From Antedon mediterranea (taxonomy: Eukaryota; Echinodermata; Crinoidea; Comatulida; Antedonidae): DNA of 64,000 nucleotides. Both the position numbers and the translations under genes were made by a program. Location of the stretch: positions 6,978,922 to 7,042,921 of the forward strand of contig NC_092678.1 of NCBI RefSeq assembly GCF_964355755.1. Reading direction: 5' to 3'. The notes under the pieces were generated by a model that was not told where the DNA came from, made no database searches, and was given only the letters and a program-made list of their open reading frames with translations. Of the stretch, positions 1-64,000 are shown piece by piece; positions within the stretch are counted from its first letter, which is position 1, and the number at the start of each line of letters is the position of its first letter.

Positions 1-191
1 CGCAACACAACGACGTAACGCAACGTAAGAGATTTGACCAATCACAAGCGATGGATTATTTGAAATATCACTTGTCATTGGTCAACTCGCTTGCGTTGCG
101 TCTACGTCATTGCGTTGCATCCACGTGGGAACCAAGCTTCACTGGTGTTGCGCTTGCGTCGTTGCGTTGCGTCCTAGATGTGAAGCAAGCA
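1..191. mobile_element. MITE, GACGCAACGCAA family (left end cut by window)
   Basis: Inverted, CpG-containing GCGTTGCGTC / GACGCAACGC repeats dominate this stretch. It ends in CTAGATGTGAAGCAAGCA, the inverted counterpart of the TGCTTGGTTCACACTAG start seen in the paralogous copy at 21684. Other members are at 21684-21895, 41151-41500 (degenerate), 47904-47990 (partial) and 61229-61390. There is no coding capacity, so this is a non-autonomous fold-back DNA element. Confidence 0.7.
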
Positions 192-491
192 TAGTGGGGA
201 ACATTATTTTCTTTAAAAAACAACAAAACAGACAGAACAGAACTTTGTATTTATTAGACATCAGGGACACCTTTAGAGACCCAACCATCGAATCAATCCA
301 GATCCTACCGAAAGGCAATGCAATCCTTGATGCTAATAATAAACATTTTATTTTGAACAAGAAACAGTATAATATTATATTGGTATATTTTGATATATCC
401 CATATATGATATAAGATAAACAAATGTTGGCAGGACCAACGTGGTAAATCAATATCATTGAAGGCAATTGGTTACAAATGGACAAACTTAC

Positions 492-795
492 CTTAAGTTG
501 AAAACTTTGGTTAAATCAATGGTTTTACTAAATTCAGTATCAAGTAATTCCTTCAACGGCTCCTGAACAGTTGAGAACAATCTGTGAATAAAAAAAAAAC
601 ATATTGTATTTCTTAACAAGCAGTATTAAAGAAATAACTCAGGTACTAAAAATAATTATGTTTTACTAACCTTTGACAATACAGTATGTTTGTGTCTTTA
701 CTGCGTGTTGATAAAGATAGTAGAGAAAATGAAGTTACCAATATAGATAAGGTTGTTATAAACATAAACAAGATAAGCCTTTGACGTCTATGCAT
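492..795 (-). CDS. ST8Sia-like sialyltransferase, 5' exons only (runs off left edge)
   Basis: This is the start of a minus-strand alpha-2,8-sialyltransferase-like gene. Exon 1 (795 down to 671) begins at ATG with [10 protein letters not shown] and encodes a short basic N-terminus followed by a hydrophobic segment, as expected for a Golgi type II signal anchor. It ends CAAAG before a GTTAGT donor. Exon 2 (581-492, 90 nt) follows a CAG acceptor, encodes the 'stem' sequence with the family hallmark [12 protein letters not shown], and ends before GTAAGT. Both junctions split a codon after its second base, so exon 2 is frame-neutral. The sialylmotif exons should lie beyond position 1. The near-identical paralog at 22195-22499 continues into complete motif L and S exons, which is the main support for this identification. 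Intron 1 is only about 90 bp. Confidence 0.8.
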
Positions 796-875
796 GGCTG
801 TCTATATAAATCAGATAATAAACATAATATAAAAATAATACGGTATTTATTATAATAGTACATTATTTACATTGA

Positions 876-876
<1 letters not shown>

Positions 877-908
<32 letters not shown>
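877..908. repeat. (TA)n microsatellite
   Basis: A run of alternating TA directly borders the 3' end of the Penelope-like element that occupies 909-5037. A matching run is at about 22579-22612 in the duplicate. Confidence 0.95.
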
Positions 909-911
<3 letters not shown>

Positions 912-1021
912 CGTGGTGAATTTAACGCAGACCATGAAAGCGAAAGGTGCTCGATACAAAATGTAGAGCCAAATATAAATAAATGAAAGACGCTAGTAAA
1001 TTACCAACTGAACATTTTATT

Positions 1022-1065
1022 GCACTACAGGCTGTTTCATGAGTATGAACTCAATCTTCAGGTGC
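1022..1065 (-). ncRNA. Hammerhead-ribozyme-like motif in Penelope-like element, copy 1
   Basis: The minus strand reads GCAC, CTGAAGA, a TTGAG/CTCAT hairpin, GAAAC, the loop AGCCT, GTA, then GTGC. This matches the hammerhead core: CUGANGA, stem II, GAAA, a two-pair stem III (A-U and C-G), cleavage triplet GUA, and a 4-bp stem I (GCAC with GTGC). Very short stem III hammerheads are known from Penelope-like elements, and this lies downstream of the PLE ORF on the same strand. A weak point is a T-T mismatch at the base of stem II. Activity is inferred, not shown. Confidence 0.6.
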
Positions 1066-1250
1066 TTGGCTCTGAATGATAGTCACAAGTGAATACAAAA
1101 AGCTATAATGAAGTCTTAAGGCAAACTGTTTATGTGAACAATAGTATGCTAATTAGCAAGTACAACACATCTCTATTTCCTGAACAGTCTATTGTTAACC
1201 AAATTCTTATTATCTAAATTACTGATACTTTAGTAGAAACTTTCTCCTAT

Positions 1251-3509
1251 CGTCGTCGACACCACGAAGTGACACTAACCGCGTAATTGATAAAAACAGC
1301 GTTTCGAGAAAAACGCGATTGAAGAAACGAGCTTCACAAAACACACGATTTCGTCCTCAAAAAAATGTCACTAAGATTTTTAATTTACATACATACAAAG
1401 TTAGACAATCCAGCTACCCGTTACTTTAATTTAATTTTAATCATATTAATTAATTACCAAGTAAATTAAAGTTAAACTTTAGTGTCACTTCGTGAAACCG
1501 AAAAATTCATTTCCCTACGTAGTTTACGCTTACGAAGTGACACTAACGCAGTTAGTGTCACTTCGTGAAACCGCAAATTCGATTTCACCGCGTATTTCTA
1601 GTGCGTTGGAAGTGACACTACTGTGTAATTCATAGCTTTCCAATGCAATGATCCTACATCATAACAATTAAGTATGGTCCTTGATAAGTGAACACTATTA
1701 TATATACATTACAAACATGCATGTCTCCTTTAAGCCCTGCCTGCACTATCCGACTTGCTTCATCTTCCATTTCCATCAAATTTTTGCTCAAGAACCATCT
1801 CTTCCTTATTTATTACATGGCCATCTCCTCGGAGATGGCCATTTAATGTATTGTTTTCATTGATTTCCCTTTTGATTCTATTCATTTTTCCATTATTTTA
1901 GTTTGTTAGTTTTCATAAATTCTATTTATTTTTATTAAATTTTTGTATGTTATTGTCTTATCAAATTGCATTTTTGTGAGGTTCTCTCTATCTAATGATC
2001 ACCTTCGACTGGAAGGACCACCCTAGTAAAATATTGTTGAAATAAATAAAATCAAACTTAATGTGACCAACATTAATTTGATGTGCTTATATGGACACAA
2101 TGGCATAATATCACTCCATATTTGGGCACATCAAACTTTTTTTGTCAAACTAGTTTGATAGTGCAGAAAGGGTTAGGTTATTTATAAATGAAACAACCAC
2201 ATCAAATAAATCTAAAAACATAGTTTGACCTACTTTAACACTTTTAATAAAAACATCAAATTACATAGACATATAAATAGGCCTATCTGGAATGTACAGT
2301 AAGCATAATGTACATATTCATATTTTTTTTCCATATTATTAAATATTATTTATTTTTTCAACATTGAACGATTAATAATTCAGTAATACAATTGGTATTT
2401 CAGCCAGTATTAATTTATATCAAAAATTATTCTCTATTGTTATAAATCATTAAATACTTAATCAATGTCGTTACATTATTTTTTTTCTATTACCAGTATG
2501 CTTTTTAATTTATTCAATCCATTGTTCTGTGATGTACACATCATCTAAAATGCTCATATAACATAAACACTTGCTACAGGCTGCCTACATACACCTCCCC
2601 CATTTTTAAACCTTGAACTTGATACCTTCTCCCTTAAATTGATGTAGATAGATTGCTTGTTGATCGAATTTCGGTTGTTCCCCCTTATCTTATTTTCTTG
2701 AAACTGTTCTGAAAAAAAAAACACATTTTAAAAATAACAGTGATTTAATTCTTATTGTTAAAAATCAAGCAGAGTAGTTTAGCCTAGCTATTATATTAAA
2801 GAGTCTACTCTAGCCAAGTAGTAGTACTACTACTACTACTACTATTCCCTGGGCATACGCATACTCTAGTTTGTTAGGCCTAGGCTAGGCTTAGAGGACC
2901 TAACTAACTAGGCCTACTAACCGAATAATGTACGCCAGGCCAGATGCTAACCTAGGTAGATCTGGGCAAGCTAGCTTTGCCTAAATGTCACAGTAAAGTA
3001 TAGGTCTAGGCTAGGCCTACCTACTATGCCTAGCTAGTAGTAGGCTAAAGTGTGTCAAATTACTGTTTTATATTAATTATAAAATAAATATATAATAGGC
3101 CTCGACATGAGGAATACATGAGCAGACTAAAATTCTTTAAATAAACTAATTAACTTACCGTCTTTCTTAATGAAATGCAATGTTGTGGAGTGTGCGTCCA
3201 GATCCTCCTAGCTAGGCTGTAGGCTAGGCCCAAACAGTAAACAAACGCGCAAAATTCATTACCAGTGTGGCGCTCGCAAGCAGCACATACGGGTATTTAA
3301 TAAATAGTGTCACTTCGTAAAAACGCAAATTCCATATGATGGTGTTTTTTGATATTGTCTAATTAATGTAATTAGTTAATTAATGATATTTGAATGTGTA
3401 AATTTTGTGAAAACATAGAGTTCGATATACATAATCAAAATATGGAAGAAAAATTTTTTTCAAAAATTCCAGATTTTTAGGTTAGTGTCACTTCGTGATG
3501 CCGACGACG
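1251..3509. mobile_element. Non-autonomous DNA transposon, 30-bp TIRs, 4-bp TSD
   Basis: The two ends are inverted repeats. The left begins CGTCGTCGACACCACGAAGT, and the complement of the right end matches it over about 30 bp with two mismatches. CTAT flanks both ends (1247-1250 and 3510-3513). The duplicate locus has one CTAT (22951-22954) and no insert, which proves the boundaries. The motif GAAGTGACACTAA recurs internally in both orientations (near 1265, 1485, 1535, 1555, 1606 and 3305), like subterminal transposase sites. No transposase ORF is visible. Nested inside are a LINE 3' end (1715-2045) and a CTAG/GGCCTA-rich stretch with a TAC/TAG trinucleotide run (2770-3090). I cannot assign the superfamily. 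Confidence 0.9.
1715..2045 (+). mobile_element. LINE 3'-end fragment nested in the DNA transposon
   Basis: The stretch carries a degraded reverse-transcriptase C-terminus (reading roughly as IRLASS..., then a LLLKNHL-like end), followed by a 3' UTR ending in ACCACCCTAGTAAAATATT. The same arrangement and 3' end occur at 34421-35140. The fragment is truncated and non-coding. Confidence 0.6.
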
Positions 3510-3560
3510 CTATGTCTACATGCACTGACTAATTCGTTCCTATGGTTAAGTGAGCTGGTT

Positions 3561-4872
3561 TCAGGCTTGCATATAATAATTATAATACTTCTCTTGTAAG
3601 CATAGATTACACCGTTTGTTAACATTGGAATATTGTTTACACTTCTTTATTATTCGCCATTTAATGTTATACTTTATGTTATCATCTTTTAGCTTCCAGA
3701 TGTACTGGCTAAGCGTTGTGCTGTTTTTGTATTTAACATTACGGAATGAACTATTGTGTACGTTATATCTGCATTTAAATGTGTTTTCGGTTAGTCCGAC
3801 ATATGTTTCAACTTTATCATCATCATTTGTTGTTACTGTAGCCTGATAAACAACACCACTGGTTAGGCATTTCCCATCTAATGGGCATTCATTTCGACAG
3901 TTGCATTGCTTGATGTTATCACAGGGCATATCATTACGTAATACATTTTTGTTGTGGGCCGATATTACAGACCCAATATTAGGCATACAACTATAGCTGA
4001 TTTTAATGGTGTTTCTATTAAATATTTTTCTTAGCTCATGGTTATGTGGAAAACATTCATCTACAGTCTTTAAGAACTCGTGCCCTATTTTGGTTTTCAC
4101 GTTGGCACTGTAAGGCGGGTTGAACCAGATGATATTTCTTTTCCTTGTCTTCTTCACGTTATTTTGTGCGCTGGTATTGGTCGGGTTGTACTTCAGATTG
4201 TGGTCGTATCCACTTTCATACAAGGCTTCTTGGTACGGTTTCTTTGATTCATTGAAAACAGTTTCATTCGAAGAAATGTTTGATAATCTTTTGTTTATGC
4301 CTTCAGGATGTTCTTAATTATTGATGCTGGATGATTACTTTTGCAATGAACATAGCGTGGTTTATTGTTTTCCTTTAAATAAGGCTTATGGCTTCCATCG
4401 TTGAGATTAAGCGTTACATCTAGGTAGTTTATAATTTTCTTATTCGCTTCGATCGTTATCTTTAGATTATGTTCTTTGAATGTGCAGCAGAGATCTTTTT
4501 TTATTTTTTCAATAACATGAGGAGTTTCATTAAATGCCGCGAGTCCGTCATCCCTGTACAATCCTATGTTATTACCGTACTTGGGTTCCAGTTTGGCTAG
4601 CAGAAACAGACCTATTAACTCGCATGTTTCAGCACCGTAACATCGAATGTGGTGTTCCTTTTGCACCAAGCTGTCTCGTCGTTGAATAGTAGTGTATTCT
4701 TGGATTTGATTACTATTTCCCTTTCTTCCTCTGTAATATCGGTGAATTTTTTAGCAAAGTTGAGGGCTTCATTGAGAAGGTCCAAAGTTACCGAAGGATA
4801 AAATTCTGTTACATCAAAGCATATGAACAGATGATTTTCCTTATCCCGGATGCCTTTAAACCATTCTATCAT
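3561..4872 (-). pseudogene. Penelope-like RT/GIY-YIG endonuclease remnant, copy 1
   Basis: This is the coding part of the element. Three open stretches cover it (4872-4615, 4669-4295 and 4223-3561). Together they show RT palm motifs, including YRDD in place of the usual YxDD variants, and the C-terminal GIY-YIG nuclease used by Penelope-like elements for insertion. The breaks are one 16-nt deletion and one frameshift where the RT passes into the linker. The frameshift is at the same place in the copy at 23002-24329, so the element was dead before the segmental duplication. Confidence 0.88.
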
Positions 4873-5037
4873 GTCGTTAGTATTCCTCCACTGGTTAAGC
4901 TTGGTCTTACGTGCGATATGTTTTTTAACTCTTTCTAGGATGTGTTTACTTATCTTTCCTATCTCTGATTTTGAGGGGTTAATTAGTCTGCAAGTCGGCT
5001 TGTTTATAAAATTTTCTTTATGGTCTTTCAGGGTTAT

Positions 5038-5361
<324 letters not shown>

Positions 5362-6946
5362 TGTCATGGTATAGTTCAAAAGTATCAGGGACAGGTTGTA
5401 TAAAATGTTCAACAGATGCAATTATCAATAAGTCTGCTGAAAGATATTAAGAGACGACAATTGAAACGACCACGACTATAGGGCCTATTTTATGTTATAG
5501 GCCTACCTTAGTTTAGTTTGCAGTTTATGGGCGCATGCTTTGTTTGAGCATGGAGGTACATGTACGTGGAAATAAAAACCAATTGAAGTTGACCAACCCT
5601 CCCATTCAGGGATGATGAGTTCCGGGATGTCAAGTAGAGAAGCCCTTCATGGTCCCACACTGGCTAAGGGGGAAGCTTGATTATCTAATTGTATAATAAT
5701 AATAATTTAAATATTTTGAATAATAACGTAGTTTTTTATTCTCAATTTTATATAAATCAAAAAGTTAAAATTAATAAATTAAACAGTGTATAGCATGGTA
5801 TAAACATGGATATCAAGTAGATCAGCAGTGAAGTCAACTGATACAATGTATTTGTCAATGACTGAAAACAGCTACAATAACACAACATACACAATGGTGC
5901 TGACATTTATTGACTTTAAAAAGCATCACATGAGATACATAGAATATAAAAACATAACACCTAGATATATCTATAGAATCTAACATAAAATACCTGTATT
6001 TGATACCGTGATCAAAGCCTGCGTATAGGCTTAATAATAATTGAAAATATACCCTTATGTTATATTAGAAATGTGAATTAACGGGTTTTCTAAAAGCAAA
6101 TAAATAAATAAAAAGCGTAATGTTGACAGAGGGGTATAAAAGGCATTCAAAATGCGTACTTACTGTTTTGAAGGAAACTTATAACTTAAAACAAAATAAA
6201 TACTCTGACAACGGTACGGTATTGAAATATTGTGCTGTGTTGAATCACAAAAATCACAACAAAATAAAGACAAAAGTAAGTCATGGAAGAGTGAAAAGTC
6301 ATCGGAGCTAATACGATCCAGACAATTCTTATCGAACTCTCGTCATGCAAAAACACAAAGAGGGATTTAATGGCAGTATTATGCAATGCACGTTACGGGT
6401 TTAGCTTTGCACTTGGCTTTTCTGAGCTGACACCGTAATAGAGGTCACCGGGTCAGATTTACCTGAAAGAACTTTAAACATGAATACACCTCATATTAAT
6501 TCCTTTCAATTATTTTATTGATAAAGTCAATAGGTCAAAGGTCATTCAACCACTGAACTATCTGTGGGAGTGCACCCAGCTTTATTATTTTTTATCTTTC
6601 TGGTTTTACGTTTTATTTCTATATTATTTGTACTTCATGGTACTTGAGAGGCCTTAATAAGTTAAAGGTCAAATGTCAAATGACAGGGTTCATGTTAACA
6701 TTGAACATGATTGTCTTTTCGTTTGTGTAGAGAAATAGTAGAAAAAAAGATAGTAGAGACTACCAATTATACAATTCTTAATTTCAGTTGGACGAATATT
6801 TTCATACAGCTTAAATAAAACTGTTTAAATATTTCAAATTTTTATTTTTTATATAAATGCATTTAATAGTGACAATTATGAACATTTCAAATTGCACTCG
6901 TGAAATACACGCGCATATGTTACTTTTCGTTTTTGTTCAAAATTTT
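5362..6946. other. Intergenic DNA, 3' flank of a sialyltransferase-type locus
   Basis: No gene is seen. Positions 5362-5760 hold unique-looking DNA with one TAGGCCTA. The stretch from about 5760 is a dispersed paralogous flank: 5760-6360 recurs at 15600-16220 and 25150-25760, and 6350-6950 recurs at 46870-47520, directly downstream of the gene at 47523-51317. It is therefore ancestral gene-flank sequence. Short open frames here lack motifs. Confidence 0.7.
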
Positions 6947-6950
6947 TTCG

Positions 6951-7037
6951 TCAAAGCACGCACTTATTCGTAACCATTCTAAAGTACCCATCCTTATTCA
7001 TCTGTACAAGTTTCTTATATTCACTCGGCATATTATG
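6951..7037 (-). pseudogene. Fragment of sialyltransferase last exon (motif VS to stop)
   Basis: The minus strand encodes the motif VS block [11 protein letters not shown], then the conserved VTNKCVL end and a TGA stop, closely matching the C-terminus of the gene at 47523-51317. Nothing upstream of the His codon is recognisable. This is a relic of a lost gene copy. The duplicate is at 26366-26452. Confidence 0.8.
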
Positions 7038-7836
7038 TGTTATGTGTGCATATTACACCAAACTCTCACCCACAACTTTGTAGTGTGCAGTCTATTTACA
7101 CTTAGAACTAATAACAACAATTAAAAATAATTATATATATATATATATATATTTTCCTGGGAAATTTTATGTAGGGGAATTTTACAGTAGGCGGAGGTTT
7201 GTACTCTCGGAGTACCCTCTAGTTTAAAATGTATTTCTGTTTTGCGTGATTTGAACAATTTAGTCAATTTGAAATGGTGAGGATTTTTTTTTTGTCAGCC
7301 ACCCCTATTAAGGAGGAACCTCTATTGTATTAAGAAGACACATGTTGTCTCGAAGGTGTCCCATTAAAAGGGGTCAAGGGTAGGCCTACTATAAGTATTC
7401 AACTTTCTATCAAAAGGTTTATATTACCGTAGGCTTAAATGTGCCTTAGGCCTACATTGTGTATTTACGAAATGTGTTCTAAGCTCAAACTAGTGTTTAT
7501 TTACTAGGCATTATCCATTTTCAGTATTGACTGAGAATTTAAGAATATTGATATACCAAATTTTAATACTACGCCACTTTCGATTTTCGTAAATTTCTAA
7601 CCGATTCGAGCCAAAGCTGTCAGTAGATACAGTCTAACCTACTATCGCAAGTCAGATACGTGTCTAGCTGTAATATATACTTCGAGTAAAGTATTTCATT
7701 GACAACGAGTGTGTCACACTTCCTAAATTACTTCTTAAAATGTTGATCTTTTTACACATAAAAACTCAAGTGCAATCAAGACAGCCGAAAAGAGAAAAGT
7801 AATGTAAGTTTTTTAAACTAAAATGTGCTGGATAAT
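7038..7836. other. Intergenic DNA, no gene seen
   Basis: It contains a short TA run (7133-7152), a block ending GTACTCTCGGAGTACC that looks like a repeat terminus, a CCCCTATTAAGGAGG-type low-complexity patch (7300-7375) and two TAGGCCTA octamers (about 7382 and 7448). No coding motif is recognised. Confidence 0.6.
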
Positions 7837-7937
7837 TCAGCTTCGAAGATTGCATTTATTTGTAACCATTCTAAAGTACCCATCTTTATCTGTACAAGTT
7901 TCTTATATTAATCCGGTATATTATAAATTGTTTTAAA
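7837..7937 (-). pseudogene. Tandem partial copy of sialyltransferase last exon
   Basis: This repeats the end of the last exon at 8012-8276 (NIPDEY through VTNKCNLRS and the stop), with a small internal deletion, and lies one repeat unit (about 175 bp) downstream of it. The unit includes the 3' flank with the CAATCAAGA and GCCGAA motifs. It has no upstream coding part. The same tandem exists at 27252-27352. Confidence 0.75.
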
Positions 7938-8011
7938 CCCAAAGTGCAATCAAGAAAGCCGAAGGGAGAAAAGTAATGTACAGTTTTTAAAACTAAAATG
8001 TGCTGGATAAT

Positions 8012-11000
8012 TCAGCTTCGAAGATTGCATTTATTTGTAACCATCCTAAAGTACCCATCTTCATTCATCTGTACAAGTTTATTATATTCATCCGGTATAT
8101 TATGAATTGTTTTAAACCCAAATTTAATTTCCGATGCATAGTGATATGTAAGGTTTCTTCCATCAGGTGCAATGCTGAAAGGATAAAATCCATACAGTGA
8201 TATCATATCGCAATACGGTAAAGCTGCAGTGTACAAAAACAGTCCAGATGAAGGGCCATTGGTCAAGTTGAAAAACCTGCAGAAAAATACAATATTACCG
8301 TACTTTATAAATAATGTATGCCTAAATTTGGAATATTTTAATGAATTACTTATTTTGTTACGGGTGCATCCTGTTTTTAGTAAAATATTGTATTTTGTAC
8401 TGATTATACAATTTTCCTTCCTTTCTTCTCTCACTTTTGGAGTAATTTTTTTAAAGTAGATTTACTCCGCATATACAGAAAATGTAAAGAGAAAAATATC
8501 TTACCTTTTTATCGGGTTTGACAGGTATTTGAATGGATAAGCTAGTGATATATTCACCAAATTGTGTCTTGCAAAAAAATTTAGCACCTCAAAATGCTCA
8601 AAAGGTGTAACGTTACGCACTTTAGAAAACCAAAGTATGGCATTTTTTAACTCTTTTAATCTTTGCAAACCATACGGAGAATTACAGACGCCATTATATT
8701 TTCTCATGCAGGCCCGAAATTTTCTTCTTGCTGCGTTATTTACAGACATTATGTTCGTTTTGTTTCCAACATCATTTGCAAAATCTTTTATAGGAGCCAT
8801 GTTTGATCTCATCACAAAGTCATGAGCGTCAATTTCAGAGCCACACCCACTGCTTCGAAGAATTCCGCCATTGCCGACTACTGCGCATGTGCGATGCCGA
8901 GAAAGTTTCTCTCCTACTCTGTCAATATACTTGCCGTATTGTCTAGCCTCTACCATCTGATCCAAACTCGTATAGTTAACTTGTTGATGAAGAGGTATTA
9001 AAATATTTGATGCAAAAATGTTAGCTTTGGCCCTGTGACAAAAATGATTGAAAATGATGCATAAATTATTTATATTCAAATATTCAAATTGATCAATTAA
9101 TTGTGATTGGATACAGAATACTTAAAATACATCATTAAAAAGGTTTAAAAAGATAAAAAGATAAACAAATACAGTTTTTTAAATTAATGCATTTTTGATT
9201 CAATTGGATATAACAATATATAGAATACATCAGAATCAATAAAAAGTCGTGAGGTAATTTCCCGATTGATCGTAATCAAAACGGTACTGGGTTTGGTCTA
9301 CTAGCGTTCCTGCTCCCAACCAGTACATCCATTCATAGAAGCCTTAATGAAGTAAGCCTACCTGGTGGTGGCCATAGAACGGTTCCGAGATAACGACTAT
9401 ACTTCGGCTTTAGTCGATAGAAGATTGAATAAATTGTTAGAGATAGAGTATACGATGTTATGATTATGTGTAGATATGTGATTTGTTCTTTTTATTCAAA
9501 TGATGTTATGTATTTAATAAATTTGTTATATCAATTAATTAAATTATCGTAGATTGCATAGGCCTATTATGCGATAAATATTATTTAATACATTTTTTGG
9601 ATATATTATTATTATTATTATAATATTAATAAAAAGATATTTGTTAGTATAAATTTAAAAATATAGATATAAAGAAGAAAAGCAACGAGATTATGGAGCG
9701 GCTGTACCAGAATATACAACACTAAGTATTGTAAAGTTAATATATTAAAAATTTAGGCGATCTTGTCAATATATAGAATACATTGGAATCAATAAAAAGT
9801 TCGATAAACAAGTTAGTGTAAAATATTATATAATAGTGTGTACCAAAGTTGGTGATGATTGATGATGATGACTTTATTATTATCATTGATGATTGTTATT
9901 ATTATCATTATTATTATGGTCTCTTTTGGCACTTTTTAGTGACTTAAATTATTGTATACTTTTATCATTATTTTATTATTGGCCAGAAAATGTGTTCTGT
10001 CGTGAAATGTGTTTTATTTAGAAGAAATTTTATAAACATGCATTGTGCTACATTGTGGTGCAGCCTCATGTTTACGGAATGTAGAATTCTTGTATGAATT
10101 ATTACAAAATCAATATAATAATGGCCTGATGTGTGTAGACTTAATTCAAGTGAAAATATTTTAGTGTTTACGATTATAGACAACGTCTTATATAAGTCAA
10201 AGATGCTCTGCAGGTAAAATCTTAACCTGAGATGAGTAGGTCCTATAGTAGTAGTAGTAATTAGTCACTACAGTTTTTTTAATACATTTATACGTAATTT
10301 TACTTTCTATGGACCAGAGAGATTCCAAAATAAAAGATTGAATGAATGACTGAATGAAATATTAATATTACGAATTTAAAGAGAAATAATTTTACTAATT
10401 TTAAACTTCTTATTGCTCGTTGGTAACCAAATAAATATTATTATTATTATTGGTTTTTTTAAATTTACTTGCAATACTTTAGTAACTTTAATAAACAATG
10501 TCCTCATAAAACCTAATATTTGCGCGCACACACACATACACACAAAACCTGTTCACCATGGCTGATATCAATCTTAAATCCAATTATCTTTCTACATATA
10601 TAAATTAAATGACAGGATAAGCAATGTGTTTTTTATTTTAATGTACAATGATTAATGGAGAAATAAATGTACGTATTTTTCTATATCAAGTATTAGATAT
10701 ACAAACATAAATAAACTAAATAACACATTTTTGTCATTGAATTCAAGTAAGTACAGGCCTATTTAGATAAACTTATTATTATTCAAAGTAATCTTAAGAG
10801 GGATCTTAATACTGTGGATATCGTTTCTTCGTGAGGTAATTTTCCGATTGATTGTAATCAAAACGGTCCTGGGTATGGTCTACTAGCTTTTCTGCTCCCA
10901 ACCAGTACATCCATTCATAGAAGCCTTAATGAAGTAAGCCTACCTGGTGGTGACCATAGAATGGTCCCGAGATAACGACTATACTTCGGCTTTAGTCGAT

Positions 11001-13635
11001 AGAAGATTGAAAAAATTGTTAGAGATAGAGTATACGATGTTTCATTATGTATAGATGTGTGATTTGTTCTGTTATTCAAATGATGTTCTGCATAAGGAAA
11101 CGGAAATCAATTAATTTAGTTATCGTAGATTGTATATTATGCGATAAATATTATGTTTGTTTTCGTTATGTATTCTTAACACTTTGACTGCCAGAGGTTT
11201 TTTTCAGTTAGAAACTGCCACCGCCAGCGTTTTTAGCTCAATTGCCCGATGTTTTTATTAAAGCTGATTGAAACTATGTGATCTAATTTATATGTAATTT
11301 AGACTAAAATAATCATAAAGATTTTAGCTTTATTTGCCCTTACGTAAATTTATATATAGATGCTCTTTCAATTATTGGTATTCCCTCACTTGAGGAAAGA
11401 AGGGATCTACCTACACTTGCTTTTGGCAATAGTTTGCTGAAATATGATGAATTCAGAGATATGCTCCCCCCGTATTACAAACCCTCGAGTTTAAAGACTG
11501 AGAGATATAGAAAGTTCAGATTTTAATTAAGCATCATAGTGTATTTGATAAATATAAAAATAAATAAATAAACTTACCGTAAGTCGAATAACTTGGCTAA
11601 ATCAATGGTTTTATTAAATTCAGTTTCAAGTAATTCCTTCATGGTTCTCCTCGGCGGCTCACCAGTTACAAACGACCTGTGAATACAATCTTGATAACAT
11701 AATATTGACTAAAACAATCTTGTAGGCACGTTTCCAATTAAAGTACAAATGCATTCGATTCTATAAAGGTAACTTACTCACTATTAACGTTATCCCCCCC
11801 CCCCCCCCCATCCACTATTACAAACCCTCGAGAACTTTGAGATCTAATCATTGGCTTGAAATTCCAAAATTTAAAACTGAGAGATATAGAAAGTCCAGAT
11901 TTTAAATAAGCATCATGCTGTATTTGATTTTTAAATAATTAACTAGCATGTACTTGATCCAATTTTACTTTTGTTTTCCTCATGTGCAATAAGGAACTCT
12001 CAATTTATGAATTTTAATCACTTTTTTGCTGTGGTTGATTTTCCTTTTACTTTTGTATGACTTTTTCGTGTTTGATTGTTTGTTGTATTCATTTGTATTA
12101 CTATAATGTATTGAAATTTATCTATGTTAATGTTTTGATGTTTTTGTGTACTTGTTATACTGATTTTATGTAAATGCAATACTTTCAGCTTCTGCTGCAT
12201 TTTGTATATATATACATGGTTTTTTTTATACCGAAATAAATAAATAAATAAACTTACCGTGAGTCGAATACCTTGGCTAAATCAATGGTTTTATTAAATT
12301 CAGTTTCAAGTAATTTCTTCATGGTTCTCCTCGGCGGCTCACCAGTTACAAACGATCTGTGAATACAAACTTGATAACATGATATTGACTAAAGCAATCT
12401 AGTAGGCACGTTTCCAATTAAAGTACAAATGCATTCGATTCTATAAAGGTAACTTACTCACTATTAACATTATCTGCCCCTAGACCAGTGTAGTAGATAT
12501 AGGACAATCACTTATAAGGTCCCAACTTGGAAAAATGAAGTATTGGGAGACTATATGAAAGCATGACCAAGCAAAAAGTGTGTGGTATATTTAAACAAGA
12601 AATATTTCTTACAAAAACGCTGCTAGCTTATTGAAAAATATTTTTTATTTCAAATGTTTTTGAATGTGTCATTTTATTGTCACATAGGCCGAATAGTTAT
12701 TTTAGATGAAAAAATGTAATTTAAAGCAACAAATACTTAAATTGTCTGTCAGACAATGGTTTTTGGGTTTCTGTTATATGTGAATAAATATTATTTTTTG
12801 TTACAGAAGTGAATAATCAATTTCTGTCACTTTAGTTAATTTTATTGCTAAGGTCAAGTCTGGGGTCACTTCATCACCCTAGATATTTCAAGTGGGAAGT
12901 ATCCTATTACAAACACAAACTTTAATGGACTGTTTCGATAATAATTCAATGAATATCTGACAGTGAATTACAGTCAAAAGTCAGTATTTCAGTCAAATGG
13001 GACTCACAAATACCAGAAATGCTTTGGGATTTGTAATTTTAGCATGACATGTCCTAATAGACTCTTTTCCCAGACGTTTTTTGGGTCTAGCAGCTGGAAA
13101 TCTATAAATTATAGTGCAGTTTCCATTTTCGCAAAATTGTCCTAATGGGACGTAGCGGGCTAGAGCAGCAGCGTGAAAAAATTCAATCAAGCATAATTTT
13201 ATAATTACACAACGATACAAACAATGGGTACTGTACACAGGCCTAGATGGCAGGTACCATAAGAGTGGAATATGCCGCGTGTGTGCATTGTGTTGGCGAC
13301 GTAATTTTTGACCTACTATAGTGCCAGGGTTGTATGTAACTCACAACACTTTACTTCATTCCCTAAGTCTCAAATGAGACAAGCACAATAAAATAGTTTA
13401 TCCAGCCATAATCGAGTTAATCGCTGTTGGATGCGTAAGAAATAAACAAAATTACAATGAGCTCATAATTTAAAAGATCTTTATTAATCAGATTTGTTTT
13501 TACTAACCTTGAGAAATACGTTCTGTCTATGTATTTTATACTTGTTTTGGATAAATGTAATAGGGTGAATGCAGTTGCCAATATGGAAAAACTTGTTAGA
13601 AACGTTAACAAGGTGATCGTCCGTTGTCTAAACAT
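8012..13635 (-). CDS. Alpha-2,8-sialyltransferase-like (ST8Sia family), with duplicated stem exon
   Basis: Exons are 13635-13508 (signal anchor, [20 protein letters not shown]), stem exon b 12356-12258, stem exon a 11676-11578, motif L exon 9032-8505 and motif S exon 8276-8012. All junctions are GT-AG and phase 2. With one stem exon the protein is 339 aa; with both it would be 372 aa. Motif L has [12 protein letters not shown] and [13 protein letters not shown]. Motif S has [15 protein letters not shown]. Motif III is near TYHY, and motif VS is HNIPDE, keeping the catalytic-type His and the Glu five residues on. GT29 enzymes transfer sialic acid from CMP-sialic acid in the Golgi; the linkage made here is inferred from family resemblance. 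Most GT29 proteins are of similar length. Confidence 0.87.
9033..11577. other. Intron 2 of the 8.0-13.6 kb gene
   Basis: This is a long AT-rich intron. It contains two direct copies of a roughly 300-bp block (9247-9560 and 10830-11160), a TAGGCCTA at 9559-9566, trinucleotide ATT runs near 9605 and 9890, a CACACA run near 10530 and a GATGATGAT patch near 9860. The counterpart intron at 28351-30174 has only one copy of the block. No additional exon is seen. Confidence 0.75.
11578..11676 (-). other. Stem exon copy a of the 8.0-13.6 kb gene
   Basis: A 99-nt exon between a CTGTGAAT-type (complement TTCACAG) acceptor and a GTAAG donor. It encodes a segment ending [13 protein letters not shown]. 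It is phase 2 at both ends, so inclusion or skipping keeps frame. It is closest to the single stem exon of the paralog at 30175-30273. Confidence 0.8.
11940..12245 (+). mobile_element. LINE-like 3' UTR/tail fragment
   Basis: A T-rich stretch ending GGTTTTTTTTATACC, then GAAATAAATAAATAAATA. The same kind of 3' end is at about 49600-49775. There is no coding part. Assignment to a LINE rests on the tail structure only. Confidence 0.4.
12258..12356 (-). other. Stem exon copy b (tandem duplicate)
   Basis: This is a second 99-nt exon, about 680 bp from copy a, with intact acceptor and donor and the segment [13 protein letters not shown]. Similarity extends into both flanks (about 11460-11800 against 11870-11935 and 12230-12480), so a genomic segment was duplicated. 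Between the copies lies a LINE-like 3' tail (11940-12245) ending in an AATAAATA run. Confidence 0.8.
12357..13507. other. Intron 1 of the 8.0-13.6 kb gene
   Basis: Mostly unique AT-rich intron, nearly identical to 30274-31410. At about 13330-13445 it carries an old plus-strand copy of the body of the SINE at 13859-14097, recognisable by the CCCTAAGTCTCAAATGAGAC and CGCTGTTGGATG blocks. No further exon was recognised. Confidence 0.7.
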
Positions 13636-13858
13636 ATCGAAGTTATCAGACTTCTATAAAATTAGATAAATAACATATTCTTATATAATTTATTGTAGAA
13701 AACATAGTAATGATTACTGACATTTTTATCCAAGGTACAAAACCCGATAAAAATACATACCAAAAAAAAACACCAATACTAAACTATGTAACTATGTAAT
13801 ATACAGAATACTATCGTTTAAATTTCTCATTAAATAGCCTAATTGCACATAGAAAGAA

Positions 13859-14097
13859 TTTTTTTTATTTTTTTTTATTTTTTTTTTATTTCATACTCAT
13901 CCAACAGCGAGTAACTCGCCAATTACAGGATGGATAAACTATTTAATAATTTATCGTGCTTATAAACTAAGTCTCATTTGAGGCTTAGGGAGTGGAGTTG
14001 AAAGAGTCATGAGTTACAACCCTGCACTAGGTCAGGATTGAACCCGGGACCTTGGGATTGGAAGGCAAGCACGTTAACCACCAAGCTACAGCTCCAC
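13859..14097 (-). mobile_element. tRNA-derived SINE (family B)
   Basis: The minus strand starts with a tRNA-like head (14097 to about 14026) with A box TAGCTTGGTGG and B box GGTTCAATCC. The body contains the CTCAAATGAGAC block, and an A-rich AAATAAAAAA tail ends near 13859. The paralogous locus near 31805-31812 lacks it, so it inserted after the segmental duplication. The head differs from SINE family A. Confidence 0.8.
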
Positions 14098-14329
14098 TTT
14101 TTTTCCACAATTTGCCATTAATTGTACATGTAGACATGTAGTTTTTTTAGATCTCATTTCTACCTTCATAGACATTTTATTATTCTCTGTAATTTATTTA
14201 AATTAGATAAGCTATATAACCTCATGATGCAGCAAAAACTGTTTAGAATGAATGTTCTTTGCCTGATTTGTTTATATTATATGTATAACAATAGAAACAC
14301 GCTGTTTCTATTGTTATAATATTTCTTTT

Positions 14330-14585
14330 ATTCCTGTCCACCCAGGCAGCACTTGCCAACTCATTTGCTATTACTTTATCCAAATTCCCTCATTGCACTG
14401 ATGAAGGGCTAGTGTTGCCCGAAAGCTCTGCTAACTTTTCTGGATGTTTACTTGATCGTTTTGATTTAGCTTTTCGCTCTTTTTTTTGTATCTCCATTGA
14501 GATCCAGCCACTGATACCCACAGCATTGTCATTCTTTTCAGTAATTTGCCTTTGGATTTATATAAATGTATATATCTACATCTAT
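14330..14585. repeat. Dispersed repeat, PLE-terminus-like
   Basis: This stretch is an inverted match to 39716-39905. Shared landmarks are GGGCTAGTG, GCCCGAAAGCTCTGC and GATCCAGCCACTG. Such GAAGGGC...GCCCGAAA blocks resemble terminal regions of Penelope-like elements, but no ORF is attached, so the assignment is tentative. Confidence 0.5.
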
Positions 14586-14881
14586 TACTAATTGTTTTAC
14601 TACTGTATTATACTATTATTTACTAGTAGTTAAATTTATAATATGATTTGTTTGATTTAAATAAAATTGAAATATTATAGTTATACAGGGAGTAGAGCTA
14701 GATAGGCATGAAGTTGCCTTTTCTCTTCTTCCTTTTTATCCAACTATTTTAAAAATGTTTTATATATTATAATGTTATATTTATGTATTTGTTTTTAACA
14801 TTTTTGGATGAATAAAGAAAGAATATATATATATTAAAAATAATAATAATTTAAATATTTTAATTAATAACGTAGTTTTTA

Positions 14882-15577
14882 GTCGCGTGGACGCGACTCT
14901 ATAGTTCACTATGTCGGTCGGTCTGTCGGTCTGTCTGTCGGTCCGGTATCACTATGCGTTTTATCGCTTTCTGACCTTATCTTGATATCAGTTTAATCTA
15001 GCTAAGTCAATTTTTCACAGTATATTCCTTATGGCCAGGAATCGATGTGGTTATGTTTTCACGGTGCGCAATAAAAAATTACGCGGTCTACGCACGATTT
15101 AACGAAATCACGTTTGTAATTATATCTTCACAACCATGAATCACAATTAAATAAAATTTGGTACTCATAAATTTCAGGGCATAAATCATCATATGGCAAT
15201 ACAATTACGTGCGTATCGCATGTAACGCATGCGTACGCGCGCTTAAAATTTTTTTATTTTCGATGAAATAAGAGTACGTTTCAGGCAATTTTAAGCGTTT
15301 ACAAAATTGCCATGAGTGCGCAGATTTTTGCGCGCGCACTGCGCGTTAAATGTTATCTCGCACTCTTTTTGCCCGATTTCTGTTTTCTTGACTTACTTTT
15401 CAACTCGAAATTACGTCAAAAGTGACAGGCTACGCACGTGTAAATTAAAAAAATATAAATGTTTTTAAACATTTCAACATTTTTAAACATGTTCAGTAAT
15501 TTCGGTCAGTTGGTAGGTTGGTCGGTCGGTCGGTAAATACTAATGAGCACGCGACTGCAGCCATCTATATGGCCTTC
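14882..15577 (+). mobile_element. GTCGCGT-hairpin element, 696 bp
   Basis: It begins with a perfect small palindrome (GTCGCGTGGACGCGAC), followed by CTATAGTTCACTATGTCGG and a GTCGGTCTGTCT minisatellite. The interior is CpG-rich with GCGCGC runs, and it ends near GCACGCGACTGC...GGCCTTC. TTA flanks both ends (14879-14881 and 15578-15580). The related flank at 5730-5750 and at 25135-25155 shows the uninterrupted site. Other members are at 31836-32609, 49239-49329, 54127-54907 and 59150-59690. No ORF is present. Confidence 0.8.
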
Positions 15578-16659
15578 TTATTCTTAATTTTATATAATTA
15601 AAAAAGTTAAAATTAAAATAAACAGTGTATAGCATGGTATAAACATATGGATATCGAGTAGATCAGCAGTGAAGTCAACTGATACAATGTATTTGTCAAT
15701 GACAGAAAACAGCTACAATAACACAACATACACTATGATGCTGACATTTATTGACTTTAAAAAGCATCACATGAGATACATAGAATATAAAAACATAACA
15801 CCTATAGATATATCTATAGAATCTAACATAAAATACCTGTATTTGATACCGTGATCAAAGCCTGCGTATAGGCTTAATAATAATTGAAAATATACCCTTA
15901 TGTTATATTAGAAATGTGAAGTGAGAGAAAAGAAATAAATAAAAGGAATAAAATGGGGAGATGTTGAAAAAGGGTTATAAAAGGCAATATAAAGGCGTAC
16001 TTACCGTCAATGTTTTTGAGAATAAACTTATAACTTACAACAAAATAAATACTCGGTACGGTATTGAAATTGTGGTGTGTTGAATCACAAAAAACGACCA
16101 CAGGTCACAGGTCACAACAAAATACAAGACAAAGGTAAGCCATGGAAGAGTGAAAAGTCATCAGAGCTTACGCTCCAGACAATTCACAAATAGGGATTTA
16201 ATGGCAGTATTATTCAATGCACTTTGTTCAATTCGATCTTTATCTCTTAAATCGTTTCAAATAAAATAAAAAAATATTTGTATTTATTGTATCTATTACA
16301 TATGTGTGTGTTTCGATTATACTAGAAAGGTAGGCAGGCCAATTTAGATATTTTCTTTTATTTTTATGTCTTTACGCAATGTGGCCAAGGATTACCAATA
16401 GTAAATTAATCACTGTCCTATCAGTATTTAGGATGTAAATTTACCGCACTTTTGTATACCTATTCGGTATTAGCTCGATACTTCAATCATGTGATATTTA
16501 GCCATTACAGTATTCAAATGTCTTGGTTCGTAGGTTACTAAAAATGATAATTATTGCAATGCAATCATGAAATTAGGTCGATAAATCGAATAACATAATA
16601 CGATCGACCATTTCTTTAAAAATGTAAATATCTAAAAAAGCAATGGGGCTCAAACTTAC
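15578..16659. other. Intergenic DNA, paralogous gene flank
   Basis: Positions 15600-16220 repeat the flank seen at 5760-6360 and 25150-25760, which includes a CTATAGATATATCTATAGA palindromic patch. Positions 16240-16650 match 50040-50370, the intron next to the stem exon of the gene at 47523-51317. No gene is seen. Confidence 0.7.
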
Positions 16660-16757
16660 TTTAAGTTGAATATCTTAACTAAATCAATGGTTTTATTAAG
16701 TTCTTTTCAACTAATTCTTTCGTGGATCTCCTCGGTGCTTCAGCAGTATGCAGAAAT
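16660..16757 (-). pseudogene. Orphan sialyltransferase stem exon, frameshifted
   Basis: It is closely similar to the 99-nt stem exon at 50372-50470, including the acceptor and a GTAAGT donor. It is 98 nt long, with one base lost near the ELNKTIDL block, which destroys the frame. No signal-anchor exon is found upstream, and motif exons downstream belong to another gene. It is the remains of a further gene copy related to the 47.5-51.3 kb gene. Confidence 0.8.
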
Positions 16758-16844
16758 CTGAATAACATGAATTAGCGGTATTAAAAGAGAGAGTCTAATA
16801 GGCCACGATGTCCAAAAGCAGTGACATTTTATTAAATTTAACAA

Positions 16845-17245
16845 TAGGGACCATCTCTACTGCAAACAAGTACACAATTTACACTAGAGACCATCTCTAA
16901 TGCATATAAGTGCACAATTAACAATAGGGACCATCTCTAATGCAAATAAGTACACAATTTACACTAGGGACCATCTCTACTGCAAATAAGTACACAATTA
17001 ACACTAGGGACCATTTCTACCGCAAGAGGTACACGATTAACTCTAGGGACCATTTCTACCGCAACTGAGTTCATAATTAACAATAGGGACCATCTCTACT
17101 GCAACTAAGATCACAATTACCAATAGGGACCATCTCTACTGCAACTAAGTTCACATTTAACACTAGGGACCGTCTCTACTGCAACTAAGTTCACAACTAG
17201 CACTAGGGACCATCTCCACTGCAACTAAATACACAATTAACATTT
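16845..17245. repeat. Minisatellite, about 43-bp unit
   Basis: Nine or so degenerate units carry the core TAGGGACCATCTCTACTGCA followed by ACTAAGTTCACAATTAACA. The same minisatellite occurs at 50590-50910, inside intron 1 of the intact gene at 47523-51317. It therefore marks the equivalent intron of the decayed copy here. Confidence 0.9.
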
Positions 17246-17888
17246 TTTTTGTTGCGGTTCAACATATTTTTGAGCTAGATTCAGTAGCATAGGGCGAATG
17301 TAATTTTAATAATAAAACTGGACATTACCGTACCTTACAGAGATGGATAGACGTTCTTGGACAGAGATACTCTCTCTGAATCTTGTATTACCATTTTGTA
17401 GTGTCATCTTTAATCAAATCGATCAGATAACCGTATTGGTGAGGCGTCATTCGAAAAATAATTGAAGAACTCGTCTTTATTGGTCGCCAGATTATGCTTT
17501 ACCAACGTTAGAAACTGACCTTTCTTTCAGATCAGACTTCGTTCTTGTTTTCCCCTTCTGGCGAAATAAATAAAATGATAGCGGAAAGAATATCTTCCTC
17601 ATTATCATCTGATGATGACCATCCAGAAACGGATACCAGTTTAATGAAAATAATGTTTGACACCGTTATCTTATGCGAGGTCATAGAAAACGTGACGGAA
17701 CAGGTGTGAATGTTTTTCACGGAACGGTAAATGGGCGCGTCACGTTGAAATTAACGGCGCCCATAAACTATGTTGATCTATTTGTCAGTAGGCTAGCTTA
17801 CTACTACCCTGCTAATGTAGACCTATGCTAATGACGTCATTGTCGTAAAAAATGTACCCACACACCAATATACAACGGAACATATTAC
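17246..17888. other. Intergenic DNA, no gene seen
   Basis: The signal-anchor exon expected upstream of the minisatellite (compare 51187-51317) is missing. A short patch at about 17690-17740 contains the TTCACGGAACG motif also found in the MITE at 56863-56977. No coding signal was recognised. Confidence 0.5.
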
Positions 17889-18005
17889 CTTTGTAGATTA
17901 TCCGTCAAACGTGTAAACGGATAAATAGTTTTTTTGTCAAAATAACAAATAAGCTCAAAATGGTTAGTAGATTGTGGTGGTCTAGATTCTTCAGAGATTA
18001 TTCTA
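17889..18005 (-). pseudogene. Fragment of sialyltransferase motif L exon (3' end)
   Basis: The sequence matches the last part of the motif L exon at 20109-20225, including the GTAAT-type donor position, but is frame-disrupted and shows no motif L. It lies about 360 bp from the last exon of the neighbouring intact gene and is probably a partial-duplication scar. Confidence 0.7.
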
Positions 18006-18366
18006 ATACATGTTTGCAGAAATATTATTATTATTTATTTGTATTTCCAATTTAGTTTAGTAGCCAACCCTGTAGACCAAAAAAATACATCCTGTTTTAC
18101 CAATTTTCAATTTATGAATATTGAATTCAAAGGATAGATTCTAATTGAGACCTAAACACCTACTTTTTAAAATCTATTTTTCTTAAGTTTTAAATCAAAT
18201 TCTTAACCGCTAAAACGTATATTGGATTTAGATGCTTGTAAACTGATTGAACCGACCTAAATTACCCTAGCAAGCTTCGCCAACCCACCCTGAACTCTAC
18301 TGGAGCCATTGGTGGACCGCAACCTTGGTTCTTGCTTCGCTGGCAAGGCCTATTTAATCCATTCGG

Positions 18367-21300
18367 TTAGGCGTCAAATATTATGCCATTTTGGTTAATT
18401 AATTGTCGTTGAAGGACGCATTTATTCGTAACCATTCTTAAATATTTTTCTTTCTTTATCTCGATAAGTTTCTTATATTCACTCGGCATTTTATGAGAGT
18501 TGTTAAATGAAAATCTGGATTTCCCATCATAGTGAAATTTAATTTTTCGTCCATCAGGTGCAATGCCAAATGGATAAAATCCATACAGTGATATCATATC
18601 GCAAAACTGCACGGCTGCAGTGTACAAATATAGGCCGGATGAAATTTTATCTTTTATGTTCCAGAAGCTGAAAAAAAAAATTGAGATGTTGTAGGCTTAT
18701 TCATATTCATATTCATTTATTATCCAGAAAAAATAATACAAAAACAATACAAAAAGCATATATAACATAGAACAACAACAAGCAGAGAAAAAGCGCAGAA
18801 CACTATCCTGGCGGATTGTCAAAAAGCAAAAAATATCGCTATAAAAGACTCTCCTGATAGTGCTGGTGGCAAAATAACATTAACAAGGATAAACATTTAA
18901 CAACCCGGTAACATAGAATTTATATAAAACAGAATAAAAATTGCAATCATTATAAATAAACATGTCTGTTATATATACCGGAATCTCATCCCACATCCGT
19001 GGAAATGAAATAAAAACAGAATAAAAAAAAGCATTAGTACGAGACTTCTCATGTCTGAAAACAAGTTTCTCACTTCTACGTTCAACAGGTTTAGGTAGCA
19101 AAGCACCATCAATTAGGAAATCTGTACAGAGGCACTTCACAACAAATTTAACACGGATGAATTTAAGTCTATTATAAATCGTGGGTAATTTTAGAGTCCG
19201 TAACCTTTGTTCGTATGACGGCCGCATGTCATAATCCATGTGAAAAAAACGTGGGAAGCATGATCGTGTAAAGCGTCTCTGAACAGATTCAATCTGATTG
19301 ATGGTGCTTTGCAGAAATGGAAACCAGACAGGTGAAGCGTATTCAATTACAGGCCTAATGATAGACTTAAATAATTTAGGAAAAACGGTCTGATCATTGG
19401 TTCTAACACACCTCTTAATAAATCCTACAAGTTTATTGCATTTACCAGTAGTCAGAGAGATGTGTTTATTCCACTTCAAATCTGAAGACAAGGTAACACC
19501 AAGATACTTGTATTCTGTTACACTTTCTAGTACTTTATTATCAATTTCATAATGAAAATACTGTTTTACTTTCGATCTAGAGATCGACATAACCTTACAT
19601 TTACTGTTATTTAGAGACATATAATTATCATTGCCCCATAGGGATATGGCAGTTAGATCGTCTTGAAGCTTCAAACAATCATCTTGATTATTTATTACTC
19701 TGAACAACACAGTATCATCTGCATATAATGCAATATTTGAGTTAACTACAATACTTTTGGCTTAAGCCAAACTACAATACTTTTTCATAATTTTCTAGGC
19801 CATGTCAATCGCAATTTTGAGTGGCGCAAGTTTTCTTAAGGAGACTGGCAAGCTTTCAAATACTAACAACTTAGACCTTCGCTTGAAATGAAATGCCTGC
19901 ATTTTTAGCTTGACTTGTCATTCCTATCCTTTCAAATCACTTTACGCCTAATGCATTGCATTTAGATACAGTTTTCTCATAAGAGAAAAAATAGTTCTAA
20001 CTCTGTCAGTAAGCTAGCCTCATCAGTAAACTACTACCCTGCTAATGTCTGGGCATCATCGTCAGACATTTACCCACACACCAAAATATAGACAACGTCA
20101 TCTCTTACCTTTGTAGATTATCCGCTAAACGTGTAAATGGATAAGCAATTGAAATATCCAAGTTTGCTGTGTCAAAATAATGAATAAGCTCAAAATGTTT
20201 AGTAGTGTGTGGTCTAGATTCCTTAGAAAACCACAAAATAACATTTTGAAACTCTCTTAATCTTTCCAAATTATACCTTGGATCACAGATACTATTATTT
20301 GTAATGCATCTTTGCAAAAATGCCATTGACTCCTCCTGATTGGCAGACATTATGTTCGTTTTGTGTCCAACATCATTTACAAATTCTTTTATAGGAGCCA
20401 TGTTTGATCTCATCACAAAGTCATGAGCGTCGATTTCAGAGCCACATCCACTGTTCAGAAGAATTCCCCCATTGCCGACTACTGCGCATGTGCGATGCCG
20501 AGAAATTGTCTTTCCTTTTTTGTGTAGATATTTGTAAAAATGAGTAGCCTTTCTGAATTGTAGCAAATTCGAATATTTTCCACGTTGAATAAAAGGTATT
20601 AAGACACTTGAATTGAATTCCTTCGTTTTTTGCCTGTGAGTAAAGTATAAATATATTATCCTTAGTACATTGTTCTTGGCTATATAATATAACAGATATT
20701 GCCTTTTATATCTTATATTTAACCTCTAAGCAGTCAATATCTGTATACACTTGAATTGAATTCCTTCGTTTTTTGCCTGTGAGTAAAGTATAAATATATT
20801 ATCCTTAGTAAATTCTTGCCATGTTGATGACAATGTTGAAATAATATTCGTCTAGGCCTATCCTTTATGTATTTTGTTAACGTAAAACTACTTTTTTTAC
20901 ATTTTACTTTTTTATTATTTGTTCTTCTTTCTAACAAACAATGCTAAGCGCAATTTGCAGGCTGACTATAACATTTACAATTAAAATTCAACAAAGGTAA
21001 AAAATAATGATTTAATTCAAAACACGTAAAAATTGAGAATGACTAGTTATAAATATCCAATGAATTGCTTGATAAAAGGCAGAAATTGTAAAACGACGAC
21101 GAAAGTTAACCGAAAACACAGTTTTTACAAACCTTAATACGACGACAAAATTATTATTAATTATTTAGGCAAAAGATTCAAATTAAACAAAAGACGGCGC
21201 AAGAAGAAAATATAAAATCGTTAAAACGAAAAAGAGGTTTACAACCAAGATTATGAAGAGGCAAATTAAGGTAAAAATACGAAGCAAGATCACAATCAAA

Positions 21301-22499
21301 CTTAGAAAAAACACATTTATATAGGAAAAATAATTAGGCTTGCTTGCACAGTCTTCTTGACATTCGGAGAAAACTACAAGAGCTTCTTGTTGAATTAAGC
21401 GTACGGAATAAAGACTTAATATTAAAGATTTTGGAAAGAGAGAGTGAGTTGGCCTATTGTGTAGAAATCAAAGGAAAGTTAGATTGGGCGAAAGGTAGAG
21501 GGCACTGCGCGTTTGGTGTGTGGGAGGAATCTGTTTGCAATCCGTACGCCACAACACAGCAACAGTCAACTGGCCTGTATGTAAAACTTGGTTTCCACAC
21601 GGACATATAACGCAAGGACGTTCGTAGACGCAATGCAAGCGGTAAAGAGTTCGTGTAATCCATCGCTTGTGATTGATTACTAATGCTTGGTTCACACTAG
21701 AGACGCAACACAACGACGTAACGCAACGTAAGGAATTTGACCAATCCCAAGCGATGGATTATTCGAACTGTCGCTTGTCATTGGTCAACTCGCTTGCGTT
21801 GCGTCTACGTCCTTTTGTTGCGTCCACGTGGGAACCAAGCTTCACTGGTGTTGCGCTTGCGTCGTTGCGTTGCGTCCTAGATGTGAAGCAAGCATAGTGG
21901 GGAACATTATTTTCTTAAAAAAACAACAAAACAGATAGAACAGAACTTTGTATTTATTAGACATCAGGGACACTTTCAGAGACTCAACCATCGAATCAAT
22001 CCAGATCCTACCGAAAGGCAATGCAATCCTCGATGCTAATAATAAACATTTTATTTTGAACAACAAACAGTATAATATTATATTGGTATATTTTGATATA
22101 TCCCATATATAATATAAGATAAACAAATGTTGGCAGGACCAACGTGGTAAATCAATATCATTGAAGGCAATTGGTTACAAATGGACAAACTTACCTTAAG
22201 TTGAAAACTTTGGTTAAATCAATGGTTTTACTAAATTCAGTATCAAGTAATTCCTTCAACGGCTCCTGAACAGTTGAGAACAATCTGTGAATAAAAAAAA
22301 AAACATATTGTATTTCTTAACAAGCAGTATTAAAGAAATAACTCAGGTACTAAAAATAATTATGTTTTACTAACCTTTGACAATACAGTATGTTTGTGTC
22401 TTTACTGCGTGTTGATAAAGATAGTAGAGAAAATGAAGTTACCAATATAGATAAGGTTGTTATAAACATAAACAAGATAAGCCTTTGACGTCTATGCAT
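18367..22499 (-). CDS. Alpha-2,8-sialyltransferase-like (ST8Sia family), 346 aa
   Basis: Four exons, 22499-22375, 22284-22195, 20633-20109 and 18667-18367, join with consistent phase 2 GT-AG junctions into 346 codons plus stop. Residues about 7-28 form the type II signal anchor and 42-72 the stem exon. Motif L starts near residue 119 ([30 protein letters not shown]). Motif S lies near 256-280 ([22 protein letters not shown]), motif III near FHYD at 291-294, and motif VS at His305-Glu310 (HKMPSE). The Cys of motifs L and S and the C-terminal NKC Cys are kept, as needed for the family disulfides. The tail after NKC is longer than in the paralogs ([11 protein letters not shown]...). The predicted role is sialic acid transfer in the Golgi lumen; the acceptor is unknown. 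Confidence 0.9.
18690..19760 (-). mobile_element. Non-LTR retrotransposon fragment in intron 3
   Basis: This is an open minus-strand stretch with reverse-transcriptase motif C (YADDTVLFR, about 19715) and the typical CR1/jockey-like thumb sequence: [19 protein letters not shown], then [14 protein letters not shown] and [10 protein letters not shown]. It is truncated at the 5' end inside the palm and ends in a 3' region near 18700. It sits between the motif L and S exons of the 346-aa gene and should be spliced out. Confidence 0.85.
20634..22194. other. Intron 2 of the 18.4-22.5 kb gene
   Basis: It contains a direct duplicate of the intron/exon 5' border of the motif L exon (20740-20815 repeats 20605-20680), so a second, useless acceptor exists. 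It also holds an unrecognised open frame at 21344-21610 with a leucine-rich start ([13 protein letters not shown]) but no family signature, and the MITE at 21684-21895 with a partial copy just before it (about 21590-21680). Confidence 0.65.
21684..21895. mobile_element. MITE, GACGCAACGCAA family
   Basis: It is a fold-back element. It starts TGCTTGGTTCACACTAG and ends CTAGATGTGAAGCAAGCA, which are inverted matches, with internal GCGTTGCGTC/GACGCAACGC repeats. It lies at the left boundary of the recognisable right duplication copy. Confidence 0.75.
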
Positions 22500-22579
22500 G
22501 GCTGTCTATATAAATCAGATAATAAACATAATATAAAAATAATACGGTATTTATTATAATAGTACATTATTTACATTGA

Positions 22580-22615
<36 letters not shown>

Positions 22616-22725
22616 CGTGGTGAATTTAACGCAGACCATGAAAGCGAAAGGTGCTCGATACAAAATGTAGAGCCAAATATAAATAAATGAAAGACGCTAG
22701 TAAATTACCAACTGAACATTTTATT

Positions 22726-22769
22726 GCACTACAGGCTGTTTCATGAGTATGAACTCAATCTTCAGGTGC
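22726..22769 (-). ncRNA. Hammerhead-ribozyme-like motif in Penelope-like element, copy 2
   Basis: It is identical in sequence and arrangement to the motif at 1022-1065: a GCAC/GTGC stem I, CTGAAGA, stem II, GAAA, a two-pair stem III and the GTA cleavage triplet. Here it lies about 230 bp downstream of the endonuclease frame, the position expected in the terminal repeat of a Penelope-like element. Confidence 0.6.
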
Positions 22770-23001
22770 TTGGCTCTGAATGATAGTCACAAGTGAATAC
22801 AAAAAGCTATAATGAAGTCTTAAGGCAAACTGTTTATGTGAACAATAGTATGCTAAATAGCAAGTACAACACATCTCTATTTCCTGAACAGTCTATTGTT
22901 AACCAAATTCTTATTATCTAAATTACTGATACTTTAGTAGAAACTTTCTCCTATGTCTACATGCACTGACTAATTCGTTCCTATGGTTAAGTGAGCTGGT
23001 T

Positions 23002-24329
23002 TCAGGCTTGCATATAATAATTATAATACTTCTCTTGTAAGCATAGATTACACCGTTTGTTAACATTGGAATATTGTTTACACTTCTTTATTATTCGCCA
23101 TTTAATGTTATACTTTATGTTATCATCTTTTAGCTTCCAGATGTACTGGCTAAGCGTTGTGCTGTTTTTGTATTTAACATTACGGAATGAACTATTGTGT
23201 ACGTTATATCTGCATTTAAATGTGTTTTCGGTTAGTCCGACATATGTTTCAACTTTATCATCATCATTTGTTGTTACTGTAGCCTGATAAACAACACCAC
23301 TGGTTAGGCATTTCCCATCTAATGGGCATTCATTTCGACAGTTGCATTGCTTGATGTTATCACAGGGCATATCATTACGTAATACATTTTTGTTGTGGGC
23401 CGATATTACAGACCCTATATTAGGCATACAACTATAGCTGATTTTAATGGTTTTTCTATTAAATATTTTTCTTAGCTCATGGTTATGTGGAAAACATTCA
23501 TCTACAGTCTTTAAGAACTCGTGCCCTATTTTGGTTTTCACGTTGGCACTGTAAGGCGGGTTGAACCAGATGATATTTCTTTTCCTTGTCTTCTTCACGT
23601 TATTTTGCGCGCTGGTATTGGTCGGGTTGTACTTCAGATTGTGGTCGTATCCACTTTCATACAAGGCTTCTTGGTACGGTTTCTTTGATTCATTGAAAAC
23701 AGTTTCATTCGAAGAAATGTTTGATAATCTTTTGTTTATGCCTTCAGGATGTTCTTAATTATTGATGCTGGATGATTACTTTTGCAATGAACATAGCGTG
23801 GTTTATTGTTTTCCTTTAAATAAGGCTTATGGCTTCCATCGTTGAGATTAAGCGTTACATCTAGGTAGTTTATAATTTTCTTATTCGCTTCGATCGTTAT
23901 CTTTAGATTATGTTCTTTGAATGTGCAGCAGAGATCTTTTTTTATTTTTTCAATAACATGAGGAGTTTCATTAAATGCCGCGAGTCCGTCATCCCTGTAC
24001 AATCCTATGTTATTACCGTACTTGGGTTCCAGTTTGGCTAGCAGAAACAGACCTATTAACTCGCATGTTTCAGCACCGTCGTAGCTACCCATAGTAACAT
24101 CGAATGTGGTGTTCCTTTTGCACCAAGCTGTCTCGTCGTTGAATAGTAGTGTATTCTTGGCTTTGATTACTATTTCCCTTTCTTCCTCTGTAATATCGGT
24201 GAATTTTTTAGCAAAGTTGAGGGCTTCATTGAGAAGGTCCAAAGTTATCGAAGGATAAAATTCTGTTACATCAAAGCATATGAACAGATGATTTTCCTTA
24301 TCCCGGATGCCTTTAAACCATTCTATCAT
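23002..24329 (-). pseudogene. Penelope-like RT/GIY-YIG endonuclease remnant, copy 2
   Basis: Two open stretches remain. The first, 24329-23736, carries the RT palm with [11 protein letters not shown] and YRDD. The second, 23664-23002, carries the linker and the GIY-YIG nuclease with YVGLTENTFKCRYN. They are separated by a frameshift near 23745, where the RT stretch ends NILKA and the continuing frame reads [11 protein letters not shown]. The frameshift is identical in copy 1. The second stretch has lost nothing obvious at its end. Confidence 0.88.
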
Positions 24330-24491
24330 GTCGTTAGTATTCCTCCACTGGTTAAGCTTGGTCTTACGTGCGATATGTTTTTTAACTCTTTCTAGGATGT
24401 GTTTACTTATCTTTCCTATCTCTGATTTTGAGGGGTTAATTAGTCTGCAAGTCGGCTTGTTTACAAAATTTTCTTTATGGTCTTTCAGGGT

Positions 24492-24574
<83 letters not shown>

Positions 24575-24577
<3 letters not shown>

Positions 24578-24769
24578 TATAAACACATCAGGCACAGAAC
24601 ATGAATTCTAAACCGCCCGGTGATATACTGAAATGTAATTATAATTAACTTGAAACAAAGATGAGGAAATCTGTACTGTGAGAATGAGAAAAAGTGTCCC
24701 CAACCGAGATTCGAACCCGGAACCTTCTGCTTTTGATATGCAGATGTCTTAACCATTAGACCACTGGGG
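24575..24769 (-). mobile_element. tRNA-derived SINE (family A), copy in right duplication
   Basis: This is the counterpart of 5171-5361. The tRNA-like head is 24769-24698. The anticodon stem TCTGC/GCAGA is intact here, but the loop is enlarged to nine bases, so it is not a normal tRNA. The tail meets the TA array. Confidence 0.85.
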
Positions 24770-26365
24770 ATGTCATGGTATAGTTCAAAAGTATCAGGGA
24801 CAGGTTGTATAAAATGTTCAACAGATGCAATTATCAATAAGTCTGCTGAAAGATATTAAGAGACGACAATTGAAACGACCACGACTATAGGGCCTATTTT
24901 ATGTTATAGGCCTACCTTAGTTTAGTTTGCAGTTTATGGGCGCATGCTTTGTTTGAGCATGGAGGTACATGTACGTGGAAATAAAAACCAATTGAAGTTG
25001 ACCAACCCTCCCATTCAGGGATGATGAGTTCCGGGATGTCAAGTAGAGAAGCCCTTCATGGTCCCACACTGGCTAAGGGGGAAGCTTGATTATCTAATTG
25101 TATAATAATAATAATTTAAATATTTTGAATAATAACGTAGTTTTTTATTCTCAATTTTATATAAATCAAAAAGTTAAAATTAATAAATTAAACAGTGTAT
25201 AGCATGGTATAAACATGGATATCAAGTAGATCAGCAGTGAAGTCAACTGATACAATGTATTTGTCAATGACAGAAAACAGCTACAATAACACAACATACA
25301 CAATGGTGCTGACATTTATTGACTTTAAAAAGCATCACATGAGATACATAGAATATAAAAACATAACACCTAGATATATCTATAGAATCTAACATAAAAT
25401 ACCTGTATTTGATACCGTGATCAAAGCCTGCGTATAGGCTTAATAATAATTGAAAATATAGGCCTACCCTTATGTTATATTAGAAATGTGAATTAACGGG
25501 TTTTCTAAAAGCAAATAAATAAATAAAAAGCGTAATGTTGACAGAGGGGTATAAAAGGCATTCAAAATGCGTACTTACTGTTTTGAAGGAAACTTATAAC
25601 TTAAAACAAAATAAATACTCTGACAACGGTACGGTATTGAAATATTGTGCTGTGTTGAATCACAAAAATCACAACAAAATAAAGACAAAAGTAAGTCATG
25701 GAAGAGTGAAAAGTCATCGGAGCTAATACGATCCAGACAATTCTTATCGAACTCTCGTCATGCAAAAACACAAAGAGGGATTTAATGGCAGTATTATGCA
25801 ATGCACGTTACGGGTTTAGCTTTGCACTTGGCTTTTCTGAGCTGACACCGTAATAGAGGTCACCGGGTCAGATTTACCTGAAAGAACTTTAAACATGAAT
25901 ACACCTCATATTAATTCCTTTCAATTATTTTATTGATAAAGTCAATAGGTCAAAGGTCATTCAACCACTGAACTATCTGTGGGAGTGCACCCAGCTTTAT
26001 TATTTTTTATCTTTCTGGTTTTACGTTTTATTTCTATATTATTTGTACTTCATGGTACTTGAGAGGCCTTAATAAGTTAAAGGTCAAATGTCAAATGACA
26101 GGGTTCATGTTAACATTGAACATGATTGTCTTTTCGTTTGTGTAGAGAAATAGTAGAAAAAAAGATAGTAGAGACTACCAATTATACAATTCTTAATTTC
26201 AGTTGGACGAATATTTTCATACAGCTTAAATAAAACTGTTTAAATATTTCAAATTTTTATTTTTTATATAAATGCATTTAATAGTGACAATTATGAACAT
26301 TTCAAATTGCACTCGTGAAATACACGCGCATATGTTACTTTTCGTTTTTGTTCAAAATTTTTTCG
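24770..26365. other. Intergenic DNA, right-duplication counterpart of 5362-6950
   Basis: No gene is seen. It differs from the left copy mainly by point changes and by one insertion that makes TAGGCCTA at 25459-25466. Confidence 0.75.
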
Positions 26366-26452
26366 TCAAAGCACGCACTTATTCGTAACCATTCTAAAGT
26401 ACCCATCCTTATTCATCTGTACAAGTTTCTTATATTCACTCGGCATATTATG
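26366..26452 (-). pseudogene. Fragment of sialyltransferase last exon
   Basis: This is the right-duplication counterpart of 6951-7037: [10 protein letters not shown] through VTNKCVL and the stop. Confidence 0.8.
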
Positions 26453-27251
26453 TGTTATGTGTGCATATTACACCAAACTCTCACCCACAACTTTGTAGTG
26501 TGCAGTCTATTTACACTTAGAACTAATAACAACAATTAAAAATAATTATATATATATATATATATATTTTCCTGGGAAATTTTATGTAGGGGAATTTTAC
26601 AGTAGGCGGAGGTTTGTACTCTCGGAGTACCCTCTAGTTTAAAATGTATTTCTGTTTTGCGTGATTTGAACAATTTAGTCAATTTGAAATGGTGAGGATT
26701 TTTTTTTTGTCAGCCACCCCTATTAAGGAGGAACCTCTATTGTATTAAGAAGACACATGTTGTCTCGAAGGTGTCCCATTAAAAGGGGTCAAGGGTAGGC
26801 CTACTATAAGTATTCAACTTTCTATCAAAAGGTTTATATTACCGTAGGCTTAAATGTGCCTTAGGCCTACATTGTGTATTTACGAAATGTGTTCTAAGCT
26901 CAAACTAGTGTTTATTTACTAGGCATTATCCATTTTCAGTATTGACTGAGAATTTAAGAATATTGATATACCAAATTTTAATACTACGCCACTTTCGATT
27001 TTCGTAAATTTCTAACCGATTCGAGCCAAAGCTGTCAGTAGATACAGTCTAACCTACTATCGCAAGTCAGATACGTGTCTAGCTGTAATATATACTTCGA
27101 GTAAAGTATTTCATTGACAACGAGTGGGTCACACTTCCTAAATTACTTCTTAAAATGTTGATCTTTTTACACACAAAAACTCAAGTGCAATCAAGACAGC
27201 CGAAAAGAGAAAAGTAATGTAAGTTTTTTAAACTAAAAAGTGCTGGATAAT
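26453..27251. other. Intergenic DNA, no gene seen
   Basis: This is the counterpart of 7038-7836, with a short TA run (26546-26566) and two TAGGCCTA octamers. Confidence 0.7.
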
Positions 27252-27352
27252 TCAGCTTCGAAGATTGCATTTATTTGTAACCATTCTAAAGTACCCATCT
27301 TTATCTGTACAAGTTTCTTATATTAATCCGGTATATTATAAATTGTTTTAAA
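27252..27352 (-). pseudogene. Tandem partial copy of sialyltransferase last exon
   Basis: This is the counterpart of 7837-7937. It repeats the end of the intact exon at 27427-27691, one unit downstream of it. Confidence 0.75.
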
Positions 27353-27426
27353 CCCAAAGTGCAATCAAGAAAGCCGAAGGGAGAAAAGTAATGTACAGTT
27401 TTTAAAACTAAAATGTGCTGGATAAT

Positions 27427-30400
27427 TCAGCTTCGAAGATTGCATTTATTTGTAACCATCCTAAAGTACCCATCTTCATTCATCTGTACAAGTTTATTAT
27501 ATTCATCCGGTATATTATGAATTGTTTTAAACCCAAATTTAATTTCCGATGCATAGTGATATGAAAGGTTTCTTCCATCAGGTGCAATGCTGAAAGGATA
27601 AAATCCATACAGTGATATCATATCGCAATACGGTAAAGCTGCAGTGTACAAAAACAGTCCAGATGAAGGGCCATTGGTCAAGTTGAAAAACCTGCAGAAA
27701 AATACAATATTACTGTACTTTATAAATAATGTATGCCTAAATTTGGAATATTGTAATGAATTACTTAATAGTACATTTACTCCGCATATACAGAAAATGT
27801 AAAGAGAAAAATATCTTACCTTTGTATCGGGTTTGACAGGTATTTGAATGGATAAGCTAGTGATATATTCACCAAATTGTGTCTTGCAAAAAAATTTAGC
27901 ACCTCAAAATGCTCAAAAGGTGTAACGTCACGTACTTTAGAAAACCAAAGTATGGCATTTTTTAACTCTTTTAATCTTTGCAAACCATACGAAGAATTAC
28001 AGACGCCATTATATTTTCTCATGCAGGCCCGAAATTCTCTTCTTGCTGCGTTATTTACAGACATTATGCTCGTTTTGTTTCCAACATCATTTACAAATTC
28101 TTTTATAGGAGCCATGTTTGATCTCATCACAAAGTCATGAGCGTCGATTTCAGATCCACATCCACTGCTTCGAAGAATTCCGCCATTGCCGACTACTGCG
28201 CATGTGCGATGCCAAGAAAGTTTCTCTACTGCTCTGCCCTCAATATACTTGCCGTAATGTCTAACCTTTACCATCTGTTTCAAACTCGTATATTTAATTT
28301 GTTGATGAAGAGGTATTAAAATATTTGATGCAAAAATTTTAGCTTTGTCCCTATGACAAAAAAGATCGAAAAATGATGTTTGTTACAAGCATAAATTATT
28401 TATATTCAAATGTTTCAATTGTTCAGATTGCAATCAATTAATTGTGATAGGATATGACACAATACTTAAAATACATCATTTAAAAGGTTTAAACAGATAA
28501 AAAGTTAAACAAATACAGTTTTTTAAATCAATGTATTGTTGAGACAGTTGGATATAACAATACAGACATCGAAATCAATAACAAGTTTGATAAACAAGTA
28601 AGTTTAAAATATTATATAATAGTGTGTACCAAAGTTGGTGAAGAATGTCCTTGCTTTTTCCGTCTTAACTTCTGGTAAAGCAAAAGCAATCATCGATAGT
28701 GTCATCATCATCATCATTGTCGTCATTATTATTATTGATCAATATGATAATGGCCTGATGTGTGTAGACTTAATTCAAGTAAAAATGTTTTAGTGTCAAC
28801 GATTATATTATATAAGTCAATTATGCTCTCCAGGTAAAATCTTATCCTGAGATGAGTAGTTCATAGTAGTCACTACAGTTTTTTTTAAATACATTTTACT
28901 TTCTATGGACCTGAGAGATTCCAAAATAAAAGATTGAATGAATGAATGAATTATTAATATTACGAATTTAAAGAGAAATAAATGTATCCTTATTACTTTA
29001 CTAATTTTAAAATTCTTATTGCTCGTTGGTAACCAAATAAATATTATTATTATTATTGGTTTTTTTAAATTTACTTGCAATACTTTAGTAACTTTAATGT
29101 CCTCATAAAACCTAATATTTGCGCGCACACACACATACACACAAAACCTGTTCACCATGGCTGATATCAATCTTAAATCCAATTATCTTTCTACATATAT
29201 AAATTAAATGACAGGATAAGCAATGTGTTTTTTATTTTAATGTACAATGATTAATGGAGAAATAAATGTACCGGTACGTATTTTGCTATATCAGATATAC
29301 AAACCTAAACAAACTAAATAACACATTTTTGTCATTGAATTCAAGTAAGTACAGGCCTATTTAGATAAACTTATTATTATTCAAAGTAATCTTAAGTGGG
29401 ATCTTAATACTGTGGATATCGTTTCTTCGTGAGGTAATTTTCCGATTGATCGTAATCAAAACGATCCTGGGTGTGGTCTACTAGCTTTTCTGCTCCCAAC
29501 CAGTAGGCCTACATCCATTCATAGAAGCCTTAATGAAGTAAGCCTACCTGGTGGTGACCATAGAATGGTCCCGAGATAACGACTATACTTCGGCTTTAGT
29601 TGATAGAAGATTGAAAAAATTGTTAGAGATAGAGTATACGATGTTTGATTATGTATAGATGTGTGATTTGTTCTGTTATTCAAATGATGTTCTGCATAAG
29701 GAAACGAAAATCAATTAATTAAGTTATCGTAGATTGTATATTATGCGATAAATATTATGTTTGTTTTCGTTATGTATTCTTAACACTGCCAGAGGTTTTT
29801 TCAGTTAGAAACTGCCACCGCCAGCGTTTTTAGCTCAATTGCCCGATGTTTTTATTAAAGCTGATTGAAACTATGTGATCTAATTTATATGTAATTTAGA
29901 CTAAAATAATCATAAAGATTTTAGCTTTATTTGCCCTTACGTAAATTTATATATAGATGCTCTTTCAATTATTGGTATTCCCTCACTTGAGGAAAGAAGG
30001 GATCTACCTACACTTGCTTTTGGCAATAGTTTGCTGAAATATGATGAATTCAGAGATATGCTCTCCCCGTATTACAAACCCTCGAGTTTAAAGACTGAGA
30101 GATATAGAAAGTTCAGATTTTAATTAAGCATCATACTGTATTTGATAAATATAAAAATAAATAAATAAACTTACCGTAAGTCGAATAACTTGGCTAAATC
30201 AATGGTTTTATTAAATTCAGTTTCAAGTAATTCCTTCATGGTTCTCCTCGGCGGCTCACCAGTTACAAACGACCTGTGAATACAAACTTGATAACATAAT
30301 ATTGACTAAAGCAATCTAGTAGGCACGTTTCCAATTAAAGTACAAATGCATTCGATTCTATAAAGGTAACTTACTCACTATTAACATTATCTGCCCCTAG

Positions 30401-31535
30401 ACCAGTGTAGTAGATATAGGACAATCACTTATAAGGTCCCAACTTGGAAAAATGAAGTATTGGGAGACTATATGAAAGCATGACCAAGCAAAAAGTGTGT
30501 GGTATATTTAAACAAGAAATATTTCTTACAAAAACGCTGCTAGCTTATTGAAAAATATTTTTTATTTCAAATGTTTTTGAATGTGTCATTTTATTGTCAC
30601 ATAGGCCGAATAGTTATTTTAGATGAAAAAATGTAATTTAAAGCAACAAATACTTAAATTGTCTGTCAGACAATGGTTTTTGGGTTTCTGTTATATGTGA
30701 ATAAATATTATTTTTTGTTACAGAAGTGAATAATCAATTTCTGTCACTAGTTAATTTTATTGCTAAGGTCAAGTCTGGGGGTCGCTTCATCCCCATAGAT
30801 ATTTCAAGTGGGAAGTATCCTATTACAAACACAAACTTTAATGGACTGTTTCGATAATAATTCAATGAATATCTGACAGTGAATTACAGTCAAAAGTCAG
30901 TATTACAGTCAAATGGGACTCACAAATACCAGAAATGCTTTGGGATTTGTAATTTTAGCATGACATGTCCTAATAGACTCTTTTCCCAGACGTTTTTTGG
31001 GTCTAGCAGCTGGAAATCTATAAATTATAGTGGAGTTTCCATTTTCGCAAAATTGTAGCGGGCTAGAGCAGCAGCGTGAAAAAATTCAATCAAGCATAAT
31101 TTTATAAATACACAACGATACAAACAATGGGTACTATACACAGGCCTAGATGGCAGGTACCATAAGAGTGGAATATGCCGCGTGTGTGCATTGTGTTGGC
31201 GATGTAATTTTTGACCTACTGTAGTGCCAGGGTTGTATGTAACTCACAACACTTTACTTCATTCCCTAAGTCTCAAATGAGACAAGCACAATAAAATAGT
31301 TTATCCAGCCATAATCGAGTTAATCGCTGTTGGATGCGTAAGAAATAAACAAAATTACAATGAGCTCATAATTAAAAAGATCTTTATTAATCAGATTTGT
31401 TTTTACTAACCTTGAGAAATACGTTCTGTCTATGTATTTACGTTTTTTGGATAAATGTAATAGGGTGAATGTAGTTGCCAATATGGAAAAACTTGTTAGA
31501 AACGTTAACAAGGTGATCGTCCGTTGTCTAAACAT
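27427..31535 (-). CDS. Alpha-2,8-sialyltransferase-like (ST8Sia family), 339 aa
   Basis: Exons 31535-31411, 30273-30175, 28350-27820 and 27691-27427 give 1020 nt (339 codons plus stop) with all junctions in phase 2. It is the duplication partner of the 8.0-13.6 kb gene but has one stem exon. The signal anchor is [20 protein letters not shown]. Motif L reads [19 protein letters not shown] and [12 protein letters not shown]; motif [16 protein letters not shown]; motif VS HNIPDE; and the C-terminal NKC is kept. Most differences from its partner lie in the segment just before motif L (for example the SWH for SRH change and a one-codon length difference), while motif cores are unchanged. This suggests continuing constraint on the catalytic part. 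Intron 3 is only 128 bp. Confidence 0.89.
28351..30174. other. Intron 2 of the 27.4-31.5 kb gene
   Basis: AT-rich, with a CATCATCAT patch (about 28710), an ATT run, a CACACA run (about 29130) and a single copy of the GAGGTAATTTTCCGATTGAT block (29430-29760). A private TAGGCCTA insertion is at 29504-29511. No additional exon is seen. Confidence 0.75.
30274..31410. other. Intron 1 of the 27.4-31.5 kb gene
   Basis: Counterpart of 12357-13507, including the old SINE-B body at about 31225-31345. No exon was recognised. Confidence 0.7.
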
Positions 31536-31835
31536 ATCGAAGTTATCAGACTTCTATAAAATTAGATAAATAACATATTCTTATATAATTTATTGTAGAA
31601 AACATAGTAATGATTACTGACATTTTTATCCTAGGTACAAAACCCGATAAAAATACATACCAAAAAAAAAACCAATACTAAACTATGTAAGAAGGTTAAA
31701 AACAGTAAAAACTGAACTATATACTATGATTAAGTTAAGATTTTAATATACAGAACACTATCGTTTAAATTGCTCAATAAATAGCATAATTGCACATAGA
31801 AAGAATTTGCCATTAATTGTACATTGTAGTTTTTA

Positions 31836-32609
31836 GTCGCGTGGACGCGACTCTATAGTTCACTATGTCGGTCGGTCGGTCTGTCTGTCGGTCTGTCTGT
31901 CGGTCCGGTATTACTATGCGTTTTATCGCTTTTCTGTACTTTTTGAACTGTTTTGATGTCAACATGTGGGCATTTACGTGAAATTGTGCACCTCCTATTG
32001 TGAATGACGTTAGAGCTGCGCAACGTGATTTACGCACGATTTAACGATTTTCTCGTATTTAACATAGGTCAAAAACCAAATAACATTTTAAATTGAAACT
32101 TTGCAAAATTTTAATTTATATCCGGTGCTAACTTTCTGTTGAAAAAAAAAAGTGGGCTTTACACAAAGTTACGCGCGCACGCGCATTAAAAATTTTAAAA
32201 TGCACAAAATTAATTTTTAATCAACTTTCTACGCGTTTCTTGTCATTTTGAGCATGTCAAAAATTCCCATACGCGCTAATTTTTACGCGCGCGGTGCGCA
32301 CGTAGCGTTAAATACATACTTTTTTCGCGTGATTTATGTTTTTGCAGCCTTTTCTAATAATTTTACCAACTTTTAAACAATTTCGACTTAAAATTACGTC
32401 ATACGAGCACGTCGAATTGGATAATTTGCGCACGTTTTTGATGAAAAAGTTCAAAAATTCGTCAAAATTATGCCTTTTTAGTCGCGTGGACATGACTCTA
32501 TAGTTCACTATGTCGGTTGGTCTGTCTGTCGGTCTGTCTGTCGGTCTGTCTGTTGGCGGTCCGGTATCACTATGCATTGTAGCACGCGACTTAATGGCTG
32601 TTGGCCTTG
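31836..32609 (+). mobile_element. GTCGCGT-hairpin element with terminal direct repeats, 774 bp
   Basis: The left terminus (GTCGCGTGGACGCGAC, then TATAGTTCACTATGTCGG and a GTCGGTCTGTCT array up to CCGGTATTACTATG) is repeated directly as a 129-bp right terminus (32481-32609), which ends GCACGCGACTTAATGGC...GGCCTTG. The interior is CpG-rich. TTA precedes the left end (31833-31835) and TTT follows the right end. It inserted in the upstream flank of the 339-aa gene after the segmental duplication, because the left copy (about 14110-14150) lacks it. Confidence 0.8.
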
Positions 32610-33309
32610 TTTCTCTATATAGTCTTATCGCAGATCTCATGAATAGACTGCTACCTTCATAGCCATTTTATTATTCTCTGTAATTTATTTAAATTAGATA
32701 AGCTATTTAACCCCACGATGCAGCAAAAACGGAATATGGACTGTATCATTGCCTGGTGAAAAAGTAAAGATGCACTGTCTCTTTTTTACCAGGCAATGAT
32801 ACATTTAATGGTATGGATCCGATGATAAATACAATGTGGAACGCGTGAAAGATATAATATCATGATCTTCCGAAAGCATTTAACGAAGGGAAGAAACTGT
32901 ATTTCGAAGAGATGAATTTCGAAGAGGTGAACATATTAATGATGTTCTTGAGAAAGAACAATCTAGATTCTAGGGCATTTGATAAGGTACTTCAAACTGT
33001 TTAAGTTGGTAGCTGGAAAAAGATGAAGAAGACTGTTAAACAAACCTAGAAAACCAAACATCAGAGTGGGTTATGAAAAATTCTTACAATGAACCAATGG
33101 GGTAAGGCAGGATTAGTTACGTGTTTCTGTTTTTTTTTTGTATTTATATTGATCCACCTGGAATATCTAGTACTTAGGAACACAAATGAGACAGGAGGAA
33201 CATATGGAAGCTACAAAAGTAGACCATACAATCCTTCAATTTTTAACCTTTAGACGTAATGCCTTAATGTTTAACTTGAAATGTCAATTTTAAAACTCAT
33301 GGTCAAGCC
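32610..33309. other. Intergenic DNA with a fold-back, no gene seen
   Basis: A 23-bp near-perfect inverted repeat (TGTATCATTGCCTGG and its complement) at 32742-32812 encloses a loop of about 26 bp. The rest (32813-33309) is AG-rich and unrecognised. The segmental duplication ends at about 32735. Confidence 0.6.
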
Positions 33310-33460
33310 ATTTTGGCCCTGATCTTAACAAATCTTGACAACTATGTTTTTGCTCCGTCTGCTCTTGCACCTCTTAGATTTAGCGACCATCGTTCCGTGT
33401 TGTGGAAGCTTATGCTCAGAGTGCTAAAAAATGATGTAAGGAAGATTAAAGTCCGCCTGT
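33310..33460 (+). mobile_element. LINE endonuclease fragment
   Basis: A short open stretch reads ILTNLDNYVFAPSALAPLRF followed by SDHRSVLWK, matching the end of an APE-type endonuclease of non-LTR retrotransposons, where the SDH motif is the catalytic His region. It is truncated on both sides. Confidence 0.6.
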
Positions 33461-33513
33461 TATATCCGAATAGAATTTTTCGGACTAATTATATTTAAAA
33501 GTCGTATTCAATA

Positions 33514-34020
33514 GAGAGGTTTCGCAATATTACGAATACGATAACGAAAACGGATACGTCACGCACACGTATTCGTTTTCGTAAGCCATAAAAAAAATCA
33601 GTTTCGCATGGCAACGAAATATTGAGGCGCGTCCAGAATATGACTGCGGTAAATTTGAGCGAAGCGCAGGTACGTGTTGCTTGGTGCTTGGCTGCCTAGG
33701 CCTAGCGTAACATCAAAGCGAATGAGAACTTTAAAAACTGCTATTTATCAAAATTGACCTGGCATTTTAGTAAATTACTTTAGTAAACTACTTTCAATAA
33801 AAGTATAATTATATTATAATCATGAATCATTCCTGATTCAAATGCAAAATGTGCAAAATAGATCAAAAACTATACTCGTTTTGTAGTCACGAATATGACT
33901 TGTGATATTCGTCAACACGAATACGCTTTACGAATATGAAATGGGGATCAGCTCAAAAGTTTCACAAATGTATGACGTATCCGTTTTCGTTATCGTACTC
34001 GTAAGGTTGTGAAACCTCCC
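33514..34020. mobile_element. MITE with about 50-bp TIRs and TA target site
   Basis: The left end GAGAGGTTTCGCAATATTAC and the complement of the right end GGGAGGTTTCACAACCTTAC pair over about 50 bp, including a shared GATAACGAAAACGGATACGT core. TA flanks both sides (33512-33513 and 34021-34022), consistent with the Tc1/mariner group. No ORF is present. Confidence 0.8.
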
Positions 34021-34420
34021 TATTGTTGCAAAAACAAAAATATTTTAACACAATTATATACCATAGTAGTCACAATTAGTATTAAAAGGATAGGACACTT
34101 TTTAAGTCTCAACGGCTAGTCGTTGATGGTTATTGAGATAATCAAAATGTATTGCCAATAGTCAAAACAGGCATTTCCGGTCATTTTTTTGTTTAACTTT
34201 TCCATTTAGGCCTAAGTGAATATAAATATGGCTCTTCTGAGTATTTTGACACCAAATTGTTTACTTACACCAACTGGTTGTCAAAATATTGTTACGATTG
34301 CAGCCATTTTGAAAAATTGCCCGATCGGGTTGAAGCAGACTGCGGAAACCCGGTCACTTTTATTATGTTGTTCCAGACAAAAATTCAGCTTTAGCATATT
34401 TATTTCTACCTTAAATCCCT
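34021..34420. other. Intergenic DNA, no gene seen
   Basis: AT-rich, with one TAGGCCTA near 34207. A short open frame at 34216-34431 has no recognisable motif. Confidence 0.5.
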
Positions 34421-35140
34421 TTTTTGTCTAATACTCCTGGACTAATAGGACCTCTCTTTACTTCTTGTATAATTCTTTATTTCTCTCCAGACTTGCCTAT
34501 TGTTGCTCTGTCTGGGCCTCTAAACCTACTTCTACCATTAAACTTTAAAAAGCCAAAACAAAGCTATTCGTATCCTTCCTCCTACTACTCATTTAACTTC
34601 TTTTCACTTCACCATTGCTAACACCCTTCCTTTTCATAACAGATATCGATATCAACTTGGCTGTCTTACTTTTAAACCTCTCCATAATCTTGCTCCTCTC
34701 TCAATTACTTGCAAAGATTACATCTAATGGGCGCGCCATGGCCACATAGCAGATCACTAACGGTGAACTCCTTATCCCCAGACCTTAATTGGAACTTTTC
34801 AAATAGTCTTTTAGCTTCAATACTGCTCTAACTTTTTTTAATTATTCTCCTTTAGATATCCGACTTGCTTCATCTTACCCTTCTTTCAAATTGTTGCTCA
34901 AGAACCATCTTCTTGTTTAGTTGCTTCCTTTTTCCTATCTTTTCTTCTGAGATAGACAATTTAATTTAACTTATCTAATTTTTTATTCTTTTTTTTGTGC
35001 TTATTTTTTTAAAATCTTTATAAATTATATTTATTTTAATTAAATTGTTATTGTTGCATGTTTATGTCTCATTTTGTATTTTTATGAGGGTCCCTAATGA
35101 TAAGCTTCGGCTGGATGAATCACCCTAGTAAAATATTATA
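34421..35140 (+). mobile_element. LINE 3' half: reverse-transcriptase C-terminus and 3' UTR
   Basis: With frameshifts and stops, the plus strand still reads the non-LTR RT thumb pattern (SRLAYCCSVWASKPTSTIKL) and the late DIRLASSYPSFKLLLKNHLL block, followed by a T-rich 3' UTR ending CACCCTAGTAAAATATT. The same 3' end is found at 1715-2045. It may belong to the same insertion as the endonuclease piece at 33310, with a MITE in between, but the middle is missing. Confidence 0.65.
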
Positions 35141-35462
35141 TTATTTAATAAGAAAACATCTTCGATCGATAACAAACAATGCTGTGCAAAGAAGCGTAAC
35201 CAGTGGTAATAACAATAACAGCATAAATGTATTCATTTTAATTCAATTAAATACCTTCAACAAGTGTATATACAAAATATAAATACAATACAAAAACTCA
35301 AGCGCTTCGTGTTCGATTATATATAAATAATATATGGATCATAAAAACGCATACAAAACATAGGCCTATAAAAAAAACTTGAACAAATATAGGTCATAGT
35401 ATAAAAAAAATGTGATGCTTCGGTTGTATCAACAAATCACAGTACTCTCTTTAGCTGTCAAG

Positions 35463-38136
35463 CAGTGGTGGCACCAGCGGGGGGGCTACGGGGGCTCTAG
35501 CCCCCTCGTCGAGGAGCCTAGCCCCCCCCCCCCTTTTTGTCGGAGAATATAATATACAGTAAAAAACGTTCGCGTTCACTTCATATAGCTTCAGCGCCTA
35601 GAAAACCACGACGTGGGGAGTACGTCAGAGGGCTATTATGCACTTTTATGCATTCATTTATTGCCAGCGATCTAACTTACTACTAAACATTAGCTAGGTA
35701 CGCACTTGTCTGGCGGTATCCCTTTGTACGAATCGTTCAACGTTGGGTCGAGACGCGTGATATCAAGTTCCTTCCAGGGACCAAAATGTGTAATGTAGTT
35801 ATTTTCCAGGCAAAGTTTACCGACGGTTACCGAAGGGAACACGGGTACCTTTTGTGGGTGTCACGAAACCTACGATCACGAAAGCTAAGACCCCCTAAGA
35901 CCTAAGATCACGAAAGCTAAGACCCAACACCTAAGATTACAAATTCTAAGATATACTACAGCTTAAAAACAATACTTGTTTATCCATACATAATTTTAAA
36001 TACAGTAGGTTTCATTTATTACCATAAATATAATTTAATACCACCGCAAAACATTTAGATAAACTCACATTATTTTCGCCCGTTGAGTAAATGTATATTT
36101 TTTCTTTACAACAAACAAACTTGACGGGATGTTTGTTTGTATATATTTACTCCATTGTGTTGGTTCAGAGGATGTTTTTCTTACGCACCTGCCTTTCTTG
36201 TATTTTGACTCCAAATTTGTTGACTAACTTTATCCTGAACACCACACTTTAAAATTAGGACTTATAAGTACTTTCAGAAGGAGAAACACATAATAACAAA
36301 TAAATAAATCCTTCAAATTTATGATTTTACAGATGTGTTTCTTTGTATACTGTAATGTAACTCCTCGAGCTCCCCATCCTCAATGTTTTTGTTTCTATGG
36401 AGCGCCAAAAGAGCAACAATAATAGTACAAGTATAAAAACAGAAAGAAAACGAAACAAAAAAACTTATCATGATTTTTTAATTAAAATTTATTTGCCAGT
36501 ATTTATTTCCTCGTACTTGCATGATTATACTATTATCATTACAATTTTAATTTTACATTGTTCTATCCACACTGTAGATGGACTCCACAGAGTTTTCAGC
36601 CTTCTATATAATTTTTGCTCTTTTGACGTTCCATAGAAACAAAAACATTGAACATGGGGGGTAGGCCTACTGTACTGTAGGCTAGTCATTTTGTGTGCGA
36701 GAAAAACGTCTGTAAAATCATCAATTTAAAAATGTATTTGTTACTTTTTATGATGATTCTTTTTCATGAAAGTGCCAATTCTAAGGTGTGGTATTCAGAA
36801 TAAATGTTGGGAGTTAAAATACAAGGCAGGTGCGAAAGATAAATATTTGTAACCTTAGGTCTTGGGTCTTAGCTTTCGTGATCTTAGGTCTTAGGGGGTC
36901 TTAGTTTTCGTGGTCTTAGGTTTCGTGACACCCTACTTTTTGTCGGGGAATATAATATACAGTAAAAAGCGTTCGCGTTCACTTCGTAGCTAGCTTCAGC
37001 GCCTAGAAAACCGCGACGTTTCATTGACCGTGAGAGTAGGCCTACGTCAGAGTGATATGCACTTTATATGCATTCATTATTGCCAGCGATCTAACTTACT
37101 ACTAAACAATAGCTAGGTTCGCACTTGTCTGGCGGTATCCCTTTGTACGAATCGTTCAACGTTGGGTCGAGACGCGTGATATCATGTTCCATCCAGGGAC
37201 CAAAATGTGTACCGTAGTTATTTTCCAGGCGAAGTTTACTGACGGTTACGTCGTGCACTGCGTCGACGTACGCTACACTACAGCAAAAACGAATTACGTT
37301 AATTGTTCGTATGTTCACCAATTTTTTTTTACAAGTAACCTTCTGTACCGTGGGGCACCTAAAATAACTTGTTCATCCATTACTAAACAAAAAAACATGC
37401 CATTTTCGCTTAGCCAACATCTTATTATAGCTAAGTTATTACATTTTCAATGTCCTGTATGTAATGAATTTCTCACCACTCGGAAGTCCAGATGGTACGC
37501 ACGCATACACTTGGGAGGAATAAACTTATTTGCCCGACTGAAAAAGGTCTACGCTTGCGTTTTTTAAGCCTCTAGGCCTGATTTTTCCGAAGTATAAAAT
37601 GCAATTTTTTGAAGACCTGCAGTTCTAGTTTTAAACAGTTTCTTAGCTCAGCCCCAACAATAAAGCTGGTCATATTTCGAAGTACAAGAAGTGCATTTTC
37701 CGGGACCTAACATCTCTATTTTTCAAACATTTCTTAGCTCAGTCACAACCTCTTGATAGGGACTTGATATATTTTGTTTCATGTTTTGAAGTATAATAAG
37801 TCCAATTTCCGGGACCTCCAACTCTATTTTTCTAAATTTTCTTTGAACTTTTATTTTTTAAATTGAAAAATATGGATTAAAACAGTCATCGCGCATCGTT
37901 TTTTTGCACGCAGTATCTTATTTATGCATTATAAAAAATGGAAAAAATGGCTACCCTAAATCTGATTAAAATGACCTCAAATGACGCTAGAACGCGTTGC
38001 TTCCGGGGGCTTCGCCCCCTGGACCCCCACCAGGGACCCTTGGCGGCCCCCAGCCTAGTGATGCTCGCTTCGCTCGCATAGCCCCCTCGTCGGGGAATGT
38101 AGCCCCCGCGTCGGGAAGATCCTGGCGCCACCCCTG
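35463..38136. mobile_element. hAT-type DNA transposon, non-autonomous, composite, 2674 bp
   Basis: The ends are inverted repeats (CAGTGGTGGCACCAG and, on the complement of the right end, CAGGGGTGGCGCCAG). They are flanked by an exact 8-bp duplication CTGTCAAG (35455-35462 and 38137-38144); both features are standard for the hAT superfamily. No transposase domain is recognisable; the open frame at 37184-37567 has no hAT signature. Inside are two direct copies of a roughly 300-bp segment (35531-35845 and 36937-37250) separated by a nested MITE (35856-36933). Confidence 0.88.
35856..36933. mobile_element. Fold-back MITE nested in the hAT element, 1078 bp
   Basis: Terminal inverted repeats of about 80 bp start GGGTGTCACGAAACCTA and contain repeated CACGAAAGCTAAGACC units. 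Further in, more inverted matches appear (CACCTGCCTTTCTTGTATTT near 36187 against 36810-36835, and CAATGTTTTTGTTTCTATGG near 36383 against 36633-36655). Much of the element could therefore fold into one long hairpin. No clear target duplication is visible. Confidence 0.82.
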
Positions 38137-38398
38137 CTGTCAAGTTTGGAGATGTAACATCTATGTGACGTCGCCATAATACTAGTAATTGTTTTTAATG
38201 TTGAAATCTCTGTTGATCCATTTTCAAGATCTTTTGTCTGGTGATCCAGAACTATTAGTGCCCTTTCCATTCAATTCTACGCCATTCAATACAATTTTAC
38301 CCTCTTTGGAATTATTGTCCAGACTTCTAGATGATGTTTCGCTAGTGGTAAAGGATGTCATTACGTCCGTTACGTCGTCACTCTACAGCTCACTATTT

Positions 38399-38822
38399 AT
38401 TTTATTTATTTATTTTTTTTATTTTATATGTATATATATACACGGCAGCCAGCAGTGCAGCGCCTACCATATCAGCACACCGGGAGACGACCCCCTACTC
38501 TTTTCGAATAGTGTACCAAGTTCTTTAACGTACACTGTTAAGTACACAGGACCAACGGCTTTACATCCCATCCGGATCCGAAGGTTGAGGCAATGAGAGT
38601 AAAGCATCTTGCCTAAGGATGCAATTAGTATGGTACAGATAACCTCGAACCCATGCCTATCACATGCTAGTCCGATATTACCATTACACCATCACTCTCC
38701 AGTATATATAGCACCCGCCGCGATTTCTGGACGGTCTCCCATCCAGAACGCAACCGGGCCCAACGTTGCTTAACTTCGGTGATCTGACGAGAACCGGTGT
38801 TTCAACGCAGTATGGCCGTATA
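38399..38822 (-). mobile_element. SINE with 5S rRNA-like head and tRNA-like segment
   Basis: The minus strand begins with a 5S rRNA-like head (38822 to about 38705). It contains GGCCATAC, then AACACCGGTTCTCGTC, GATCACCGAAGTTAAGCAAC and the C-box GGATGGGAGACCG, which are the internal promoter blocks of 5S genes. After about 25 bp follows a tRNA-like part with TGGTGTAATGG (A box) and GGGTTCGAGG (B box) at 38700-38640. A body containing AGGCAAGATGCTTTACTC and an A-rich/TA tail near 38400-38440 complete it. It is not a functional 5S gene: the 3' half of 5S is absent. Confidence 0.82.
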
Positions 38823-39069
38823 CTGTCGGTCGCTATGTTATTTCATCGATCGAAGATGTCTTCCGTTTTGTTAAGAAGGCGTATCCCTCATTCAGCTATT
38901 GCCTATAATAGCAGCTTAGGAATAGTAATTACTAAGAAACATAACCCAGCCTAGTGTTATTACTGCATTTGGAATTTGGAATAATGGTAAAAGGGTGCTC
39001 AATCTTATGTTTGGCAGGAGCGGCGTTCATGAGGTAGAAACATGAGCAAGAATATAATATTGTACTTAC
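38823..39069. other. Intergenic DNA, no gene seen
   Basis: No recognised element or gene. Confidence 0.5.
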
Positions 39070-39222
39070 CACCCATTTGAAATTCATGCAGCACTGTTGC
39101 TATACTATAACTACTGCAGATGCGCTAATCACATTTGCTGCTAATGTTGCCAACAGTGACATGCCTGACACAATTGTGACGTAGGAAAATAGCCATTTGT
39201 CGGCAGTTGCAAAGAAATGGGT
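39070..39222 (-). pseudogene. Possible orphan exon of a membrane protein
   Basis: Between a TTGTTAG acceptor-like site and a GGTG/GTAAGTAC donor, a 153-nt frame reads THFFATADKWLFSYVTIVSG followed by MSLLATLAANVISASAVVIV. This looks like a transmembrane pair, and then a TAG stop occurs before the donor. The donor is strong and the length is a multiple of three, but the polypyrimidine tract is weak and I recognise no family. It could be a decayed exon or chance. Confidence 0.25.
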
Positions 39223-39715
39223 CTAACAACATATTTTTCGTACACATTTGCCATTCTAATATAGACTAATTGATAAAGAGGAATTAAAAGGTGCTCCAGC
39301 TAGAACACGCTAGTATCGGACTTGTGTTTTAAGAGGAGATAGAGGAACACATTTGGCTTAGTGCTATTATAATATAGACTAGCAATAGACAATTGACGGG
39401 CACCATCTTATAATTATTTTAAGGTTCGCAATTATTTTTTTTTATTCTCTTTATTGTCACATTATCATAAAAATAAATAAATATGGGAGTTGTAACCTCC
39501 ACCAGGTGTAAAAAGAATATTATTTGTTGTTATTAAAAAAATATATGAATGTTGAAAGTATAAGAAGAATATAACATTTACATAAAGAAGTGTAAATAGG
39601 CTATATCGTGTAATACATAATTATATAAACGCATCAGGCACAGAACATACATTCTAAACCGTCCGGTGATATACTGAAATTTAATTAATTAATTTAAAAC
39701 TATTGTATATATATA
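39223..39715. other. Intergenic DNA with a SINE-A tail
   Basis: At 39623-39685 lies a minus-strand fragment of SINE family A (AGGCACAGAACAT, then CCGTCCGGTGATATACTG). The rest is AT-rich with no recognised gene. Confidence 0.6.
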
Positions 39716-39905
39716 AATCCAAAGGCAAATTACTGAAAATATGACAATGCTGTGGGTATTAGTGGCTGGATCTCAATGTAGATACAAAAGAAAAAAGCAA
39801 AAACCTAAATCAATACGATAAAGTAAATAAAACAGCCAGAAAAGTTAGCAGAGCTTTCGGGCAGCACTAGCCCTTCAGTGCAATGTGAGAGTACTGTACT
39901 ACTTG
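39716..39905. repeat. Dispersed repeat, inverted copy of 14330-14585
   Basis: It is the complement of the repeat at 14.3 kb, with GGATCTCAATG, CCAGAAAAGTTAGCAGAGC, CGGGCAGCACTAGCCC and CAATGTGAGAG. It lies just before an RTE-like fragment but shows no ORF. Confidence 0.5.
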
Positions 39906-39949
39906 GACAAAGTAGATAGTTAAATCAAACAAATGCTACCTGTCATCAC

Positions 39950-40490
39950 CATCATTTGCCATTGTCGACCCACTGCAGGGTGAAGGCCTCTCCCATGTGG
40001 CACCACTTGTCTTGTGCTTTTCTCATCCAGGTGACATCTAGGAATTTGGTTATTTCATTTCTCCACCTTGCTCTTTGCCTTCCTTGATGTCTTGAACAAT
40101 ATATTGGTACCCATTATGTTATTAACTTTGTCCATTGCCCATCTGATGTTTTTGCTATGTGACCGGCCCATGTCCATTTCTTTTGTTTTAACTACCTGGA
40201 TGATATCAGTTACTTGGGTCATGCTCCTGATCCATTTATTTGTCTTTCGGTCCCGTTTGGTGATCTTGATTCTTTCCATACTATGTTGAGCAACTTTTAG
40301 TTTCTTATGTCTCAGAGCTGTAGGTCATAGCTGGTAGGACACATAGGTTGAATACCTTCCTTTTCAGACATGGTGGTATGTTGCTCTGCATCACATCATT
40401 TAGTTTTCAAAAGGCACCCCATCCTGATCTCACTCTTCTTCGTACTTCTTCATACAGTTTGTGATCCATTCTACCTAGGTCTGATCAGAA
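39950..40490 (-). mobile_element. RTE-like LINE reverse-transcriptase C-terminus
   Basis: The minus strand carries the common non-LTR C-terminal pattern: MERIKITKRDRKTNKWIRSM, then VTDIIQVVKTKEMDMGRSH and the downstream TRWRNEI-like and WMRKAQDKW-like regions near 40030-40090. Frames are broken. Such ends are typical of RTE/CR1-like endonuclease-reverse transcriptases. The 5' part is missing. Confidence 0.65.
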
Positions 40491-40666
40491 TGGATTACAA
40501 ACAGTAAACAGGAATAAAAGAAATAAGAAGAAAGGAGGCATATGCTGGTGAATAGAGGGTGGAGAGGGTAAGAGTAGGAAACAAGAAGATAGCTTGGTAG
40601 ATATAAACAATTTTGGAATGGATAAAAAAAACCAAATTATGTTTAATATTGAAACTTAAATTAGGT

Positions 40667-40735
40667 GCCCGGTGATATACTGAGATTTAATTCATTAATT
40701 TTAAACGATAAAGATGAGGAAATCTGAAAGATGGA
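40667..40735 (-). mobile_element. SINE-A fragment (body)
   Basis: The sequence matches the SINE family A body (GCCCGGTGATATACTGAG, then AAAGATGAGGAAATCTG) without the tRNA head. Confidence 0.6.
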
Positions 40736-40739
40736 CGAA

Positions 40740-40910
40740 AACATTGAGAGAATTGAAGCCGATAAACGGCAAAAGAAAAAGGGGAGACACCCACGTAGAT
40801 GGAGGGATGACATCATATCTTATGCAGGAACAACTTGAGTTAGAACAGGAAATAGGCCAGAGGCTTGAGTAAGGATACATCCGACAGGGTTAAAGGAGCT
40901 GAGGTAAGGT
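40740..40910 (+). mobile_element. RTE-like LINE C-terminal fragment, opposite strand
   Basis: The plus strand reads KKKGRHPRRWRDDIISYAGT and then a broken TWVRTAQDR-like end, the usual tail of RTE/CR1-type polyproteins. It points opposite to the fragment at 39950-40490. Confidence 0.65.
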
Positions 40911-41150
40911 AATGTTGGACACAATTACTACTACTACTACTGCGTAAGCTCGACGCAGTAGTAGTAGTAGTAGTGTTTCAATAAACTCAAAATCGAAATA
41001 AATCTCTTTCCCATTTATAACAATTCAATTTTTAGTTTTAGACAAAACCCGGTAGAAAAAGTACTATTTTGACTTTTGACCTCGTTCAAGGGGTGCACTT
41101 TACGACTATTATTTATCTCATTTATTCTTGCGTAGATGCGTGATTCCCTT

Positions 41151-41500
41151 AAGCTTGGTTCCCACTAGCGACGCAACATAAGCAAATGCCCTTCCAATAA
41201 TTGTGTTTTTCCCCACCTGCGGGAAATCAAACCTGCATGGTTTCTACGTTAGCGTGACGTAGACTTTGACCTGGTTCGTACCTTTGAGTACGCCCTATAG
41301 GCCTACTATGTTTTCCAGTGTTCTTTTGCCTTGCCTTTGTTGCGTGAAATCAAGCTGATTTGATTTCCCGTAGCGATATTTGCAGCACTGTTGCGTCATC
41401 GGTTCCCACTTTTGATTACGCAATACAACACTTTGCGTCGATACGTCGCTGCGTTACGTTGCGTTCTAGTAGCAACCACGCTGTAGCGACTCTTATTTGT
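41151..41500. mobile_element. Degenerate MITE, GACGCAACGCAA family
   Basis: It starts AAGCTTGGTTCCCACTAGCG, which matches the family terminus, and has scattered TGCGTC/GACGTA repeats plus GCGTTACGTTGCGTTCTAG at the far end. Unrelated sequence appears to lie in the middle. Confidence 0.5.
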
Positions 41501-41822
41501 GATTACGCAATACTTTGATACATCGGTGGCTTCTGGGTTGCTAGCTTCGCTTGCACGCCCCCACCCCCACCTCCAAATACTTCTAGATCCGCCCTTGTAG
41601 GCCTATTCTATAATGTTAAGTTGAGTTTTACGTCAAAATAAATTCCGGCTGCGAGTGGCCGGCCTTCAAGTTGCAACAATTCACGAGAGCATTTTTTTCT
41701 ATATCATGCCTCGCATGGAACAATTAGTGTGCGGAAACTCCAACACACATGTATGTGTATCATATTGATAACATAAATTATTTATCTATTTAATATATTT
41801 CACCATTAATTACGTCTGTTTT

Positions 41823-42174
41823 TGTAACATGGTGGGACCAAACCCTATTAGTCACACAGGCTATTCACCCCTTACTCTCCCCGATGTCTACTTAACTTGG
41901 AACACTACATTCCTGAGGTGGGTCTTCCAAGGAAAGTCAATCAGGATGTGGTACCATTTAATTAGTCATCCTTCCTGTCCCCTTAATATAAATATATGTT
42001 TTTTTGTAGTTAAGTTAGTTAGTTCGGGTATTGATTCTTGAGACTATAACATCAGTCAGAATCACTACGTTTCACATTGTTTTATAATATTACTTTTTGA
42101 TTGAATATATTTTGTACATTGAATAATTGTGTGCCATCGTTATTGTCTTGGCCCTCGACACGACTACCGTTACA
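41823..42174 (+). repeat. 5' LTR
   Basis: It begins TGTAACATGGTGGG and ends CGACTACCGTTACA, so the ends carry the TG...CA rule in the form TGTAAC...GTTACA. An open frame of 70 codons inside is not a known gene. Confidence 0.95.
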
Positions 42175-42186
42175 TGGTGGCAGCGG
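42175..42186 (+). other. Candidate primer-binding site
   Basis: TGGTGGCAGCGG begins immediately after the 5' LTR. It would pair with a tRNA 3' end of the form CCGCTGCCACCA. I do not assign the tRNA. Confidence 0.6.
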
Positions 42187-42285
42187 TTTTTACGAACTCA
42201 CGAAGAAAAAGTAAATTTATACAGTCGACCAAGCTGTAGAATTTGAAAAGAAGCTGATTTTTATTTCCGAAACGGATTTTGTTTT

Positions 42286-42490
42286 CAACACAAGTAAAGA
42301 GTGAGTAGTAACCAATCTACACTCTTGGACACAACAACAAGGAACACAAAGGAACACAGAGAGCAACACAAGTAAAGAGTGAGTAGTAACCATTCTACAC
42401 TCTTGGAAACAACAAACACAAGAAACACAAAGGAACAGAGACGTACAAAGAGCAACACAAGTAAAGGGTGAGTAACCAATCTACACTCTA
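42286..42490 (+). repeat. Tandem repeat in the retrotransposon leader
   Basis: Three degenerate units of about 75-90 bp contain AAGTAAAGAGTGAGTAGTAA and a CTACACTCTTGGA block, separated by AACACAAAGGAAC stretches. They lie between the LTR and gag. The motif AAG/GTGAGTA resembles a 5' splice site, so a role in leader splicing is possible but unproven. Confidence 0.75.
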
Positions 42491-42650
42491 ATTAGCATAT
42501 ACTTTCATACTGACAGTGGCATTTATTTTATACTTTAATAATTCTTGTTGATAATTGTATAATAATTCTCAATATTACTTATATTGTAGTTAAGGTACAT
42601 TCTGTTATTAGCCTAATTGATTCCAAACTTATCGTACATTCTCACTTAAA

Positions 42651-43652
42651 ATGGCAACTCCGCGACTTACTCGGTCCCAAACCCGTACAACCCTTATTAG
42701 TACCCCTGGGTTGGCTCCTAACTTTGAGAGTCCACCTAGCCCTCCCCCACCATCTCAATCCGAAACAGCTATGCAAATGCGCATGCTTGAGTTAGAACTT
42801 GAACTCCAACGTCTTCGAATGCGTCAACAACCGCCCCAGGATACTCATAGCCCCATTAATAAGATCCCTAAAATCACAGATAAGGATGACATTGACATCT
42901 ACTTGTCATGCTTTGAGCGTATTGCAGCACAGTGCCAAATTTCCCCCGAAAATTGGACCCTACACCTTCTCCCAAAATTAACTGGTAAAGCCAGGGAGGC
43001 CTACAACGATATGCCTTTACAGAACTTCACATATAATGACCTTAAAGATGCTATCCTCTTGAAGTACCACCTCACAGCCGAAACATATCGGAAACAATTT
43101 AGACAAACCCCCAAACCCCTTTCAATGTCCACTAGAGAGTGGGTTGGAAAACTTGATCGAGACATGACGAGGTGGCTCCGAAGTGCAAAAGTTAACCTAC
43201 AAGACCCCAAGGAAATTCTTGACTTTTTTGTTTTAGATCAGGCAATCCAAAATCTCCCCTTCCCACTTGCTTCCCTAATCAAAGAAAGAGAGCCCAAAAC
43301 GTCCAATGAATTTTCTCGAATTGCCGATACCTTGATTGAAATTAAAGGTAAACCCTGGATGGAATCTATTTCTAAACCCAACACCAGACCTTCCCCGAGA
43401 ATATCCGCCCCTCCATCAACAGCCCCGTCGTTTTCTAGTTACAGTCCCGCATCCCAAGGCCCTCCCCAACCTACATCGAGTTATTCCCCAAAACCTTTGC
43501 TCTCGATCCCTTTTGATAATTATTCGGCCCCTAGCGGTACCTACACAACTCGCCAATACACAACACAAAACATTACATGCTATAAATGTAATAAACCAGG
43601 CCACATTAGTCGACAATGCCCACTTAACAACAACCCTGCAAAAGATCAATGA
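42651..43652 (+). CDS. Gag of Gmr1-like retrotransposon, 333 aa
   Basis: It starts MATPRLTRSQTRTTL. The middle (about residues 85-235) is the capsid region. Its later part has the pattern YRKQFRQ, then TRWLRSA, DPKEILDFFVLDQAIQNLP and KEREPKTSNEFSRIADTLIE. This resembles the vertebrate SCAN domain, which is considered derived from Gmr1-like gag. A Pro/Ser-rich linker follows, then one CCHC zinc knuckle (CYKCNKPGHISRQC) near the end, for nucleic-acid binding. The stop is TGA followed by CTAGG, and the frame stays open afterwards into protease. The coding region is intact and GC-richer than the host DNA. Confidence 0.9.
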   Translation: MATPRLTRSQTRTTLISTPGLAPNFESPPSPPPPSQSETAMQMRMLELELELQRLRMRQQPPQDTHSPINKIPKITDKDDIDIYLSCFERIAAQCQISPENWTLHLLPKLTGKAREAYNDMPLQNFTYNDLKDAILLKYHLTAETYRKQFRQTPKPLSMSTREWVGKLDRDMTRWLRSAKVNLQDPKEILDFFVLDQAIQNLPFPLASLIKEREPKTSNEFSRIADTLIEIKGKPWMESISKPNTRPSPRISAPPSTAPSFSSYSPASQGPPQPTSSYSPKPLLSIPFDNYSAPSGTYTTRQYTTQNITCYKCNKPGHISRQCPLNNNPAKDQ

Positions 43653-43656
43653 CTAG
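43650..43656 (+). promoter_or_regulatory. Predicted stop-codon readthrough site between gag and pol
   Basis: The gag stop reads TGA CTA G. The UGA CUA context is a known efficient readthrough signal in viral and animal mRNAs. Gag and pol are in the same frame with no start codon needed, so readthrough is the simplest way to make Gag-Pol. Confidence 0.65.
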
Positions 43657-44951
43657 GCCTGTACATTAAACACAATTGTGGGACCAGCCCATGGTTACTG
43701 TCTGGTACAATTAACAACAGACAGGCCGAAATACTTAGAGACACTGGGTGCTCCCAAAGCATTGTAAAAAGTACTTTTGTGAAACCCAAGGATTATACCA
43801 GTGAAACTGTCACCGTACAAGGCTTTACTGGTCAATGCATAACCCTCCCAGTTGTACACGTACATATTGATTGTAAGGCCTATAGAGGAAAATTAAAGGC
43901 AGCCGTGAGTAATGACACCCCTAAAGACTTATTACTTGGCAACGAAGTTATGACCGGTAACCCAAACGACGTCACATGGCCCCCTTCTATACTAGCTATT
44001 ACCAGAAAACAAGCCCATGACCAAGAAAGACAAGAGGCTATTAATTTAGCTGCTGCCCTTAATGTTAAAACGTCCCCAATCCCTGATGCCCTACCACTTA
44101 AACCTTCCCCAAGATCGTCCCGAATTGTAAAGAAAAATGACAACACTACCACTGCCCACATTACCGATCATTCACCTTTGGACATCAAAACAACACCACA
44201 CCAACTTGCACATCAACAAAAAGAAGATAAAACCATTAGCACCATAATACATGATAGAACTGTCTCTTTTGACCAAATTAATTCTCATCGTGTATGCTTT
44301 TATTTGAAAGATGATATATTATTTAGAAAATGGAAATCTATTAAGACCAGTGTTAATCTCCCTGGCCTAGAACAAATCGTATTGCCCACAATTTATCGCC
44401 CGACTATACTTTCCTTAGCCCATGACAACCCAACATCCGGCCACCTCGGTGTAAACAAAACAACACAACGTATCCTACAATCCTTTTATTGGCCAGGTAT
44501 TTTTTCGGATGTTGCTACGTACTGTAGAACATGCGACATATGTCAGAAAACAGCCCATGCTAATACGTATAGTAAGGCCCCCTTGAAACCCATAGAAATT
44601 GTCGGTCAACCATTCTCCAAAGTAGGAATTGACATTCTAGGCCCACTTAAACGTTCGAAAAACAGAAAAGCCTATATACTGACAATTTGCGACTATGCCA
44701 CTCGATTCCCTTTTGCTGTGCCCCTTAGTAATATTGAAGCCAAAACTGTGGCCGATGCATTGATATTGGTGTTCAAAGATTTTGGATTCCCATCACAAAT
44801 CCTATCCGATCAGGGCACAAACTTCACTTCACGACTGATGAAACAATTATCAGACTTATTACAAATTGAACAGATGACGTCTACCCCTTTTCACCAGCAA
44901 ACAAATGGTCTTGTCGAGTTGTTATTTGCTTATCAGATTGGATTTAGTTAA
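43653..44951 (+). CDS. Pol remnant: protease and integrase, read through from gag
   Basis: The frame is the same as gag and open from the codon after the TGA at 43650. The retropepsin active site is RDTGCSQSIV (about 43737-43766). The integrase follows directly, with zinc-binding HDNPTSGHLG and CRTCDICQK (HHCC), then the catalytic core: Asp in KVGIDILGPL, Asp in ILSDQGTNF and Glu in TNGLVE, spaced DD35E. The frame then breaks into unrelated LLFAYQIGFS and stops, so the integrase C-terminal domain is lost, and no RT or RNase H is present between protease and integrase. Adjacent protease-integrase order fits Gmr1-type elements, in which RT would follow integrase. A single deletion would explain the loss. 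Confidence 0.87.
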   Translation, partial: LGLYIKHNCGTSPWLLSGTINNRQAEILRDTGCSQSIVKSTFVKPKDYTSETVTVQGFTGQCITLPVVHVHIDCKAYRGKLKAAVSNDTPKDLLLGNEVMTGNPNDVTWPPSILAITRKQAHDQERQEAINLAAALNVKTSPIPDALPLKPSPRSSRIVKKNDNTTTAHITDHSPLDIKTTPHQLAHQQKEDKTISTIIHDRTVSFDQINSHRVCFYLKDDILFRKWKSIKTSVNLPGLEQIVLPTIYRPTILSLAHDNPTSGHLGVNKTTQRILQSFYWPGIFSDVATYCRTCDICQKTAHANTYSKAPLKPIEIVGQPFSKVGIDILGPLKRSKNRKAYILTICDYATRFPFAVPLSNIEAKTVADALILVFKDFGFPSQILSDQGTNFTSRLMKQLSDLLQIEQMTSTPFHQQTNGLVELLFAYQIGFS

Positions 44952-45638
44952 ATGTAGTATTAAGTTTACTGCCACTGTCATGATGATGTGTATGTTGAAT
45001 TGTGTTTTATTGGTTCTCCCCTCCTGCCCATTGGGTACAAGAAGCTTTTCACAACTATGTTCCCTGAATGAAGTTAATTATAATGGATCACAAGAAACTT
45101 TTAACACTTACATGAGAATTACTTATTGATAAACTATTTCACTTTATTCCTCGGATTGATGAGAAACGTGAATCCAGAAATGTACACTTTTTAAAAATTT
45201 TCTTCAAGATATAGTGGACAGTCAACTGCAGTTATGTCGTTCTCAATTTTTTTTGTTATGAACTGAATTTTGGGAAGCAGGTCAACTTGTTTCTAGGCAA
45301 CAGCTGATTGATTGATGGATCATCAGGAGTAAATACAGGAGTTACTACATTTATGACCTGCTGACTTTCATTTTCAACTGAACATGTTTGCTGAGCTATA
45401 TATTATTATGAACGCTTTATATTATTATTATGACTTTTAATTTGAGAACTTTACCAATTTTACTTTTACTTTTGTATGTTTTGCCACGTTAGCCGATTTA
45501 TTGATTTGTGACGATTTGCGTTACGTTTTCTTTTGTTTAGATTTAAGATGTTCGTAGTTAAGTTTGTTTCTCAATACATTTTTGGCTCAGTGACTCGTTG
45601 GTTTCGAAGACACGGCTTCGAATTGACGAGCGGGGGAA
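44952..45638 (+). other. Retrotransposon 3' non-coding region
   Basis: Between the truncated integrase and the 3' LTR there are about 690 bp without recognisable pol domains. A 74-codon frame at 44905-45129 has no motif. It ends in GACGAGCGGGGGAA, the polypurine tract. Confidence 0.75.
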
Positions 45639-45991
45639 TGTAACATGGTGGGACCAAACCCTATTAGTCACACAGGCTATTCACCCCTTACTCTCCCCGA
45701 TGTCTACTTAACTTGGAACACTACATTCCTGAGGTGGGTCTTCCAAGGAAAGTCAATCAGGATGTGGTACCATTTAATTAGTCATCCTTCCTGTCCCCTT
45801 AATATAAATATATGTTTTTTTGTAGTTAAGTTAGTTAGTTCGGGTATTGATTCTTGAGACTATAACATCAGTCAGAATCACTACGTTTCACATTGTTTTA
45901 TAATTATTACTTTTTGATTGAATATATTTTGTACATTGAATAATTGTGTGCCATCGTTATTGTCTTGGCCCTCGACACGACTACCGTTACA
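45639..45991 (+). repeat. 3' LTR
   Basis: It is identical by eye to the 5' LTR except for one additional T in the TATAATTATTAC stretch (about 45901). This is the main evidence that the insertion is recent. Confidence 0.95.
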
Positions 45992-45996
45992 GTTTT

Positions 45997-47522
45997 CAAT
46001 TAACAACAAACATATGAGAGGCAACATTTTCTGGAATTATTGCCAAGTAAAATTGCTTCCTTGCATCACAGAACTCGTTTACCAAACTGATTAGTCCCCA
46101 AATCGTCCCAGTGCTGAATCGTCCCAGGGCCGAATCGTCTCGATAACATGAACACAACACACATCTAGTCACATTATATAAACCTATTTATTTAAATAGG
46201 ATAACTTCTATCATGACCGTTCATTAGTCAACAATTTTAAATTCAGTCATGGTGTACCACGATCACCACCAATCACAATAACACGACTGACTAATATACA
46301 GTAATCTGTCTACTACTGCGCACACCACCCACTAGTCTAGTTCCGGCCGTTTACACTGGATATTTACAGAGTAATACAAAAATATACATTTACAGTGAAC
46401 AACGTAACAACATCATAAAGTTGCATTCACACGAGTTCAATTGTGTATGTTATTCCCTTTCGTGAAGTGTAACTTGTTTGTTGTTTGATTCAACCTGTTA
46501 GTGGCGGTTTCATCGATGTTGGTTGTGAACTGGATAAAAAAAACCAAAAAAACAAAGAAAAAACTGTAGCTTTATAAAGAAGAACGTTACTTACCTGTAA
46601 TTTTTTAAAGATATGATACTTATTGCTTTTTACAATACATTAATAAATAAAAACACAATAGAAACATTGCTAGACGCAGTATGTAAACAATGGTTCTGTA
46701 TATTAATTTCGTTTTTCATATTGAATGAGTGTTTATTTGAGTACGCTGTGTTCCTCAAACAAATAATAAACGCCACTCGAAGAAACGCCTCCCTCGAGTA
46801 AAAAGCCCACGAATAAAATACCCTACTGAATAATAAACGCACAGACGTTTTAAAAGTCTTATTTTATATTGATTTACTCAAAAACACAAAGAGGGATTTA
46901 ATGGCAGTATTATTCAATGCACTTCACGTGTATAGCTTTGCACTTGGCTATTCTGAGCTGACTGTAATAGAGGTCACCGGACAGATTTACCTGAAAGACC
47001 TTCACATGAAAACACCTCATATTAATGCCTTTCAATCATTCAATTGATAAAATCAATAGGTCAAGGGTCATTCAACTATTTGAACTGTGGGAGTACACCC
47101 AATTTTATTATTTTGTTCTATCTGATTTTACGTTTAATTTTCTATATTTTTGTACTTCATGCTACTTGTGCCTTAATAAGATAAAGGTCAAATGACAGGG
47201 TTCATGTTAACATTGAACATGATTGTCTTTTTTGTTTTTGTAATTCTCTCTTTGCAAAGATAAATAGTAGAGACTACCAATTATATAAATAATGAATTCT
47301 TAATTTGAGTTTGACGAATATTTTCATACACCTTAAATAGAACTTTTTAAATATTTCAAATTTTTATTTTGTATGTAAATTCATTTAATAATGACAATTC
47401 TGAACATTTCAAATTGTGCTTTGAACACAATTTAAATTAAATTTAGGCATGTTAGCACTTGAATATCACTCGTGAAATACACGTGAATATGTTGCTTTTC
47501 GTTTTTGTTAAAAATATTTTCA
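45997..47522. other. Intergenic DNA, 3' flank of the 47.5-51.3 kb gene
   Basis: Positions 46080-46860 are paralogous to 52075-52900 (landmarks GGGCCGAATCGTC, TAAACCTATTTATTT and AAACGCCACTC), the flank of the decayed gene to the right. Positions 46870-47520 match 6350-6950. No gene is seen. A tandem CGTCCCAG-type patch is at 46095-46145. Confidence 0.7.
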
Positions 47523-50500
47523 TCAAAGCACGCACTTATTCGTAACCATTCTAAGATATCCTTCGTCGTTCATCTTTACAAGTTTCTTATATTCACTCGG
47601 CATATTATGTGAGTTGTTAAACGAAAATCTGGATTTCCCATCATAGTGATATGTAAGGTTTCTTCCATCAGGTGCAATGCCAAAAGGATAAAATCCGTAC
47701 AATGATATCATATCACAAAAAGGCACGGCTGCCGTGTACAAAAACAGGCCGGATGAAGGGGCTGTTATGTTCCAAAATCTGAAAAATATAAGAAAGATTT
47801 TTAGTAATTCGGCTTATGAAAGATTATTAAAGAACCAATGCAAAGATTTAAACGCAACTTTTCGACGTAAAATCTCGTAAGGAAATAATCCTGCGTGTCT
47901 TAAAGCTTGGTTCACCCGCAAAATGTCGTTCAGCTTGTGTGAAGCTTGGTTCGCACGAGGACGCAAAAATGACGTAGAAAACGGGCTTTACGACGCCTTC
48001 TATTTTATAGAATATCTGTAAGTTAAAGAGCGTTGGATGTAAGTTTTAACTTGGCAACGCTACAAGAACAATATTAGGCCTAACTTTATTGATTGGTCAC
48101 CGGTTTATCAACAATTAAGACTACCCTACTACTGGTTAATCCTAACACAAATATACTATACAATAATGATAACAAGATAACCATCTTACGTGTTTAAATT
48201 GTGATAAAACTGCTTATGCGGATAAGCAATTGAAACATTCAAGTTGTTTCTGCTAAAAAAATGAAGAAACTCAAAGTATCTTTCAGTTCGTGGAGTATAT
48301 TCTTTAGAAAACCAAAGAACTGCACCTTTAAACTCTCTTAATCTTTCTAAACCACACTTTGACTTCCATAGCTCATAATTTTCGTGTTTTTTCCCCTGGA
48401 TGTACCAATGTAGAAATTTTGTGGATTCACGATTTACAGACATTATATTCGTTTTGTTTCCAACATCATTTACAAACTCTTTTATTGGAGCCATGTTTGA
48501 TCTCATTACAAAGTCATGAGCGTCGATTTCAGAGCCACATCCACTGTTCAGAAGAATTCCACCATTGCCGACTACTGCGCATGTGCGATAGCGAGTAATA
48601 ATTTGTATTGTTTTTCCAACATACTTGCCATAATGAGTAACTTTTCTGAATTCTCTCAGATTCTTAAATTTACCATGTTTATGAAAAGGTGTTAACAAAC
48701 CAAACTCCAGTTTATTTGCTTCCGCTCTGTGAATGAAATAAAAATGATTATAAATGGGACATGCATGTCACAGACATACTTTCTAAGGCATCTCGAAAGA
48801 TGTTTGCTTTATTTGTGATGAGGAAATCTGGCGCATCTGTGGATGTGGATGACCTGATCAAGGTGTTCTGTTAGACCTACTCTTGAGTATGCATACCCTG
48901 TGTGGCATGGCGCAATTACTAAAAAATTTGCACAAAAAATTGAAGCTGTTCAAAAAAGAACTCTACTATCCTAGGGAAAATTATTTATCGTACGATTTAG
49001 CTTTAGAGGAGACGCAACTCCTTTCGCTTGCGGCAAGGAGGGAAAGTCTGGTCCTTTCCTTTAGTCAGGGTCTCATAAAATCGTCTTTGCACAGGGATAT
49101 GCTCCCTCCTTGCCGCAAGCAAAAATTAAACCTTAGATCCAAAGGTGGAAATCTGGAAGTGCCTAAATGTAAAATCGACAGATATAAACGGTCTGCTGTA
49201 CCTTATATTGTTAAGCTGCTTTACTCTTAATAAAATGCACTCTATAGTTCACTTTGTCGGTCGGTCGGTCTGTCTGTCGGTCCGGTATCACTATGTGTTT
49301 TAGCACGCGACTTATGGCGGTTGGCCTTGTTATGTTTTAAATAACTTTTGATGTTTACGGTTTAAATATTTTCTTTTTTTTTTGGAGCGACCTTTTTTAT
49401 TTGTTTTACTTGATGGACATTATGCATGTAATATTGGATTCTTCTAAGTAAATAAATACATACATTTAAATTAATACTATTGTATATATTGCTAAAAATA
49501 AATTAAAACCTTGATAAATATATTTAAAATACTAGTGAACCTAATTAATGATACTTTGTACTGATAAAATGAATGAAGAAATTATCTATTTTTATGACAT
49601 TGCAATATTGTTCTATTGCATAAATTTTAAATGGTTAATGTACAGTATATTTATATTTTATGCATATTGTACATTTTTCTGTAATCTGTAACTTTTTAAT
49701 ATATATACTACAATCATTTCAGACTTGTTCTGCTTTTTGTAATGTTTTTTTATATACCTGAATAATAAATAACACACTGATTGCATTAGCAAATTGATTG
49801 GTTAATTACGTATCACGTGTCATGTGACTGCTCTATTTTCAACTCGGCCCTGCCTCGTTAAACAAAGAGAATTCACTTTTTTTTCAACTCATGAAATATT
49901 CTGACCTTCCAACTCTTTTAAACATTCATAATATTATACTATCGAAAAGCTTCAGCTTATACACATGCGTAGGGAATGATTTGGAATATGTAAACATGAA
50001 TACGCATGCGTATAAGCTAAATCTTTCGATTCCATCTTTGTCTCTTCGATCAAATAAAATAAAAAATAATTTTATATATTTATCTATTACTTATGTTTGT
50101 GTTTCGATTATACTAGAAAGGTAGGCCAATTTGGATTTGCTAAAGTGTTTAGGATGTAAATTGTACCGAACTATTGTATACCCATTCGGTATTAGCTCGA
50201 CAATTCAATCATGTGAAATTTAACCATTACAGTATTCACAGGTAGGTTATTAAAAATGATAATTATTGCAATAGAAACATGAAATTCGGATGATAAATCG
50301 AATGACATAATACGATCGACCATTTCTTTAAAAAAGTAAATATCTAAAAAAGCAATGGAGCTCAAACTTACCTTAAGTTGAATATCTTAACTAAATCAAT
50401 GGTTTTATTAAGTTCATTTTCAACTAATTCCTTCGTGGATCTCCTCGGTGTTTTAGCAGTTGGCAGATATCTGTAAATAACATGAATTAGTGGTATTAAA

Positions 50501-51317
50501 TAGAGACAGTCTAATAGGCCACGATGTTGAGAAGCAGTGAAAAATGTCTCTGGTCAAAAACTAAATAAAAACAGTACAACTAAATCGCGACGGCAATTAA
50601 TCTGCAACTAAGTGCACAATTAACAGTAGGGACCATTTCTACTGCAACTAAGTGCTCAATCAACACCAGGGACCATCTTTACTGCAACTAAGTGCACAAT
50701 CAAAAGTAGGGACCATTTCTACTGCAACTAAGTTCACAATTTACAATAGGGACCATCTCTACAGCAACTAAGTTCATAATTAACAATAGTGACCTTCTCT
50801 ACTGCAAATAAGTTCACAGTTAACACTAGGGACCATCTCAACCGCAAGTAAGTTCATAATTAACAATAGGGACCGTCTCTACTGCAACTACGTGCACGGT
50901 TAACATCTATTGCAATTAAGTTGTTCCGAACCAATGGTGCTTCGGGAAAACCCTTTAAAACTAAATTTAAGGCGTATATTTTCGGAATGAATAAGATAAG
51001 GGCACATAATTTATAGCAAAGACCTTTTCGGACATGGAATATGTGATTAAATTATAAAATAAATCATAAAAGAATATATATGAAAGAATCAGATTGGTAA
51101 AGTAGAGTTTATAATATTTAGGTACAGTATATGTAATGATACCTTGTTCCATTTTAAGCCAGTGACTAAGATATGTTTCTACTAACCTTTGATAATACTG
51201 TCTGCTTATGTGTATGTTGTCGTTATATTTTGACGACCATAATAGAGTGAATGCAGTTACCAGTACAGAGAAGCTTATTAGAAACGTAAACAGGGTAATT
51301 GTCTTTTGTGTAACCAT
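47523..51317 (-). CDS. Alpha-2,8-sialyltransferase-like (ST8Sia family), 340 aa
   Basis: Exons 51317-51187, 50470-50372, 48726-48190 and 47778-47523 total 1023 nt, in frame at all phase 2 GT-AG junctions. The start is the ATG at 51317 ([20 protein letters not shown]), because the frame upstream has no ATG. Residues about 6-28 are the signal anchor. The stem exon ends [13 protein letters not shown]. Motif L is [18 protein letters not shown] with [12 protein letters not shown]; motif S is [15 protein letters not shown] with LYGFYPF; then TYHYDGK (motif III), HNMPSE (motif VS) and the NKCVL end. Predicted Golgi enzyme; donor CMP-sialic acid by family, acceptor unknown. It belongs to the ILLNSGCG subgroup with the 346-aa gene. 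Confidence 0.9.
47904..47990. mobile_element. Partial MITE, GACGCAACGCAA family, in intron 3
   Basis: Two AAGCTTGGTTC starts in tandem, followed by GAGGACGCAAAAATGACGTAG. It is truncated and degenerate. Confidence 0.45.
48840..49231 (+). mobile_element. Non-LTR RT C-terminal fragment in intron 2
   Basis: With one frameshift, the plus strand reads [20 protein letters not shown] and [10 protein letters not shown], then [30 protein letters not shown] and [17 protein letters not shown] with a stop. This is the standard thumb/C-terminus of a non-LTR reverse transcriptase. It lies antisense to the host gene. Confidence 0.8.
49239..49329 (+). mobile_element. Solo terminal repeat of the GTCGCGT-hairpin family
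   Basis: Only one terminus is present: CTCTATAGTTCACTTTGTCGG, the GTCGGTCTGTCT run, CCGGTATCACTATG and AGCACGCGACTTATGGC...GGCCTTG, with TTA following (49330-49332). Its structure equals the right terminal repeat at 32481-32609. Confidence 0.75.
49330..50371. other. Remainder of intron 2, 47.5-51.3 kb gene
   Basis: It contains a LINE-like 3' tail (about 49600-49775, ending TATACCTGAATAATAAATAA) and sequence shared with 16240-16650. No exon was recognised. Confidence 0.6.
50590..50910. repeat. Intronic minisatellite, about 43-bp unit
   Basis: Seven or so units with TAGGGACCATCTCTACTGCA occur in intron 1 of the 340-aa gene, homologous to 16845-17245. Confidence 0.9.
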
Positions 51318-53149
51318 TATCAACGGTTTTCAAATTTCAATACAGGCCTAAATAATAAAATCATGAAAGCTTTTATTGAACAATATATTATACAGTAAAT
51401 ACTGAATAGCGAATAACAGTTTATCAATATACAAAACATATTTCTCGACAGCGATTGCCATAGGAGAGAAAGATTATAAGCCTGTAAAATTTTAAAATAA
51501 TAACAATATGAATTCCAATTTGTATAATCATTTCACGACACTGTGGATATTTGATTCTTCAACTACATGCCGTTTCACTAAGGGTCACGTCCTGTCTGTG
51601 CTTAATTCTACAGCGCTCTCCTTCTTTCTACGACAGCGATTATGTGAACTACAGTAGTAGACCTACTACCCTACCGATACTCGTCTCGAAAGATTGTAGC
51701 CTACTAGGCCCGCTACTAGGTTCATTGAAGTTCACACCAGCATTCTGGGCTTTCCAGGTAAATAGTCTTTATCCAAAAAGACTCGTTAGCCAGCCAACCT
51801 AAAAAAAACCATGGAAAACCGCAAGTTCTCGGCCACTCAAATAGCAACAAAAATGTCCTTTAGATAGTAAGTATTTTATATTATAACCATTGAACAACAT
51901 CATCTATATTTGCCAAAAATGTAACATATATGAATGATTTTTTTGGAGAGCACATTACAAAGTGATTTTACCTAATACCAGTAGGCTACCTCTGTTTAAG
52001 AAAGCACAGTGTGCAGCCGATACGCTGCTGGCATTGCGCCCAGTAGGCTACCATAGGCAAATTATGTACATTACAATCGTCCCAGGGCCGAATCGTCCCG
52101 CTACCATGAACACAACATGTTTAAATCCAGTCAAATTATAATTATAAACCTATTTATTTATATAGGGTAACTTTCAACATGACCGTTCATTAGTCAACAA
52201 TTTTGAATAATTTAGTAAATCATGTAAGCCTACCACGATCACCACCAACCGAAAATGACACGACTGCCTATTAATACAGTCTACTACTGCGCACACCACC
52301 ACCCACTAGTCTAGTTCCGTTTAAACTGAATATTTACAGAATAATACAATGATGTTTACAGAAAAGTGACCAACGTAAAAACATCCTAAAGCTGCATTCA
52401 CACTAGTTAAATCGTGTATGTTAGGCCTATTCCGTTTTGTGAAGTGTAACTGTAGCTTTATAAAGAACGTGACTTACCGGTGTTTTAAGATATGATACTT
52501 ATTGCTTTTTAAAATACAGTACAACAACTCAAATAAGAAAATCAGTTGAAGCATATACTAGTCTGGCATGATGCACATACAGTACAGTACACAGACACAA
52601 AAAACCACCATAATGCGTATTATTCATCGCAGCATTTGTTGGTCTTTGTATTCTTCAGCTATTAATCAATAACGTTTTTACAAAAAAAAAAAAAACCTTG
52701 CTAGAGGCAGTAAGTAAACAATGGTTCTGTATAGTAATTTTGTTTTTCATATTGAATGAGTGTTTATTTGAGTACGTTGTGTTCCTTAAACAAATAATAA
52801 ACGCCACTCAAAGAAACGCTTCCCTCGTGTAAAAAGCCCACGAAAGAAAAATAATACTGTATAATTAACGACCAGACGTTTTCAAAGCCTTATTTTATAT
52901 TGATTTACTCAGTTTTAAATTAATCATTTAAGTAAGTTGGATTACCACCAAGATAAACTCTATATTATTGTGATCATTTCGAAGCATGCTGGTCGTCGGG
53001 TGCGTTAATCATCATCATTTATAGTTTTTTTATAATTACAACATGTTTGAGTTTCTTTAGATGTTCGAGGGGAGGGGCTGCCTAAATGTAAGTCTACTGG
53101 AAAAGCCCATAGGATTGCACTCGTGAAATACACGTGAACATCCTGCTTA
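51318..53149. other. Intergenic DNA between two sialyltransferase loci
   Basis: Positions 51318-52070 show no recognised element or gene; a short frame at 51551-51802 has no motif. Positions 52075-52900 are paralogous to 46080-46860, with one extra TAGGCCTA at 52432-52439. Positions 52900-53149 are gene 3' flank. Confidence 0.65.
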
Positions 53150-53432
53150 TCAATTTTGTTTAACTGATTTACGTGAAAGCACGCACTTATTCGTAACCAC
53201 TCGAAGGTATCATTCATCGTTCATCTTTACAAGTTTCTTATATTCACTCGGCATATCATGGATATTTTTAAATTCAGTTTTCGTTTTTCCTTCATAGTGA
53301 TATGTCAGGTTTCTTCCACCAGGTGCAATGCTGAAAGGATAAAATCCATACAGTGATATCCTATCACAAAACTGCACGGCTGCAGTGTATAACAACAGGC
53401 CGGATGAAGGGCGCTTTTTTATGTTCCAGAAT

Positions 53433-54060
53433 CTGAAAAAAAGAAAAAAAAAAGATTTATACCGTACATTATGCAAGGGATTCATACCTTGACTAATGCG
53501 CATGCGTATTCATTTCAACTACTATTTGTGACGCAAACAATGTGCAAGTAATCAGAACGTATGAATGTTCAATACGCATTTCTGCACGGCGACCTAAAAA
53601 CACTATTCAGTGCAAAAGACGTATTGTGGGACGACGCTCGAGTCGGTCGCATTAACAGCAGTTGAAAATGAGGGTTTTTATGAAAATCAACCATACTAGC
53701 AAAATCAATAAAGTAAATTTCTAAATTTGCAATGCAAAAGATAAGTTATAGGTTCAGCACTTCATTTTAACATTTTTAAGACCTGTCTCCCACTCTCCCC
53801 TTTTTTCCCGAAATGCAGGATCCACTACCGGCCTATGTGTTCATGAAATGGAAATATACCTACATTTGTTTTTAAGCACTTAAGTAACATTATATCAAGA
53901 AATTAGAAATGGAAAACTGCTTTAGGTAAAATCATTGCATTTCTTATTCCGTGGTGGGTAAGTATATTGATGTCCTATAAAGGCACAACCCTATTGATGG
54001 TACCGTATGGCACTATGCAAACCCCATCATCAATGTTCTAATGAAAACAGCACATCTTAC
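53433..54060. other. Intron 3 of the pseudogene
   Basis: No recognised element or additional exon. Confidence 0.6.
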
Positions 54061-54126
54061 ATTTTTAAAGTGTTCGCCAACTTTGTAAACGGATAAGCGA
54101 TTGAAACATTCACATTGTTAATGTAA

Positions 54127-54907
54127 CAAGGCCAACAGCCATTAAGTCGCGTGCTACAATGCATAGTGATACCGGACCGACAGACAGACCGACAGACAGA
54201 CAGACAGAGCGACCGACCGACATAGTGAACTATACTGACCGAAATTACTGAACATGTTTAAAAATGTTGAAATGTTTAAAAACATTTATTTTTTTAAATT
54301 TACACGTGCGTAGCCTGTCACTTTCGACGTGCTCGTATAACGTAATTTCGAGTTGAAAAGTAAGTCAAGAAAACAGAAATCGGGCAAAAAGAGTGCGCAA
54401 TAACATTTAACGCGCAGTGCGCGCGCAAAAATATGCGCACTCATGGCAATTTTGTAAACGCTTAAAATTGCCTGAAATGTACTCTTATTTCATCGAAAAT
54501 AAATTTTGAAAATGTAAAGCGCGCGTACGCATGCGTTACATGCGCTACGCACGTAATTGTATTGCCATATGATGATTTATGCCCTGAAATTTATGAGTAC
54601 CAAATTTTATTTAATTGTGATTCATGGTTGTGAAGATATGATTACAAACGTGATTTCGTTAAATCGTGCGTAGACCACGTAATTTTTTATTGCGCACCGT
54701 GAAAACATAACCACATTGATTCCTGGCCATAAGGAATATACTGTAAAAAATTGACCTAGCTAGATTAAACTGATATCAAGATAAGGTCAGAAAGCGATAA
54801 AACGAATAGTGATACCGGACCGACAGACAGACAGACAGACCGACAGACAGACCGACAGACAGACCGACCGACCGACATAGTGAACTATAGAGTCGCTTCC
54901 ACGCGAC
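54127..54907 (-). mobile_element. GTCGCGT-hairpin element inserted in an exon, 781 bp
   Basis: The element is in reverse orientation. It begins CAAGGCCAACAGCCATTAAG on the plus strand and ends CACGCGAC, with TAA on both sides (54124-54126 and 54908-54910; TTA in element orientation). Both termini carry the CTATAGTTCACTATG block with a GACAGACCGAC array. The insertion splits codons of the motif L exon between the HF/HY block and the NVSIAYPF block; comparison with the paralogs fits a 3-bp target duplication. Confidence 0.85.
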
Positions 54908-55559
54908 TAAAAATAATGAAGAAGCTCAAAATGTGTATCAGTACGTAGCCTATTTCTCGTAGAAAACCAAAGAACAACATTTTTAAAATCTCGTAATCTG
55001 TTCAAATGATAATTTGGATGACATTCCTAATGCATTGTAGTAAAAGTCTAGTGGAGACCACATTTACAGACATTATGTTCGTTTTGCTTCCAACATCATT
55101 TATAAATTCTTTTATAGGAGCCATGTTTGTTCTCATCACAAAGTCATGAGCGTCGATTTCAGAGCCACATCCACTGTTCAGAAGAATTCCGCCATTGCCG
55201 ACCACTGCGCATGTGCGATGCCGAGAAATGTTCCTTCCTGTTCTTCGAACGTACTTGCCAAAGTGATTAGCTTTCCTAAATTGCGCCAGGCTCGTAAAAT
55301 TGGTGTGTTGATAAAAAGGTATTAACACACTCGACTTGAATTCCTTCGATTTATTCCTGTGAATGACATAAATAGGATTCAGTGTTATTTTGTTATCTAA
55401 TCGTTAAAAATTATTTTTATTTTATTAATTTCGGCAAACACTTTATACAAACAGAACTATACAAAAATAGATTGTGCCAAGGAGTGGAAAATGAAGCCAA
55501 CAGCTTTTGTAGCCGTATATAATAAAATTATATGATTCTACAATTATTTTAAAAATATC

Positions 55560-56560
55560 TTTCACATGTGTCTAACTTTTGCATAGAAATGAATTTCTGA
55601 TATTAGCCGGTAGCCCATTCAAAATACGAATAAATCGAATTGGAATACAGTATTTTTTGCTATCGATTTTAGATATGAGATGTTTAAACGTTAAAACATT
55701 CAAATTCCTGCTGTTAATAATCAACGTATTTAAAATCAAACAATTCAGTAGCCTGTATAACATATTTAAGACACAAATAAAAGTGAAATAATTGCTTTTA
55801 GTAGGTTCACTGGTGTTTAAGTTCAAATAATATGTCTGCATAAGACTATTCCAAATTTGCTGGCTCTTCTTTGGATATTCTCTGTCTTGTTTATGTGACA
55901 TTGTAGGTAAGGATACCAGATTTGAGAACAGTATTTGACATGAGGCAAAACAAGAGATCTATAAAGTTGCAGCAGGACTGATGTATAACATCCGGTTGCC
56001 ATGATTGAATAAAACCCAGGCATTTGAATGAAACCTTGTCCACTTGATATGACCAATACAAATCATGAGATATTACAACACCAAGTAAAGTAATATCATT
56101 AACATTTGAAAGCAAATTTCCATCAAGTAAATATGATGATGTCTGCCGAGAATAGCTGCATTAACACAACTCATAAACTTCGTTAAAAGTTGTCAAATAC
56201 TTTCTTTATACGTGTATATTCATCATAAATGGAATCCTATGTGATTTTACTAAGGCTGTTTTTGAATTGTTTTGCATCTGTCTTATTATATGGGTATTTA
56301 ATTATAGCTCTCTTGACTACGAATTCTCTGAGATATCATACAATGATCAGAGCTTGAGAAAGGTTCCAAGACACGAACATCGCACACTTGTTGTCCACGA
56401 TTAGTAACAAGATCAATGAGTGTGCTTTAACAATTTAGTGCAGTGGCAAATCTGGTTGGCTCTTCAAACATCTGATGGAACCCTAATTTATGTTAAAATC
56501 ACCCACTTCAGCTAAAAAAAATACATCAACATCTTTGATCTAGTATCACTATTGTATTTA
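55560..56560 (-). mobile_element. Degraded LINE in intron 2 of the pseudogene
   Basis: Minus-strand pieces include an APE endonuclease end (THIDLVTNRGQQ-like, then EPFSSSDHCMIS near 56360-56440). RT thumb pieces follow: NDITLLGVVISHDLYWS near 56070, LVLPHVKYCSQIWYPYLQ near 55950, and ENIQRRASK. The order is consistent with one element carrying an internal deletion of most of the RT. It has several frameshifts. Confidence 0.7.
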
Positions 56561-56862
56561 CTATCCAGGAATACACAAGTAACTCCCATGAAAGAAAGTG
56601 TTTGGATATGTGAAAACGTTTTCATCTGGTTTTAGTAATTAGTTGTTGCGCATGAACTGTCGCATATTTGCGAACTCCTAACGACTGGTCTTCTAGACTA
56701 TACTGTACATCAACATTATTCAGTGGCTGGAAAGGAGCTGATGGCAAATCTAGATGACAGCTTGACAAAACTGTCTTATTTTACTGGTTTATAATACATG
56801 AACTCTATCTCCTTGGATATACTTACAACACAGTAATACTAAAGCGCATTTCAGTATTAATA

Positions 56863-56977
56863 GGCACGTTCACACTTGTTTCGTTTCACAGAACGGAAGA
56901 GGACATCCTGTCGTTAAATAATGGAAAATCAGAACGGTGTCGTCTACGTTCCGTGAAACGGACCAAGTGTGATGGAT
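56863..56977. mobile_element. Small MITE, about 115 bp
   Basis: Inverted ends TTCACACTTGTTTCGTTTCAC and, on the complement, ATCACACTTGGTCCGTTTCAC, with GAACG inside each. No ORF is present. It lies in intron 2 of the pseudogene. Confidence 0.6.
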
Positions 56978-57724
56978 GGTAGCGTTATGGATGTGATGCA
57001 TTAAAAACACTTTATTACGCGCCGATTATAATTTATCAAAAGCAATAACCTGGTTTTTAAAATAGTACCGGACCCGCCTTGCTAAATAGGTCTGGTGTTA
57101 CTGTACACGGTATGTATAATAAATACCATCCTAAAAAGCAAAAGCAATAGCCTGCAAGCTAGAATTGGTAAGAAGTGGTAAACAGGTTGGTTTGAATTTA
57201 TCCATACCTTTCATCTTTACCAATAAATTACAGCTTACCTTAAATCAAATACCTTGACTAAGTCAATGGTTTTATTAAGTTCAGTTTCAACTAAATCCTT
57301 GATGGTTTTATGCGGCTCAACGGTTTCAGACCATCGGTGATTCAAATCTTGATTGTGGCCCCTATTAATAATCAAAAAGAAAATGTAGTGACGGCGATAC
57401 ACAGACCACCAAACTAGGCCTACCAATGAAAAATGTTTCTAGTAAATCACTGAAGACAAACTAGCAAGCTGCAACTGAGGGTCTGTGCAAAAAGTCACAT
57501 TTGTGCAAACATTTTTCACTCAAATGTACAAACAACCACCATTATTGAGCACAAAGGTGTCCTCTTAATAGGTTCACTGTAGTAAAAAAAGAGAGATCTA
57601 CTAACCTTGCAAAAGTGAACATTGGGTAATAATGTTTGTGTAATTCTGATGAATACAATAAGGTAATGACTGCTAAAAGTACGAAGATGAATAGAAGAAA
57701 TCTAACTGCCAGTTGTCTAAACAT

Positions 57725-58161
57725 AATCAATGATTTCAGGAAAACTCATATAGTTTTAAACAGGAACAGCCTTAGCTTCAATCAACCGTTCTCAAAGTGG
57801 TTGAACTTGTTTTTCACAACAGGTCTAGATCTAGGTGATTGGCTCATCATAACAATAGAGTTAGCAAGTGGAAAGGCGATGTGAAAGCTATTATATAGCA
57901 AATTTGTTCACAATAATTAGGCAAAGTTTGGACAAACAATGGATTACCATTGTTACATGTCAATGTTGGTGTGGGTAGAGGGGTGTATGAATTACTAAGG
58001 CAGTACAGTGTTCTATTGATCTTTATTTAGCCAGTCCAAGATCTATACAATCAACCTGCAGTGCTTTTCTTTATAACGAGGCAAAGAGTAAATTACTCGG
58101 TTATTGCCTCTCTTTTCTATATTTGTATGTTGAGTCATTATTACATTCGTAAACAAATATA

Positions 58162-58164
<3 letters not shown>
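57725..58164. other. 5' flank of the pseudogene, no gene seen
   Basis: An open frame on the opposite strand (57636-57884) overlaps the signal-anchor exon and is a shadow of it. No recognised element. Confidence 0.5.
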
Positions 58165-58204
<40 letters not shown>

Positions 58205-58330
58205 CCCCAGTGGTCTAATGGTTAGGACATCTGCATATCAAGCAGACGGTCCGAGTTTGAGTCTCGGTTGGGGCGACTTTTTCTCATTCTCACAGATTTC
58301 TTCATCTTTATCGTTTCAAAAATTAACTAG
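58165..58330 (+). mobile_element. tRNA-derived SINE (family A) after a TA array
   Basis: A TA run (58165-58202) precedes a tRNA-like head (58204-58274) with a complete cloverleaf: acceptor GCCCCAG/TTGGGGC, D arm GTCT/GGAC, anticodon stem TCTGC/GCAGA with seven-base loop ATATCAA, and T arm CCGAG/CTCGG. The body GACTTTTTCTCATTCTCACAG identifies it as the SINE rather than a host tRNA gene. Confidence 0.85.
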
Positions 58331-59149
58331 ATTTAATTCGTCACTATGACGAATTATAGGTTATATGCATTGATTTAAATAAAGATAATTGATTTTTAAA
58401 AGATATATTGATTGATTGATTTTCTCAGAATCTTTAATTATTTATAATATATGATAGGACCTTGCTAACGCGAACACTATAGCCGGTATCACAATAATCC
58501 GATCAAAGATCCATATGCGTATAATGTCATAAACCACATTTGTTGTTACATAATAATAAAGACATAAGTTAATTTTTATCTAGATTTCATTATAAATCAT
58601 GTGTATAATCTATACACTAAGAAATAAATTTGAACAAACAATACGGATAATAAAAAAAAATTCTTATTTCGTTTCCCAAGGTGAGACTCGATCTCGGTAC
58701 CTTGAATGCCATAGACACGAGCACAGACCACAACTGACTAAAAGTATTAGAAAAATTCCTCCGTGTATTTACTATGCAGTAACCACTTTGATGCAAATAG
58801 ATTATTACATACCGAAATGAATTATAATTTTTTACTATGATAACATCTTTAAAATGTATACAAATGATGCACTGTCAAACTACATACTTTTAACTTTAAT
58901 TATGAATTTTTGAAGGAAGAAAGTTAATGTTAAGTTTGTTATTTTGGCCTAAGAAAATGTCATAATTTGTTTGATTGTCGAAATTATTTTTTTTAAATTT
59001 AATATGCAATTAATGATGACTTAATCAACGTTTGTTCTCTTTATTTGATAATAAATCATACATATGATACATACACTTCAAGAAAATGAAATAAAAAATA
59101 GGTGTTCCCCTGCATTCTGACGATATATATTAATTTTAAAATTTAGCAT
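58331..59149. other. Intergenic DNA, no gene seen
   Basis: AT-rich, no recognised element. A short frame at 58599-58820 reads through a tRNA-like GAGACTCGATCTCGG patch (about 58680-58700), possibly a very old SINE. Confidence 0.45.
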
Positions 59150-59690
59150 ATTTTCACCATTTTGTTAACTTATACGTGCGTAGCCAGTCACTTTTGACGT
59201 GCTCGTATAACGCAATTTCGAGTTGAAGCCTGAATCAAATATGATGATATTATTAAAGAGTGTAAAACAGAAATCGGGCAAAAAGAGTGCGCATTAACGT
59301 TTAACGCGCAGTGCGCGTGCAAAAATCTGCGCACTCATGGCAATTTTTTAAACGCTTAAAATTGCCTGAAACGTACTCTAATTTCATCGAAAATAAATTT
59401 TGACAATTTTGAACATTTTAAGCGCCCGTACGCAACCGTTATATGCGCTACGCACGTAATTTTATTGCCATATGATGAAATATGACCTGAAATTTATGAG
59501 TACCAAATTTTGTTTAATTGTGATTCATGCTTGTGAAGATATGATTACAAACGTGATTTCGTAAAATCGCGCGTAGACCGCGTAATTTTTGATTACGCAT
59601 CGAGAAAATATAACCACATCGATTCCTGGCCATGAGGAATATACTCTGAAAACTTGACTTAGCTAGATTAAACTGATGCCAAGATAATGC
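59150..59690 (-). mobile_element. Degenerate internal part of the GTCGCGT-hairpin family
   Basis: It matches the interior of 54127-54907 in the same orientation (ACGTGCGTAGCCAGTCAC, CGTATAACGCAATTTCGAG, GCGCAGTGCGCGTGC and CCATATGATGAAATATGA) but lacks both hairpin termini and the GACAGACC array. Confidence 0.75.
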
Positions 59691-59789
59691 ACGGACAAAA
59701 TAGTGCTAAGGAAAGAGTAAATAAATAAATAAAGATTTTGAAAGAATCAAGAGGTTATATGCATATCATGCATATAACCTAATTAAATA

Positions 59790-60125
59790 ATTTTCAGTGT
59801 ATCACCGGGCGGTTTGGAATTTATTTCTATGCCTGTTGTGTTTATATATATTTCGAACAGTGGTTTAATGGTTACGACATCTGCATATCAAGCAGGCGGT
59901 CCGAGTTCGAGTCTCGGTTGGGGCGACTTTTTCTCATTCTCACAGATTTCCTCATCTTTATCGTTTCAAATTAATTAATTAAATTTCAGTATATCTCCGG
60001 GCGGTTTAGAATTAATGTTCTGTGCCTGATTTGTTTATACTGTATATATATATATATAAACACAAGAGGCAAAGAACATTAATTCTAAACCGCCTGGAGA
60101 TATACTGAAATTTAATTAATTAATT
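59790..60125. repeat. SINE-A cluster: tail, full copy, and inverted tail
   Basis: From left to right: a plus-strand SINE tail (59790-59850, CACCGGGCGGTTTGGAATTT); a full plus-strand copy with tRNA-like head (59852-59924) and tail to about 60045; a short TA run; then a minus-strand tail (60050-60125). The last two tails form an inverted repeat with arms of about 75 bp. Confidence 0.85.
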
Positions 60126-61228
60126 TTGAGCTATTATTGTTTTTTTTATCATGTATATAAATATATTGTATAATCCGGGTTGTAAAATGAAAACAAACAA
60201 ATAAAAATGTGTGAACTATTTTAAAACGGGATAGATGATAATGATGATCCTGTCAAGTGTATAACAAAATATAAGAAAATTAATGAAAAAAGGAGTAATA
60301 CAGAATTCATATATGTAAAAATGTTACTTATGAACTGTAACGACATTTACAAGTTAAATAATACGATTTTATGTAATATGAGATAATATGAATGTGAATA
60401 AAAGTGGTGTTTGCGCCACAAAAGAGAAAAAAAAACAAGACAACAACAGCTACAAACCTAGACCGTCTGTACATATTCTACGAGAGATCATTAGGTGCAT
60501 TTGTTTTCTCTTTTTATCATAATTAACCATAGAACGTACAGAAATGACCTGGTTTAATGTTTTAAGTAATATGTATTATTTTTTTACAAAACTTCAACAA
60601 TTGCAGGGAAAGTGCCTTTAAGTAAATGATAAAGCATAATATAGTACATACACACTGATGATGACCGTTGGTTCACCTGCACAAGAATAGGCCTATATAT
60701 CTAGCAAATTAATTGATTGATTTTCACATTTAGACATCAAAGTAACGCAATAAATATTCATTCTAAATATAGATTTAATAGGTCATAATAATTTTGAGTT
60801 TATAGTCCAATAAGATCACGACTAAGATTACTCGAAATTAATTTTGTAGAAGAAAACCATATACTATGAATAAGCGTCGCGCAAAGTTTGACAATTGTAC
60901 TATTAAGCAGTAACGTTAACTGAACAATACATCACATTGATGGAGGTGGTGTTAAACTTGTTAAAAGAGCTGAACTTACCTTCAATCATCTATTGCACGC
61001 AATGCACCTTGTCAACATCATCGTTTCAGCTACTGTCAGCACAGGGAAAAGCTAAACCTATTTCTTGTCTTGTGCTGCAGCTTTCATCCTGGTTATGCTG
61101 CAATATGATCTTCCCCTTGTGTGTGTTGTTGGGAGTCCATTCCGTGATAAGTTTTGTCCATCTGCTCTGGCGAGGTGCCATATCTTTATCCATTTCTTGA
61201 TTTGTATTTGATCTGGTTTTGTTCCCTT
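60126..61228. other. Intergenic DNA, no gene seen
   Basis: AT-rich. On the minus strand near 61100-61240 a broken frame (KKWIKIWHLARADGQNL) vaguely resembles the end of a retrotransposon polyprotein, but I cannot support a family. Confidence 0.4.
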
Positions 61229-61390
61229 AAAGCGTGGTTCCAACTACAGATGCAACGCAAGGACGTATACGCAACGCAAACGAGTTGACCAATGACAAGC
61301 GACAGTTCAAATAATCCATCACTTGAGATTGGTCAAATCACTTGCGTTACGCTTACGTCCTTGCGCTACGTCCTCTAGTGGAATCAAGTC
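61229..61390. mobile_element. MITE, GACGCAACGCAA family, apparently full length
   Basis: About 160 bp. AAGCGTGGTTCCAACTACAG at the left pairs with ACTTGATTCCACTAGAGGAC on the complement of the right. Inside, CGCAAGGACGTA and TACGTCCTTGCG, then GACCAATGACAAGCGAC and its inverted match, form a long hairpin. Confidence 0.75.
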
Positions 61391-62399
61391 CACTTTATAT
61401 TTTGTTAATCCAACTTCCTTATTTTCAACATCACATCGTTCCATACTACTGTATTTTGTTTGTGTTTTAAGTTTCTTGATGATATTTACAATCCAATGTA
61501 CCTCGAGTATATATAATTCTTATTGCGATAACATTATACATTAAAAGTTTATATTTTACACAATAATTAGGAATTTAGAACGCAAGAATTTATGTTAGGT
61601 ATTTCATGTTTTATGTATGTATTTATATTACACAGTAGTATAACATACGTGTAAAGTACTGTACAGTTCCGTCTTGAAGCTATGACCTGTTAAGTACAGG
61701 CCTACATAATTGAAACAAATCAATTACAAGCATGTCTGATACCAAAGTAGATGCATCATTCAGGAAAGTTTAAAATGTATCCCGGATTAAAAAAAAAACC
61801 TTCCACGATTAATTTAAAGAACAAAGTATGTATGTCAGTATTTTCAAACCAAATAAGTACTGTATTTCTAATTAATAACAAGTTACATTTCCTATTTCGA
61901 GTACAACACCTTCTGAATTAGAAACGTAAATCGTGTTGATCGTGCGAACAGCAAGCAGGTTGATGACATTTTTTAGACAGAGATGCGAATGCCATCCATC
62001 CAAGAACGAGCGCGAAAACAAAGTTGGTAAAATTCATTAAAATACTAAACATTACTGTTTTATTAAAATCATTTACATTATAACTATTGTATTACTAAAA
62101 AATTCACATTAAATAGCATTAAATGCCGTTTGTTAAAATATATACCTATATTATTCAAGTACCTATTTAAGGGATTCACCCCTTGGACTTACTTTTATAG
62201 AACAAACTAAATTCGTATCAAACATTTCCAAATAAAGTTGCATAATGTTTTCTTTGATAAATATATAGTACACATTGGTCTTTTCTTGCTGAGTAAAGAT
62301 TACTTAGCAAAAACATTATAGGCAATTAAAAAAATGTTAGTTAAATGTGAAATATAGATTAAAATAGAAATATCAATCAAAAATCAAAACTTTCAATTA
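61391..62399. other. Intergenic DNA, no gene seen
   Basis: AT-rich, unique-looking, no recognised element. It grades into the satellite-like DNA to the right. Confidence 0.5.
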
Positions 62400-63835
62400 A
62401 ATAATTACATTAATTAATGATTGAAATCGCAACCAAAATGTATGTGAAATATAAATTAAAACTTTGAAAGATTAAAAAAACAATCTTAAAACATTCATTA
62501 TATATTCAATTATGATTGAAATCTCAATAAAACAATGATTGAAGCAACCAACATGTATTAAGTCAATTAAAATATGATGAATTCAATCAAAATGTGTGTA
62601 AATTAAATCAAATGTATGTAGAGTAAGTCTATTACATTTAATTCAAATTCAATTGAAATAAATCAAAATACAGTATGTACAGTAATTAAATATCTAACAT
62701 GTTACAAAGTCAATTAAAATGTGAGTGGATTAAATTAAAATGTGAGCACAGAAAGTCAATCCAAATTCGTGTAAATCAATAACTTAGATTAAATAAATTA
62801 CATTGCACAAATCAATTAAATTGATCAATCAAATTAATCAATCAAATTTATAAATTCAATCAGAATGAGTAGAAAAATAGGTGACAAATCCAAATTTGTG
62901 TAAATCAATAAGTTGATTAAATAAATTAAATTGCACAAATCAATTAAATTCAACAATTAAATGAATCGATCAAATTAATCAATCAAATTTATAAATTTAA
63001 TCAAATTGAGTAGATCAATTAAAATAGGTGACTAAGTCACTATTAGTATCAATCAAAAAGTAATTACATAAAATGTTACAAAGTCAATTAAAATGTGAGT
63101 GGATTAAATCAAAATGTGAGTAAATTAATCAAAATGTCAGTGGATTAAATCAAAATGTTAGTAAATTAATCAAAATGTAAGCACAGAAAGTCAATACAAA
63201 TTCGTGTAAATCAATAACTTAGATTAAATAAATTACATTGCACAAATCAATTAAATTGATCAATCAAATTAATCAATCAAATTTATAAATTCAATCAAAA
63301 TGAGTAGAAAAATAGGTGACAAATCCAAATTTGTGTAAATCAATAAATTGATTAAATAAATTAAATTGCACAAATCAATTAAATTGAACAATTAAATTGA
63401 TCGATCAAATTAATCAATCAAATTTATAAATTTAATCAAATTGTCGATCAATTAAAATAGGTGACTAAGTCACTATTAGTATCAATCAAAAAGTAATTAC
63501 ATAAAATGTTACAAAGTCAATTAAAATGTGAGTGGATCAAATCAAAATGTGAGTAAATTAATCAAAATGTAAGCACAGAAAGTCAATCCAAATTCGTGTA
63601 AATCAATAAGTTGATTAAATAAATTAAATTGCACAAATCAATTAAATTGATCAATCAAATTAATCAATCAAATTTATAAATTCAATCAAAATGAGTAGAA
63701 AAATAGGTGACAAATACAAATTTGTGTAAATCAATAAATTGATTAAATAAATTAAATTGCACAAATCAATTAAATTGATCAATCAATTAAATCAATCCAA
63801 TTGATAAATCCTATTAGTAAATCAATCTACAAAGA
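62400..63835. repeat. AT-rich satellite with higher-order repeat
   Basis: AATCAAT/AATTGAT-type sequence is organised in larger units. The junction AAAGTCAAT(C/A)CAAATTCGTG recurs at 62756, 63191 and 63583, giving periods of 435 and 392 bp. Each higher-order unit contains smaller subunits marked by AAATTGCACAAATCAATTAA, ATTTATAAATTCAATC and AATAGGTGAC. The units are highly similar, so amplification is recent. Left of 62756 the motifs are looser. Confidence 0.88.
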
Positions 63836-64000
63836 CAATAATGATAAATAAGTGTGCACTGTACTATTCTTTACTCATCCCAGGCCACTTTAAACAGGAA
63901 TGATAAAGATTATAACAATAAATTCCAATATCAAATAAGTCAATAATGACGGTTATAATTATCATATCATAATTTAATAAAATTAAGAAGTGTAATAAAT

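Follow-up and report, generated by a model that had tools for sequence, protein, structure and literature searches.

What accounts for the abundance of the octamer TAGGCCTA at this locus? The window, by which we mean the whole 64,000-nucleotide stretch analyzed, contains 25 exact copies, within the 25–30 estimated by eye in the original prediction, which had also put the chance expectation at fewer than one; dinucleotide-preserving shuffles gave a mean of 0.38 and a maximum of 2. Genome-wide there are 128,596 copies vs. 1,587 of the reversed string, making the octamer about eighty times commoner, and among eight-base palindromes in the window it ranks third, after TATATATA and ATATATAT. On these three results (shuffles, palindrome ranking, and the genome-wide count), base composition or dinucleotide bias was rejected as the cause.

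Octamer positions are given here without strand. Copies found by counting lie at 2278..2285, 35361..35368, 36662..36669, 41298..41305, 41598..41605, 48075..48082, 57415..57422, and 60688..60695, and those at 2875..2882, 2909..2916, and 3012..3019 form a small cluster. The 25 copies are not all independent: a recent duplication accounts for the pairs 5498..5505 and 24907..24914, 7381..7388 and 26796..26803, and 7447..7454 and 26862..26869. The octamer at 20853..20860 is held in common with L020, and that at 33697..33704 lies inside a TA-flanked MITE (33514..34020, strand likewise unassigned), where it belongs to the family sequence and is no independent insertion.

Comparison of paralogs confirmed that TAGGCCTA arises recurrently, by gain of GGCC and a second TA at single TAs. 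Four cases in which one copy has the octamer and another only TA had been described beforehand, and all four were right once the last, placed at 52432..52439, had been moved to its correct position at 52422..52429. Relatives with TA only lie at 11072–11154 and 29676–29758 for the insertion at 9559..9566; at 5980–6121, at 15823–15920, and in L020 for that at 25459..25466; at 10836–10977 and 9254–9395 for that at 29504..29511; and at 46394–46474 for that at 52422..52429. The claim that a third copy also lacks the insert thus holds for the first three, with two, three, and two such relatives, respectively. An octamer at position 2111 of L015, outside the cases first described, likewise has a single relative, which is TA-only. 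Further cases were seen at 37037..37044, where the relatives at 35564–35695 and in L029 have TA only, and, with imperfect alignment, at 34207..34214, where the four copies of the repeat in L016 are without the octamer.

Alignable relatives were available for 32 of the 92 octamers in the sample; 19 shared the octamer with their relatives (14 of these in 100% identical copies), 6 faced plain TA in every relative, and 7 were ambiguous. A listing of 6-bp indels had been proposed with the original prediction: over 498 paralog pairs there were 47 six-base indels, 10 of the form TA to TA...TA, and in eight of these ten the longer form was TAGGCCTA. The same pairs contained 32 five-base indels, eight of this form, seven of them TACWGTA, which represent about four independent sites.

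The gain is specific to TA. When the 16 words XYGGCCXY were compared in the sample, a large excess was found in TAGGCCTA only (86 vs. 2.83 expected). One-letter neighbours of the octamer numbered 140 vs. 67.4 expected, an excess of 73 beside one of 83 for the exact octamer, in counts that left out L034 and the window duplicate 21704–27767; L024 was left out of most counts and L012 of several. Decay products were thereby shown to be about as numerous as long-running activity would give. The six-base insertions and neighbour counts together led us to reject point mutation as the main route to TAGGCCTA, five rows with badly aligned flanks having been left out of one comparison behind this rejection. 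The same results bear on the idea that the octamer is under selection because a regulatory protein binds it, a case that has been made for TACATGTA in Phytophthora (PMC3520976). Its palindromic form, its abundance, and a dense cluster in an apparent first intron in L019 (judged by eye) would suit such a role; however, the octamers originate by six-base insertion and their one-letter neighbours pile up as under neutral decay, and we regard selection for binding as extremely unlikely.

Octamers are strongly clustered, with 15 of 66 neighbour gaps falling within 100 bp vs. 3.3% expected. Dense clusters with partial units occur at L019 6600–7310 and L009 6760–7860, and the tandem word TAGGCCTAGGCCTA is present 3,596 times genome-wide vs. 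2 for its control, as would follow if a GGCCTA unit grew by slippage or as a cryptic repeat. Yet of the 128,596 octamers, no more than about 6% are involved in tandem words, and single insertions are found at TAs whose relatives are without GGCC there. Slippage may still shape the clusters, but it is rejected as the main source, a role in which it is very improbable. A flank preference noticed early in the analysis was much weaker in 41 isolated octamers. In a 20-mer scan, two viral contigs had three and five octamers, all but one inside the matched array, and contig 17, considered as a possible mitochondrion, looks nuclear over the first half, which was read.

Inserts at one and the same TA bear most closely on mechanism. 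We listed, genome-wide, the short inserts at a single TA in the end of a dispersed repeat, between TAAAGATGTA and TTGTCCC, taking in all 87 exact-flank copies with an insert of 3–8 bases; copies with an identical insert might stem from one event. The commonest inserts were CTGTA (22), GGCCTA (15), and CAGTA (13), so that GGCCTA is gained at the same TA as C(A/T)GTA. GGCCTA made up 15 of 21 six-base inserts, and C(A/T)GTA 35 of 46 five-base inserts, or 35 of all 87. Minor forms were GCCTA (3), GGCCCTA (1), and C(C/G)GTA (4), and CAGCTGTA, the form expected with both CAG tails filled in, was seen once. At a control position nearby, GGCC occurred in none of 37 other inserts; this control was not clean, as 28 of its 65 rows were loci already in the assay and were set aside. 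Five of the 37 (TGCAC, TTTAC, and TATAC three times) resemble CTGTA inserted at the assayed TA of copies bearing a one-letter change.

These inserts are the basis on which TAGGCCTA as an excision footprint is the best supported reading, and we consider it probable that the octamer was left by a cut-and-paste DNA transposon targeting TA. What we infer is the transposon itself, together with the sequence of its ends, the length of the overhangs, and the route of repair. Such an element would insert at a TA and duplicate it; its transposase would later cut a few bases inside each end, so that 3′ tails of terminal GG, GGC, or GGCC stay on the flanks, and the host would join the two flanks. Filling in of GG tails, or annealing of self-complementary GGCC tails, would give TA-GGCC-TA, and GGC tails annealed with one mismatch would give the rarer TAG(G/C)CTA. 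The extra TA flanking a short insert that marks Tc1/mariner-type footprints was seen in the indels, the relatives, the XYGGCCXY counts, and the assay. The fixed insert is accompanied by minor forms of the kind that overhang repair leaves, both at the assayed TA, as given above, and in the sample, where TAGGCTA/TAGCCTA number 70 vs. about 25 expected.

Some observations run against a footprint. Strong clustering is not predicted by plain footprints, and counts of TAGGCCTA and TACWGTA are uncorrelated (−0.07 over 49 five-kb bins). GGCCTA is nearly absent from two TAs in another repeat, which has a 21-bp unit (1 of 100 inserts listed of 115, and 0 of 25), whereas C(A/T)GTA is common there (14 of the 100 listed of 115, and 8 of 25). 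The clustering and this near-absence, together with the source element not being found in the searched sample, would instead favour a host process that inserts GGCCTA, such as repair of staggered breaks at TA with fixed added bases. Against it, one fixed insert would not be expected of non-templated repair, the insert seen most often at the assayed TA is one that transposons are known to leave, and the minor insert forms agree with overhang rules; we therefore judge a host process unlikely.

If the octamers are excision footprints, which element left them? The original prediction pointed to the MITE at 33514..34020 (ends GAGAGG.../GGGAGG...), described as TA-flanked with one end starting GG. 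The family is real, with 989 exact end words genome-wide vs. 5 for a control. Among 100 places listed there were 30 complete opposed end pairs, spaced 427–499 bp, of which 20 were GA/GG, 8 GG/GG, and 2 GA/GA, so that both ends begin with GG in only eight. Because the ends are mostly GA/GG, a 2-nt footprint is predicted to be mostly TAGGTCTA/TAGACCTA, but these words were observed 19 times vs. 6.7 expected, an excess similar to that of other one-letter neighbours. The inner octamer was intact in 91 and altered in 9 of 100 copies listed of 409 with tested inner flanks; none was empty, that is, none showed precise loss of the six bases, and the octamers therefore predate the spread of the MITE. 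Although its TA flanks and at least one GG-starting end would suit a source leaving GG/CC, this family is very unlikely to be that source; the excision reading in the original prediction stands on GGCCTA and C(A/T)GTA sharing a TA, and its proposed MITE source is not supported.

The search for another GG- or GGCC-ended element, also suggested at the outset together with filled sites, found none in a sample of <0.1% of the genome, and the 281 TAGGCC sites in this sample (about 256–260 kb) were without a recurrent element end. The best 12 of 80 TA-GG...CC-TA end pairs lie in a minisatellite (L021) or in long inverted repeats (L009, L016), and there was no filled site among the 69 largest paralog-pair indels listed. 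The genome does encode relatives of TA-targeting transposases (DDE_3, 8 matches; DDE_1, 47). Mariner Transposase_1 gave no matches in a genome search run without a positive control. Three Tc1-type loci read of the 8 matches were without clear TA-flanked ends, the best pair agreeing at 17 of 24 bases. Over their full 2,600 bases, two pogo-type stretches show 99.8% identity, and because they are near-identical throughout, the element border was not reached.

One conceivable though doubtful explanation is that a ghost transposon family, few or none of whose copies now survive, wrote the scars, or alternatively a TA-cutting enzyme that needs an element no more. Were a ghost family responsible, it would have left roughly 127,000 identical scars, concentrated in clusters as each scar gave TAs for the next. 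Scars in such number would record past transposon movement even with the copies gone, and, in a natural genome, could be used to clock excision events. Abundant TA-NNNN-TA palindromes, moreover, need not be regulatory sites. Any assembly could be read for excision footprints in the same direct way, by taking a high-copy repeat and listing every short insert found at one of its TAs.

In the titles and abstract openings listed by a full-text literature search, we did not find TAGGCCTA described as a footprint. Harbinger elements, with terminal inverted repeats GG(G/C)CC and target TAA/TTA (PMC4423477), share the GGCC-like start of ends; however, the three-base TWA duplication of a PIF/Harbinger footprint would give TTAGGCCTTA or TAAGGCCTAA, both at 0 in the sample (0.3 expected each), and this candidate was rejected. 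The Caenorhabditis elegans Tc1 footprint TACATGTA (PMC3520976) is, like TAGGCCTA, an eight-base palindrome of the form TA-NNNN-TA, but is not enriched here (8 vs. 12.4 expected in the sample). Minos, a TA-preferring element with a 6-bp footprint (PMC10992017), resembles our case in the six extra bases at TA, a likeness of footprint length. There is a further parallel in form with Sleeping Beauty and Frog Prince, whose excision footprint is reported as C(A/T)GTA (PMC3878927): here too the TA is doubled around a short insert of fixed sequence, and this insert is abundant in identical form in the Antedon genome. GGCCTA differs in its six bases, which would imply GG, GGC, or GGCC ends. Since C(A/T)GTA is a published footprint, GGCCTA looks like a sister footprint, left by a TA-targeting transposon with such ends.

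The octamer TAGGCCTA occurs 25 times in the window, against a mean of 0.38 and a maximum of 2 in dinucleotide-preserving shuffles, and 128,596 times in the genome (354.4 Mb in 18 contigs, C1 to C11 being 22–41 Mb each), against 1,587 for the reversed string, bearing out and extending the over-representation originally noted. Some window copies are non-independent: three pairs are copies from a recent duplication, and one octamer (33697) is part of a TA-flanked MITE at 33514–34020. The duplication is ~98% identical (1–1250 and 3510–8352 vs. 21704–22954 and 22951–27767), and 1251–3509 has no counterpart in its second copy. Among sixteen XYGGCCXY words compared in the sample (the window plus stretches fetched from the same genome), TAGGCCTA alone shows a large excess (86 vs. 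2.83 expected), the runners-up being TTGGCCTT (8 vs. 4.3) and GCGGCCGC (2 vs. 0.24). Its one-letter neighbors (twelve classes) number 140 vs. 67.4 expected in the sample, an excess of 73 beside 83 for the exact word, and the transition classes CAGGCCTA, TAAGCCTA, and TAGACCTA reach 4.1, 3.6, and 2.8 times expectation. This ratio is about what steady gain with neutral decay would leave, rather than a single recent burst; if 1e-9 substitutions per site per year are assumed, roughly one fixed scar per thousand years would suffice.

Paralogous copies were compared in 498 blastn pairs from the sample, excluding one stretch of contig 18 (L024), where Ns are followed by ~5 kb of a GC-richer satellite built on the 10-base unit GAGTAGTTCC and variants, from which TAGGCCTA is absent. 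Ten of the 47 six-base indels change TA to TA...TA, and eight of these ten are TAGGCCTA; the same form accounts for 8 of 32 five-base indels, seven of which read TACAGTA or TACTGTA and represent about four independent sites. When octamers were looked up in aligned partners binned by identity (one octamer may count in several bins), partners at ≥98% shared it in 10 cases and had TA in 1. Below 98%, with 5 partners left out for bad flanks, there were 8 TA, 4 shared, 1 two-letter mutant, and 7 other states (AC twice; TAGGGC, TAG, ATA, TATA, and one longer string once each).

Alignable relatives exist for 32 of the sample's 92 octamers. The octamer is shared in 19 (14 of them in 100% identical copies), seven have ambiguous relatives (window 34207, four in an inverted repeat of stretch L009, L020 8010, and L025 7412), and in six all listed relatives have only TA. 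Four of these six (window 9559, 25459, 29504, and 37037) have at least two such relatives each, and the others are window 52422 and L015 2111, from paralog alignment. The four paralog cases originally proposed (9559, 25459, 29504, and 52422) thus hold, as do the third copies lacking the octamer at the first three, with the fourth coordinate corrected by ten bases. Polarity was examined with the MITE flanks of octamer 33697, allowing 0–8 bases between them, which matched 409 copies: among the 100 listed, 91 carry the exact octamer, 8 have substitutions, 1 has an extra base, and none has precisely lost six bases. Precise loss is thus rare in this family, on which ground the TA-only relatives are best read as ancestral and the octamer as gained.

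An insertion assay used a dispersed TA-flanked repeat with the conserved end TAAAGATGTATTGTCC, taking every exact-flank copy genome-wide with 3–8 extra bases between TAAAGATGTA and TTGTCCC (n = 87, all listed). This repeat's ends, AAGATGTATTGTCC, occur in both orientations in L010, L012, L014, and L015, as well as genome-wide. The inserts were CTGTA (22), GGCCTA (15), CAGTA (13), C(C/G)GTA (4), GCCTA (3), and one each of CAGCTGTA, GGCCCTA, GGCCTATA, and GGCATA, the rest being 11 tandem duplications and others. By length, GGCCTA makes up 15 of 21 six-base and C(A/T)GTA 35 of 46 five-base inserts; together with the indel scan and paralogs, this confirms the predicted repeated insertion of GGCC plus a second TA. 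At a control position only a few bases distant there were 65 rows, of which 28 are assay loci under another reading; GGCC is absent from the remaining 37, and five of these resemble CTGTA at the assay TA in copies with a single changed letter. GGCCTA was enriched among six-base inserts (15/21 vs. 0/4, Fisher p = 0.017), as was GGCC among all inserts (17/87 vs. 0/37, p = 0.003), although copies may share ancestry, so that independent events are not guaranteed. The C(C/G)GTA inserts and one six-base TACCGGTA insertion (window 29272) have the same form in smaller classes and are perhaps further footprint families.

A second dispersed repeat, which has the end AAGCTCTGTCTACACTATCAAACT and contains 21-bp units TATCACTACCATATTTGGGCA in tandem, was seen in seven stretches (L011, L013, L014, L015, L018, L021, and L022). 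At one TA of a 21-bp repeat unit, 100 listed copies of 115 gave CAGTA 11, CTGTA 3, GGCCTA 1, and tandem duplications 43; at another (25 copies), CTGTA 6, CAGTA 2, and GGCCTA 0. Because GGCCTA is scarce at both, target choice or timing differs between the two footprints. In 49 five-kb bins, TAGGCCTA counts correlate with TAGSCTA (0.69) and not with TACWGTA (−0.07). Octamers also cluster: 15 of 66 neighbor gaps in the sample are ≤100 bp (3.3% expected), with dense groups including partial units at L019 6600–7310 and L009 6760–7860. Tandem TAGGCCTAGGCCTA occurs 3,596 times genome-wide (control 2), by our estimate several-fold above chance re-hits at the mean per-TA rate, as expected if hot spots exist. 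The large inverted repeat at L009 6287–8332 (arms ~92% identical) has clusters in both arms and one additional GGCCTA in one.

The MITE at 33514–34020, originally proposed as the source, is a genuine family (end word 989 times genome-wide, control 5). Among the first 100 of these 989 places, 30 opposed end pairs lie 427–499 bp apart: 20 GA + GG, 8 GG + GG, and 2 GA + GA. Such ends predict TAGGTCTA/TAGACCTA as the chief scar, and since this has 19 sample occurrences (6.7 expected), an excess like that of other one-letter neighbors, we rejected the MITE as source. No other GG- or GGCC-ended element was seen in the sample, which is <0.1% of the genome, so a family numbering as many as a few thousand copies could escape it. 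The sole recurrent pair among its 281 TAGGCC sites lies inside the L009 inverted repeat, and the best 12 of 80 TA-GG...CC-TA end pairs fall in an L021 minisatellite or within long inverted repeats, these being in L009 and L016. Genome searches for transposases matched DDE_3 (8) and DDE_1 (47); Transposase_1 had no match in a search lacking a working control. Three Tc1-type loci examined out of the 8 DDE_3 matches showed no clear TA-flanked ends. A pair of pogo-type stretches matched at 99.8% identity over their whole length, so the element borders would lie beyond them. Inverted arms at L030 92–835, adjoining a Tc1-type transposase frame, carry GGCTCTTTTCAGAGCC, which we take to resemble the 3′ stem-loop of histone mRNAs.

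The window also contains five related minus-strand open frames sharing a 26-residue motif (8501–9121, 20105–20725, 27816–28382, 48186–48767, and 55002–55403), putatively an alpha-2,8-sialyltransferase gene array; a plus-strand frame (42621–44951), apparently gag-pol of an LTR element; minus-strand frames at 3561–5178 and 23002–24587, which resemble a reverse transcriptase with an endonuclease part; and two 40-bp minisatellite arrays with a TAGGGACCATCTCTACTGCAA core (16838–17242 and 50602–50905).

C(A/T)GTA arises when CAG tails from the transposase cut anneal with a central mismatch. By that rule GGC tails would yield TAG(G/C)CTA, the octamer's minor companion (70 vs. ~25 expected in the sample; 3/87 in the assay), although some copies of it could derive from the octamer by loss of a single base. 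Tails of two bases filled in, or of four bases annealed, would give an identical octamer. On the grounds that GGCCTA enters the TA used by C(A/T)GTA with the same architecture, and that TAG(G/C)CTA fits GGC tails, TAGGCCTA is likely the excision footprint of another TA-targeting element with putative ends GG, GGC, or GGCC; the excision part of the original prediction is thereby retained without its MITE. TACWGTA itself occurs 314,048 times genome-wide, vs. 118,829 for the reversed control. Published sources give footprints of 2–4 bp for Tc1/mariner (PMC7913693), mention the CAG footprint (PMC8151067), and give C(A/T)GTA for Sleeping Beauty and Frog Prince (PMC3878927), which GGCCTA resembles in architecture and in the assay TA it occupies.
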